Part shown: in pieces, positions 1-64,000 of the stretch
How positions within the stretch are numbered: the first letter of the stretch is position 1
How the letters are laid out: each line of letters starts with the position of its first letter
Origin: Fragilariopsis cylindrus CCMP1102
Taxonomy: Eukaryota > Bacillariophyta > Bacillariophyceae > Bacillariales > Bacillariaceae
Direction: 5' to 3'
NCBI GenBank assembly: GCA_900095095.1
Contig: FMBT01000291.1
Span: 744,001 to 808,000 of the forward strand
DNA: 64,000 bases
Position numbers and translations under genes: made by a program
Notes under the pieces: model-generated
Told to the model about the DNA's origin: nothing
Database searches by the model: none
Seen by the model: only the letters and a program-made list of their open reading frames with translations

Positions 1-2178
1 GAGAATCCGTAATTGAGGGGGGATCTCGTTGATATACTCACCATGAACATTGTCTATGTCATCAACTAAGCTATTATTATCCGAACTTGAGTTTGACACG
101 TAGGTTAAATCATTTAAATCATCTACATCATTTGAATCATTAAATTCATTCGTCAAATCGGAATAATCTAAATTATTACGCGTAGTACGATGGTGTTGAT
201 TATGATCATCAGAGTTCTTCTTACCATTCATAGAACTCAATGTTTTACGCAACCGTTTCAATTCATGATTCATTTTGGACTTTTCATGTTTCCACCGTTG
301 ATGTTTCAGCTGCCATTGCATCCGTTCATGTTCCCATTTCTGTTCATCAGCTACTCGATCTCGATTCGTTCCTTCATTTTTTCTCATCCATGATGATATT
401 TGAGTTTTCATTTCACTTTTTGTTGTACGATGGTTCCGATCGGATATAGCAGTTGCTTTATGAGCTGCCTGAAGGTCGTCCGTTATAACTTCATGCTGGC
501 TCTTTAAGGTGGATAATTCCTGTTGGATCGTTTCCTTTTCTTGCCGTGAGACTGATAATTGATTTGATGCTCTTATTAGTGTCTTTTGAAACCAATCTAC
601 TAGTATATTTTGGTGTTCCTCCCGTAAAGATAAGGCTCGCATAATTCGCGTCACTCTATTTTGGTCAAGCTCTAGAAGCTGTTCCCATTCTTCGGATAAT
701 GTCCCAATGCATTGTTGCTGAAATAAAATCAAAGAGGAAATGGAATCCTGAGAAGTATTTAAGTCCTTGTATGGAGCAAATTCATACTCAAGTGACGATT
801 CTAATAATGTAATTGCTGAAGAAGAATTCAATACCAGTAATCTGCTTGTAAAATCATCGAAAAGTTCCATTGATAATTCCTTCCGATGAAGACAACAATA
901 CTCGGTAATGAGCCGGGTCATGTATATAGAAGAGCTTTCTGTTGGTTGTTCCATCTCAGCTAAAATTAGGCATAAATGTTTGGGCGTTATTTCACCGAGT
1001 AGATTGGTACAAGATATATTCTCTTCTATCATAGATAATAAATCTCTGGAGCACACACCCAGGATATGCTCCAAAAATTCACCTTGATCGTAATAAAGGG
1101 AATCGATATAATATTGACAAAGATGTTCCCTTCCATCGACAGTCCCCAAGTCATCTTCGATGTAATCTGTGGCATGGTCCCAAAGACTATGATTTCGGAA
1201 ATAGTCAGCCAAGTAACAGAGACCAAGCGCATTTTCATTTGTAATTTCAAACTGCCCATTCCCGTATGTATAATCGAGGAAGCAGGGAATAATTCTACAT
1301 GATCGAGCGATTAATGGAACTCTCGTCGTCCTATTAATATTTTTATTTATTTCGGCTTGTCGGAAGACATCTTTAAAAAATTCACATGCACGTGGACCTA
1401 TCGCCAATGCTACACGATGGACGTGGAATACTTCAAAGTTTTTTGTTGACCGATTAAAGATATTAAGCTTCCAGTCACTCAAACTTTCAGATGGATTCAA
1501 TCTCCAGCACAAACTTCGTCCCGATTCTCCTACTTGGTTGGTTGCCAAGTAGTTACTAGAATTATAACTATCTTCGATCTTATTCATCCGATGGTACTGA
1601 TCATGCGGCTGCGATCTGAAAGAGGTCTCATCTTCTAGGAATTCATTCGTCCGGGAGGTGTTTGCTTCGTTCGGATATTCATAATTATATTCATGCGGCT
1701 GTGATCTCAAAGTGGTCTCATCTTCCAGGAATTCATTCGTCCGGGAGGTGTTTGCTTCGCTCGGATATTCATAATGGTCTTCAATCTTATTCAGCTGATT
1801 GTACTGATCATTTGGTGTTCTCAAAGAGGTCTCATCCGCCCGGAATTTATTCGTCAGCGATGTGCTTCTTTCGCTCGGATACTCATAACTATCTTCATAA
1901 TTATTCAGCTGATTGTACTGATCATGCGGCTGCGATCTCAAAGAGGTCTCATCCGTACAGAATTCATTCGTCCGCGACGTGTTTGGCTCGTTTGGATATT
2001 CATAACTATCTTCAATTTCATTTAGCTGATTGTGCTTATCGTATTGATAACTATCTCCAGTTATATTCTGTATGTTGTACTGATCATGTTGCGATCTCGT
2101 CGCAGATGTCTCGCCCTCTTGTGAACCATAATCATTTGTCAGCAAGCTGATTGCATTGTCATTGACAAAGATGCTCAT
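1..2178 (-). CDS. BTB/POZ domain protein with N-terminal tandem repeats, 3' end off the window
   Basis: One open frame of 726 codons starts at the ATG at 2178 and is still open at base 1; I checked every codon and found no stop. Residues about 35-205 are imperfect repeats of a roughly 39-residue acidic unit (core DQYNQLN and EDSYEYP). A BTB/POZ domain follows at about 236-345, with the diatom-typical core FHVHRVALAIGPR near 251 and LCYLADYF further on. The C-terminal part has charged coiled-coil stretches at about 540-590 and 605-646. BTB domains mediate dimerisation and often act as substrate adaptors for cullin-3 ubiquitin ligases or in transcription complexes; which applies here cannot be told. 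No intron is needed. The C-terminus lies outside the window. Confidence 0.82.
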   Translation of the reverse strand, partial: MSIFVNDNAISLLTNDYGSQEGETSATRSQHDQYNIQNITGDSYQYDKHNQLNEIEDSYEYPNEPNTSRTNEFCTDETSLRSQPHDQYNQLNNYEDSYEYPSERSTSLTNKFRADETSLRTPNDQYNQLNKIEDHYEYPSEANTSRTNEFLEDETTLRSQPHEYNYEYPNEANTSRTNEFLEDETSFRSQPHDQYHRMNKIEDSYNSSNYLATNQVGESGRSLCWRLNPSESLSDWKLNIFNRSTKNFEVFHVHRVALAIGPRACEFFKDVFRQAEINKNINRTTRVPLIARSCRIIPCFLDYTYGNGQFEITNENALGLCYLADYFRNHSLWDHATDYIEDDLGTVDGREHLCQYYIDSLYYDQGEFLEHILGVCSRDLLSMIEENISCTNLLGEITPKHLCLILAEMEQPTESSSIYMTRLITEYCCLHRKELSMELFDDFTSRLLVLNSSSAITLLESSLEYEFAPYKDLNTSQDSISSLILFQQQCIGTLSEEWEQLLELDQNRVTRIMRALSLREEHQNILVDWFQKTLIRASNQLSVSRQEKETIQQELSTLKSQHEVITDDLQAAHKATAISDRNHRTTKSEMKTQISSWMRKNEGTNRDRVADEQKWEHERMQWQLKHQRWKHEKSKMNHELKRLRKTLSSMNGKKNSDDHNQHHRTTRNNLDYSDLTNEFNDSNDVDDLNDLTYVSNSSSDNNSLVDDIDNVHGEYINEIPPQLRIL
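1600..2075. repeat. In-frame minisatellite inside the BTB gene
   Basis: About four to five direct copies of a roughly 117 bp unit, with one shortened copy of about 90 bp. Copy starts are easily seen at 1602, 1691, 1808 and 1921 (shared start tcatgcggctg or a close variant). The period is a multiple of three, so copy number can vary without breaking the BTB reading frame. Confidence 0.85.
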
Positions 2179-2673
2179 TTTCCGTGACTTTGTTCCGATT
2201 CATCTGATCATTAATAAAGAGATTAGAAACCTATTTCAACATGCTGTAGTTAGATGATTCATTCACTTCGGCGCTCTTACAGTAGTACTAATAAAGTAAG
2301 CAGTAATTACTGTATGACATCATACCTCTTTGTGGCTAAGTAAATACTGCTATTTAGAACAATTTCGATTTGTGTGGAATGTAAACAATTTAAATCAAGC
2401 CATTCACATACGACGCGCCTAAAAAAGTCACAACGGCAACGTCGGCTTTTCGCGCAAGACAATATTGGCGCGTTTATTTTAGACTAGTGTTTGAGGTTAC
2501 GACTAAAATTCATTTTTGACATCCACGATTTAATTTATACTGCGTGTAATATTCAATATACATCGCCCATCGCGGCTGGATTCGATTTCGGATTTCAACT
2601 GATAAATAATAGTATTAACAAGCATAGCTAAACGAACTTCAAAAGAAAAAGTAGTTCAAAAGAAAGATTAAAG
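2179..2673. other. Intergenic region between divergent BTB and vWA loci
   Basis: About 495 bp separating two divergently oriented loci, so it should hold both promoters. An E2F-like TTTCGCGC core lies near 2448. I see no RNA gene or repeat. Confidence 0.5.
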
Positions 2674-3861
2674 ATGCAGTACAATGTAACAAAGACGACG
2701 TTATCCCAATGGCCGTTGCTACTGCGGTTCCGCAAGGACATACGACAGCGACGCCAACTTCAAAAGAACACTTCTACAACAGGGACGAAGCCAACGGGTT
2801 CTAATGGGGGTGGTAGTACTAAACAACTCAGTGGAAATGAAACAGAATCACTAAAGGACCAAGGATTTACTACGGATTATATCATCAATTGCTCGTAGCA
2901 ACATGACGTTTCCACTTCGAATTTGGGTGGTTGATAACAGTGGATCTATGATGACTGGTGACGGACATCGAATTGTTCAAACAGGAAACGCAAATGATGT
3001 ACGGTTCGTGAGTTGTTCCCGATGGGCAGAAATTCAAGAAACGGTAGAATATCACGCACAGATTGCTGCACTCTCGGGAATCCGACTGTCTTCCGGTTAT
3101 TGAACGATCCAGGCCGGTTGGCTGGTCCACAACAATTCAGTGTGGGAGAACGTGGTCCAGACTTCATCGCTGAAGAATTGAATACTGCACTACGACCATA
3201 AAGAATGTTCAACCATCTGGTGTGACACCCCTATCGGAACATGTTCGAGAAATTCGTGCAAACGTCATAGCGATGAAAGATGATTTGTCCCAAATGGGAC
3301 AAAAGGTTGTTATTGTTCTCGCCACGGATGGCCTTCCTAGTAATGAACAAGGAGTGTCATCGTCACATACACGGATGGAATTTCAAAATGCGTTGAGATC
3401 CTTAGAGGGACTACCGATCTGGATTGTTGTTCGTCTATGTACAGATGAAGATCAGGTTGTAGAATTTTATAACAATCTTGACTCTGAATTAGAATTAAGT
3501 TTGGAAGTCATTGACGACTTCGTAGGAGAAGCAGAAGAAATTTATGAACACAACAAATGGCTGAATTATGCCCTTCCACTTCATCGAATAAGGGAGATGG
3601 GTTTCAATCATAAGTTGTTTGATTACTGGACGAACGGCCACTAACCAAAGACGAATTACTGGAATTCTTTGCTTTAATTTTGGAGAATTTGATGGCATAC
3701 CAGATCCACAAATTAATTGGAAGGGATTCTGTGATTATATTTCCATGGTAGTTGATAAAGAAAAGAACCAATGGAATCCCATCAAGAAGAAGATGATGCC
3801 ATGGATTAATATGAGGCAACTTTCAAAAACGTACGGAGATCCTACTTGCACAATCATGTAG
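2674..3861 (+). pseudogene. von Willebrand factor A (vWA) domain protein, frame broken at least six times
   Basis: Coding similarity runs through the whole interval but jumps between frames. Recognisable pieces are FPLRIWVVDNSGSM (MIDAS motif DxSxS, about 2906), PTVFRLLNDPGR (about 3085), KVVIVLATDGLPS (3304-3340), the stretch through EFYNNLDSELELSLEV and FVGEAEEIYE, and a C-terminal KKKMMPWI block near 3790. This order matches a diatom vWA family with a conserved tail; the ligand is unknown. Frame changes sit near 2709, 2770, 2870, 3085, 3203, 3621 and 3688. The later ones all shift in the sense expected for single missing bases, several in A or T runs. It is either a decayed gene or an intact gene with assembly deletions; the well-preserved residues between the breaks favour the latter. 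Start taken as the first ATG in the first frame. Confidence 0.75.
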
Positions 3862-4613
3862 GTTCTTACAGGTAGCTCAGAATGAGAATTGTTCCTCAGA
3901 CCAAAAGTGTTTTTGTCCAACACACATCACAATCTTTAATTGAACGTTTTTTAATTTTCTTCTTCTTCCTGAAACTAATATATGTAACATCTTAAAAATA
4001 ATAATATTTCTACATTCCTCCATTTCTCCACAAATAAAACAAACCCCTACAGTAGCTTTTTCCAACTCATGTTGTGCTGAAGAATATGTATGATTGCATC
4101 AAACTATTCTATTTGGACTGGGCGATTCAGCTTGTTCAGAGAAGAAAAATGAACACGGCTGCGGTTGATCAAAAGAAGGGAAGTTATGATGCCACTGTTA
4201 ATGTTATTGTTAATGTGATTGTTACTGTTACTACTCTCATTATTATGGGAGTATAATTCAGTTGATTTAGATGTATGGTCACAAAACATGCACATGTTTG
4301 ATACTGTTTATAAAAATTCAAAGAAAAAAAGACGTCTATATGCAGTTCTAGAGATCTAATGAAGAACGAGAGAAGCAGCACATCAGTTAGCTAGAGTAAT
4401 TAAGCAAAACACAATTATAAAGTGACACTTTCTATTTGGGCCATCTTAATCAAGTCTATTATTACGTAGTATGTAAGTCTACTTCCGACACTATATTGAT
4501 TGTTGTTCTTTGTTATTTCAACGAATTAACTGCATAAACCCCATGCAGTCCCATTGTTCTGTTTTGTTGACGAGATGCCGACGACGTACAATTTACCTTA
4601 GGTCAGAGATTTT
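3862..4613. other. Intergenic region, no gene seen
   Basis: AT-rich sequence between the ends of two convergent loci. The short ORFs at 4074-4381 are simple-sequence artefacts over a run of att/gtt triplets (about 4194-4250). No RNA gene or repeat family recognised. Confidence 0.5.
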
Positions 4614-6281
4614 TTATTTATCGTCTTTTCCCATCTTATTTCTCTTCGTAGGTGATTCATGAGTATCGTCGTTGTTCGCGGCATCATCGTTATTTGTAGA
4701 GTTCAACGGAACGGGCCTCTTGGACGGATCAGACTTAGTGGTAGTGACTACTGCTTGTGGAATACTACTACTATTCCGAGCTATTTCTGTTGGCTCTTCC
4801 GTCTTCTTTTCTTCGTCATCCTTATCGATTTCTATCTTTACAGCAACTACTTTTGATTCGTCCCCTTTTTGCGTTTGCGTTCGCGCTAGCGATTTCGATT
4901 CTGATGCTACGATTTTTACCTTATCTTGTTGTTGCTGTTGTTTCGACTGCTGCTGCTGCTGCTGCTGCTGGTTGTTGTTTATTGTCCCCCGCCGCTCTTG
5001 GGCTCTTTCCCCGAGCTGTGAGAGTAGCACAATGACGACTAGCAATTTCATCTTCTTCCATGAATCGACGTCTATCATCTTCTTCTTGTATCATAAATGC
5101 ATCTCGACTTTCTTGTGGTAGCGCCTCCCATGCTTTCATTAGTCGAGTATTTAGATTCGAATTGACTAAGAACGGATCAAGTTTAATACGATTTTTATTG
5201 TCGTCGTTGTCGTCGTCACGATTCGATTTATCTTTTGTTGTTGTTGTGGTTGTTGTACTTTTTCGAACTTCCTCTTCCGCAAGTTTCCGATACTTCTCGA
5301 TATTTTTCTTGACGAAGAAATGAAAATCAGATTGAATAGGTTTGACTTCTTCGGTTGTTATTTCTGTTGCTGCAGCTGCACGCAAACGTTCTACTTCAAC
5401 GTGGTCGGGTACATTCTGTGTATGCTGTTGTTGCTGTGGTTGGTTTGATGAGTCGGGGGATTGTCGGGGACTACTACTACGCTTTCCACCTGCTGCTGGG
5501 GTTAGGTTTGTTGTTTTCGCTTCGTTCGGTAGAATATTACTACTGCTGCTGCTGCTGCTGCCTTTATTAGTTCGATTAATCGAGATCCCGCTGATACTAA
5601 CGAAGAAGAATGCTGTTCTGAAGGGATCGCAGTAGAAGAAAGATCATTACTATTTGTTCTTTTGTTACTAGTAGTATTAGGACCAGTTGTAGTAGAAGAA
5701 GATGGAGGAGGGATTGGAGACGGTCCTCGATACGTTGTCGGACCTTGCGGATGCTGCGATGGATGGTGATGGCCGGGATGGGGAGGACCGCCGTGTTGGT
5801 AATGATGGCTTTCGTACCCCCCTCCATAACCATAGGGAGGCGGATGCACAGAAGTAGAGTAACCGGGAGGAGGAGGAGGACCACCACCACCACTACCATA
5901 TCCTGGTGGACCGTAGGAAGAAGAAGGGTGTGATGGGTGTGGTGGGTATGCAATTCTTGGATAGCCGCCTGGTATTGGACCACCAGGAGGATAACTACCA
6001 TGCGATGTTGAGCCATAGGGTAGATGAGAAGGGTACGGTGAGTACGAGCTTCCGTAGGATGGGTGTGATGGGTGTGATGGATGTGATGGATGTGATGGTG
6101 GTCCTTGTGGTGGTGGAGGTCCATATCCCATTGCAGCAGCAGATCGTTCACGCCCCAAATCAGCAGAGTAATGGGGATAACCACTGGGACCACCACCCAT
6201 TTGAGTTCCTGACGACATTGATTGTTGTTGCATCGACGATGATGGTACACCGTCTGAGGGGTTATTGTTATTATCTGTCAT
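4614..6281 (-). CDS. HMG-box protein with proline/glycine-rich N-terminus, two frame breaks
   Basis: Starts at the ATG at 6281. The first about 230 residues are low-complexity S/P/G/Y/H-rich sequence with a run of SHP repeats (near 6060-6100). The central part (frame 4921-5385) holds an HMG-box-like domain: KPIQSDFHFFVKKN, then after a poly-T insertion NLNTRLMKAWEALPQESRDA, with conserved aromatic and tryptophan positions. The C-terminus is Q-rich, then acidic and basic, ending at 4614. Three frames are used. The breaks fall near 5570-5590 next to a CTG run and near 4960-5010 around C runs. HMG boxes bend DNA, so a chromatin or transcription role is likely. Alternative: two genes, less likely because the downstream piece has no good start. 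Confidence 0.7.
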
Positions 6282-6718
6282 GACTGATTTTATGTAGCTA
6301 TGTGGAAGGAAACTGGTGATGGCGTTGTTCGATTTTGTTTATGCAGGTAGGTAGCAAGTGTGTAAAAGGCTTGGGTACTTGTTCAATAAATGACGACGTC
6401 GAAGAATATGATCGTCCACGCTTGACGATAGAACTGTGCTTACTGTTAGACCTCCACAAAAAGTGAGAACAGTACAGCGAGGAGAGATAATAATAGGTTT
6501 AATATTTTAATATCAACACGAACATGGTTATAATAAGCAGCCATTGTTTATTGAACGGAAAACCAACTGACAACAGATTGCTAACGGAAAGGGTGCGCGA
6601 TAACACACTAAATTGAACATGCGCGCCAACAGCAATTTGAAATTATTATGATATATATATTTTAACCGCATTAAATTCTAACAAACTTTGGATACTAACC
6701 GTTACATCAGTAGCTACA
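6282..6718. other. Intergenic region upstream of the HMG-box gene
   Basis: Promoter-side spacer between the HMG-box start and the left terminal inverted repeat of the large element. Contains a GCGCGCC box near 6621. No gene seen. Confidence 0.45.
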
Positions 6719-6933
6719 TTCCCGTGGTTGCAGGGGTGATTTTCAACACGGCTACAGCGCAACGCTTTTTTTTTCAACATGGCTACAGAGCGCGCTGTAG
6801 CCGTGTTGAAATTCAGCATGGCTAGAAAGAGCGCGCTGTAGCCGCGTTGAAATTCAGTATGGCTAGAAAAACAGACTGTAGCCGTGCTGAAATACGATAT
6901 GGCTACAGAGATTACACGTAGGAATCAACGTGT
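6719..6933 (+). repeat. Left terminal inverted repeat
   Basis: Pairs with 33318-33531 in opposite orientation; I count only a handful of differences. Internally built from about 45 bp sub-repeats, each carrying ggctacag or its complement ctgtagcc, so single strands can fold into local hairpins. Confidence 0.9.
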
Positions 6934-7379
6934 AATCAGTCCCGTAACAATTTAAGTCAAGTTGTCCTGCCCGCTGAGCGAAGTCTTCTCACAAAAACCC
7001 CAAAACCTTCACGGTAAGTCAAATAAATAATTTTTTGAATTTCCCGTGTCTGCTATGAGCTTCGACGACCGTGTTTGAGTGTTCAGTGTTCACAATAGCA
7101 TGTCAACAATTCATTAACATACCTTCGATAAGTCCACCTACATTGGATTCTAGCCTTTTCCATCCGTCAATCCTTAGCTTATTCTAAACGCCCTCCACCT
7201 GTAGTAGGGTAGCGTATTCTTCCATCCGTTATACCCTCATTCATTGTAAAGGATAGCTATCCATCTAGATCATTTGCCTTTGTCAATCATCCATACCGCC
7301 CTCGCTTGTGGTATAAGTAGACTGTTCCTACCCGTTCATCCATATTTCACACACTTGTAGTAAAGGTAACCTGCTAATT
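6934..7379. other. Subterminal spacer / 5' region of the Ulp1-like gene
   Basis: Non-coding, immediately inside the left TIR. Holds several copies of the element-specific spacer motif (ccatccgt, then tccttag or similar, then ttgtaaagg) spaced 60-90 bp. Likely contains the promoter of the gene starting at 7380. Confidence 0.5.
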
Positions 7380-10300
7380 ATGGTATCTACTCGCAGAGCC
7401 AACAGAAAAGGGGAGAAGGAAAAAGTGGTATCTAATACAGCAAGAACAACAAGAGCCGGAGTTTTATCGGGATCTCCCGTATCGAATTCTATCAATAATG
7501 ATTCGAATGCTAGGCGTTCTAGTCGGAAGAGAAGGAAATCTGAAAAGCAAGCTGCATTAGAAGAGACTGCTACTCGGAAGAAGAAGAAAACAATCCAATC
7601 GAAACCAACCTCCTCACCATCCCAACAAGAGATAGACGCAGCTGGTGGACTAGTTGATATTTCAATTACCGTCGCAGCAAGTGCACCGAGCGACGTAGCT
7701 ACTAAGTCTTCACCAGTGAACAGCAAAAGTCAACCTTCACCAGAGAAAAGCAAAAGTCAACCTTCACTAGCGAACAGAAAAGGTCAACCTTCACCAGCAA
7801 ATAGCAAAGGTCAACCTTCACCAGCAAATAGCAAAGGTCAACCTTCACCAGCGAACAGCAAGTATCAAGTTTCATTAGCGGAGAGCAAAGATCACTCTGA
7901 TATTGGAAAAACGAATAGCCTTGTTTCAAATAGTAGCGAAGACGAAGACTTTTTCCCAACTAAATTTACAGGCAGGTCTTCTCCTCCAGAAGACAACACC
8001 AACAATTCTAAAATCGAAAGCACCGAAGAAATATCGAGATTACGACAGTATACCATCTTTAGGTATTCGATTGGCAAGCATGTTCATGAGGGTGAATTTG
8101 AAGTCACATATAACCGAAGATATAGCTATCTAAAGATCCACCACGCTCCTGGTAAAACCAGGAGGCATCCGGTGCTTAAAGTTGACGTTGAGAGCGTCAC
8201 CGATACCAAATTCTTCATGAGTGATGCTTATGGCGAAGTCAACTTTGATGATTGCACTAAGCAAATGCGCATCGAAAGCTTTTGTTCTTTCAAAGTTCCT
8301 GTTGCAGATATTGAGCAGTTAGATTTCAAGACAAAAATTGACTTTCCACCTTCAGTTTCAGATACTACGATTCTGGTGATCGAGTTTGGGTGTTCTCGAG
8401 ATAGCTTCGATCTTCAACAAGATTTTGGAATTGAATTCAGTCGTATTAATAAAATTGTGTCATTCAAATGCATCGCTGCCCCGTTGTTGGATCATTTGGA
8501 GGGTTTGTATGAAAAACGAACAACAATTGATCCGAAAAAAAGGCCAAAGTTTACAGGCAACAAAAATAGTTCTGATGCACTCATATCTCGTCCTTTTGAT
8601 AGTGAAAAGATGAATCAGATAAAAGTGGCATGTGACCGGTCTGGCCTGGAAGAATTTGCTAACTGGGTGCCAGATAAGACGGCGAATAATGACCGACCGA
8701 TCGTTGTGAAGGTGAACAACTTTTGTGGGTTATTGGCTGGACAATGGCTAGACGATACTTTGGTTGATTTTTTTTTGATGATGGCTATATCAGATAGCAA
8801 TCGTGCTGATACTCATGTATTTTCGTCATATCTATATACCTCGTTGATGGGAGAAAGTTGGATATCAAAATCATCTACATTTACAAAAAAAATAGATATT
8901 TTCAAGAAGCGGGCGCTCTTTATTCCTATTGTAAAAAATTTACACTGGTCACATGTGGTCTTGCTTAATCTTGGGAGCATATCGCGTGAGGACAGCAGTT
9001 GTCCCTTAATGCCTATTTTGCTATACTTTGATTCGTTCGGTGGTGACGTGCGTAATGTCGAGAGTAGGATTTATTCATGGCTGAATGCAGAATGGAACCG
9101 CATTCATGGAAGAATGGGAGCGTTTTCTGCCAAAACTATGCATGCGCTCAGTCCGATTAGAGCGAGACAAAAGAATGGTTATGACTGTGGCATCTTCAGC
9201 TTGAAATACGCTGTTGCTACATTCAGAACGCTAGATAATCTTGTTGACTTTCCTATTCTGAAGGGAAACCCCCATGTCTAGATGAAGAGGGATTCAAGAT
9301 GCAGATTACTGACTCGGATCATTTCAAATTTGACCAGAGGTATGTTCACAAGATGCGGTCACAGTACAAAAAGTTTATTGAGCTGGTAGCAGCGCCTTCT
9401 ATCTCAAAAACAAAGCAAAAAGTCAGAAACAACTCCTCCAAGTCCTCAAAAGCACATGTAAGAATTAAGGTAGAGAATCACAGCAAGCAATCTTCGGCGA
9501 GATGTCTTACGTACGAGCATATTGGCTCCGATGACAATGATATTGGCTCCGATGACAATGATCAATCTCTTGCAAGTCTGAAGCATACTCATCCAAAAGT
9601 GAAGACTAATGATGTTAAAGAAAGTCAAGACAACAGAGTGTCTTCCTTCTCATCAAATCACCATAAGCGGCAGTCACTGGAATATGACTCTGGTAACAAT
9701 TTACATTCGGTCAGAATGGAACAATTGCTTCTTTCAACTAAGTATTCGAGGGAATTTGCTAATCTTCAAATTGTGAAAGCTTTGAGCGACGATTTAGATA
9801 GTTTGATTGGTCACGACGTGTGGAAAAGTATGAGTGAAGTCGAAAGACTTTCCCACGTTTGCAATAGAATTGCCGTAAGCGAAGGACGCGGAATACAAAT
9901 CCATCAAGTGGGTAGACAGCAAAACGAAGGACGCATGATGGAAACTCCTCCAGTTGATTGTAGCAAAGAAAGCAAAGGTTACATCATGAACGTTTGTCCC
10001 ACAGAAGACCGTAAAGTGTTGGCTCAACGAATGCAACAGAAATGTGGTGCACAGATTAGAAGCAAAGGTCTCAAAAACAAGAATATTAAAGTGAAATCAA
10101 TGAGAGGCGATTCAAGCAGTCTGCATACTATCGGCTACAGCAACAATAGCGTCGACGACGAGATTGATTACACGGATAATCATGTTTCCATCCCCCCACA
10201 GCAGAGAAAGAAAGGACCAGCTGTGTCTGCTCCTCGAAGGGTTGAAAGTGTCCTGAACAATAGCAACAAAGCTATGATGTCTCGTGCTGCAAATGCCTTT

Positions 10301-10690
10301 TATCAGAGACACAAGATTACAACTAGTACCAAGAATAATTGGCCAAAATTCCATGGCTTTTATGTTGTTTATAACGAAATTCAGCGAAACGATAAAAATA
10401 AGCCAAAATTAAAAGATATGTGGAGAGATAAACCTCAAGTGAGTATCCTCGGTATCGATAAAAAGCAAATCGATAGATTCAAGGAAGTCTTTAGTCCTAA
10501 CATCGATGAGAGTAAGTTTGATCTAATGTATACGGACGACCCAGATAAATTTGCCCGGCGCTTGAAAGAGGATGCTGATGGAAACATTCTTAGCCAAGGT
10601 GCCACGTTGTCACCGTCAAAGGCTTTTGACCAAATCCTCCAACAAAAAGACAGAAACAGAAACAAAGCAAATGACGGAATATCTCCTTGA
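7380..10690 (+). CDS. Ulp1/SENP-like C48 cysteine protease with long C-terminal extension (one frame break)
   Basis: Starts at the ATG at 7380. Residues about 1-110 are basic and include a 9-residue repeat (SKGQPSPAN type, DNA 27 bp unit at about 7723-7885). The Ulp1 catalytic domain spans about 440-640: His522 in LHWSHVV, Asp551 in YFDSFGGD, Gln597 and Cys603 in QKNGYDCGIFSLKYA. The full triad and oxyanion Gln are present, so the enzyme could be active on SUMO or a related modifier. The first frame stops at 9281. In the frame beginning upstream of 9299 the text continues with CLDEEGFK and FDQRYVHKMRSQYKKF, which is the normal C-terminal helix of Ulp1 domains. The break lies in a C5 run at about 9270 and fits one missing C. 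About 430 further residues, unrecognised, S/K/N-rich, end at 10690. First gene inside the left TIR, so probably part of the mobile element. Confidence 0.85.
7723..7885. repeat. 27 bp tandem repeat in the Ulp1-like gene
   Basis: About six direct copies of a 27 bp unit encoding nine residues (core aaaggtcaaccttcaccag). The centre copies are near identical and the ends diverged. Confidence 0.85.
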
Positions 10691-11734
10691 ATATACTCTA
10701 TAGAACGCAACTATTTATATTCCGGTAGTTCAATCGTAACAACAATAGAACATATACTTAGTTCAACATACATTTTCCTTTGCCATATCGATCTTAGAAT
10801 TTTTCACTTGCTTACACTATCTATTTGTCAAACCACCTTTGACGTCGAACCTGTCTTTTCCTTCACTTGTGTCGTATATAAACATTTCCATCCGTTAATC
10901 CTTCCTTCTTAACGTAGTGTACAATCTTCAAAGCGTTGTCAAACCTTCACCTATTGTAAAGGACATCAATCTCTTCTGTCGAACCAACATGTACCCTAAT
11001 TCAAAAATGATGCTTGAATGGGGAAGGTCAACTTTACCATGACAGATAAAAAAGACTGTGTTTGTTTACTATGAGAGAAGGTAGACTCGATGGGAAGGAA
11101 AAGGCAAGAAGGTAGTGTTCAATTGCAAGGGTAGAACTTTTGTACTGCTACTTCTATATGCATACATGTTCATGTGCTTGTGTCTGAAGATGCTCTCCCT
11201 CAATACTATTTGAACATCACTTCCATACAATCAATAATACTATAAGGAAAGATAAGGTTGCCTTTACTATGAGTGAAGCCTCGATAAACATTTATAATTG
11301 TGATATCAAATTTTAAATAATCAGCTCCCCTCGCGCGTAAATTTGAAATTTCAGTACTTTGAAAAAAAATGAATCTTAAAGATTTTTTTGTTGTCTTCGA
11401 CGATGAACAAGAGTAAATTTTTAACACATAAAAAGCAAGGAAAGATAAGCAACAACATATTGTTCATCGTGGACAACGAACTGATGAAAACACCAAGGGG
11501 GGGGGGGGGGTGTCCACAAATGATGATTTCGAAGTGTCCTGGGGTGATTTGAGCAATCATGATAGATGTTCTATTTCTAATTTTAGTAGAAGCAATGGGT
11601 TGGATTGTGAATGATGGAAACAAATAATTTCCCATGCCCTTCATTTCGATCGAATTTCAATTGAAAAGTGTATTAGAATTCTTAAAATAAGTGGTTGATT
11701 ATTATTTATATTATTAATACTGACAATGGTGGTC
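10691..11734. other. Spacer between the Ulp1-like gene and the small acidic gene
   Basis: About 1 kb. 10800-11000 contains the element-specific motif (ccatccgttaatccttcc; attgtaaagg). A G11 run sits at about 11500-11510. The ORFs at 11206-11644 on the minus strand are AT-rich, show no domain and I do not support them as genes. Confidence 0.5.
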
Positions 11735-12187
11735 TTAGTCGCGACGACGAAGACTCATCAAGCCCATCTTCTGGGAGAGCTGGTAGTCTTCCTCATACTC
11801 ATTGTCAATCTCGACATTAGGTAGTAGATCACTGACCTGATCTTCATCTTCGTCATCGTCATTCGAAGCGGCGTCTGGATCAACAGTACTAGCATCATCA
11901 TCATCATCATCATTCGAAGCGTCTGGATCAACAGTATCATCGTCATCATCATCATCAGCAGCAGCATCAGCATCTAAAGGAACTCGACGTTGTGGAAGAG
12001 GACTGGAGATATCTTCTTCTTCTTCTTCAATGGTAGGAGCGCCCTTGTCACGGATATGCTTCTTGATAGCATCGTTAATTAATGATTCAATGAATTCAAC
12101 AATAGGATTGTCGCCATCATTAGCAGCACCACCACCACCATCTTCATTCGATTCGATACTGATAGTAACGGAAAAGGATGTCTTCAT
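11735..12187 (-). CDS. Small acidic protein, unrecognised (150 aa)
   Basis: ATG at 12187. The N-terminal 55 residues look folded (FIESLINDAIKKHIRDKG helix). The middle is a run of Asp/Glu/Ala repeats (three DPDASNDDD-like units). The tail has NVEIDNEYEEDYQLS and ends in RRRD. It lies inside the TIR element and is transcribed away from the gene at 12652 from a shared palindromic promoter. Acidic domains of this sort occur in histone- or DNA-mimic and chromatin-binding proteins, but nothing here proves a function. The repeat runs at 11880-11960 are trinucleotide-based. Confidence 0.6.
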   Translation of the reverse strand: MKTSFSVTISIESNEDGGGGAANDGDNPIVEFIESLINDAIKKHIRDKGAPTIEEEEEDISSPLPQRRVPLDADAAADDDDDDDTVDPDASNDDDDDDASTVDPDAASNDDDEDEDQVSDLLPNVEIDNEYEEDYQLSQKMGLMSLRRRD

Positions 12188-12190
12188 TGT

Positions 12191-12560
12191 TTTTGTTGTT
12201 TTGTTTATTTTCTATTTATAATTTATGAGGATAACGTTACTGTAGTAATAATAATAAGAAGAAGAAGAATAATGATAATAATAAGTGAGTACAACAAGTT
12301 GAGTCGTTGTGTCGACGCCAACTTTCTTAAGAGAGAACCAACAGACAGATTCTCCACAAGGAGAGAAGCATTGCTAGAATAATAATAATTACTATTCTAA
12401 AAATGCTTCTCTCTGTCTGTTAGACGTCTCTTAAGAAAGTTGGCAACTCAACTCGACTCGACTCAACTCAACTCGTTTTATTATCATTCCTATTATTATT
12501 ATTACTACAGTAACGTTATCCTCACAAATTATAAATAGAAAACAATACAATACAATACAA
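12191..12560. promoter_or_regulatory. Imperfect palindrome (inverted duplication) forming a divergent promoter
   Basis: Two arms of roughly 165-190 bp are inverted copies around a centre near 12385-12395. Each arm carries, from outside in, tctatttataattt, gaggataacgttactgtag, an AT-triplet run, gttgagt, ccaactttcttaagaga, aacagacag and ggagagaagcatt or close variants. The outer ends reach the starts of the two divergent genes (ATG at 12187 minus, 12652 plus). A third partial copy of the outermost part follows at about 12585-12615. Each gene therefore has the same upstream sequence in the same relative orientation, which predicts co-expression. Confidence 0.8.
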
Positions 12561-12651
12561 GCACGACGACGTATTATTACTACTGTTATCTTCATAAATT
12601 ATAAATATAAAATAAGCAACAACAGCAACAACAAACACCATCACCAACACC

Positions 12652-13014
12652 ATGACCGACAATCGAATTAGAATGCAGTGTCCGATGTGGGAGAGATCTA
12701 GTCGGCCTGGTTTAGGATTTAACGGCAGTATTGCAATTGACTCCGTCTTGAAGAGGCTCCAAGTGTATGATGATATTAAGTGGCCATCAGTACCGTTCCC
12801 TGAATTAGTTATTTCACTTACTGGTGTTGGTGTTAACATCAGATTCAAACCGACCAAGAGCAAGAATAACAATCACAGGATGGGGAGGATGACTATCACA
12901 TCTTCTACAGCTACTGTATTCCCTTCTATTATTCATGCTGATGAAGTATTCACTTTCCATATTTCATTAGAAGACAGCAACACCATCATCGGTATGATTA
13001 ATTCATGGAATTAA
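12652..13014 (+). CDS. Small protein, unrecognised (120 aa)
   Basis: ATG at 12652, divergent from the acidic gene. Mixed alpha/beta composition without low complexity; features are a conserved-looking ELVISLTGVGVNIRFKP strand region, a basic NNNHRMGRMT patch and a hydrophobic end. I do not recognise a family. No signal peptide or TM segment. Because it shares the palindromic promoter with an acidic partner, the two could form a complex, but that is inference. Lies between the Ulp1-like gene and the nested copia element. Confidence 0.6.
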   Translation: MTDNRIRMQCPMWERSSRPGLGFNGSIAIDSVLKRLQVYDDIKWPSVPFPELVISLTGVGVNIRFKPTKSKNNNHRMGRMTITSSTATVFPSIIHADEVFTFHISLEDSNTIIGMINSWN

Positions 13015-13716
13015 AATCGAAATGAATTGCGTTGATGTATTGAATCGAATCGAATCATAAATCGAATCAAATCATAAATCTAATACTAGTATAATTACAA
13101 AGATAAAGATAAAGTTTATAATATAAATACTATTATTACTATTTATTTACAAAACGTATTTGAAATAAAGAAGACAGCGACGAGATGAGCCTATTACATC
13201 TTGTTCTATATTGAATATTAATACAAAAATAGCAGTAGCAGTTGCAATGCAAGAACGTTTCTGCCTTCGCTTATTTACCTTCTCGTCGTACACGTAGTCA
13301 TCTACATCTGTCTAGATCTCACTAATAGTAAAGTTAAACCTTCTCCATCCGCACAGAAAACCTTGATTGACGGACGGAAAAGAGTACCACAACGAGTGAA
13401 GTCAGATTAAACATGAATATTACTTTACTTGGGCATTAAGACAAGGATCGATGGATGGAATATAATTGCTTTACAATCAGTGCAGGATTGACGGATGGAT
13501 ACTTCGAGGGAAGGCAAGTTGACTGCAATGTGTGAAGGCCCTACAACTTGTACAGGAAAAGGAGTAGTTATAGTACTATATGTCCCCTTCAACGAAAACA
13601 ACAACGAAAACCTAAGGTAATATTATATCAGTCTACAATTGAACTACAAACTTGTTCATTATATTATTAAAAGAGGTGATAATATTAGAGTTCTGCGGAT
13701 CTGGAACTATATCTTC
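13015..13716. other. Spacer with element motif and start of minisatellite
   Basis: Includes an aatcgaatc/aatcataaatc microsatellite (13035-13085). At 13340-13560 the element spacer motif appears in inverted orientation (gattgacggatgga, tttacaatcag). From about 13635 the first copy of the minisatellite that received the copia insertion is seen. No gene. Confidence 0.5.
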
Positions 13717-13721
13717 ATAAT
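13717..13721. repeat. Target-site duplication ATAAT, left copy
   Basis: ATAAT directly precedes the left LTR and recurs directly after the right LTR at 25961-25965. A 5 bp duplication is the normal Ty1/copia signature. Confidence 0.9.
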
Positions 13722-13985
13722 TAATAGAGCGTTACAAGCAGTAAGTAGTCAAATAGGTTTAGACTAAAGTAGAAATTATGAGTACTAGCTATTGTAATGA
13801 GTCGGGTCTGTATCGTATCGTATATCGCAAGTGAATGCGATATCGTATATGAAAGTCAGTCCTGAGTGATTCTTGAGTCACTAGTATTCGGAGTCGTAGT
13901 CGATATCATGCGCGCAAGCGCGTGATATAATAACTTATATGAGATAATCAGAAGCCGGTACGCTATCTCCAGCTACCGTCTGTTA
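13722..13985 (-). repeat. 3' LTR of nested copia element
   Basis: 264 bp. On the plus strand it begins taatagagcg and ends ccgtctgtta; the ends are short imperfect inverted repeats (TAAtAGA / TAACAGA) rather than TG..CA. Contains internal palindromes such as gcgcgcaagcgcgtg and a duplicated gatatcgtat segment. Confidence 0.93.
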
Positions 13986-13998
13986 CTCCCCTTTATTT
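13986..13998 (-). other. Polypurine tract
   Basis: In sense orientation AAATAAAGGGGAG lies directly against the 3' LTR, the expected position for plus-strand priming. Confidence 0.8.
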
Positions 13999-14370
13999 CA
14001 CATAAGGTATTATTTGTATCGTATACAAGGATTCTCTTAAAAAACCTTTTTAGGAAAAAGAGAAAACTTTACTTTATCTTTTATCCAAAAGATATTTGAT
14101 AATTTGTTTGTTTGCTTGTTGTTTTCGTAGGCAGGTGGTATTCGCACATGGTGGGTTGTAAAATGTGTGAACAAAACTTAGAATATAATTTTGCAATCCT
14201 TTATATTTCTTCATTAACAATACAATCTTCATCATTGTATCATCCTTCAAAATATGTCGATTCTGGCAAAATTTATTTATCGTAATGGAGTATCACGATA
14301 TGTTGTATAATTTCTTTCTTCATTGTAATAAATTTTACAATGTTCAGATCTTCATTCACCGTAACACGAT
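13999..14370. other. 3' untranslated region of nested copia element
   Basis: About 370 bp between the RT ORF stop and the polypurine tract. AT-rich with several short attgta/tacaat inverted motifs. No ORF. Confidence 0.55.
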
Positions 14371-16719
14371 TTACGATGGTTCAAGATTCTTGTTTGTTTT
14401 CGAATGAGGGTTTCTTGTCTTCGAAGTAGGTGGTGTATAATGCCGATATGGTATTGGTGCATCTAGAATATCCACCGATTTGTCGTCTTTATGGGTATTC
14501 AGTTGACGAAACAGATATGGATGCGCTAAACGATGAAAAACACTTGGTCCTAGTGGTTTTGTTAGGATATCTGCGATGTTTTGTTCTGATCGGACATGTC
14601 CAAATCGAACAAAACCAGCAGCAATTGCTTCGCGTATCCGCATGATTTGACAAGATAGATGTTTCTTCTTGATCTTTGATGATGGTAGTGTTGTATTTAC
14701 AACCACTGATAAATTATCTCCAAGTAATTCACTTCTCTTTTCAACTCTTATACCAAGACATCTTAATTTGTATCTCATTTCAATGATTAGATCAATTGCC
14801 ATTCGAGCTGCAATCATTTCAGATCCAAATGTAGATGTTTCGACTGTACGTTGACGTTTTGAAACCCAAATAATTGGTGTGTTGTTAATTAGTAACAATA
14901 TACCTGTAACTGATCGACGTGTTACATTGTTTCTTGCATGATCAGCATCAACATACACAGTAAGTTTTACAGGATCACCATAAGGGTCTGGGGATTTTTC
15001 AGGTATATCTTCAATGGCATCCGGAAAGAATTCACTCCAATCACAATCACGATGAAATGTTGCAAGTTTTCTTCCTGGTGGATCAGAAGAATCGATTGTT
15101 AGCATGGCTCTGGGATGTTGTTTTAAGTATCCGAATATACGTTGTAGTGCTAGAAGATGACCTTCTCGTGGTGCTACTGTATATTGAGCCAAAGTATTGA
15201 CAGCAAAATGAATATCAAATCTTCCTAGTGTAACCATCCAATTTGCACTTCCAAGTAGTGAACGGTATTTTGATTGTTCTTTGGCAGAGATCAGTTTTGA
15301 ATTATCTAGCTCAGCATGATAAAGAGGGTCGTGTGGTACAGTAACTTTACGAAACGTAGTTTCACACATCCGTTCTAAATTTTCCATACAATTCTTGATA
15401 TATGTATGACTTGAAAGACCAAATTTTATATTATGTTCTTCCCATGTAGGAGGATATTTAACAACGTCACCTCCAAGGTAAAATTGTGGGTATCCAACGC
15501 CCTTCATCGTATAAAATTCTTCGAGATAATGAATAATTTTCTCTGGTTCTTTTGAAAAACACATTACGTCATCAACATATCGTGCAATATATTCATAACT
15601 TCCGTCAGCTGTTTTTCTCATCCATAGATCATGATCAGCTCTTGATGGTCGGAAGTGAATACGTCGAAGTTTTGCAGATAATGATTCATGGAAACGTGCT
15701 GCTCCAGTCTTCGTTCCATAAACTGATTTACTCAAGATGAGTCGTTTTCCTTCAAGTTCTGGTCCAAATTCTGGTCCAGCAATGATGAATAGTTTCTCCG
15801 TAGTAAATGATGTGAGGAAAGCGTTTCCAACGTCTCCCGCAACACATTTTAAATTATTCATTTGGGCCAATAAGAATCCCATTCGAATTGCTTCAATCGA
15901 TACGACAGGTGCAAAACAGTCTTCTTTATGAACTGGAGGAGATCTGTTACCATCAATAACTAATCTTGCTTTCCGTCTTCCATCGACTTTACAAGCAAAT
16001 ATTAGATGATATGGTACTCGTCTGTATCCTGGCGGTGTAGGCTCGCCTTCTTGAAGTGGTTTGAATGAGTTAAATTCATGAATTATTTGGTATAATTCTT
16101 TATCAATTGATTGTTTCCAAAGTAGATTTCCATTTGAATCGTCAACTAACTTTGATGATTTTGCGGATTTTGGTATTTCTACTCCAAACTCGTATTTCTT
16201 ACCAGTAATAACTGATGTTCGATAAGTTTGTATCATGGTTGTTAATGTTTTATCGGAATCGATGTATTTTGGTATCCATTCCCAACCAGGCTTATAAATT
16301 AAATCATTTTGATATGCATATCTAACACATAACCATGGATCGTCCATACGTAAATCATCAAGAGGAATATTTTGTTTTGGTGTGTTTTCATCAGGCCATT
16401 GTATTTTCATGTACACTTTTCGTTCCTCATCATCATGAAGATGTTGTACATGATGCGATAAGATAGTCTTCGGAGTCCAATGTGCAACGTCTGGATCCGG
16501 TGAAAACATATCATTCAGCTTGTCTAAGTAAGAGTGATATGCTCGTAATTCTTCAACATTATCAATCGGTTTCATTTGAATGTGTTGTACTTTTGGAAAT
16601 ACACTTTCAACTTCAAATCGAGATATCGGAGGTAATGCCGTAGTTGATAATGGTTTAACGATAGCAGATGATGTAAACATAATAATTCCTAGTTTTGCAA
16701 TGGTGTTTATACATTTCAT
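14371..16719 (-). CDS. Copia reverse transcriptase - RNase H (782 codon ORF)
   Basis: RT motifs: RRKARLVIDGN near residue 250, GDVGNAFL near 300, the SKSVYGTKTGAARFHE stretch, and the catalytic YVDD near 385. RNase H follows with VYVDADHARN (about 590), a downstream SEMIAAR stretch and a terminal NIADILTKPL. A roughly 50-residue hydrophobic segment opens the ORF (MKCINTIAKLGIIMFTSS). Its ATG overlaps the integrase ORF stop as ATGA (16716-16719). This could be a coupled stop-start or, as the frame shift also fits one missing base, an artefact splitting one polyprotein. No inactivating change seen in catalytic motifs. Confidence 0.92.
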   Translation of the reverse strand: MKCINTIAKLGIIMFTSSAIVKPLSTTALPPISRFEVESVFPKVQHIQMKPIDNVEELRAYHSYLDKLNDMFSPDPDVAHWTPKTILSHHVQHLHDDEERKVYMKIQWPDENTPKQNIPLDDLRMDDPWLCVRYAYQNDLIYKPGWEWIPKYIDSDKTLTTMIQTYRTSVITGKKYEFGVEIPKSAKSSKLVDDSNGNLLWKQSIDKELYQIIHEFNSFKPLQEGEPTPPGYRRVPYHLIFACKVDGRRKARLVIDGNRSPPVHKEDCFAPVVSIEAIRMGFLLAQMNNLKCVAGDVGNAFLTSFTTEKLFIIAGPEFGPELEGKRLILSKSVYGTKTGAARFHESLSAKLRRIHFRPSRADHDLWMRKTADGSYEYIARYVDDVMCFSKEPEKIIHYLEEFYTMKGVGYPQFYLGGDVVKYPPTWEEHNIKFGLSSHTYIKNCMENLERMCETTFRKVTVPHDPLYHAELDNSKLISAKEQSKYRSLLGSANWMVTLGRFDIHFAVNTLAQYTVAPREGHLLALQRIFGYLKQHPRAMLTIDSSDPPGRKLATFHRDCDWSEFFPDAIEDIPEKSPDPYGDPVKLTVYVDADHARNNVTRRSVTGILLLINNTPIIWVSKRQRTVETSTFGSEMIAARMAIDLIIEMRYKLRCLGIRVEKRSELLGDNLSVVVNTTLPSSKIKKKHLSCQIMRIREAIAAGFVRFGHVRSEQNIADILTKPLGPSVFHRLAHPYLFRQLNTHKDDKSVDILDAPIPYRHYTPPTSKTRNPHSKTNKNLEPS

Positions 16720-19172
16720 AGGTAGAGTTTCTTTTCGTAGTCTTGAAGATCGTCTACCATTTGTTTCATCTTTCTCGGTATCAGGTATATATTTTTAGAT
16801 GAAATAGCATCTCCCCTATCCTTTTCAATCGTAACTTCCTTCTTCGATGAAATTGTAGCTCCCCTGTCTTCAGAAGTAGAAGCTCCCCTTTTCGCTGAAG
16901 TTTTAGCTCCCCTATCTGTTGGAATAGTAGCTTTCTTTTTCGTTGAAATATGAGGTGTCGTTTTACCAGGAGGTAATTCTTCGTTGAAACGATATTCATG
17001 AGGATAAATTTTATAGAGATCAATACTTTCACGTATTTGTTCCATATCCAAATCTTCATTATCATTATCATCATATCTGATGTGCCACATTTGATTATGA
17101 TTGTCATCCGTCCATGTAAAGGTAACTGTACCAACGTAAATTCCATCATGAAATCGTTTTGATATACGTTTTCCGACTAATGTTGGAGTTAGTTGTTCGT
17201 TTATTTTTGTAGTATCCTCAGTATGCGGTGGTTGAATTTCATTTTTATGTGTAACTGTTGATGAAGGTTTCTTGGCATCTGTCTTTTGACGTTTTAGATC
17301 TTTACGTAGAGGTATCGCTGTTGATGAAAAACGTAATTCAGACTCCCCTGTATATGGATCATCTTGTGCAAGATGTAGTTCAAGCATTTTGTCAACTGAT
17401 GGTGGTACTAAGCATAAATCTGGTAATTCAAGTATTGAATCAAATTTTGATATTCGTTCAGTTGATGGTTCAAAAAATTGTTCCGGATCCGTATCCGCAT
17501 CAAGATTTAATTCATCATGATCATATTTATCCATTGTGTCCATATCAGATGGTGTTGGATGCCATGTTTCCGATGGTTGTCTAAGTTTCGGTCGGACTGA
17601 AGTATCTAGTGTCGACCCGTCCCATCTTACTCTTTTGTTAGAAGTAAATGGTCTGACGACGCTGACACTTACGACTTGTTTTGTTTGATCATCATATATT
17701 AGAAATGTAAGATCATCTCCAACATTGTTACTGCATCCAACGAAATATCCAGGTCGTTCTCTTGATTCTGGAAATTTATCAACATGATCAAGGTATAACA
17801 CTCTTTCCCAAAAGACGAATTGTAGATACTTTGATATATCTCGAGTAATACCATCTCTTGCTGTAGCAGGGATGAACTTTCTTTCATTGTTCCATGTATG
17901 ATTATGTATGTCAGCTAGGTAATTTGCAGCCAAGAACCAAGTCCATACTGGTGCTCCAGTCATATCTAACAATACATGTAGTGCAGCTTTCATCCATCGA
18001 ACTCCGCCGCTTTCACAAACATTTTGTTGTTGGTTATCAACTTCTGAAAATTGATCCTTTACCAAATGTTCTCTGTTGAAATCCTTGACCTTGTCACTAT
18101 TTGCTTCCCCCGCATTATCACGTCGTAAGATACTTGGTATTCCATGGTCTCGAATAAAATCTTTATAGGCCATTAAGAAACCTTCTCCACCTGGTCTATG
18201 TCCATATATTTGAATACATGTTGTTTTCATTCCATAAAATATATGAGCATTAACGAATCCATTAGCAACATCTGCGCAGTTACAATAGAATTTGTCTGTA
18301 GAAATTCCTTCATTAATTCTTCTTGTATTAAGGAAAGGGAATCTTGCTTTTACATGTTTCCGTAGTGGATATCGAATGATGAGTCTCGCTAGTTGTGTTG
18401 TATTAGCAAGTGTTTTTCGTACAATCTCAATTGGTCTGAATCCGAGAAAAGGTCTAAGTTTCTGAGGATCTAAGTCTTTGTGTAAAACTCTGTGCCAGGT
18501 TTTAACTGCACATGCATGAGCATCACGATCATCTTTGTGTAGAAGTTGAGGTGGTAGTTCAAGTTCTTCATCAGTTAGATCATATTGTTGATTAGTGAAA
18601 AGTATCCGATGTAGATTAATGTTTGAAAATATGGGATCATCACCATCTTCGTGAGTCTTTAATAATCTCAAATATTTTTCTTCTTCCTTGTTCCTTTGTT
18701 CACTTGGAGTTCGATTTAGTGGTAGTCCGACTAAATCATCATATCCTTGTTTTGAAAGGAAGCTATCAATATTTGTAAAAGTATCAAAAGATGGTAGTTC
18801 ATTTAATACGTTCATCGGTTCTGGTTCAAATGAATTTGCAATAAATGCCTTGGTTGGCTCTTTTCGTACATTAGATATTGTTGGAAAGGTATCGTCTCGC
18901 TTTATTGATGCAATGGTCGGACGACGTAGACATGATGCTTGTCGGAAATTTATTGTAGTCGGAATCGGTTTCGGTGTGATTGGTGTTGAATCTCTTGGTG
19001 ACCCCAATGTTGAATACGATGTTTTATCTTCTTGTATACACGTTGCTGATGTAGTTTCAAGTTTCTTGACTTCTTCATATTCATCATCATTCAACGATGA
19101 TTCATCATCTCGTGATAACATTATTGGAGTCGGTGCAGATGGGTAAGATACTTTTGTGTCTTCATATTTCAC
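16716..19172 (-). CDS. Copia integrase ORF with Tudor-like C-terminal domain
   Basis: 818 codons. The integrase core has Asp near 297 (ADVANGF), Asp near 350 (RRDNAGEANS) and Glu near 384 (NVCESGG), a D-D-34-E arrangement. It is followed by the copia fold end (WTWFLAANYLADIHNHTW) and the RPGYFVG stretch. Around 665-720 sits a Tudor/chromo-like segment (GKRISKRFHDGIYVGTV, WHIRYDDNDNEDL) of the type seen in plant and algal Tudor-like readers. The tail holds six to seven KKxTI-RGA repeats. The annotated first codon is GTG, and upstream coding-like sequence meets the gag-protease ORF after a one-base shift in AAGGG at about 19208, so the natural product is probably gag-pol. Confidence 0.9.
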   Translation of the reverse strand: MKYEDTKVSYPSAPTPIMLSRDDESSLNDDEYEEVKKLETTSATCIQEDKTSYSTLGSPRDSTPITPKPIPTTINFRQASCLRRPTIASIKRDDTFPTISNVRKEPTKAFIANSFEPEPMNVLNELPSFDTFTNIDSFLSKQGYDDLVGLPLNRTPSEQRNKEEEKYLRLLKTHEDGDDPIFSNINLHRILFTNQQYDLTDEELELPPQLLHKDDRDAHACAVKTWHRVLHKDLDPQKLRPFLGFRPIEIVRKTLANTTQLARLIIRYPLRKHVKARFPFLNTRRINEGISTDKFYCNCADVANGFVNAHIFYGMKTTCIQIYGHRPGGEGFLMAYKDFIRDHGIPSILRRDNAGEANSDKVKDFNREHLVKDQFSEVDNQQQNVCESGGVRWMKAALHVLLDMTGAPVWTWFLAANYLADIHNHTWNNERKFIPATARDGITRDISKYLQFVFWERVLYLDHVDKFPESRERPGYFVGCSNNVGDDLTFLIYDDQTKQVVSVSVVRPFTSNKRVRWDGSTLDTSVRPKLRQPSETWHPTPSDMDTMDKYDHDELNLDADTDPEQFFEPSTERISKFDSILELPDLCLVPPSVDKMLELHLAQDDPYTGESELRFSSTAIPLRKDLKRQKTDAKKPSSTVTHKNEIQPPHTEDTTKINEQLTPTLVGKRISKRFHDGIYVGTVTFTWTDDNHNQMWHIRYDDNDNEDLDMEQIRESIDLYKIYPHEYRFNEELPPGKTTPHISTKKKATIPTDRGAKTSAKRGASTSEDRGATISSKKEVTIEKDRGDAISSKNIYLIPRKMKQMVDDLQDYEKKLYL

Positions 19173-19201
19173 GTTAGTGTTAGGGCAGCAGGTATCGGTT
19201 T

Positions 19202-22200
19202 TTACCAGCCCTTGCGAAAATTTTCATTACGAATTTGAAGTCGTTCTTGTATTAATTTTCTGTTCATATCACTTAATAGACTCTCACGATGTGCTTGGTC
19301 CCTTTCTTCAGTTTCAATATCTTCTATTAATTTTTCTAATCCTTGTAATCGTAATTGTCTGTCTTGATTATATAGGTTTCTAAGGTATACAGACGGTTTT
19401 ATTTCATACGGACTGTCCTTTTCTTTGTCTTCGTCTAACATTTGTTGTAGTATTTCAGATAGTGATCTTTCGTTGTCCACTCTGTTAAAAATTTCTTCAA
19501 CTTTGTCTAGATATGGTGACATACAAGCATCCGACAGATCGAGAATTCCATAACATTTTGCTACATCGTTTATCATGTCGTTTCGAATTTTTCCGATAAG
19601 ATGTTTACCTTCCAATTTTGTCATTGATTCATAATTATGTTTTCTAAGTTGATTATGTGCCATTTCATCAATCATTTCTAAATCGCCTGGTGCTAATTCT
19701 GATTGTATCCAATCATATTTTGTATCTTGAATATTAATTGTTTGTTCAAGTAATGCATCTAATTTGCTTGAAGCAAGCATAACGTTTTTACCTGAGACAC
19801 TAATTGTTTCAGCTTCGAATGTTTCTTGGTATCCCTGAGATGATTCATCTGGATCAATAGTATCGTCTTCAAAAATTGGTTGGTCTAATCGTTGTGTCAA
19901 TTCATCATCATCATCAACTGGAGCAACTTGAGGTTCTGTAGTTGCAGCGTTAATAGCAGCAGTATTCAAGATTGAATTGGTGGTAACAGGTGCAGCTGTT
20001 GCAGTTATCGTAGTTTGCGATTCTGAAGTTACGTTAGATGATATGTCTTCAGGAAAATCCTTATATCTATAACGTTGTGGTAGCCATGGTGATTTAGAAA
20101 CAATTTCATGGATATTGTAACGACTGTCATCACCTTCTTCATATGGTAATATTTGTATTCCCATAATTGCTCCACGGTCTTCCATCGGGACATGGATATC
20201 TTCATTAATCTCCAAACGTTGAAGTCCCATGACTCTTGGATTAGATCGGTGAACATGTGATGTTGAACATGAATCAATAACTTTCCCATATTCACGTATC
20301 TGATATTCAGATAAAAGTGTTGTAGATGAGTGTGCTAAGTATGGTGATTCATGAATGAGGAGAAGTATGATGTCTCCTGATTGATCCTTTGTCTTTAAGT
20401 ATGCTGAGACAATTGGCACTCTTTCTGATTGAGTTGTTGCCGGATCATATCCTACCAGTCGTGCATATCTTTTTGTACGGTTAATAACGTGTGCATGTTT
20501 TCCCAAGATACATGAATCAGCTCCACCGTCTGAAATTCCGAAGATTTTCCCTTCATGTACACATTTGTATGCTAAGCGGTAGTTTGCTTTGATATCAATT
20601 GTGTCTTCATCATCATAAAACTCTCCATATACAGATGTCATATGAACGTTACGTATTTCATTAATGAATTCATCTTCATAATCTTCCATTTCTTCATCGA
20701 TGCTTTCATCATCATCAAGTAATCCAGATATTCCTAACTCTTGTATACATTGTATTGCTGTTAAGGTTTTACGAACGTCAAGTGGTGGTTTATTCAATGT
20801 CGGGTATTGTTGGCCGATTGATGCTTTATCTTTGCTTGTATCTTTAGGCTTCTTACGTTGTTCATCACGTATTTCTTGTCGAATCCGGGTAATCTGTTTC
20901 TTGAGGGTTTCATCTAACTTATTCCATAGTTCTGGTGGTACACTAAGGTTTAATCTCGTTGGATCCTTCTTGAATACATTATAAACAGCCCGAGCTGCAT
21001 CTAGCTTTGGATGTTTGTTACCGTTTTCTGTAAACTTGTCTTGAAACGCCACATATGCATTGGTAACTTCGTCTCTTAATTCATCTAAATTGTTAATTTC
21101 ACGAATATCAGAAGTCGCAGTTAGTAGGTGAGTCGGAAGTATTCCATCTCGTTGCGTTTTTCCATAATGTTTTCCTCTCTTGATTAAATATTTAAATTCA
21201 CTTGTCCATGGATCATCTCTTGATCTTATTTGGTCAAATAAATAATGCATAGTAGGTATTTGGTCAATGATATTATGTTCAAGTTGGTCAATGATTTGAT
21301 CTTTTCTTAATGTTGGATCCAAACGTTGCATCTTCAATATGTTCGTTTGTAGGCTGTTCATGTACGTTTCAAATGGCATCTTTGATGGATAAAATTTCTT
21401 ATTTATTTCATCACGAAGTTTCCATTTTGTTTCTTGTTCTGTATCTCCACCGTTGACAAAGGCTGCCAACAAGTTCACCACTGCATATACACCATCGCCA
21501 CGTGCGCTTGTGATTTCCGGAATGTTTTCAGGATCATCAATAGTTGTCGTAAGGACTCCAGATAACCAACTGATATCAAACATACACTGTTGGGCTGTAA
21601 TACCGAATCGATCCCAGAAGGTACCGCTGTGGATGTGGTGTTTGTTTAACTGATATTCATTGACAAAATTTTCATCTATAAGGTAGCTTGTTCCGTTTTG
21701 TAACATAATTCCAAATAATCTGGTCTTATATGTCTCAAATGTATCCTTGTTTCCATTCCAATGCAGGTCTTTTCGTGAGATTGATGATCTGTACTTGATT
21801 CCTCGAACAGATGTTCCCATCGATGTTTCTTGAGATTGATCTTGATATGCTGCTGCTGCAGCATGAGAATATGGTGTTTCTGGCATATTATACGCTCGGA
21901 CATTGTTAGGATGATTCTGTTGAGGTGTAGGATATCCATATCCACCATTTGACGTATGAGGTGCTTGAGCACATCCTTGCGTTATTGGTGAACCAAAACG
22001 TATAGCTAAATCAGCTGCGCTTGCATTTGGGTGCATGCGATGATATTCTTCTTGAGCATTTCTTCGTTGGAAGTGCGGATTTCTAGTCAACTGTGGTCGA
22101 AATGGTACATTCGTATTTGATAATGGAGGACGGTACATGTCACCACTTGGGCTTCCGCTTCCACCTTGACGGTATGTTGCTAGTGGTGATCTCTGCGCAA

Positions 22201-24177
22201 TACCATCATTTAGTGATTGTTGGTAACCATTTTCAAAAACAGTATTTGGCACAGATGTATTAGCGTCACATGGGTGTTGTGGTTGCATCATACTCGGATT
22301 AGTTGCTTGATATGGTTGCTGTACTGGATCAACTTGAGGTTCGGCTTGTTGCGTGGCAGGAGGTCTGGCTGCAGAATGCTGATGAGAGGCATTTCCGGCG
22401 AAATGGCTCGGTGCTGCAGGTCCTGTCGCAGAATGTTGATTAGCAGTATTCCCTACGAATGGTCTTGGTGCTGGAGGTCCTGTCGCAGAGTGCTGATGAG
22501 CAGCATTCGCGACGAATGGTCTTGGTGCTGGAGGTCCTGTCGCATGCTGATGGACAGCATTCCCGACGAATGGTCTTGGTGCTGTATGTCCTGTCGAATG
22601 CTGATGAGCAGCATTCCCGACGAATGGTCTTGGTGCTGTATGTCCTGTCGAATGCTGATGAGCAGCATTCCCGACGAATGATGTTGGTGCTGTATGTCCT
22701 GTCGAATGCTGGTGAGCAGCATTCCCGACGAATGATGGATGTCCTGTCGAATGCTGATGATTATCATTCCAATTGACATGAGCAGAATTGTTTGTGGCAG
22801 GATAATGGGCATTGTTAGCATGAGGAGGAGCATTGTTAGCAGGAGGAGGAGCATTGTAAGTAGCAAGAGGAGAAGCATTGTTGTTAGCAGGAGGAGGAGC
22901 ATTGTAATTAGCAGGAGGAGGAGCATTGTAGCCGGTAGGAGGAGAAGCATTGTAGCCGGTAGCAGGATGGTGGGCAGGAGAAGGGGCGTGATGACTGGTA
23001 GGTTGAAAATCTGGGGAATTAGGCTGATACGGATGATTGACATGATGTGTAGGTTGGTAGACATGTTGGTCGGCAGGAGGATGGTGGTAGGCATGTTGGT
23101 CGGCAGGAGGATGGGCATGTTGGTAGGCATGTTGGTCGGCAGGAGGATGGGCATGTTGGTAGGCATGTTGGTCGGCAGGAGGATGGGCATGGGCAGGAGG
23201 CGGGACTTGATGGGCATGATTGACATGGGAATCGGACGGAGGAGGGACTTGATTGACATGATTGACATGGGAATCAGCAGAAGGACGGGCAGGAGGATGG
23301 GAATCGGCAAGAGGAGAGACTTGATTGACATGATTGCATGGGAATCAGCAGAAGGACGGACAGGAGGATTGGAAACGGCAAGATAGTCAGGAGGTGTTTG
23401 GTATGAAATCGGGGAGGGGGCGTTTTGATTTGCAGGTTTGACAGAATTGCCTTTCTTAAAATTTCCATTCCGAGGTTTCTTTAAACCATCTTGATTCGAA
23501 CCATGACTAAAGTTAGTACCTTCAGTCACTCCAAAATCGAATTTTGGTGTCGTTTTATCTGGTAGAGCTTGAAGAGGATCAAGGCCAAATGTCACTTCAT
23601 CTTCGAGTGGCTTAACCAAGTCATCATATACGTGGTTCGCATGCTTTTCCAACGATGTTCTTGGTGTATCGGATTTGTCATTCACCGGTGCTTTTGCAGA
23701 GAAAGGACTGGGGAGCACTGATGCGAAATTTCTTCCAAGATATCCAAAAAGAGATGAAGTCGTAGATGCTTTAGCACGTGCAGCTTCAGCAGCTAATGTA
23801 GCTTTTTGCACATCCATGTGTTCAATAAGATCAGCATCGTCGTAGTGTTTGTTAAGCTTAGATCGTTTAGCTTTCTCTAACTTTTCAGCTTCTCTTGCAT
23901 TGTTTGTCGCATTGCTGCGATCCACGTTGCGTTGTTCAGATATACGATCATACATCTCTTGTTGAGAATATGATTCGTTGTTTTGCTGTTCGATAAGAAC
24001 ATCAGCAAACTTGACGGCACTTGTATCGCTATTAGCATTTGCTTTGTGATCAGCAATTTTTGCTTTTAGCGACATCTCGGTTGCCAACATGTCTTCAAGC
24101 TTCTCATCTTCAGTAAGATTAGGAGTATCATCATCGTCATTAGTAATTGTACTAACGTGATAAGGAGGTAAGGTCAT
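19202..24177 (-). CDS. Copia gag-protease, one frame break
   Basis: I start it at the ATG at 24177 (MTLPPYHV); the open frame extends upstream without ATG. The first part (to about 23340) is charged and coiled-coil-rich. Then comes a long His/Pro/Ala repeat region (units such as PADQHAYQHAH and NAAHQHSTGHTAP), a gag domain (about 21900-21000: ISRKDLHWNGNKDTFETYK onward) and a retropepsin-like active site ISDGGADSCILGKHAHV near 20540-20490. The stop is at 19202. The reading frame changes near 23335: the local repeat copy reads gattgcatggg where the neighbouring copies read gattgacatggg, so one A is missing. The protease motif D-G-G rather than D-S/T-G is typical of this diatom lineage. Confidence 0.85.
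22450..23390. repeat. Nested tandem repeats in gag
   Basis: Two repeat families back to back: about seven copies of a roughly 63 bp unit at 22440-22760 (core ggtcctgtcg...tgctgatgagcagcattc), and shorter 27-36 bp units at 22790-23390 (gcaggaggagcattg; ggcaggaggatgggcatg). Both encode His/Pro/Ala-rich low-complexity sequence. Confidence 0.85.
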
Positions 24178-25696
24178 CTTGAGGTTTGTAGTTTTAGATT
24201 TAGGAATCAATAGTAAAACAAGGCTTTACGAAGCAGAAAAAGTCGTAAAGTTTTGCGAAGTTAAGCAAATTTGTTTTATGTCTTGAAAAAGTGATTATTC
24301 GGCGGTCGCAAAATCATCGAAATTCTAAAATAATTTTAAAAATTGTTGAATTCACTGTACTCTGTCGCGGTAAGTTGTTGTCTTCTCTCATTTTTCACGA
24401 TATTACGTTGGTTTGCCTTTGTTTGGAGCGTGGCAATCCAATCGTGTTGCTTCCGATTGTTAACAAGATGAGCTGTATCTAGCTGTACTCTTGCGTCAAT
24501 TCAAATCTGTATACGTTTCCGACTTAATACTTGCATCCGACGCGCGTGTCATTTTCAAATATTGTATACGTTTTTGATGATATTTTGCTGATACTTGCTT
24601 CCGATTTGTTGAAGGTCGTTTTTGATATCTTTCTTTGTTGTGATCTGGTTTTTAAACCAATCATGTGACGCAGAAATGATTGTCGTCAAATTAGAACAGG
24701 TGTAAGCCAATCAGAATCGATCAGATTCAGTCCCGATGGTGTTGAACTTGAAAATAATGAGAGTTTCTTAGAATTTAGAATTCAAATATCAAATAAGTGT
24801 CGTGCGAAATGATCGAAAAGTGTCTTCTCCTTGTTTTAATCGTTTTGAATGATCAATCGACGATGGTGATCAAGAAGATTTGTGATTTGTGAAGTTTTAT
24901 TCGGGTTTTACAATGGTATATGAATATTACTTTACTTGAAGAAGACGGTTGTTCAGTTTATACCAGTCAACGTGATCGGTAGAATGCTACGGTTCAGAGC
25001 AATGATCAGAAACGTTACCGTATTTTGCGAAAGCATTGGCGAATATGCTTAATCGACTTTTATATTATTACATCGCCATTCTTTTATATCTATGTTTATA
25101 TTATATTTCTATTGAAACCGGGTCTAATCGGAGTTTTTCATGTAAGGGGGGGGGGGGTTGTTTCGTATCCCAGTTTCCTCTGGGGATAATATTGTGTTCA
25201 GCTTTGTATCGGTTAGGCCGGATTCCTAACTTATCGGAAATCGATACAGTCCTATTAACATCGCCTATCTTCCTTATGATCGAAGGTGACAAGGTCTTTA
25301 TGTCTCATCATGGAAGAATGGATACGGTAATGTTAATTTTTAATGAGGATTCGTCGTCACTTGTGTGATTGCCACGAATCGTCCATAATAATAGCAGAAT
25401 GAGGGTAATTAAGTCTCACTCATAAGTAGAAGACGGTGTGCGTGAAATCCTTTCACTACATCAACTCCTGTCGATGATTACACAGATATTCAATATCAAT
25501 CAAATGTCGATCCGTTAGTTTGATGATATGTTATCCTGTCTTCAGCTTTCCTACTAGGATTCTCTCAAGGATCCTTGTTATTCATTTTAGCTCAATTTAA
25601 GTATTGTTCAAATAGTTACATTCCCACCTTAGTTCCTCTATAGTAGTCCCGAAGGACCACCATGGGCGAAAAAAAGGCAGATTGGGTCTGATAAAC
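24178..25696. other. 5' leader of nested copia element
   Basis: About 1.5 kb between the 5' LTR and the gag start in sense orientation. The plus-strand ORF at 25036-25368 lies antisense here and shows no family. A G10 run occurs at about 25146. No supported gene. Confidence 0.6.
25678..25696 (-). other. Candidate primer-binding site of nested copia element
   Basis: Directly inside the 5' LTR. The plus strand reads attgggtctgataaac, which resembles the 5' half of a tRNA anticodon arm (stem TGGGT, loop CTGATAA). There is no TGG start for the tRNA CCA end. This fits the half-tRNA priming known for Drosophila copia; tRNA identity not established. Confidence 0.4.
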
Positions 25697-25960
25697 TAAT
25701 AGAGCGTTACAAGCAGTAAGTAGTCAAATAGGTTTAGACTAAAGTAGAAATTATGAGTACTAGCTATTGTAATGAGTCGGGTCTGTATCGTATCGTATAT
25801 CGCAAGTGAATGCGATATCGTATATGAAAGTCAGTCCTGAGTGATTCTTGAGTCACTAGTATTCGGAGTCGTAGTCGATATCATGCGCGCAAGCGCGTGA
25901 TATAATAACTTATATGAGATAATCAGAAGCCGGTACGCTATCTCCAGCTACCGTCTGTTA
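25697..25960 (-). repeat. 5' LTR of nested copia element
   Basis: 264 bp, no difference from 13722-13985 found on reading. Followed by target-site copy ATAAT (25961-25965). Confidence 0.93.
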
Positions 25961-25965
25961 ATAAT

Positions 25966-26135
25966 CACCACTGCTGCCTTTTGTTGATTCATTTCTAGTC
26001 GTCACCTGTCTGGTTGAACTACATACTTGTTCATTATATTATTCAAAGAGGTGATAATATTAGAGTTCTGCGGATCTGGAACTATATATTCATAATCACC
26101 GCTGCTGCCTTTTGTTGATTCATTTCTAGTCGTCA
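25966..26135. repeat. Minisatellite that received the copia insertion
   Basis: Unit of roughly 115 bp (core gaggtgataatattagagt ... ctgctgccttttgttgattc). One copy is split by the retrotransposon (13635-13716 plus 25966-26010) and another is whole at about 26015-26135, abutting the 3' end of the IQ gene. Confidence 0.8.
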
Positions 26136-26140
26136 CCGGT

Positions 26141-28958
26141 CTAGTGCTTTCTATTGAAATTTGCTTCTTCCAATTTTTCTTCCTCTAGTGCTTTAACAAT
26201 TAAGATATTTTCATTACCTTTAGTACGGGGTCCAGTATGCGATCCATATTGGTTTCGTTTCCCCCAAACAGTCTCATAATTTTCTTCCTTCTCACATGCC
26301 ACTGCGTATCCTTTCCCAGTGCCGTTCATCATTTCTTTACCAATCTTGTGCAAGTACTTGCCTAACTTCTTCGGATTTTCCGCAGTAAATTCATCAGTTA
26401 GAACTGACATGACTTTTTCCGTCCTAGTCAACTCGTTCTTATTTTCATCCTGAATATTTCTTGATAGCTGAGTGATGGCAAACATACCAAAAATTTGAAT
26501 AGGGCTCGACTTTCGTTTTGCTTTTTCTGCAAATTGAGTTGTATGGCACAATTGATGTGTGTAATGATTTGCGAGATCAAACTGAGTTCGACACGTAACG
26601 TCCCGTCGTTGACGGTTTCCTGAGGGACGAATAGGTACTTTCCTGTTACCGCCGCTTTTTTTTGGCTTGTCGTCTTCATCATCCGAAAAGGCTACATCGA
26701 CCTTTCTCTTCTTCTTCTTTTTCTTTTTCTTCTTCTTCTTCTGTACGTCAATAATGGAGTTGACCTCAGAATCATCCTCTTCATCTTTACTGCCATACTC
26801 ATCATCATCATCATTATCATCAGGAATTCCAAAGCTGCTCTCCTCATCATCATAACCGCGAGTGCTTATTGCTGCCCCGTCTTCTTTCTCCGGAGGGGGA
26901 TCGTCTGTAGAACCGAGTTCCATGTCATTTCCGATCGATCTTTGTTGCTCGTACAACAACTCGTACAACTTCATTCCAGACTCAACCTGGTTTTTTTCCC
27001 AGTAAACAAAATTGTTATGATTGTTCCATACAATACAGAAAGTACCATCAGTCATAATGCCTTCAACACACCCGAATTTGATTTCATATGCATATTGTAC
27101 AGCAACGGATTTATTATGATATTTCATTCCAGCTTCGGCTCTCATCTTTCCCTTGACTAACTTTTCTTTGTTCTTCTCCTTCTCATTGGCTTCCTTCAGT
27201 GCAGCTTCGACTTCCTTCACTAAAGCAGCAGCCTTTGCAGCTTCGACTTCCTTCAATTCATCAACCTTCTTCTTCGCAGAAGCCATTCTTATTACAGACT
27301 GGACTTTAATTGCAGCTTCGGCTTGCTTCACAGCTTCGGCTTGCTTCACTAAAGCAGCAGCCTTCGCAGCTTCGACTTCCTTCAATTCATCAACCTTCTT
27401 CTTCGCAGAAGCCATTCTTATTACAGACTGGACTTTAATTGCAGCTTCGGCTTGCTTCACAGCTTCGGCTTGCTTCACTAAAGCAGCAGCCTTCGCAGCT
27501 TCGACTTCCTTCAATTCATCAACCTTCTTCTTCGCAGAAGCCATTCTTATTACAGACTGGACTTTAATTGCAGCTTCGGCTTGCTTCACAGCTTCGGCTT
27601 GCTTCACTAAAGCAGCAGCCTCCGCAGCTTCGACTTCCTTCAATTCATCAACCTTCTTCTTCGCAGAAGCCATTCTTATTACAGACTGGACTTTAATTGT
27701 AGAACGACGAATTGTTTTAAAAGAGTAGGTAGAGTAACCACGCCAAATTCGCTGAATCTCCGGAGATAAGTGCTTGACCGCAAGATCTACCCTTGAAAGA
27801 AGACCTCTTGTATATTTTTGAATAGTTTGGGCTGCGAACTTGATCACCATATAATTCATACGACACATATACATTCTGAAAGAGGCTTGTACTTTTGTCG
27901 CAGCTTTGGCTTCCTTCACTAAAGCAGCAACCTTCGCAGCTTCGGCTTGCTTCACAGCTTCGGCTTGCTTCACTAAAGCAGCCTCCGCAGCTTCGACTTC
28001 CTTCGCAGCAGTGGCAGCCTTTACAGCTTCGGCTTCCTTCTTCTTAGCAGTGTTACTGTTTTCTCCATCAGGTTCCATTATTTCAGCAAACTCCACCATC
28101 CAATCGTCCTCAGTAGCAGCCTTCTCAGTTTCCTCCAGTGCACCAGCAGCCTTATTCTCGTCAATGAACGTGACCCTCATGTAAGTGTCTTCAGCAAAGC
28201 CATTAAACTCACCCAAGCATTTGTCGTCCGATAGAACTATGTGTTCCGCATATGATCCAACTTCCAATGTTAAATCTTCGGCAGAGAGAAGGTCGGTAAA
28301 TTCCGACTCAATTTTTTTTTTTACATCCGATACAAGCGTTGATTTGCCAAGGGGGGCAACGATCGTCGCTTTCTTAATAGTGCAATATTGATCGTAGATA
28401 TCAACATTCAGAGTCATACTATTGAATCCTATCGCTCTAGTATCGTGTGTTGTTGTATCGTCTGGATCATAGATCCTTTTTTTGGTGCCACTTCGTCTTG
28501 ATTGACGACGAGTTGGTTGCACTACTGATAGAAGGAAGAAACAGAGATAAAAGTTTAGAAGAAAGAAAGGAAAAAGAATACAAATAAACAAACCAACAAG
28601 TACACATAAGTTAAGTAGAGCAATTTTTAGTTTAATTTACCTTCCTGCTGCTGCGAGGAGTAACTCTCTGCCGCAGATCCATCCAATCTCATGGGAGCAT
28701 TCGATGATCGATTTGATTTCCTTTGCAACCCTCTTGCCGTAGGTGTCGCCATTGTTATTTTGTCTATAAACTTCCTTTGTCAAGTGTGTTTTCCAATAAG
28801 GCAAACAATGAATTGTGTGCTCAACATATTCAGCATTATTTGTAGATCTTGCCTTCACGAAATATTCTTTTGGTTTTGCCTTCAGTTAGGGTACAATAAA
28901 TACAAACCACTCCGAAAGGAAGATTTGGCAATCCATTTAGCTCAACGGACAATCCCAT
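26141..28958 (-). CDS. IQ-motif / alanine-rich repeat protein, at least two exons
   Basis: Main exon 26141 to about 28524. After an acidic/basic N-terminal part come about 115 residues that look ubiquitin-like (IKKATIVAPLGKSTLVSDVKKKIE, then YMRVTFIDE). Next are A/E/K-rich repeats, IQ-like motifs (ATKVQASFRMYMCRMNY, AAQTIQKYTRGLLSRV, IQRIWRGYST) and four near-identical 43-residue units starting IKVQSVIRMASAKKKVDELK, then poly-Asp and poly-Lys runs and an unrecognised C-terminal domain. IQ motifs bind calmodulin. The 5' exon (about 28641-28958) ends at a GTAAAT donor (28635-28640); an acceptor ctatcag lies at 28525. The frame does not join exactly, and a T-run shift near 28865 is also needed, so single bases are probably missing. 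True start uncertain; ATG at 28958 chosen. Confidence 0.65.
27230..27700. repeat. 129 bp tandem repeat in the IQ gene
   Basis: Four copies with starts about 27237, 27366, 27495 and 27624, nearly identical at DNA level. Period 129 bp = 43 codons. The homogeneity suggests recent expansion or gene conversion. Confidence 0.9.
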
Positions 28959-29011
28959 ATTGTATATGTAGCTATTTGACAAGGAACTGTCTACGGACTC
29001 AAGCGTGACGG

Positions 29012-29195
29012 GTATCACTCTTCCACGGGAGATTGCCTCAACAGACACGAAACAAATAGGTAGCCTTCAATGGTCAAACACACGAAACGAATTTTTCAAA
29101 TTGTCACTCTTCCACGGGAGATTGCCTCAACAGACACGAAACAAATAGGTAGCCTTCAATGGTCAAACACACGAAACGAATTTTTCAAATTGTGC
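29012..29195. repeat. 88 bp tandem duplication upstream of the IQ gene
   Basis: Two copies starting tcactcttccacgggagatt at about 29012 and 29104, each ending near tttttcaaattg. It covers the region where the IQ gene start should be and leaves no clear in-frame ATG upstream of 28958. Confidence 0.85.
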
Positions 29196-29524
29196 TCCTT
29201 ATCTTTACAGACAGACTTTACAGACAGCACACAAACAAAGTTGTGTTACTGGGATAATCTTCCTTCACGTTGTGAGGAGAGAGATTTGGGAAAATGGGAG
29301 AGGGCTGGCGCGATTTTTGAGAATTTAGCTCATTTTTGTGACATTATTATTTTAGTCAAAGTAGTCGAAATGTTAGGTGAAGGTACAATTAATTGCAGAG
29401 CTGAGATGTGCTGCCTGTACTGTCAACTGTAGTTCTTAGCTTCACAACAAACAAAGAACAACTCCGGCGATGGCAATGGCGAAGGCAATTTTTTCTTGCT
29501 GTCAAATACAAAGGATATACAACA
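29196..29524. other. Divergent promoter region between the IQ and RING genes
   Basis: About 330 bp. No repeat or RNA recognised. The open frame of the RING gene extends into it (from 29408) but only with a GTG. Confidence 0.45.
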
Positions 29525-30706
29525 ATGAAATGTACATTATGCAGAAATAATTGTGACGAAAATAGCAGCTTCAAAATGATCCCTTGCAAGCATATCGTTT
29601 GTGCAAGCTGCATGGTGAACAGTTTGATAATGAAAAAGCGGTTCGAATTGGTATCGTGTGTAAACTGTGGCGTGGAAACAACACACCATATCCACAAAGC
29701 CTTGAAAGTGAAGCACAATGGCGAAAAATTAAACAAAAATAAAGATCCTTTTCGCCATTTCGGTAGTTTACCTATTGAAGAACAGAAGGGGAGGATGCTT
29801 GTTAGCGTAATTGCACGTCCAAGGACTGGTTCTGATGTCGAAAAACCTCTCACATTGTTGGCAATGATTGATGACCAGGACGGCGCAGTTGACAAAAACG
29901 ACGAGGTCGAATTGATTAACATACTAAGTCTTCTGCGGAGTTTTGTACTATCCGGTGCAATGAAGAAAGAGAAAGAGAACGAAAATGAAGATGAAGAAAC
30001 GATGAGTGCCTTTCTTTGGAAAAGGCATGTGTTTGCTGATGATCGACCTGCAACAAAATATTTCTACGCATTTTGTATGGGAGGAATAGATATCGAAAAG
30101 GATAAGAAAATAGCAAAAGGAGATAGAGAAGTACGGTCTAGAATTCTTGCAAATGGTATGATTTTAGATATAGTGAAGAAATTGGTAGATAAGTTTAAAA
30201 CGATGCCATTCCAACGGATGCTTGGCCAGTATTGTTCAACAATTCCTAATTCATCCAAATTACAGGATTTGTTGAGTAGCGTCCGATTGTCAGTGCATCG
30301 AACAACCACACGTGATCACCTAGCAACTAAAGCCATAGAACTTGTTCAGGAAGGGGTCAGTCTGGATTTTAAAGGTTTTGCCGCTCTTGTTGTTGATAAC
30401 GTTGACTACACTTTAACGATGGGGAAGGATCATTGGACGCACACAATGATCGAGGATAATTCAGAAGACGATCTTAGGAATGATGGGGCCTACGAATGGG
30501 ATAAAAATGACGGAAAACTCTGGGATGATTTAATAGAAGAAGAAGGAGGAGGAGAGGAAGGAAAAGAAAAGCTTTTTTCTCGAGTTTGTGACGTGAATGA
30601 CAGAGATTGGCTGCGACTCTCAGATTATGAAATAACTTTTATCGATACCATCAAAAATTGCCCTGACTTACCTGGCGCCAATGATTGTAGGGCATTAGAG
30701 GAGTAA
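29525..30706 (+). CDS. RING-finger protein of the TIR element, first of two same-frame ORFs
   Basis: ATG at 29525 preferred over the upstream GTG because the RING starts at once: CTLC at residues 3-6, CKHIVCASC and CVNCG give a C3HC4 pattern. RING fingers usually act as E3 ubiquitin ligases. The rest (about 330 aa) is unrecognised but includes LVVDNVDYTLTMGKDHWTH, resembling the DN-D-x-GK-H block of transposon-associated DUF6589-type proteins (weak, from memory). The TAA at 30704-30706 is followed in the same frame by open sequence into the ORF at 30737, so both may be one protein interrupted by a nonsense codon or a skipped intron (the local text gagtaag resembles a donor). Confidence 0.6.
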   Translation: MKCTLCRNNCDENSSFKMIPCKHIVCASCMVNSLIMKKRFELVSCVNCGVETTHHIHKALKVKHNGEKLNKNKDPFRHFGSLPIEEQKGRMLVSVIARPRTGSDVEKPLTLLAMIDDQDGAVDKNDEVELINILSLLRSFVLSGAMKKEKENENEDEETMSAFLWKRHVFADDRPATKYFYAFCMGGIDIEKDKKIAKGDREVRSRILANGMILDIVKKLVDKFKTMPFQRMLGQYCSTIPNSSKLQDLLSSVRLSVHRTTTRDHLATKAIELVQEGVSLDFKGFAALVVDNVDYTLTMGKDHWTHTMIEDNSEDDLRNDGAYEWDKNDGKLWDDLIEEEGGGEEGKEKLFSRVCDVNDRDWLRLSDYEITFIDTIKNCPDLPGANDCRALEE

Positions 30707-30736
30707 GAAGATTGGACAGGCGCTGGTACAACCCCT

Positions 30737-32425
30737 ATGAATCTTGGTGTTAGGCTCCAAGCACCTTCTCGTAGTGATCGAATGAAGCAGAGTGATGTCA
30801 ATAATGGCTTGAATCCAAACGAAATGGATTTTTACCAAAGAAATCGGCTTATATTGCAGCCGCCTTATCATTCTAACTTGGGCGAACTTAGTACAGTTAT
30901 GTCGATTACAGATGCTGCGGTACGCGCATTTGACCGATGGACACCCCCTGCTGACAGTAATACCAAAACACTGCAAGGATTGATTCATGCTTTTTGCGCC
31001 GACGGAGGCCCAACTTATCTTTTTGTAGAAGAAAAGATAGCAAGGGAGGCAAAAGGCGACCATTCTTATGATAAGGTTGAGTGGTTTTCTATGGCCTTTC
31101 ATTTGATGATCAATTCAATACGGAATCTTAATTCCAAACACAGCAAGCAAGTTTATGTCGCTTTTACTCGACGGTGGCGTAAAACAACACAGAGACTGGA
31201 CTGGGCACTTGCTTGTCCGGACCCAAAAGATATTTTCAATGAGTTATATCAGTACAAGGTTGCTCTTACTCGGAATCTTTGTGATAATGTCGACTCGGCT
31301 GATAATCGTGTCATTCATGATCATGCTATCGCACGAGCTAAGAAATACCCGATTGTTCATTTAATTCTAATTCACTTGAAAATGACGACAATTATATTAA
31401 TGTTGAAAGATTCGTGGAGATCTGGTGATCATGGTGACGTTCCACAATACCTCACTTGTCTTCGCTATCTCATTCGTCTGGAGGCTTCATCCAACGCAAG
31501 ACATTATCTGCCCATGAACATTCATTTTTTGAAGTGGTATGAATGCGCCAGTACTTGTTTGAAGAATATTTTTGAGTACTATCTTTTTACAAAGGTAACA
31601 GCTAACGGGGAGCTTATGCCAGGTGATCTTTGCATGGAAAAGCATGTTGGTGATGTGCGATACATGTACGGGAAAAGGGGCTTTAAGAATATGGCAGCAA
31701 GGTTCTTAACGGAAGTTCCAAGATTAAACCAAATTATCGGCCGATATTCCAATAAGTTTGGAGATGATTTGGAAAGAGAACGTTTACCATACAACAACAG
31801 AGTATATGTTCATGGGGAACCTTATATCAAGTCATATAACTATGCACAAGAACTTAATTTGTTTGGAGATGGTCCACCGAATGTCGTTAACTATGACGAT
31901 CTTATAAATTTGAACACCAACGAAACTATGTCGAGCAGGATTCTAAAAACATGGAGCAATTCTGGAGAACGTGCCAAGCAAAAATTCATGGGCAATAATC
32001 CAAGCTTAGCTTGCTACAGAACAAAACAAGGTCAAGTAAAGGAGGATTTAGTTTCTGACAGGATCAAATATACGTCCATGGATTTCGATGAGTTGACCTC
32101 ATTAAAGCTTAAGATCACAAAAGAAGAAATACTGGATGAACTTAAACTGATTAGTGCTTGGATGGATGACATGGACCACGATTTTCTTAATATTGCCAGG
32201 TGTACAAATAGCAGTAGCAAACCGGTACTCATCGAGGCTTTGGTAGAAGCTCGTGAAATATATTTTAAAGACAATCACGATGCACTTGAAGAAAGAATAG
32301 AAAGTTGCGAGCATCATGAGTTTGAAGAGACACTAACTACGGAAGGAAACAGGGAAACGGAAATAGAGAATGGGGAACGATTTTATAAGTTACATCCCAA
32401 TGCATCGGTCCGTAATTCATTATAA
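30737..32425 (+). CDS. Large ORF of the TIR element, likely continuation of the RING protein (562 aa)
   Basis: Same frame as the preceding RING ORF, with only ten codons between its stop and this ATG. Mixed helical protein with GGPTYLFVEEK, DKVEWFSMAFHLMINSIRN and a long helical region (HLKMTTIILMLKDSW; SNARHYLPMNIHFLKW). Conserved-looking W-H and D positions recall the second half of DUF6589-like transposon proteins: an acidic substrate-like strand, then the FHL block after a conserved tryptophan. That assignment is tentative; it is the best candidate in this element for the mobility protein. Ends 900 bp before the right TIR. Confidence 0.6.
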   Translation: MNLGVRLQAPSRSDRMKQSDVNNGLNPNEMDFYQRNRLILQPPYHSNLGELSTVMSITDAAVRAFDRWTPPADSNTKTLQGLIHAFCADGGPTYLFVEEKIAREAKGDHSYDKVEWFSMAFHLMINSIRNLNSKHSKQVYVAFTRRWRKTTQRLDWALACPDPKDIFNELYQYKVALTRNLCDNVDSADNRVIHDHAIARAKKYPIVHLILIHLKMTTIILMLKDSWRSGDHGDVPQYLTCLRYLIRLEASSNARHYLPMNIHFLKWYECASTCLKNIFEYYLFTKVTANGELMPGDLCMEKHVGDVRYMYGKRGFKNMAARFLTEVPRLNQIIGRYSNKFGDDLERERLPYNNRVYVHGEPYIKSYNYAQELNLFGDGPPNVVNYDDLINLNTNETMSSRILKTWSNSGERAKQKFMGNNPSLACYRTKQGQVKEDLVSDRIKYTSMDFDELTSLKLKITKEEILDELKLISAWMDDMDHDFLNIARCTNSSSKPVLIEALVEAREIYFKDNHDALEERIESCEHHEFEETLTTEGNRETEIENGERFYKLHPNASVRNSL

Positions 32426-32529
32426 ATGTAGAGTTACTATGTGTGTTGTGTGTGGCGTATTCATACCATTTTCAGTTTATTTTTGTTACTAGTAACTTGA
32501 TCTCTATTCGACTAGTACAATCAGTCGAT

Positions 32530-33210
32530 CCTTCACTCGTTGCAAACTCTGTCAAACACCTTTTCCTTCGTCACTTGTCAATCCCGCCTTCAACATTTCT
32601 ATCCATTGATTATTCTTTTATTGTAAAGGTCATTCATCTGCGAATCCTTCACTCGTTGTAGGATAGGATTTTCAATGCGTTGATCCTTCGCCAAATGTAA
32701 AGGACCCCCCCACCTTCTGTCGAACCACCTTTGCCTTTTTGTCACTTGTCAATCCCGCCTTCAATTGTGTCATAGGCAAGCCTTTTTTATCCGTCGATCA
32801 TTCCTTCATTGTAAAGGTCTTTCATCTGCGAATCCTTCACTCGTTGTAGGATAGGATTTTCAATGCGTTGATCCTTCGCCAATTGTAAAGGACCCCCCCA
32901 TCTTCTGTCGAACCACATTTTGCCTTTTTGTCACTTGTCAATCCCGCCTTCAATTGTGTCATAGGGAAGCCTTTTTTATCCGTCGATCATTCTTATTTCA
33001 TTGTAAAGGTCATTCATCTGCGAATCCTTCACTCGTTGTAGGATAGGATTTTCAATGCGTTGATCCTTCGCCAATTGTAAAGGACCCCCCCATCTTCTGT
33101 CGAACCAATCCCGCCTTCAATTGTGTCATAGGGAAGCCTTTTCTATCCGTTGATAATTCTTATTTCATTGTAGAGGTCATCTATCTGCGAATCCTTCACT
33201 CGTTGTTGTA
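32530..33210. repeat. Subterminal tandem array, about 190 bp period
   Basis: About 3.3 copies; the marker gcgaatccttcactcgttg occurs at about 32640, 32829, 33020 and 33187. Each unit contains ttgtaaagg twice, a C6-7 run (gaccccccc) and tcccgccttcaa. The same short motifs occur at the other spacers of the TIR element. No coding potential. Confidence 0.85.
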
Positions 33211-33317
33211 GATTCAGGAGCTCCACGCATGTCATTGTACATCGTTCTAATGATGATGTTTAATAATTGTAGTTTTTAATTAACGACAGACGGACGTTAT
33301 GAAGCTCTAGTACTAAA

Positions 33318-33531
33318 ACACGTTGATTCCTACGTGTAATCTCTGTAGCCATATCGTATTTCAGCGCGGCTACAGCCTGTTTTTCTAGCCATACTGAATT
33401 TCAACGCGGCTACAGCGCGCTCTTTCTAGCCATACTGAATTTCAACACGGCTACAGCGCGCTCTGTAGCCATGTTGAAAAAAAAGCGTTGCGCTGTAGCC
33501 GTGTTGAAAATCACCCCTGCAACCACGGGAA
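33318..33531 (-). repeat. Right terminal inverted repeat
   Basis: Reverse complement of 6719-6933 with few differences. The outer end on the plus strand is gcaaccacgggaa. Flanked outside by catagtaaac, with no clear duplication of the left flank (gtagctaca) beyond CA. Confidence 0.9.
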
Positions 33532-33767
33532 CATAGTAAACGTACAATCTTGTGAGAAATCTATGTATCCTACAATAGGAAAAGGAAAGAGATCAAACAC
33601 TCGATATGTTTGTGCGTGGGACATGGATAAATTCAGGACCAAGTCATACGCTTGTAGGTGTTAGAAATTTGTTAAGTATGGTAATTGGTTATATTTCAGT
33701 AAGAGATCTATAATCCTATTTGACAAAATATTTATAAATATTATAAAACATGCTATATATTATTTAT

Positions 33768-35463
33768 TTAGCTTTTGGGTTCAAGAATGGTGGATAGCAA
33801 ACCATGATCAGATGGAAATTCCAAAGTCGGAAATGCCATGTCTTCAATATATGTTTTCTTCCCCGTATTATCCTTCCAAGTTTTGATTACTTTAAAATCA
33901 TCTTTCGGAAATATAATAAAGTCCTTAGGATTGACATCACCCTTTTCACGTTTTTCAGTACTCTTACATGCTTTATTCATTGTGGTTGTAGGAACGTCCG
34001 AGCGTTGTACGTCGTATAATTGGAAGGATTCGGTACATCCCCCCAACACGATGTCATACCATGAGATACGACATCTTTTGCAAAATCAAGAACATCTTGT
34101 TGCTTTCCAGGTTTGGCATGCTCGTATGTGTTAGCATCCATACCGAATACAAGTCGATGATTTTTCAAAGTGCTATCCGTTTTCATAGCTTTAACGATAG
34201 CATCGACAACGGGTTTAGTCGCCAATCCATTGGTATCACCATGGAAGGAGGCAAGTACGAATTCAACATCGAATTTGTTGGTTGCAGTGATGGCTAAAAT
34301 ATCTCCTTTTGCGACAGGAACAGCAGCACCTTTTGGAAACGATGCTTCCACTAGTGAAGTGATTTCAACTCCAGAACCATTTGGAAATAACTCTTCTTAA
34401 GGAAAATAACAGAATTTTGATCTCTCACAGCATCGAGGTCAGCCGGTGAAATGATGTGAAATGATTTTCCTAATTTCGAATCCCGGGCCTGGTCAATAAA
34501 TGAGGACGATACCTCTTGAAGCATAATGACATCCGTATCACCATAAGTAGTTTCTAAAATTTCCAATGTACGTGGGACTTTTTTCTTATTAAGATTTTCT
34601 ACCATAATTGATTTCAAAGGCTGCCAAACATCTGGCGCTGTTACAGTGTTCATCATGTGTACCAGGATGGCATCGAATATAGCTCCACACATTGTTTGCA
34701 GGGGTAAGGAATCCTTTTCTTCCTGCTCTGTAATATCAGGATATTTTGCCTTTTTGATTGGTTGAAGTAATTCATATGGAATTTTTGCTTCAACACCATT
34801 CTTACCCTTAATGTTGAGCTTATCATCAAAAGTAAATGCCTCCCATGCTGTCCACCATTTGTCGAGTGTCGACAAGTCTCCTTCATACATGTTAATAACA
34901 GTTGGACGATAAACTTGACCTGCACTTCCCTCAATATTAATAGTGTTGGTAATACGATCTGGCATGGAAGCTAAACGCTTACTCCCTAAAATAGGATCCT
35001 TCACAAAACCGGATATAATTTTACGATTTTGAAAGTCCGATTCCCAATAGGATCGTACACTGGTCCATCCTACACCAGTCAAACGAGAGTCTAACTTTGT
35101 AAACATTTCTTCCGTGAATACCTGATTGACAGGAACATCCTTTTCTCCTGGATTATCTATGAATTTTTCAATATTGATCATAAGTTTTTCATATTCTGGA
35201 TTTTCCTTGTATGTGATCCAATATTCGAATGGGTTGTTATTGATTGCTGCAATGTTCCAAGTTGTGACAGCTAATTTTCGACCGGCTGAAATCATCTTAC
35301 TCATACCACTTGACGATGGTGATGCGTTGGTTCCTAGGAATGTACTTGCTCCACCTGAATTATAAAAGACAACAACAACAACAACAACAGTAAGGAATCG
35401 AAGAAAATAGATTGTGAGCAATGGTTCAGTCGATTCAATTAATAAAAAATTGTTAAGTTTCAT
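33768..35463 (-). CDS. Endonuclease/exonuclease/phosphatase (EEP) family protein with signal sequence, two frame breaks
   Basis: ATG at 35463. A hydrophobic stretch at about 17-37 (LTIYFLRFLTVVVVVVVF) suggests a signal peptide or anchor. EEP signatures appear in order: TTWNIAAIN (about 90), MLQEVSSS, then in the next frame ASFHGDTNG and FGMDANTYE, and in the last frame FPSDHGLLSTIL. These are the metal-binding and catalytic Asn, Glu, His, Asp and His of the DNase I / inositol-phosphatase superfamily. Breaks at about 34385 and 33985; the second is CAATG where CAAATG keeps the frame (one missing A). Substrate is not predictable; secretory or endomembrane location inferred. Confidence 0.82.
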
Positions 35464-35602
35464 TTTTTAAATATGGTGTAACGCAGCGTTTACAATTATA
35501 ATCAGGCGAATATTTTGTTCAACGACGATATACGGTATGTTTGGATAAAGGGAAAATTCCCAAAACACAAAAAAAAACAAAACACGGATTAAAAGGATTC
35601 AA

Positions 35603-35908
35603 TTATATTGGAACTGCATTTGCACTGACCCCGTCGATATAAAAATGTTGTATAAAAGAGGTAACGATAAGAATAATCAGGATCTTGTTACGATAGGAAG
35701 TTAGATTCTTGCTTTTTGGGAAAGCGTTGCCGTTGCCACCTCCTGAGTAAGGCGTTGCAATACTACGTCGACTGTAGGCCATGTGGCGATTATAACTGTT
35801 GCTGTTGGCTACTGCTTTTTTGGAAATGGAAATTCCGGTAGTATTGTTACTATTGTTCTCGTACAGACTAGTTCTATGTCGCAAATTATCAGTGTTTTCC
35901 GTAGCCAT
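35603..35908 (-). CDS. Small hypothetical protein with C-terminal membrane segment (101 aa)
   Basis: ATG at 35908. N/S-rich N-terminal 75 residues, then a basic residue cluster and one hydrophobic helix (ILIILIVTSFIQHFYI) close to the C-terminus. The topology suggests a tail-anchored or single-pass protein. No homologue recognised. It may be a separate gene or a leftover exon of the neighbouring EEP gene, since it lies just upstream on the same strand. Low confidence. Confidence 0.35.
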   Translation of the reverse strand: MATENTDNLRHRTSLYENNSNNTTGISISKKAVANSNSYNRHMAYSRRSIATPYSGGGNGNAFPKSKNLTSYRNKILIILIVTSFIQHFYIDGVSANAVPI

Positions 35909-36322
35909 AAAATTGAAGTCCAGTTATTATCAGATGATAGGGATCTTACAAATGCGGAGGTGATACGAGAGATCGAGAGATAAGTGGAATAAAGGTTCTT
36001 AAATGACCCCGCTCGCAAGCAAGGAGTAAAAGACAAAAGAGGGCAAGATTGACGAAACTTAATTTGGGGTGAAGGTAGGTTTTTGTGATATCCAATTCGT
36101 GCTTGAGATTTTCGGGTTTTTAATGAAATCCCCCAAAAATAGCTCATTTCAATTTGAATTAATATGACCGCCGCATCTTTTATGGAGAAAAACATTTCAA
36201 TTTGGACGATGGACGATGATCGAGAACTTCATATACGAATTAACAACAACATCCTGTATTCTTATATATACTCGTAGCAGCAAACGATACAGGAAATGCA
36301 AGTATATCTGCCTTAGCCTTTG

Positions 36323-36655
36323 CTACTTCTTTTTCTTACCATTGTCGTTGCTTTTGTTGACTTGTAAGGCAATAATAATCATCAATAAAAAGAAACATCC
36401 CGTAGCAATTAGTTGCCGTCGTCCTGTGTAATTTCTTGGAAACAATGAAAAAGGCTTATTGCGACCCTCAGCAGTGGAAGCACTAGAATCGACCTCGAAG
36501 GTTGTCGTCACTGTCATGGGCGTGTTACGTGGAGATTTTGACATAATGTTTTCGTTAGTAGTGGATGATGACGATTCAGTTTTTTCGGTACAAGCCATTC
36601 CAGACTCTAGTTCAAAAGATGTTGAAGCAGGTGTTTGTTGTGGTCGTCGTCGCAT
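36323..36655 (-). CDS. Small hypothetical protein with one membrane segment (110 aa)
   Basis: ATG at 36655. S/T-rich hydrophilic N-terminal 75 residues, a basic patch (FPRNYTGRRQ), then one TM helix (LIATGCFFLLMIIIALQV) and a short Lys-rich end (GKKKK). Type II or tail-anchored topology. No family recognised. Codons look coding-like, but the call rests on ORF length and topology only. Confidence 0.4.
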   Translation of the reverse strand: MRRRPQQTPASTSFELESGMACTEKTESSSSTTNENIMSKSPRNTPMTVTTTFEVDSSASTAEGRNKPFSLFPRNYTGRRQLIATGCFFLLMIIIALQVNKSNDNGKKKK

Positions 36656-37031
36656 CCCATCAACTGGTGTATACGATCTACAGTAATATTATTGTTTTAG
36701 GATGCGTCTTTTTGTGTTTTGTGATTTTCTCGTTTTCATTATTTCATTTTGATTCTTATTTTTGAACCGTTAAAAAAATTAATTTAAAAAATGAACGAAA
36801 ACAAAAATCGAAAAATCGTCTCCCCCCGAAAAAATTCCAAAGTTTTCAAGTAGACCCTCTAATTCGACGGTGTACTGTATGTTGTGAAGTAAACTATAGG
36901 TCAATCAGAAGAAGCTAAGACAACAAGGTTTGTTATGTATATAATATCAATACCGTATCTTCTAGTAACAGTCGATCCTCTACTACATCACTTATTTCGG
37001 GTAAACTTAGTTTAGAGTCTAATCCGACAAC
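36656..37031. other. Intergenic region, no gene seen
   Basis: AT-rich spacer with an A/T-rich block at 36770-36830. It lies between the start of the small membrane protein and the end of the nuclear-type gene. No RNA or repeat recognised. Confidence 0.4.
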
Positions 37032-39513
37032 TCATTCTGCTTGCGTTAAAAACCCACCGTCATTTTCCTGATTCGATGTCGACGTGTCTAATTTCAATCT
37101 AGCCGCAGATTTCGCCAAAGCTGACTCAAATACCTCAAGTGCAACATTTTTGCTTTCCCAAGCATCTAGAATTTTTTGTCTTGTCGATTGTAAACGCATT
37201 CTAGACTGTCTTACATTATCCAATGCTTCTTGAATATCATTCGGGTCTTTTTGCAATAGAGCGAAGGATATATTTTCTTTCCAATTTGGGCACGAGCGTT
37301 GCAACAATGTCGCTTTTGTTTTATCTGCTGAAGAAAAATTGGAGATCATTTCGGTCGCAGCAACTTGAGCACCCTGCGATAACAAATGCAGATCAACAGG
37401 GTTGTTTTCATTTCCTCTATTTTGAACTGAACAAGAATCGTCTACTAAATCTTCTGCCCCATCTTCGAAAAGACCCAACAAGTCATCTAATCCAGCAGCT
37501 TCATGATCTTCGTCGCCTGACTCAGATAGATAATCTAATCCAGCTGCAGGATCTTCGTCCCCTTGTGCAAACAGCTCATCCCATGGAGATTTAGATAGTG
37601 AAAGCGAATTTGCTTTATTCTTATTGCCGTTGACAATTTGCTGTTCCTGTGTCATGGGGAGAATAGTGTCCCAAATAAGACCAGAAGTGGTCATCCTTTG
37701 ATCATTTGTGTCTCGAGCATCACCATTCCACTTGAATCGCTGGATCTGGTCAGCACATTCTCGTTCTGGTACGTACTCGGTTGGGATATCATCTTCTTCT
37801 CTTTCTCCTTCATCATTATCATCAACAACAACTAGTGAGTCTTGGGCCTTCGAAATATTTTCCATGGTTTCGCCATTTTTAGCGTCTTCGTCCGCATCGT
37901 TAGTAGTATCAGTAACCTCGCTGCAAGTATTCCCTTTAGTCTTCTCCCTATTGTTCGAGAAGCCCATCATTTGAAACAAAGTAGGTTGATACGCTTCAGA
38001 TAACAAATTAAAGAAAGATTAATAGATTAGAAAGTAAGAAGAAAGGAACAACAATGTGACGATTATGCACAAAGAATGGTTCCATCCATCCATGACAAGA
38101 ATAGAAACACATATACTCACTGGGGGCTTTAGGAAAAACCTTGATCTGAGCCTTTTCCCAGAGTCCTTCCGGTAAGGTTTGACTTTCCATTTGCTGCTTT
38201 TCAAAGATCTCTGTATCTGGCAGAAAATAGTCATCGATGGGTGCAACTCCAACCATAGTAGTGGTGTTGCTGATATCACGTTCTTTTCGTTTCCATAGGT
38301 CTCTCCGATGTTTTTTCAGTTGACGTCGAGCAACTTCGGTTTGTTCTTCTAAATTTTCTGTCTTCATCTCGAGGTTTTGGAGTCTTCGTATCAAGGCCTT
38401 TTCTTTGGCCGCGTTCGTTCGAGAGAATTTATTCATATCAAGAACTGGTATTATGTCATTGCTGTCGGCCTTTTGGCATGAACACGTTTTGCAAAAAGCA
38501 CACAGCTTCGACCGAGCACGTTTACGCGGACGATTTGAAGGAGCAGTAGCAGCGACCGAAGCCGAGGTCGTTCCGTTAGTAGGATGACTATCTTTATCCG
38601 AGACTTTGGGCTTGCTCTTCCTTGATTTACTACCTTTCGAAGTCTTCGGGTTGGATTCTTTGTTGTCGCCTGATTCAGGATTCGTCTGTCCTTCTGTTTG
38701 AATTTTTGCATTCAGTTTCTGAGTTATCTTCTTCGTCGTCGGTAGCTTCTTTGTTTTTTGTGTAGCCTGACTTCGATCTAATTTCCCCTTTTTCTTTTGC
38801 GATGCGGATTTGTGAGACGCAGATGTAGTAGCTGCCTCATCTTCCACTTTCCCTTTTGTGATTATCAGAACTGCTCTTCTTCTCGTCGACAACGTCCATT
38901 CTGAAACTCATTCCTTTTCCAACTTTCTCATTATGTGATTTATCAGAATCGCCTTTCTCGTCGACACCTTTCGTTTGACATCTCGTTCCTGTTTTCGTTC
39001 CTTCGTGTTGCGGTCTATTAGAACTACTATTCTCGTCGACAACTATTATTGACAATCCGAACTTATTTCTATCTCCGCTTCGCCAAAATGAGATTTATTA
39101 GAACCACTTTTTTCGTCGACGACTGTTGTGTGGCAGCTCGTTTCATCTATACCTTGGATCTCCATAGAAAGCTTAGCTTCATTATCCCCGTTTTCTCCCA
39201 CGTTTTTCTTCGAACACACCACATCATTACCGTTCTCCTTATCTTTCATTGTAATATCTTTAGTCATAGTAGGAGTAATTGTTCTGATATCAGCGATCGG
39301 TTTCACTCGACCATTAATCAGGGATACAAGCCGTGATTTGACCTTCTTCCTATTAACTTTGTCGAGCGATTTGCCAGTCTGGATTTCTAACTCTCTGTAA
39401 AATATATTTACAGTGATTGTATTGGAATCTGAATTGACAAAAAGAAGATCGATTTCTCGGTCAAGGTCAAATCCTAATGGTACCAAAACTTCACGGTCTT
39501 CTGTTTCGTTCAT
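37032..39513 (-). CDS. Nuclear-type low-complexity protein, one intron, frame breaks
   Basis: Several adjoining frames read as one gene from ATG 39513. The N-terminal about 75 residues look folded (NIFYRELEIQTGKSLDKVNRKK, loosely like a DEK C-terminal fold; weak). Three to four repeats of VVDEKSxSNKSH type follow. The middle is Lys/Ser-rich with a CAFCKTCSC cluster and a coiled coil. Then KVFPKAP joins across an intron to YQPTLFQMMGF, an acidic domain and a final helical block. The intron is 37994-38120 (donor GTGAGT, acceptor CTGAAG) and the frame joins exactly. Breaks occur near 39050 and 38845. Function unknown; charge pattern suggests chromatin. May be one gene with the pieces at 39540-40567. 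Confidence 0.55.
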
Positions 39514-39539
39514 GTTTGTGGATGATAACTTTGCAACTT

Positions 39540-40567
39540 CTCATCACCATTAACATTATCATCCCCATCGCCATCCTGGAAATCCACGCAGTCATGGTCA
39601 CTTTCTACTCTCATCTTTGTCGTTGTTGTCCTTTAGGTTCATTTTTCTATTATCATCAATATCGGCCCCTTGTAATTTATCTGTTGATTCCCCACTTACT
39701 GATAATGATGATACATTCAAACATATAGTCCGATCAGACTTTTCTTTATTTTATTTCGTGATTGTTTATGAACAACTGCTGTCTGCGGTACGATCGAGGA
39801 CGGTTTTGATTCATCATTTCGTCTTCCTTTCCGTACGATGATAATGATGGTATTTCATCATCGCTGTCATCGGTTTCGGTTTCATCGTCATCATTATTGT
39901 CGTCAACTTCAACTATTACAGATAGAGTAACTTTTGGAATATCATCAACTTTTCTTGATGATGATCACCACATCATTTTTGATACTGTTGTCATTATCCT
40001 TGCTAGCAGCAAGTTTCTTATCGGTATATTATAATATTATTCGTAGTGCGATGTCGTTTGTTAAGCTCATCGTCAAATAAACAACTGTCGTCACTAGTAT
40101 TACTGTCATCACTTTCTTCATCAAAATATGCACGTTCTAATTGACTCAATCTCGAGTTCCCGTCATTCTTTCTGTCGTTACTGATTTTTATTTTGAAGGA
40201 AGGGATGGGAATTGTCAACTTTTTTGCATTGGCAGAAATACTAGCCAGGACTTCTTTTCGAGTTCGTTTCTTGCGTTTATTGTTTGAATTTGATGCACCG
40301 GTATTATTATTATTATTATTATTATTACTATTGGTAGCTCCTTGACTGGAAGAACAACCACCGGAGTGGTGGTGGTGGTGGTGACGTCGGAAGTATTATC
40401 ATTCCTAATCCGTCTTTTATAGGACAACGAAGAGGAGGACGTTTGCGACGAGTAGGATCTTTTCTTCGTATTTTTGATAGTAGCTCGAACGTTATACTTG
40501 AAAAGATTCAAGACGACCCAGAAGGCTTCGTTTCATCTTCTGATGATGCCATTGTAACTTCTGTCAT
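39540..40567 (-). CDS. Low-complexity acidic/basic coding region, several frame breaks
   Basis: Coding-like protein text in shifting frames from ATG 40567: SSEDETKPSG, then LFKYNVRATIKNTKKRSYSS, an Asn run, KRKKRTRKEVLASISANAK, TIPIPSFKIKI, RLSQLERAYFDEESDDS and acidic stretches down to about 39560 (DHDCVDFQDGDGDDN). The first break is at a GGG at about 40522 where GGGG restores the frame. No domain recognised. Composition matches the gene just downstream, so this is probably its N-terminal part. Confidence 0.4.
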
Positions 40568-40934
40568 ATGCGTCGTCGCTGGTGGTATTTCTAAGGAGAT
40601 ACTAATATTATTCCAATGTTCATCTTGGTTTTTGTTGATACTTGTAACATTGTGATTGTACAATCTCCTTGTACAATTCAGGCTTCTCACGTGAATTTGA
40701 AAAAACAGAAGAATTTAAATATTCCAACCCGTGATTCGGATCATGACTGAATATTGTGAGAAAAAGGAAAGTCAGAAAGCTAAAAAGCACAACGATGAAA
40801 AAAATCGCTATCTCACAAATTCACAAAAAGCATCATCAGCAACACCAACCATTAGTTGTAGTAAAAGTGAATACAATTGCAGCCGAAGAAGACGAAAGTA
40901 TTTGTTGGTGACGATAACTACGTAACGCTATAAT

Positions 40935-42044
40935 ATGTCATCATCACAATCAGCTGGGGACGATTCAGACATTGTCCAACCTACCACCAAGCAAACGACG
41001 TATCATGGCCATTTTGACTGTTTTTCGGGCGCAGCGGGGGACATGCTACTTTCCTCCTGCCTCGATGCGTCCGAAAATTCCACTGAATTGGCTAAGCATG
41101 TGTCAGAATGCATAAGTAGGGGTATGCCAGAATTGGCTGGAGAATTTGAGATTCAGACAAAAAGAGTTTGGCGAGGTGGGATGGGGTCGATCGCTGGATT
41201 ACATGTGACTGTTCTTAGTAAATATAATAACGAACCGGCTCCCGTGCCGAAACGTAAAGCTGACAACGATGATGATGATGATGATGATCATCATCATCAT
41301 CATCATCAACATCATAGTCACCAACACGACCATCAATATTCCTCGCATCAGCATGATGTAGGTGATCATGACCATTCGCACGACCATGCACATGACCACA
41401 ATTCGCATTCGCACGATCATTCGTCGTCTACTACGAAAGGACCACTTCGAAATTTGCGAGAAATAAAAAGGCTCATAGAACATTCCTCCGATGAATACAT
41501 AGATCCTTGGGTAAAAACTATAGCCATATTAACATTTACCGAATTAGCTCACGCTGAGGCAACAACACACGGTGCCGAATCTATCGAATCGGTTCATTTT
41601 CATGAAGTGGGTGCAATTGATTCTATTGTTGATACGGTCGGTACTCTAATTGCATTGCATTATCTGAACGTTACATCATTTTCCTGTAGTCGACTTCCAT
41701 TCGGAGAAGGTACGGTTTGGACAGACCATGGGATTTTACCGGTCCCAGCGCCGGCTACGTTGCGTTTGTTGGTAGGAATGCCTACGTGTCCAGGTCCTTT
41801 AGGTGTAGTAACAGGAGAATTAGTGACGCCGACCGGAGCCGCATTGTTGCGAGCGTTGACTTTGAAGTATCCACGAGGAATTGATGCGAAAGAGACATCT
41901 ACAACAACACCAACGAAAAATAATTATAAAGGCCGTCCACCAAATTTTACAATACGTAAGATTGGAATCGGTGCGGGAACAAAGGACTTTGAAAAGCATC
42001 CCAATATTCTTCGTTTGTTATTAGGCGATGATATTGTGACTTAA
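40935..42044 (+). CDS. larC: LarC-like nickel insertion protein (nickel-pincer nucleotide cofactor synthesis), LarC1 domain only
   Basis: 369 aa in one exon from ATG 40935. LarC (DUF111) motifs: DCFSGAAGDMLLSSCLD near residue 30, VHFHEVGAIDSIVDTVG near 225, LPFGEGTVWTDHG, and GELVTPTGAALLRAL near 295, ending with the IGIGAGTKDF / LRLLLGDD block. A long His/Asp-rich insert (about 112-165) is typical of LarC and other nickel-handling proteins. In bacteria LarC is a CTP-dependent cyclometallase that inserts Ni into the pincer cofactor of lactate racemase and relatives. The frame stops where bacterial proteins continue into the C-terminal LarC2 half, and I find no continuation downstream. No leader seen, so probably cytosolic. 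Confidence 0.85.
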   Translation: MSSSQSAGDDSDIVQPTTKQTTYHGHFDCFSGAAGDMLLSSCLDASENSTELAKHVSECISRGMPELAGEFEIQTKRVWRGGMGSIAGLHVTVLSKYNNEPAPVPKRKADNDDDDDDDHHHHHHQHHSHQHDHQYSSHQHDVGDHDHSHDHAHDHNSHSHDHSSSTTKGPLRNLREIKRLIEHSSDEYIDPWVKTIAILTFTELAHAEATTHGAESIESVHFHEVGAIDSIVDTVGTLIALHYLNVTSFSCSRLPFGEGTVWTDHGILPVPAPATLRLLVGMPTCPGPLGVVTGELVTPTGAALLRALTLKYPRGIDAKETSTTTPTKNNYKGRPPNFTIRKIGIGAGTKDFEKHPNILRLLLGDDIVT

Positions 42045-42645
42045 TACTATGATAAAAATATACAATTGTATTTTTGATATAATATTCGTATACAGTAATA
42101 CCAATAAAGAATCAGCGGAATTCCGTCCTTTGATAATATTATTCTGCTTAAAAAATACCATATTATCACGTCCTGTATGGTTACTCACGATTTAGTATAT
42201 TGGCTTAGTCTGTATCTACTATCCAAGTTGCAGATGCTCGTAAATGAGCTGGATCACTTGTAAAAAGATCTTATAGTTGATGGGTGGAGGTCAATCCCAT
42301 CCTAATTGAACTAAACTGTTTTATTTTGATAGCTGTTCTCAGTTATGCATCCTATTACAAGCTAATAAAGGCGTCACCAAATGAAGTAATGCTTTGTACT
42401 TCTGCTCCATTATAAAACGAAGGCCTACGGACACTATCAGCTGATTAAATACAAATTTGGTACTAGATTTGTCTTTAAAAACCAACTACAACAACAGCAA
42501 CACAAACTGAATCACTTTGTACGATCGACCTGACACTAGCGTCTGAGGTCCAAATATGCTTAGCCGCATCTATGTGGGAAGCAGTATGATATAAAACAGT
42601 TTATTTTAAGGTTTTTTCCTGTCTAATTTTAGATACAGATCACAG
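42045..42645. other. Intergenic region between convergent genes
   Basis: About 600 bp holding both 3' ends. No ORF, RNA or repeat that I can support. Confidence 0.5.
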
Positions 42646-43732
42646 TTAATCACTTTTAACGTCGTCGTCCGTTGTCTTAACTCCTAAGAAGTGTTCCTTT
42701 TTTTAGATTAAAAAACGAATCAGGTATAAAAAAAAGTTAGAAGAGAATCGAAACGTATACAATTATTATTACCATTACTATTATTACTATTACTACTATT
42801 ATTCGATTCATTCAAACTTACCCAGGAAATCCATCGTCCAGTACGGGTATAATATTCATCTGGTCTAGATGGGATATATGAATTTCTCTTCTCTCCAGAT
42901 TGAATCCAGTCATTCCTACAGCATGCACACCATTTTTAAGGTAAACAACAACATAAATTGACAAATTATTTGCATAGTGAGTGAGTTGGAAATATAACAT
43001 GCAAGCATAGTTATTAGTTCATCGCATTTTGTGCAGATCAATCAGAAAGCCATTTTCTTTTTGTAAATTTTCAAATCAAATATTTACAACATCACGTTAT
43101 TATTATTACAACATCACAACATTCCAACGTATGCATACGTACCATTCTTCTGAGGAGATCCATCTTTCTCCCCATGCTTGTACCCATTTACGACATTCGT
43201 CGTATGGTAAAAATCTTGGTCCTGATTTAAGGAATCGTCGTTTATTAGCTTCTTCAAGTCTTAATTTTTCTACCCTCCAATTTAAATCGTCAATAACAAC
43301 ACCTGCTGGTCTACCTCGTACGTCAGCGACTAGCATACTAGTAGTAGGAACAGTAGATTCTCCGTCATTATTATTATTATCGTTGTCGTTGTCGTCAACT
43401 AAATCAGCCTTCTTCTTCCTCCTTTTCTTATTATTGTTACTACTAATGTTGTCTTCCTCTTCTTCAATATTTGACATGAAATATGTTTGTTTTATTTTTA
43501 GTTTTCCTTGGTAATTATGATAAGATTGTTGGTATGTTTTGTTTCGACGCATTGTAATGCTCCTCCGTGTAGAGTATGTAATAAAACCCGTCGAGGCATG
43601 AGACATTATTAGTAACAATGTCATCGTCAAAATGGAACCAAGAGGCTTATTGATAGTGACACTATTATTATGGATAGTAGTAGTAGTAGACAAGGTCCTC
43701 ATTCTCATGACATGCAGTTGTTCCGACACCAT
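42646..43732 (-). CDS. Three-exon algal-type protein with W-x-W/GW repeats motif, possible organelle leader
   Basis: Exons 43732-43143, 42915-42822 and 42696-42646; donors GTACGT and GTAAGT, acceptors CTGTAG and AAAAAG; all phases join and the last exon gives EHFLGVKT to a TAA. Residues about 20-50 hold a hydrophobic segment ending SHASTGF, which could be a signal peptide with an ASAFAP-like site (plastid), followed by basic residues. The C-terminal domain has the spaced pattern WVQAWGERWISSEEW, NDWIQSGEK, YIPSRPDEYY, GRWISWEHFLG, a motif common in uncharacterised algal proteins. Function unknown. The splice assignment is strong because both short exons extend the conserved pattern. Confidence 0.75.
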
Positions 43733-44232
43733 ATTAATTGAACTATCTATTCAATTTGATCCGACTGCTATGATTGCTATGATTACTATGATTGATTGCT
43801 TGATTTGATTCCGCAAATCTTGTTATCGAATTTATATTACTGCAACGATTAGATAGTCCCACTAAATTGAGTAACCGGAATTTTTTTCGTCGTCGATGAA
43901 GTTGTTGACTTTTCTCCCAAGATTTCTTGAATGTAATACGTCGTAACGTTTCTTCTCGCCCCAACAATCATCATCGAAGCGCATCAACGAAGATAGAACA
44001 TGAAGCAACAGCTGGATTTCGAGAAATAAATTCTTGACACGACTTCCGAAATTCTGTTCTCAGCTCACCCCGCGCGAAAATTTCATCGAACAGGTCGAAT
44101 TTTCGCGTGTGACGTCATCGCTATACAAAAATTGAACATCCATAAAGCTCGTTCATGAATACAAGTCAACTCTACAGTATCGGCATCCACTCTTTGCTAT
44201 TGAGGAAGTACAATAAACAACTGGTAATAACG
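43733..44232. other. Divergent promoter region
   Basis: 500 bp between two divergent genes, both with possible plastid leaders. Contains GCGCGAAAA at 44072-44080, TTTTCGCG at 44100-44106 and TGACGTCA at 44110-44117. The minus ORF 43743-43967 has no recognisable features and is not supported. Confidence 0.5.
44110..44117. promoter_or_regulatory. CRE/bZIP-type palindrome TGACGTCA
   Basis: Perfect TGACGTCA 116 bp upstream of the preferred ATG of the plastid [2Fe-2S] protein. TGACGT-type elements are established CO2/cAMP- and light-responsive bZIP/aureochrome sites in the diatom Phaeodactylum; activity here is inferred. Confidence 0.5.
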
Positions 44233-44688
44233 ATGATTATGTCGAATACTACTACTGCTAATAGTAAGAATATTACCTTTCTTCTCCTTTCGATCGCCGT
44301 CCTATCGGGCGCATTCGGACCTTCCCACCGTGTTCCTTATCAACAAAAAATACAGCAGCAACAAAATCAAAAGCGAAGAATCGGATTATTATTATTATTT
44401 TCCACTAGTAGTAGTACTACATTGGAAGAAGGATCGACTGTTGTGGTATGCACTGGTCCAACTTGTTCAAAGACGGGTGGAAAGAAAGCATTGGTGTACT
44501 TTCAAGAATTGGCACCCGATATAGGTGTTACGGTAGAAACTGTGAAATGTGTTTCAGAATGTGCTGAATGTGCATTAGGGCCGAATGTTGAAATTCGAAG
44601 AAAAGGTGATGATGGACCATTCTTTCCAATTGAAAATAGAATTAAATTAGAGGATGATGTGAAGAAGGTTCTTGGTATGATCGAATAA
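44233..44688 (+). CDS. Plastid-targeted thioredoxin-like [2Fe-2S] ferredoxin
   Basis: 151 aa from ATG 44233 (an in-frame ATG also exists at 44155, but the later one puts the signal peptide near the N-terminus). The leader has a hydrophobic core ([14 protein letters not shown]) ending in GAFGP, the diatom ASAFAP-type motif, then a basic, Gln-rich transit segment. The mature domain has [14 protein letters not shown] and [14 protein letters not shown]: four cysteines in the C-x4-C / C-x3-C order of thioredoxin-fold 2Fe-2S proteins related to the NuoE 24 kDa subunit. A stromal electron-transfer or Fe-S role is inferred. Complete, with no frame break. Confidence 0.85.
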
Positions 44689-45053
44689 AAAAAACAAGAC
44701 ATGGGCAACAAAATTGCTTTATCTTATCGTGTGTTTTTCTTTTATTTTATTTGAGCGATATTCGGTACTCTCGACAGTGTAAATAACATGATTCTTATAT
44801 TGCAAACAGTACACAAAGAAACAAAGATATCGGCAATCGACATAGATTGTGTTTCTATTCTTAATATCGAATTATATCTCTTTCTACGTTTATATCTTAC
44901 ACTACAGTACTCTATTACCAAAAAAAAACGACCGAAGAGATCACACACACACACACAATAGGATCGAATATAGTCACAACCAAAAGAAAGATAAACATAG
45001 ATGGATTTCTTAACAGCGTAGCACTATGTGATAGTATTAATTTAATTAAGTTA
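44689..45053. other. 3' intergenic region between convergent genes
   Basis: About 365 bp with an (AC)n microsatellite at about 44941-44958. No gene. Confidence 0.5.
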
Positions 45054-46630
45054 TTACTCCTCCACTATTTGATACTGATCAAGATATCCTCTTACAACCT
45101 CATACGTTAAAAACATCAATGCCGAATTCGGTACTACCTTACATAAATGGACACCCATTCCTGAATACAATGATTTGAAACCCTCCTCCGAGGCCATAAC
45201 TCCAAGTGTTTCCCACATCCCTTTCTGGTACTTGAACACACCTGCTTGTGCCTGTTCTCTCATTCGAGTTCGTGCTACCTCGTGTGGGTACGTCGCCACG
45301 GCGGCAATACACTTAGAACAAGCTGCAGCCCAAAAATATTGCACATTCGATAATTCCTGACTGGGTACTAGTCCGTCTTCGGAACGTTGCTTATTTTGTC
45401 GAGTAATCAATCGACTCTTCACTTTTTCGTAAATAACGAATTGCAATGCACCCTCTGCACAGCCCCAATAACTCGCTGAAATTCCCTTATAAAATCCTCC
45501 GATGCCCTCCTCTTTGAATATTGTTTTGATTGCGTCACCATATCCAGCATATTGTCTTTGACCTGCAGCCGTATCGATTAGAAGTTGCATCCTCGTTCGG
45601 ACCATCCAAATTGGGCTAGTAAGAGTGTTACCAACAATCCCTGCACTAAATCCAGCAATCATTGCATTCGGTGGAGAACCTTCGGGTAAGGTCGGATGGA
45701 GAAAAGTTTTCATTCTTTGATACGCATAAAAGTATGCCGATCGAGATGGAATAATTCCTATTAGCGTTGGTGGAAGACCACGAAAGAATCCAGAAACTCC
45801 ATCCGCATTAAAATCGTCTTAGCAATATCTATGGGATGCCCTGCAGCTTTATTAGAAGATTGAAGTTGTGTTTTAACAACCTCTAATGGATTAGTTATAC
45901 AAGCAGCAACTGTACCTGCTGCTCCACCCGAGAGTAATCTTTATTTTATTTTATCATATTGTTCATAGTTAAACCAAAAATTATATCATATCGAAAAAAG
46001 TGGCCATAGAGGCAAAGATATTCAAAGAAACATTGTTATGAGCACAACATATACATATATATAATATATATATATACAGCGAGCAGCGTCCAGATCGAAG
46101 TTGGAAAATTGCATGAATATAAAAATTTAAGGATGATCAACTGAAACGAAAGGAAATCAATCAACCCAAACTTACTTGAGAGTCTCCATTCGTCGTGCCG
46201 TCATGGTCCGGACAACATTTCCTGCAGCGGCTGATCCTCCTCGTACATCAGATTCGATTTTTTTAATAGCAACGTCGAGAAGTTTAGGTGATGATATATT
46301 TCCTCCTCCTCGTCGATATTTTCGTGGCAGATTATTACTATTCTTCGATCCGAATGATGAGATTTGTGGATATTGTTCTTCCTCTTCTTGTTGATGTGAT
46401 GTTGTTGCTGATTCTGATTCATCGAAAAATAATTCATTGCCGGTAGACTATTTCCAATACTATTGGAAAATAAAGGCCCTGCTTCGACGACATTGTAACC
46501 TATACTGCTAGCAACGTTACGTTGCAGAGAAGAGATAGAAGTTTCATTATTGTGTTGTATACTGTCGATGCTTTGGATTATGCTCGATGGTCGAATTGAC
46601 CGTGTAGATCCAAGATTGTTACTCGTAGAG
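45054..46630 (-). CDS. Mitochondrial carrier, pyrimidine-nucleotide type (SLC25A33/36-Rim2-like)
   Basis: Exon 2 is 45054-45938, intron 45939-46175 (donor GTAAGT, acceptor AAAAG type), exon 1 upstream; the codon joins exactly as K-L-L-S-G-G. Three carrier repeats carry NPLEVVKTQLQ, SPIWMVRTRMQ and YPHEVARTRMRE. The Trp in repeat 2 and the GCAEGALQFVIYEK and KVVPNSALMFLTYE blocks are typical of Rim2/SLC25A33/36, which move pyrimidine (deoxy)nucleotides into mitochondria. Exon 1 codes a long acidic, Gln/Ser-rich N-terminal extension, unusual for carriers. One base is missing near 45812 (TTTTAATG where TTTTAAATG restores the frame) and one near 46437. The exact start lies between about 46550 and 46650 and is unresolved. 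Confidence 0.8.
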
Positions 46631-47061
46631 TGAGAGAGTGTGACAGTGACACATCAACATTCAATATGAAGCACATCATCGAATCGAAGCGAATCGAAAT
46701 TAAAGATGTGATGTTTATGTCATTTTTGATTTTTGTTTTGTTGGCGTTGTGATAGGTTATGAACCCTTTATGACACTTCTAGTCCCATTTCGACATTATT
46801 TCGTGATTAAAGCAAATCTAAGCTGGACCATCCTACCATACGTGAATGAGATTAAGATTTAAGTCAGAAACCAACAACAACGCAACAATAAGGACCACGA
46901 AAAGCAGAAAGCAAAATACACAAAATAATACAACACACAACACACCATCGCAGGTTAGAAGCAACACATCGATAGTCCCGACCATAATATCGTTAGGTAT
47001 TGATATTAGATATTATTGAGTGTATAAAGCATCAAACGAACTTAGTCCAGACAGAATTATC
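46631..47061. other. Divergent promoter region
   Basis: Between the carrier gene and the TPR-prefoldin gene, divergently transcribed. AT-rich; no RNA or repeat recognised. Confidence 0.4.
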
Positions 47062-48140
47062 ATGAGTACCGGGAAAACAGCCGAAGAATACAAGGGGTAC
47101 GTATGTGATGCAATATTATCTGCATCGTCGTCATCGTCGTCATTGTATAGTTTACGGCTTATCGGATAAGATGATTGTTCCTCACTATTTGTATTATTTT
47201 CCTTTTCATTGTTATTTTTTTACTCTTTTTTCTTGCAGACTAGGAAATGAGGCATTCGCAAAGCGTGACTACAAAATAGCTATTGAATGCTATACGAAGG
47301 CAATTCAACGAGAACCTAAAAATCATATTTTTTATTCAAACAGGAGGTACGACAATCAAACTACAGTATACAAACGTAAAAATAGCCGTTTTTCTCGTTT
47401 TGTATATTGTTAAGGTAAATGAATGGCTGCATAAACTGATTTTCGTTTTTTTTCTTCTTTTTCTTCTTTAAATATATAGTGCTTCTCATGCAGGTTTACA
47501 GGCATGGGATGATTCGACAAAGGATGCAAAAGAATGTATTCGATTAAATCCAGAATTTATAAAGGGATATTACCGACTAGCCACGGCTCAACTAGAATCA
47601 AAATCGTACGATGCAGCAGAAGCAACCATTAGACAAGGTTTAGGTCTTGATGCTAACAATTCACAACTATTGAAGATTTTACGGAGTGTTAAATTATATA
47701 GAAAAGCGGCCGCTGCAGCAGCATCATCATCCAATAATAACTCGTCTGTAGCAACAACAACAGCACCCGGTAATACCAATAATAGACAACTTGATACAGC
47801 CACCACACGAGAATTGCATGATTTACAAATGCAATATGGAACAACAGCACGAGAATACAATACCGTAAATGCTAATTTGAACAAGGCACAACGGGAAGAG
47901 AAGATGTATGGGATTACTCTTTCGGAAGTAGAACAAAGTCCATCGGCTAGTGGAAATTACTTCCGTAGTGTAGGAAAATTGTTCCTTCAATCAACAAAAC
48001 CAGAAGTAACAGAACATTTACAAAGTAATATCGATAATCAAAAGAAAACACAAGAAGAACTTACAGGAAAAAAGGATTATCTTGAAAAAAGATTAAAATC
48101 ACAACAAATGAATATGAAGGAATTGTCACAACAACAGTAA
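47062..48140 (+). CDS. TPR - prefoldin subunit 1 fusion co-chaperone
   Basis: Exons 47062-47096, 47239-47346 and 47480-48140; donors GTACGT and GTACGA, acceptors TTGCAG and ATATAG; all phases join, giving 267 aa. Residues about 10-100 are TPR repeats of the STI1/SGT type (GNEAFAKRDYKIAIECYTKAI, then the LNPEFIKGYYRLATAQLE stretch). After an Ala/Ser/Asn linker, residues about 150-267 form a prefoldin beta subunit: coiled coil, MYGITLSEVEQ, YFRSVGKLFLQSTK, coiled coil (KKDYLEKRLK). TPRs of this type bind Hsp70/Hsp90 tails and prefoldin delivers actin and tubulin to the chaperonin CCT, so the fusion would link the two systems. No frame breaks. Confidence 0.88.
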
Positions 48141-48248
48141 AATTAATAACAAAATATAGTTTGAATCAATCGAATCATAAAATGATAATGATATCAGTCT
48201 CTCAACTACCAAAAATTGTATAATACAGTGTAAAGAAATAAATTGTGA

Positions 48249-51200
48249 TTAGCGCATTATTTTATTAGCTGAATTAGTATTGTTGCTTTCGTTGACTGTA
48301 CGATTCCTTTTCCTTTCTCGAGATCTCATATTTCTTACTTTCGAACGAAGTCTTTTATTGTCTCTAAAATCAGGAGAGGACGAGAGAAATTCTTCTGCTT
48401 TCTGTGCAGCATCCCGACTACTAGATTTTTCCCATGTATCCAACACAGTCTGATAGCTTTTAAAATCTGGTTTATGAAGCAAGATACTGTTGTCGTATAA
48501 TTGATGCATTTGCATCAACACTTTTGTTGCCCTCTCTGCTGCGTTACGATCTTTTGATCGTCTCCATGCTGCCAGAATCACTGTGAAGGTAGCTTGTTGG
48601 GGTCTTCTTGATTCTAAAGAGTTCTCACAAAAAGATGCAACAAGTTCATATGCCCATTGCTCTGCTTTTGCCAAGTTACCCTGTCTAGCAAAAGCATTGA
48701 TGACCGTGTTGTATGAAACCACATCTGGTTCTTTTATATTTTTCTCAAAGAATGATGCTGCTCTATCACCATTGTTTCTCTGAGCCCATGCATTAAGAAT
48801 CATGTTGCACATGATAGTGTCGGGCGGAGCAACAATTTCCCCTTTTTCATAAGCGGCTTCTAGTTCATTCACATATTTTTCGGCTTTTATAGGATCCCTC
48901 GCATTGCAGTACATTATAACTATCGCTACTTGAGCGGCAAGATTAAGAGGCAAAGAACCGTCGGGGGATATGTTTAATTTTTCTATCCAGTACTTGATGC
49001 GGTCGACGTTACCTTGTTTCGACCATGCAACAATCGTACTCCCGTACATTTCTGCGAGGAGCTTTTGTTCTTCGTCGTCGAATGCGGAAGATTTGTTTTG
49101 GTTAAATTTGTGCTTCCATGATTGCTCATCGTGTAATTGCAGAAATAATTCTTCGACAGCCTGAGCTTGTGAGCCCTCTTGTGCTAATGCTCGCATTACG
49201 ATCGCCCACATTTTTAAACTGGTTATTTCTTTCCCCCTTAGCCATCCCAGTACTGCCTTTCCTTGGTTCGCTGAGATACCCAATAAAAGCTGTTGCAGAG
49301 ACCCCTCTTCAGTGAGAAAATTATCTTCACATAATATTTGAAGTAAAACCAGCGAGTCTATATCTCTAGATGGTCGTTCTGCATTATGATGACTATATTG
49401 ATTGCGGTACCAGTCCAATAAATGGATCGTACAAGATACAATAGCACTTTCACTCATTTCTTCTAATTTTGCATATGCCAACAGCCATTCAATAGCTTTC
49501 TGTGAATCCTGTGTAGATAAGAATACTCTAATCAGCATCCTGTACGTCGTAGCATTAGGTTTGAGATTTAATGTTTTCATTTGTTTTAGTACATTTTTGG
49601 CTTCGACAATATTCTCTGCCTTTTCACAGGCATTCAGCCAAGCGTGAAAGAAGCCACGATCCAAGCTCAGGTGCCTTGATGATTTCTTATCTTTGTTGTC
49701 TTCGTCGTTTATTCGATCTTGAGCATTGTATACTGAAATACACTGTTGTGCAAGCTCCTGAACTTTTTTCAAATCTCGTCCATTGGCTTTAATTGCTGAT
49801 GTGTACGTAGCAATGTTAGGTGACGTAGAATCAACCATTTGCAGTCTCGAAAGGACCCTATTGGCCTCATTTGCATTCTCTTGACGAGCATATCCCTCCA
49901 AAAGAGCATTATAGGTTTGCAAGTTGGGTGGGATAACCTTCCAAATAGTGTCACATTTACTCGGTGACGAAAATAAGTCGTTGATTGTCGCATTTCCATC
50001 ATAAGTAGAGATGTCACCGTCCTTATTGTCGGGAGCATGAACTTGTTGGTAAAATTCCCAGAAGTCTTCCAAGACTTGCTGTCCCTTCTCTGGTTGGTTA
50101 TGAGCAATAGCATATGCCGAAACGACGCGATTCCAAGCAATAGTATCAGGTGGATTGTGTGAATGTCCCGATAGGTATCGTCGTGCAAGTTCTTTTAGAT
50201 ATGATTCTGCAACGTATGGATCATGTAGAGCCCAAACGTGAATCAGTGATAGTAGGAGGGTACCATTCGGATCATTTATTGTCTGTCGTTCCCCCTGATC
50301 ATTATTATTATTATTGTGTATTTTTGATTTATTGTGATTGTCAGGATTGTGGTCTTCCGCCCATTCTTTTACTAGTGCTTCGCAGCGTTGCGGTGCTAAC
50401 TCGTGCCCTGTAAGTACATGTGCTTTCAACATCGTACGTAACGTAACTTCGTCCGGGCGTACTAAAGAATCTTGTTTTGACTCTTGCCACATCCAAGCCC
50501 AAAGAGATTGACAAAAATCTATATCAACCACTTGTTGATTTTTCCTGCAGTAACATTATTTTTATTGTTATTATTATTATCATAGCGGTTCTGTCCTTTT
50601 GTTGATCTTGTTCTTGTTTTAATATTGCGATTGTCATTATTATGAGTCGCCACAGCATCGAGTATGGTATTATACGATTGTACGTTGGGAATTAACAAAT
50701 TGGAATGCTGTCTATATGTATCGAGTTTAGCAAGAACTTGAGATGGAGTCAATGATTTATCATACGTAGCAGAGTGACTTGCTTTCATCGAGCTTGCAGG
50801 ATTAGATTGTACTTTAGTAGAATTCGTAGACGGGCTATATTTTGTTTCCATAGATGAAGAATGGGTTAAGACAACTCGAACGAGCTGTCCATTGTAGAGT
50901 ATGATGATGATCATTGGACTGTTCCAGAGCAACGAGACGATCAATTAATGCAAAGGCTAATCCCACTTCGACCGGCTTGTCTCTATAAATTTCGTAATCT
51001 GTTTGGGATGATTCAAAATTATCAATGCCCTCCAATAATGACGACACAGACGAGTATGATGATGATGGTACTTCATTTTCCGTACGTTCTCCTTTAACTG
51101 CTGCTGTAATTTGAAGTAAGTCATCCAATAAAGTTTGAATTGTCGTGGCAGCTTCATCAGGGCTCAACTGTAGAATTTTTGAAAGTTTTGTTCGTCCTTG

Positions 51201-51618
51201 TTTTCTGCAGTCGCTGCTGCCGCCGTTCAGAAGAAGTAGAGTCGTCATCCACCGCCAGCAGTGAAAGAGCAGAAGTAGTACGATCTAAGAAGTCTTTGAC
51301 ACGTGAATTCCAATGTATCACCTCGTTGGTTTCGTCGTTGGCATAATGTGTGTTCATTGAAAGGGACCGGTATAAAAATTGAGGGATCCGTGGTTGTGAT
51401 AGTACTTGTGGCGACGATGAATAGTATAGACGAAGCTGCCCAATCATTGCCGGACCCAGAGTTGTGAGATAGCGAACGTGATTACCATCATCCGTTACCA
51501 TCCATGAACACCTTGACGATACGACAACACATTGGTTGTGAGTGTGATGGTTAAGCTGACGACGACGACGACAACGATCGACCAGCGTTAAAAACCGAAA
51601 ATTGCTCTTGTTCCGCAT
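48249..51618 (-). CDS. Pentatricopeptide repeat (PPR) protein, frame breaks
   Basis: Start at ATG 51618 (the open frame extends upstream only with TTG). The N-terminus is basic (MRNKSNFRFLTLVDRCRRRRQ), like a mitochondrial or plastid leader. Many PPR units follow, for example VQSYNTILDAVATH, LQTYNALLEGYARQENANEA, ATYTSAIKANGR, ATTYRMLIRVF, DVVSYNTVINAFARQGNLAKA. The C-terminus is Arg-rich. PPR proteins bind organellar RNA base by base and act in processing, editing or translation. Breaks occur near 51200, 50880 and 50533; the last is an A5 run where A6 keeps the frame. The open ORF 48249-50531 is long and clean, so the gene is probably functional. Confidence 0.85.
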
Positions 51619-52023
51619 CGTTTCCTCCCTCGACAATTATTTCCTATCCATTACTATTGCAATGCATCTTCGTCGATACGGTAGGAGGTATTTTTCTTTT
51701 GCTTCCGATACTGATGAATGGTAATAGGCTCATATGCATCAAAGCATCTAAAATCTTAAAAAAATTGGTAAATTATACAAATTAAAAATACTTCTTACCG
51801 GTATAACTTACGGTAACTTATTACGGTGTAACGTTAGGTTTCAAGTTTGATAATAAAAACTAATTAAGTTTTGAGTCGCAAGTGGAGCGAGTTCTCGCTC
51901 AGTCACAGACATCATTTTTTTTAAATAAAAAAAAACTTTCAAATTACAAAGCAAAGACAAGAGAGTTGGAAATGGGAATACGGTAGCATCAAGATCGGTA
52001 ATACAGTAGTAGAGTAATATAAA
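51619..52023. other. Divergent promoter region
   Basis: About 400 bp between the PPR gene and the sulfotransferase-like gene. Contains A/T runs and short gtaactta repeats near 51800. No gene. Confidence 0.45.
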
Positions 52024-53816
52024 ATGAGAAATACCGCCACGCATGTCAACGATGGGGCACCTCCCTTAACAAAAGGATCTTCTAGCAGCGACGACGGTTT
52101 TAGTGCGGATTCGGATGATGACACTAAATCGGAGGAAAGGAGTCGCCGTCATCGTCATCGTCATCGTGGTGGTGGTGCTCCTGCTAATGCTACTGGTGGT
52201 AAAGGTCGTCGTCGGAATCGTGGCGAACGTCGTGGTGGAGCAGGTGAAAAGATCAAAATATTTTCACCTGTAGTGATTGTCCTCTTGATCGGTGTACTAC
52301 TGTCACTTCTTGATGTGTTTTATATAATGAAACACTTGGACGAATCATCCTCGACCGATGACGTGATACCCACAACAACATCTTTGGCAGAAATCCAATC
52401 TCAGAGCGTTGATAATAGCCACGATGAAGACAACACCAGCAATAATAGGAATAATAAAAATAAAAATATTGACAGCAATAATCCAATTGCAGGCAGAGAG
52501 GAGATTATTAAAATAATAACAGATGCTGGTATATCTTTCGATCCCGTCGAAGATGCTGACCTTATCGAGGAACTCCCTCTCTGGTCGGAAGTGACAGAAA
52601 TGTATGGTACAAAACCTGTCCTACATGGATTTAATGAGGGGAATTGTCAACGATTTCAAGCTTCGTCCGATCCAGGGGAACACTTCTTAGGTACAGCGGG
52701 AACGTTCAATACCGGAACCAATTTGATGTCAGAATTATTAATTTCCAATTGTATGATGCCGGAACGAATGAAGAAATATGGTCACACATCTAGGGGGGTC
52801 AGATGGCAGGTCAGTTTATGATTGATTTAATTCAATTCGATTCTTGTTGTTTTGCACTATTCATTTCACAAATACGTATCATTATTATATGGTTCAACTC
52901 AACTCACTTTATATTATTTACGTATTCCTAACGGTAGGTTCCCTGGGGTAAGCATTCTCCCGCCGGGGATAGACAATACCGAGAAGAACACAAAACCTTG
53001 AAGGATAAGAATGTTGACGCTAACGAAATCATGCCCATGGTAACTATTCGTGACCCACTATTTTGGCTTAAAAGTATGTGCCGACATCATTATACTGCTA
53101 TGTGGATAGGACGGGAACACTTAGATCATTGTCCAAACTTTCTAGACAAAGATTTAACAACAAGGGTTAAATACGATGGATTTATTCGTAGATACGACTC
53201 CTTGCTGGATTTATGGAGTAAGTTTTTCTTCTTCCTTTGTTTTCGCTCCTCCCATCTGTCGTATTGGATACAGCTCACTAACCTTGATTTTATTCTACCG
53301 CACTTTTTCTTCTTACAAGATGCGTATTATACAGAATATATAAATATCGATATACCTGTAAGAAAACATATCACACCGTCAACACATACGTATGATGAAA
53401 TGAAAGGTAAAATAATCTGTATTCGAAGCGTTTTTCTAACAGCTTTTCATCCTGTTTCTTTTCTCTCCCTTGTATCGTCGAAATTGCGTACTCATTACAA
53501 ATAATAGATCTTGCTGGTAAGATTCGAAGACTTAATTTTTCATACCGAAGAAGTCATTACAAAAGTTTGTGAATGCGCCGGTGGTAGGAGAAGTTCTCCA
53601 ACAAAATTCCGTTATGTAGTCGATTCAGCGAAGAAAGGAAAAGGATCACACGGAAAGGATCGAACGGGTTTTGTTGATGCATTAGTTAGGTACGGTACGG
53701 TAGCTAAACGATACGCTGGTTACGAATCAAAAGAAGACTTGTCTTTTATTCAAAAAAATGTTGATCCAACATTAATGAGATTAATGCAATATTCTCCCAT
53801 ACAAGTAGATCCATAA
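52024..53816 (+). CDS. Membrane-anchored sulfotransferase-like protein, four exons
   Basis: Exons 52024-52809, 52938-53217, 53320-53406 and about 53508-53816; introns begin GTCAGT, GTAAGT and GTAAAA. The cytosolic tail is Arg/His/Gly-rich, followed by one TM helix (about 80-101: FSPVVIVLLIGVLLSLLDVFYI), a low-complexity Asn stem and a lumenal domain: type II, Golgi-like. The domain has FNTGTNLMSELL (PAPS 5'-phosphosulfate loop), TIRDPLFWLKSMCRHHYTAM (3'-phosphate motif) and LVRFEDLIFHTEEV, the order of the diatom sulfotransferase-like family. Acceptor unknown. The last junction is out of frame by one base, so a base is probably missing near 53505. Confidence 0.8.
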
Positions 53817-54044
53817 GAATACCGGCACTGAAGAGCCGCTAGTTACGCTACTATTAGCTCTATTCAATACAACAACGAGATACAAATTAGATTTTCTAAA
53901 TAATTGAGATAAGATTATAGATAATAACCATTAAATTTATTTCATTTTTTGTTGTAATTTATTTTTTACCCTAGATGATGAGATGTTACATGATGTAGTC
54001 AATTTGCTTCCAATCAACTGAATTCCTGAGCACTCGTAATATGA
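53817..54044. other. 3' intergenic region between convergent genes
   Basis: Short AT-rich spacer; nothing recognised. Confidence 0.4.
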
Positions 54045-56889
<2,845 letters not shown>

Positions 56890-57395
56890 GATTTTATTAT
56901 TAAATTTGGACTATTGCGTGTTTTTAAGAGTGGATCGTGTTTCTTTATCTTTTTCGTTGCTCTATTTTAAACAATGAATAACGAGATGGTTGACTTCGAA
57001 CTATTTTCCTTGTTGGTGGTGGTATTGTTGTGTTTGTGTTTACTTTTATTGAATAGACCACTGACGAAAGACTTCTATGATATATTTTTATAATGGACAA
57101 TGGTCGCAATAAAATTATGCTGTGTTCTGTCATGTTTGAGGCATGATTTATTGCGTGACCACGCGGTAGAAACGAATGAATATGAATCTGAATCACTGTA
57201 AAATTCTCGCTATTTTCCGAGAGATTTCGAAGCTAAAAGAAAAGAGTTCATACGGGACTGGATTATGGTCTGACTCAAATTTAAGTCTTGGCAAGAGTAA
57301 TCTTCTCAAATCTTTGTAAAGGCTCGCTTGCTCGTTTGTTAGATCATGTTCTTGTCGATCTCTTCTTTAAGATTGATTGATTGATCGATGGTTCT
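56890..57395. other. Upstream region of CDC48 up to the copia LTR
   Basis: About 500 bp. Minus-strand ORFs at 56945-57196 have no support. Should contain the CDC48 promoter, with a retrotransposon 3' LTR starting about 0.5 kb upstream of the gene. Confidence 0.45.
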
Positions 57396-57662
57396 TGCTA
57401 ATAATATATACAAAATACAAAGCTTGGTAGTTGGTAAATCGTAAATCTTAAAGTTATGATAGCTAGACTAACTGCACATCTTTCGTCCCAAACCATTCAA
57501 TGGCTAGGATATGCCTCTAATCCAAGTGGTGTCATCTATATCTTGTATAGAAGCTCTTGACCACTCATTCTAAAGAGGTGCGACGTGTCATCTTATCCAT
57601 GTCTGGAATTCCATAATATGACTCGTTTGACTCAATCTATTGCTATACCGTTCCTTCTAGCA
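57396..57662 (-). repeat. Candidate 3' LTR of second copia element
   Basis: In sense orientation it starts TGCTAGAAGG directly after ATGGGGGG and ends ATTAGCA, giving a TGCTA..TAGCA inverted end; 267 bp, close to the 264 bp LTR of the other element. There is no second copy in the window to prove it. The left flank GTTCT (57391-57395) would be the target duplication. Confidence 0.5.
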
Positions 57663-57671
57663 CCCCCCATA
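57663..57671 (-). other. Candidate polypurine tract of second copia element
   Basis: Plus strand ccccccata; in sense tATGGGGGG directly before the putative LTR start TG. Confidence 0.55.
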
Positions 57672-57715
57672 GGTGTACTAATAGGTTTATACCAATCTAT
57701 ATATATATATATCTT

Positions 57716-60700
57716 TTATTGTTGAAGGTTCCGAACGTCCTCACGGGGCTTGACCATGAGGTTTCGTAGTCCTTCAAAGTGTCCTACATCTTTGTCTTCT
57801 TTTGTAAAGATATCTGCAGGGTTGGTCTTTCCTGGGATCCAGGCTATATTGACCTCTCCATGCAATCTTCCTTCTGCAATGCTTAATTCACTGATGTTTT
57901 CATGTCTTAGTTTCTTAGTAGCTTTACATCCACTTTCAACCCAATCGACACTTCCTTTATTGTCATTTAATACTGGAGTAGGATTATTTACATCACTCAG
58001 TCCAAGTTGCCTCATAAGATGTCTGAGATACTGGATCTCTTTAACACCCTCATGCATGGCCTTGATCTCTGCGATACAAGAGCTTCCACTAAGTCTTTTC
58101 TCTCGGTATACACCCCAACAAATAGGACCCCCCATTCTGGTAATGTAATATCCTTGAATGGACTTCATCTCTTCTGATGTGACTACTCTCTTTTCATTTT
58201 CTCTTGGCTGGGACGCATCTTGTGATCCCCAATTCGAGTCTGTGAATGTAATTGTCTTCTCATCTTCAAATATGTCTGGTATTCCCACATTTCCTTCGAG
58301 TACATTGTCTCCTTGTGTAAACCATATCCCATGTGAAGAGGTATGACTTAAATATCGTAGTACATGTTTCGCAGATTGGAAATGACCGTAGGATGGATTG
58401 CTGCAGAATTGACCAAGTAACTTTGTTGCTGTGCATATGTCAGGCCGTGTGTTAATAGACAGCCATGTTAGTCCTCCCATAATTGATTGGTATGCATTTA
58501 CCAGTTCCTCTTTGTCAGATGGGTCTATCCCATCGCGATTGACTCTATCAATCACTAATCCTGAGCGATATGGTGTTCTACTTGGTTTACATTCAGTCAG
58601 TTTGTGCTTTTCTAGCATTTGATCGACGAAGGCTTGTTGTGATATATGACATGTCACTCTCTCATCATCGAATCGATGCCATTCATAGGCTTGCCCAAGG
58701 AACCATGATACTGTTCCCATAAAATCTACTTTGACCTTTGACTTCAGTTGCTGTTCGAACCACTCTTCCACTTCTTCAGATTTGGAATAGAATACAAAGT
58801 CATCTACGTATAAACCCAGGATGATTGGAGGTTTCCCAGCAATCGGTGTGCATTTGTAGACGCATTTGTCTTGTCCCATTGATTCAAATCCAATTTCCTT
58901 TAACAGATTATCCATCAAGGTGTACCAGTGGTGTGCTGAGCGCGATAGTCCATATAGTGTTTTATTTAGTTTCCAGTAGGTTCCTTTCTTTGTATTCGGA
59001 CATCCTATAGGCGGACGTACGATGCAGAGCTCATCTTCAGGCAATTCCGGTTGACAGAAAGCATTCTTGCAATCTCCTTGTTTAAGGAAACATCCATCGT
59101 CTACAGCCATGGAGACAAGTAGTCTCGCTGCAGATGAACTCAGTACAGGAGCGTATCTATCCTCTCTGGTCCATACTCGATTTTCATGATTTCCTAGTAC
59201 CACAATTCTAGATTTGGCTCTGACTGGATTTCCCTCCTTGTCTTTCTTCACCGTGAAGAGGTTCATGGTTGGAATGGCTTCGATTTCTTTGCCATGTTCT
59301 TTCAAAAGCTTTTGATAATCCTTCTCATCAATCTCTGTGAATGTGTCAAGTCGTTTTAAGCCACTGTATTCTTCATCATACGCGTCTTTCCATATCTTGC
59401 TATCTTTGTTTGATTCATGTAGTGCTTTCTTGAGATTTGCCGGGGCAAGTGGATTGTTTAGGTGAGCCGCGGAGACATGACGTCCCCAGCCTACCACTCT
59501 TCTTGCTACATCCTCTTGCCATCCAATATCAAAACTGTTTTCCTGCAGTCGATGCTTCCAGGAGTATGCAATATCTGCAATGTCAGCAGACAGAATTGTC
59601 TTCCCTTCTCTATCTCTTGTCACGAATTCCCATGTATTACCAGACCCAATGGACAAGTATCCTTGCCTATACACATCGTCTAGGAGCATTGTCACCTTTT
59701 GATCCTGTTTCAACCATTTCGGTCGAAGGAAATCTAATGCGAGTGATGGCTTCCCTGATGCTGGAATATTATGCTCAGTAAACATGTGTTCTTGTTTCAC
59801 ATCTAAGTTACTGCTGTCGTCAAGTTTGACTGTGTAGTAATTGCTCTTTGATGTGGGTGGTGTAACCACGGTAGCTTCCAATATATCGTATGACTCTTGA
59901 CATTGAATGTAAACTCTTTCATTCATATCAAATTTTGTAGGACTACTACTGTTTGATATAACTGATGTCGTCAATCCCCCATCATACTGTAGATTGGGAA
60001 ATACTTCTCCAACTAACCGTCGTTTATCTAAGATATAATCAGCGGATGTGCAAAAACTATCCATGGTTGGGTTGTAAAATACCATACCATTTGTGAATTC
60101 ACTCCGTCCTAGTGCAATACCCAGTAAGCCTTGTGATTCGAACTTAGTTCTGTCTCTGTTGCTGTCTCTCACTCTCCGAAATGCGCCTATACAACCAAAG
60201 GGAAATAGGACCCGATAGTCCGGTTTCTCTCCGTAAAAGGCTTCATGTGGTGTAGTAAGGAATTCTGCAGCTTGGCTGTCTGGATTGGAGCTAATAGGAA
60301 GGATATTCAATCGAACACATGCTTCTCGAATGGCCCAGTACCAAAATTTCTTTGGCAGCTTAGCTTCTGCGAGGAAGGATCGTGCCATAGCTGTGAGCAA
60401 TGACCATCTTCGTTCGACTAGTCCGTTCTTATCCTGTCGTCCTGGTGGAGCGGCGCGGACGCAACATCCATGGGAGCGTAATAAGGCAATGGCTTTTCCA
60501 CCAATTAATTTGGGATCAAAATCACATTGGATGGTTTCTGGGAATCCCCCAGCATCGATGAAAAATTTCCATAGAGCCTCAGCTACATCCGCACCTGATG
60601 CACCGTGCATACCATAAACAAATGAGTTCGTGGTGCACTTGTCAACGAGCACGAGGGCATATTTGTAACCTCCAGGGGAGTTCCCATCTCCATATCCAAT

Positions 60701-61624
60701 ATCCATTCCAACCAATTGAAGTGGAGCAATCGCCTTCGATCCTTTCTGCCTGCTCTTCCCTCGCTTTCTATTCACGAGGGATCCGACGGTAGGGATCTCA
60801 TTCTTGTTGTCGACCACGGAGATACCCGTCCCCAGTTGGGATAGGACAGCGTAGTCTTGGAGTTGCCTACCTCCAAAGTATGACTGCAGGGTGTGGTTAG
60901 TGAGACGGTCTATTACATCTCCTCTACTACTTTCCAAATGATACTGTGGTGGTGGCGCACAAAGCTGCTTCTCAAAGGGCGCATCACTGTTGGATTCGTT
61001 ATTTAAGAAATCTCGAATGTCATTGACATCCAATTCCGTGAGTGCTTGCTTAAGCATTTCCCCCGGATCACCTTCACATAAGTAATTTTCATCCAGGGAA
61101 TCCCCGCGACTTGACGGATGCGCGTCGTCATCTGGTGACGACGGACGCGCTGCGTCAATATCGGCAGTCGTATTCTCCAAACACGACTTCAATTGTGCTT
61201 GATTCTTCGTTCTTTGTCCGCGTGTTAACACGCGACCCCTATGTACTCTGTTCAGGAAGTTCAATCTATTAGAGAAAACATCGAGGAAGTCATCTCCCTC
61301 ATTTTCATAAGTAAAATCGGGTTCTCCCCAGTCATTTGGACTGAGAGGTTCAAGGTTCAACCTTAAATCACCGTTGTCAGGGACAGGGGCAGTAATTGAG
61401 AAATTTGGAAACGTTAAATGCATCTTGGAGTCCGCGACTAGAAATGCACAACCCTTTCCACTGCGTCCATGCCTTGTTATTGACATTAAACTACAGTCGA
61501 GTGAGGGCACATGCAGCGATTTCTTAAGCGCTTGCACTTTGCCATCCAGCTTGATTCTTCCTGTTCCATATCCCTCCACAGGGACTGGTGTACCATCCCC
61601 ATATAAACAAAGACGTCGCGACAT
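57716..61624 (-). CDS. Copia integrase - reverse transcriptase - RNase H
   Basis: About 1,300 codons. After the end of the protease domain (DGTPVPVEGYGTG) comes a spacer, then integrase: Asp near 305 (LVGMDIGYGDG), Asp in CDFDPKLIGG, Glu in DKNGLVERRW, exactly D35E. RT: KSRIVVLGNHENR, QGDCKNAFCQPELPED, LNKTLYGLSRSAHHW, catalytic YVDD near 940. RNase H: TDSNWGS near 1130, ending IPGKTNPADIFTKE. All catalytic motifs are intact. The true protein starts in the upstream gag-protease frame: at about 61600 the DNA has GGGG where GGGGG would fuse both frames within the protease domain, so the ATG at 61624 is not a natural start. Confidence 0.93.
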   Translation of the reverse strand: MSRRLCLYGDGTPVPVEGYGTGRIKLDGKVQALKKSLHVPSLDCSLMSITRHGRSGKGCAFLVADSKMHLTFPNFSITAPVPDNGDLRLNLEPLSPNDWGEPDFTYENEGDDFLDVFSNRLNFLNRVHRGRVLTRGQRTKNQAQLKSCLENTTADIDAARPSSPDDDAHPSSRGDSLDENYLCEGDPGEMLKQALTELDVNDIRDFLNNESNSDAPFEKQLCAPPPQYHLESSRGDVIDRLTNHTLQSYFGGRQLQDYAVLSQLGTGISVVDNKNEIPTVGSLVNRKRGKSRQKGSKAIAPLQLVGMDIGYGDGNSPGGYKYALVLVDKCTTNSFVYGMHGASGADVAEALWKFFIDAGGFPETIQCDFDPKLIGGKAIALLRSHGCCVRAAPPGRQDKNGLVERRWSLLTAMARSFLAEAKLPKKFWYWAIREACVRLNILPISSNPDSQAAEFLTTPHEAFYGEKPDYRVLFPFGCIGAFRRVRDSNRDRTKFESQGLLGIALGRSEFTNGMVFYNPTMDSFCTSADYILDKRRLVGEVFPNLQYDGGLTTSVISNSSSPTKFDMNERVYIQCQESYDILEATVVTPPTSKSNYYTVKLDDSSNLDVKQEHMFTEHNIPASGKPSLALDFLRPKWLKQDQKVTMLLDDVYRQGYLSIGSGNTWEFVTRDREGKTILSADIADIAYSWKHRLQENSFDIGWQEDVARRVVGWGRHVSAAHLNNPLAPANLKKALHESNKDSKIWKDAYDEEYSGLKRLDTFTEIDEKDYQKLLKEHGKEIEAIPTMNLFTVKKDKEGNPVRAKSRIVVLGNHENRVWTREDRYAPVLSSSAARLLVSMAVDDGCFLKQGDCKNAFCQPELPEDELCIVRPPIGCPNTKKGTYWKLNKTLYGLSRSAHHWYTLMDNLLKEIGFESMGQDKCVYKCTPIAGKPPIILGLYVDDFVFYSKSEEVEEWFEQQLKSKVKVDFMGTVSWFLGQAYEWHRFDDERVTCHISQQAFVDQMLEKHKLTECKPSRTPYRSGLVIDRVNRDGIDPSDKEELVNAYQSIMGGLTWLSINTRPDICTATKLLGQFCSNPSYGHFQSAKHVLRYLSHTSSHGIWFTQGDNVLEGNVGIPDIFEDEKTITFTDSNWGSQDASQPRENEKRVVTSEEMKSIQGYYITRMGGPICWGVYREKRLSGSSCIAEIKAMHEGVKEIQYLRHLMRQLGLSDVNNPTPVLNDNKGSVDWVESGCKATKKLRHENISELSIAEGRLHGEVNIAWIPGKTNPADIFTKEDKDVGHFEGLRNLMVKPREDVRNLQQ

Positions 61625-63966
61625 TTCTTATAGTCGTCACCAAAGTCAGATCGATTAGTTAACATGTGCGCCGTGGCGCCACTATCAGGGACAATCTGTC
61701 TTGTTGGTATTGATGTATTCGCGCTGCAAACTTTTCTATTGCAATTGCTTTGAACAGTCAACATCGACTCTGCGAAAGCTGCAGTCTTGATTCTCTTACA
61801 AGAGCCTATGCAATGCGTCATACGATTGGTGATAGGATCAATACGAGACAAACGACTAAGTTCACTGTAGATAGGAGCAAAGTAACCGGTTGAATCTTCT
61901 TTAATATCGTTAATCGCTGTATGAGCGTCTACAAAATCGCCTCCAGAAGTGAAAGAACCTAAAGTAGCTGAGCGCCCTGTACCGGCACTTGTGCCTTCAC
62001 TGACCTTCTTCTCTGCTGCTACTTTATCCTGGTTCGTCTTGACGTCCTTTCCGTTTTTACCAACAGTTTGGAAACCTTCCGATCCAGTGGCAGGGGTAGC
62101 TTTAGTCGCTGGAGCTGTCGCTCCTGCGATAATAGCTGCTGCTTGCTTCTTCTTGTCATTATCTCTAGCGCGTTGCTTGACCCTCTTGCTAACCTTCTCA
62201 CGATGTTGATCTTTCTCGGGATCATACGTTACTGTTAGGCCGAATTCCTCCAGCATGGTACAGTTGTGCATGTGATGATTACATACATCGTTCTTGGGGT
62301 ATCTGCAGGCCAAGCAGTTTGTCATCTTGAGCATATTAGCAACATCAAATACTGTCACTTTAGAGTTTCCACCACTAGAGCTTACTAGTCCAAAATCACC
62401 ATTCATATCGATATGCATGTTAGCATTCTTTGCTTCATTGTTCGATTGATCAGATAATCCCCCTTGACTAGCAGCTCGAGCGGCATGCCGGGTATTAAGT
62501 TTCTTCATTCGACCAGCACTGTAAACATCTGAATTGGTAAAGATCTGATTCATATGGTTGACAAATTTATCAGTTGAATAGTCCGATAGCTTGATGTCGC
62601 CTTGAATAAGTTGACTGTCAATGTAGTCGAGACACTTCTCATCTTTGTAAACACCATCAAGGAATGCACGTTGAACGAAAGCAGTTTTGACTTGGTCAAG
62701 AGTGGTATATCCCATGAGATCAAACCGATCCCATAGATTGCTAACTCGAGACGCAAGGTCATGTGCGCTCTCTTCATTTCTTTGTGTTACAGTTCCCAAC
62801 TCCCTAATGCAGGAGATGATCTTCATTGTTGTAAGAGGAAGTAGTGTATCAAATATTTCCACGAATAAACTAACACCAAAACCTTTAGAGATTGTTGGTT
62901 GAAGTTGCATGGACATGGAGTCTAATCCTGATTCCATCATGATATCATGAAGATGATTGCACAGCTTGTTGGTTCTCAACTTGTATCGGTCAGACGCATC
63001 TTCCATATCCTTCATATCAAGGATGGAGACGCCATCTAACTTCCATGGAGGAGAGTTCAATCTGTTTGCAACACGCATCTTCCATTTGCACATTGATTCA
63101 TAAGTGAAAGCTTGAGGAAGCATTTCGAAATCACCATACTTTGAATTCATCACTTGCTTGTCGTCGTGTGTCAGTACCCTGTCAGATGACGGGTTGGTGA
63201 GACGAAGAGAAATCATACTCATGTTATCATTCACCTTGGAAAGTGATTCCATGATAGAATTATTAGTAGATATACTGCCTCCACTACTGGAAGCGTTTTC
63301 CAGGGATGGAGGTGGATGGAACTCGTTAGATGCTTTCGTAAATAGATATTCAGCCATGGCAATATTCTTTGGAGAGTCATCGCCGTTAGCATATCGATTC
63401 ATGTCCCTTTGAATATCATCGACTATTTTGCTTGGAAGATCTAAAACCAATAATCGAGTTTGATGATTGATGATGGTGATCCAAGGAATGTCGGTGGTTG
63501 GGAAGTCAAATACTAGTGGTGGTGAGACAGCCTTAGGAATGATGTGCGCAGTGGCGCCACTATCAGGAATGATTGTCATGGTTGGTTCAGTCTTCTTTCT
63601 TCCATGTGGAGACGCAGATAGAGATTCAACTGGTTCGAGTTTCTTAGTTGTAGATGGAAGAGAGGTAGTCATTGCTGATACATCATCATCATCTTCTTTT
63701 AAAGTGTCTCGTATTTCATTGATCTCCTCCATTTCTACCTCAATTGCATCTTGTACAGTTGTAGCATAGGCTCGAAGACTAGCAGCGATTGCTTCATCAC
63801 CGGTGCTTCCATCTGGATCTGTAGATCTTCGTGAAGTGGCAGTCGGCGACACAAGAGTGATCGCTAAAGGTTGTTGTGGTTGTTGTTGGGGCTCAGAGGT
63901 GTGAGCAGGTCGCAGAGAGGTGCTTTCTAACGATGGAGAGACATGTTGGTATTCAGCTGAGCTCAT
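61600..63966 (-). CDS. Copia gag-protease with two DSGATAH motifs
   Basis: ATG at 63966. Residues about 134-142 read IIPDSGATAHIIPKA, a retropepsin-like motif at an unexpected N-terminal place. The gag domain (about 280-520) has YESMCKWKMRVANRLNSP and TAFVQRAFLDGV. A Cys/His knuckle-like group follows (NCLACRYPKNDVCNHHMHNC), then a basic K/R-rich and Ala/Thr-rich linker, and the regular protease site VPDSGATAHMLTNRSDF at about 760. The frame stays open to 61486 but after about 61600 reads out of frame; natural continuation is the integrase ORF. Confidence 0.88.
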
Positions 63967-64000
63967 GGGTGGTGTCGACGCCGCGGTGATCCGTCTTAAG

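Follow-up and report, generated by a model that had tools for sequence, protein, structure and literature searches.

A large mobile DNA element with long terminal inverted repeats and a RING-fused candidate transposase in Fragilariopsis cylindrus

In the 64,000-nucleotide stretch of Fragilariopsis cylindrus DNA analysed here (hereafter called the window), the element at positions 6720-33530 is mobile, as it is present on one contig and absent from the corresponding site on another. We consider it quite probable that this element is a cut-and-paste DNA transposon residing in one haplotype, with a RING-fused, probably DDE-type candidate transposase and captured gene fragments. The superfamily of such a transposon is perhaps new.

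The element is bordered by long terminal inverted repeats (TIRs). An earlier note on this DNA had described almost perfect repeats of about 215 bp at 6719-6933 and 33318-33531, and the two arms indeed align at 98.1% over 215 bp (E 1e-101). At the exact borders, the left TIR covers 6720-6933 on the plus strand (214 bp, starting with TCCCGTGG) and the right TIR covers 33318-33530 on the minus strand (213 bp), with three substitutions and one indel between the arms. The exact element thereby reads TCCCGTGG...CCACGGGA and is 26.8 kb long. Both repeats are flush with a 4-bp target-site duplication (TSD), ACAT at 6716-6719 and ACAT at 33531-33534, as defined by the sequence together with the empty allele described below. 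The left TIR contains 41-bp self-inverted units and is strongly self-inverted as a whole (single-stranded DNA fold, z -8.9). A genome search with the TIR gave at least four rows, all on the same contig, which correspond to the two arms and their internal self-inverted matches; no further TIR copy is among the matches listed. Neither the hoped-for other copies with the same TIR and gene order nor single arms, one of the two refuting findings named in the earlier note, were found among these matches; the other, synteny of the internal genes in relatives without the TIRs, was not encountered either.

Inside the repeats, subterminal spacers are present at both ends. The left spacer (7100-7300) contains the motif ATTGTAAAGG at 7243, and the right spacer (32548-33206, plus strand) is a tandem array of ~190-bp units with the same motif. 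This motif, chosen by a screen, occurs seven times in the element and nowhere else in the window, and five of the seven occurrences lie within one tandem array. A recurrent spacer motif, as noted earlier, is real but partly tandem. Two of the four other counted motifs (CCATCCGT and ATCCGTC) also occur outside the element within the window count, and the shortened motif TTGTAAAGG has one occurrence outside it.

What does the locus look like without the element? On contig C530 of the same genome, both flanks are directly joined: window 4400-6717 (99.9% identity) is followed by 33554-35003 (96.9%), after which C530 matches window 35004-36999 at 99.0% for another 2 kb. The right flank is ~3% different near the empty site. 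The target in the empty allele reads ACTGT, whereas the TSD predicts ACAT; this could be an excision footprint or an ordinary allelic difference. With TIRs at both ends, a flush TSD and an empty site, the element shows three features of a TIR DNA transposon (class II). An old inverted-repeat pair that merely encloses host genes is hardly credible as an explanation: each arm was found only once among the matches listed, as such a pair would have it, but, barring an assembly error at that site, none of the interior is present in the empty allele, and neither the flush 4-bp duplications nor an analogous second element fits a simple repeat pair.

This second element lies on contig C66 (C66:76506-88713). 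Its two inverted repeats, 223 bp and 221 bp long, differ by one 2-bp indel, are TCC-tipped like those of the window element, show strong self-inversion as well (z -11.3), and are flanked by a 4-bp TSD (AACT/AACT). Beyond the TCC, no clear similarity between the repeats of the two elements was detected. No second copy of the C66 element was found in the genome, and no empty allele was found for it: a search of the assembly showed no second full copy of its left flank, giving three rows, namely itself and two ~40-bp matches. When the ORFs of at least 50 aa were compared between the elements, the RING protein was the sole convincing match among seven rows, and the best of the other rows reached E 1.2e-4 over 52 aa. 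The mobile-element claim of the earlier note is therefore borne out by the empty allele within the same genome and by a second element in which a protein homologous to the suspected mobility protein is encoded between the inverted repeats.

The earlier note had pointed to a "RING plus large-ORF pair (29525-32425)" as the mobility protein. The pair is actually one gene on the plus strand, split by one in-frame TAA and homologous to an unbroken 1057-aa frame on C66; read from the first ATG, it encodes an N-terminal C3HC4 RING and a ~900-aa body. Its candidacy is strengthened, and we regard the RING protein as likely to be the transposase, since no other protein gives a convincing match between the two elements. 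RING-ORF matches were found twice in the genome, each inside a TIR element. The eight RING ligands are invariant in both proteins, and D, D, H and E residues are also conserved, which is weak evidence as the family has two known members, 25% identical. The RING itself scores below the Pfam cut-offs (best E 0.0017 for the window protein and 2.7 for the C66 protein).

Could the RING protein instead be passenger cargo, with an unrelated transposase from another genomic locus acting on the element in trans? Long inverted repeats by themselves can be mobilised, the window RING copy is broken by a stop, and the Ulp1 and IQ matches described below make cargo uptake likely. However, the same gene resides in both independently inserted elements, with no third match found in the genome; moreover, their repeats are unlike in sequence, so that a single foreign transposase would probably not act on both. 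We therefore judge the cargo explanation quite unlikely and retain the RING protein as the candidate transposase.

The earlier note saw no standard transposase. Even at a threshold of E 5, none of the known transposase profiles of Pfam matched the RING protein, and no transposase appeared among the PDB sequence matches. In the PDB searches, the two-sequence profile gave 12 rows, all of them RING domains aligned to its N-terminal RING part (E 0.075-0.9), the C66 core gave none, and the window ORF gave one unrelated row. Pfam also listed DUF6589 (PF20231), a family of unknown function, the C-terminal part of whose profile weakly matches the C66 protein (E 0.12 and 0.059; 11.4 and 12.5 bits, far below the family cut-off of 27) but not the window protein. 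A whole-genome search with the DUF6589 profile gave no matches, as did 14 controls, which likewise matched nowhere; the literature searched contains no mention of the family by name. Relatives elsewhere were sought in four viral-contig scans and one genome-contig scan, with no match; each scan used two to six short peptide patterns, which distant relatives could escape, and the present genome is the eukaryotic genome covered.

Next, we compared the element with known systems. Chapaev transposons generate 4-bp duplications and have CAC tips. DNA recombinases that bear a RING finger are reported in the case of RAG1 and of some Chapaev elements (PMC4411706), and the combination of a RING-bearing candidate transposase, TIRs and a short, 4-bp duplication would suit a distant Chapaev-type (CMCT: CACTA-Mirage-Chapaev-Transib) transposon. 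We find this assignment unlikely. In each frame, the first ATG precedes the initial RING cysteine by 2-10 residues; barring an upstream exon, a Chapa domain would not fit in front of the RING. The tips read TCC rather than CAC, and the long self-inverted repeats and the cargo are further differences. Besides the lack of a Pfam transposase profile, no RAG1 or Transib chain was among the PDB sequence matches, so that no sequence relation to the Chapaev/Transib/RAG1 group was detected in Pfam or PDB sequences with the two diverged members as queries.

A Ginger1-type transposon would account for the repeat length, the duplication length and the Ulp1 gene at once, as Ginger1 elements, according to PMC2836005, combine 4-bp duplications with repeats of 40-270 bp and Ulp1 domains, and have TGTNR tips and CCGG/CCGT targets. 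This origin is very improbable, being contradicted already by three tested features. No integrase domain (Gypsy-type in Ginger1) is present in the six ORFs of the element that were scanned outside its copia insert; the tips are TCC instead of TGTNR; and the targets are ACAT and AACT, where Ginger1 has CCGG/CCGT. Ulp1, moreover, lies in a separate ORF and is probably captured. The Kyakuja-Dileera-Zisupton (KDZ) elements, as described in PMC12730594, are DNA transposons of eukaryotes in which additional genes (TET/JBP) may be present. The window element likewise has extra genes aboard, but KDZ duplications are 8 bp (Zisupton, Dileera) or 7 bp (Kyakuja), as compared to 4 bp in both the window and C66 elements, and no Pfam match to KDZ was obtained.

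Apart from the RING gene, the contents of the window element (the Ulp1 segment, IQ repeats, a dispersed repeat and a copia retrotransposon) look like passenger load. The Ulp1/SENP-like (Peptidase_C48) ORF (7317-9281, plus strand, stop to stop) and the next ORF (9248-10690, plus strand) probably belong to a single gene, whose frame is broken by 1 bp when compared with the copy on C83. A segment present on both C83 and C306 matches 7974-9399 at 97% identity; the part after 9399 gave no other match, and 9248-10690 had no match in Pfam, PHROGs or NCBIfam. The C83 copy belongs to a 29.6-kb MULE-like element, which shares this Ulp1 segment with the window element but differs in its 10-bp duplication, its repeats and its weakly MULE-like ORF; none of the nine window ORFs scanned contains a MULE transposase domain. 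Between the window and C83 segments, 40 substitutions were counted over 1426 aligned bases, 29 protein-changing and 11 not, as compared to 29-32 protein-changing substitutions expected without selection (dN/dS 0.7-1.0; p 0.58). Considering these counts, the frame break, the near-identity to the MULE-like segment, and the absence of an Ulp1 match among the ORFs of at least 50 aa in the C66 element, we rejected Ulp1 as mobility machinery as unproven, and its proposed role as a working companion is not supported. A separate Ulp1 locus on C477 is 32% identical to the window Ulp1, with no inverted repeats listed in the 50 kb viewed. On the minus strand, an IQ-motif ORF of 831 aa extends over 26141-28636 (stop to stop), and 269 bp of its region align at 94.8% identity with C221, at the site of a 1544-aa ORF.

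How might the element move? We propose that it was moved as double-stranded DNA, presumably by cut and paste rather than by copying. The candidate transposase from the RING gene would bind the long self-inverted TIRs, and perhaps the subterminal spacers too, and would then cut at the TCC tips; the ends would be joined to the target with a 4-bp stagger, producing the 4-bp duplication. The body of the RING protein would be a probably DDE-type nuclease, with D319, D539 and E753 (C66 numbering) as candidate catalytic residues common to both proteins. The N-terminal RING may serve as a ubiquitin ligase that targets the transposase or host factors, in the way reported for RAG1. In this reading, the Ulp1 fragment would have been gained from the MULE-like element or its kin, and the IQ repeats from a relative of the C221 gene. 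The window copy, with its in-frame stop, is probably non-autonomous now.

It is plausible, without being probable, that the two elements found a new superfamily of eukaryotic cut-and-paste DNA transposons, defined by a RING ubiquitin-ligase finger joined to a nuclease unrelated to known ones, hairpin-forming long TIRs, a 4-bp TSD and TCC tips. Members would also trade gene fragments, among them a SUMO-protease module, with the giant MULE-like elements of the same genome. A second, apparently unrelated RING-bearing recombinase would suggest that ubiquitin ligases were recruited by transposases on more than one occasion, and would offer a testable system for why they do so. Two alleles with and without the insertion in a single genome, the uninterrupted reading frame on C66, and Ulp1 and IQ fragments shared with other loci indicate that this protist has large DNA elements which pick up genes and carry them along.

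Finally, two repeats are nested in the element. The 1.8-kb dispersed repeat at about 11384-13151, with a palindromic core at 12188-12563, has four copies on C72 at 79-80% identity and other longer matches at 67-87%. An 87-bp match of 13065-13151 to C66 was considered as a sign of DNA kinship and rejected, as this stretch is the end of the many-copy repeat. The repeat contains a 158-aa ORF (11735-12211, minus strand); because of this and the ORF mergers described above, the "five gene loci" counted earlier are too many. The later retrotransposon that had been recognized inside the element is a Ty1/copia-type LTR retrotransposon at 13722-25960 on the minus strand, with RVT_2 (E 6.4e-20), paired LTRs whose copies match over 267 bp with one difference, and a 5-bp duplication, ATAAT. 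Without it, the element measures ~14.57 kb.

The window element, a DNA transposon with terminal inverted repeats at window positions 6720-33530, is bounded by paired arms. The earlier note had claimed inverted repeats of about 215 bp around a mobile element, and the repeats were borne out: a repeat search and BLAST both recovered the pairing. The repeat search paired 6714-6773 with 33477-33536 and 6767-6933 with 33318-33484 (97-98% identity), and BLAST gave a single match of 215 bp (98.1%, E 1e-101). Three substitutions and one indel separate the arms; the indel, in poly-T, could stem from sequencing errors in the assembly. Read directly, the ends are TCCCGTGG at 6720 on the left and CCACGGGA at 33530 on the right, and ACAT lies on either side (6716-6719 and 33531-33534). 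When the arm was compared with the 67.9-Mb genome (818 contigs), at least four match rows were obtained, all at the two known arm sites.

The left flank (window 5900-6715), used as a genome query, returned two rows: itself and another contig, C530, at 100%. In the C530 locus, sequence matching window 4400-6717 (99.9%) runs straight into sequence matching window 33554-35003 (96.9%), so that the drop in identity coincides with the insertion point, and the next 2000 bases of this 53,829-bp contig match window 35004-36999 at 99.0%. In the 5.8 kb of C530 compared, the flanks are thus directly joined, and C530 therefore represents the homologous locus in a state lacking the 26.8-kb insertion. At the junction, GCT-ACAT-AGTAAAC is predicted from the filled allele, while GCT-ACTGT-AGTAAAC is present in the empty one. 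This may be an ordinary allelic difference, given a divergence of about 3% in the right flank; alternatively, it may be an excision footprint. Alternate contigs of the F. cylindrus PacBio assembly are reported to average 47 kb (PMC5634323), and we tentatively regard C530 as an alternate-haplotype contig.

The RING gene (window 29525-32425), our candidate transposase, was formerly read as a RING ORF and a large ORF, which lie in the same frame with one TAA between them. The genome searches yielded one other match to it, on contig C66, where an uninterrupted frame of 1057 aa, 24-25% identical, spans both parts. Inverted repeats of 224 bp (99%) surround this frame; with the border placed at the TCC tip, the arms measure 223 and 221 bp, one 2-bp indel apart. 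AACT lies on either side (C66:76502-76505 and 88714-88717), and the element itself occupies C66:76506-88713 (12.2 kb). When its repeat was compared with the genome, the four rows obtained came from the element's own pair of arms, and a search for an empty allele of this element found none. The repeats of the two elements have no clear common sequence beyond the tip. Both are strongly self-inverted, with single-strand folding far above that of shuffled sequence (z -8.9 for the window and -11.3 for C66; 0 of 200 shuffles each). In addition, a tandem array lies immediately downstream of the RING gene in both (window 32548-33206; L019:8164-8723, in the locus around the C66 element). Together, the empty C530 allele and the C66 element make the case for a transposon firm: the window element is a genuine DNA transposon that is polymorphic in this single genome and contains nested insertions. 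It probably carries captured genes.

Comparison of the ORFs of the two elements (read from stop to stop, minimum 50 aa; the copia insert excluded, the C66 element cut at the locus border) yielded seven rows at E ≤0.05. Two of them correspond to the RING gene, one for each half (E 2e-8 and 4e-13). The best of the others (E 1.2e-4, 52 aa) pairs the IQ protein with a 222-aa ORF and is, in our interpretation, low-complexity charged sequence; the remaining four have E values of 0.010-0.049. As the sole convincing gene common to two independently inserted elements, the RING gene is presumed, on circumstantial grounds, to encode the transposase. All eight RING ligands are invariant (C11, C14, C29, H31, C34, C37, C53 and C56, C66 numbering), as are, among other acidic residues, D319 (in DN), D539 (in DG) and E753, and also H572 (in FH). 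From the comparison of these two sequences, D319, D539 and E753, with H572, are plausible candidates for the catalytic residues. The Pfam RING matches fell below the cut-offs (best E 0.0017 for the window ORF, 0.0039 for the read-through protein and 2.7 for the C66 protein), as did DUF6589, which matched the C66 protein only (E 0.12; 0.059 without the N-terminus). The candidate transposase had no match in NCBIfam or PHROGs, PDB sequence searches gave RING-type chains at E 0.075-0.9 and otherwise nothing relevant, and scanning viral and prokaryotic contigs with short peptide patterns turned up no relative. These searches identified no known family, and the case for a transposase role accordingly rests on the genetics.

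The window element belongs to a known kind, the TIR DNA transposons; its presumed transposase could be assigned to no known superfamily. Ginger1 agrees with the window element in the lengths of repeat and duplication, but its integrase, tips and target do not fit (PMC2836005), and the duplication length of KDZ does not fit (PMC12730594). RING fingers similar to that of RAG1 occur in two Chapaev subgroups and, as of 2015, in no other known transposable elements (PMC4411706); a retrotransposon gag protein with a RING finger has also been reported (PMC3630058). Chapaev and RAG1 offer the best functional parallel to the candidate transposase, and no sequence relation between it and them was found. 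Among the papers listed on RING/Ulp1 transposons, diatom transposon superfamilies, KDZ/RING, Chapaev/RING, giant cargo transposons and superfamily names, we found no description of the window element in the titles and opening lines of the abstracts; Repbase lay outside this search and may hold an entry.

The Ulp1 gene (window 7317-10690) has a catalytic domain matching Peptidase_C48 (E 1.1e-12) and SENP2 (E 2.7e-10). The SENP2-matching stretch contains LHWSH, FDS and QKNGYDCG, which we take to be the protease His, Asp and Cys motifs. Window 7974-9399 has a 97% identical counterpart on contig C83, and likewise on C306. Relative to C83, 40 of 1426 bases in this segment are substituted, with a change to the protein in 29 cases and none in 11. 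The frame also breaks by 1 bp after 9271, for which sequencing errors in the assembly could be responsible. Without selection, 29-32 protein-changing substitutions are expected, and dN/dS (0.7-1.0, p 0.58) is therefore not different from neutral, in a test that is weak at 40 substitutions and in which either copy could have drifted. The C83 counterpart forms the end of a 1493-aa ORF in which three stretches match Peptidase_C48; the adjoining ORF matches MULE (E 0.0055) and Jiraiya (E 0.003), both below cut-off. The window element presumably acquired this segment from the MULE-like element on C83 or one of its kin. That MULE-like element spans 29.6 kb (C83:295232-324845, from L030:9232 to L031:8845 in two neighbouring loci), with inverted repeats of 64 bp at 95% and an exact 10-bp target duplication, GATGTTAAAC. 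It encodes the weakly MULE-matching ORF, the 1493-aa Peptidase_C48 ORF and several more large ORFs. C306 carries a partial copy, with long blocks 99.5-100% alike and unlike sequence past the right end.

Over 269 bp, the IQ ORF (window 26141-28636; IQ, E 1.4e-16) is 94.8% identical to contig C221 at the site of a 1544-aa ORF, and this stretch presumably came from a gene of that kind. The 3′ end of the IQ ORF has a tandem 131-bp repeat, and a 12.2-kb copia-type retrotransposon (window 13722-25960; duplication ATAAT) is inserted in one of the copies. The LTRs of this retrotransposon have the form TAATAG...CTGTTA, and the ORF upstream of its reverse transcriptase contains a PTM/DIR17-like Tudor domain (E 6e-7). 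A dispersed repeat at about 11384-13151 gave at least 98 genome rows including itself, with 40 of 51 candidates scored; among those scored, window 9400-11377 had only its self-match. This 1.8-kb repeat contains a 158-aa ORF rich in D and E, its core is palindromic, and four copies spaced about 10.4 kb apart on contig C72 suggest a larger tandem array there.

The motif ATTGTAAAGG occurs seven times in the window (7243, 10953, 32620, 32808, 32882, 33000 and 33074). Every copy is on the plus strand, in a spacer next to genes of the element, and five belong to a single tandem array; the motif may serve in transposase binding or as a promoter motif. Finally, a second copia-like polyprotein ORF of 1303 aa lies at window 57716-61627 on the minus strand, with integrase and reverse-transcriptase motifs recognizable by eye.
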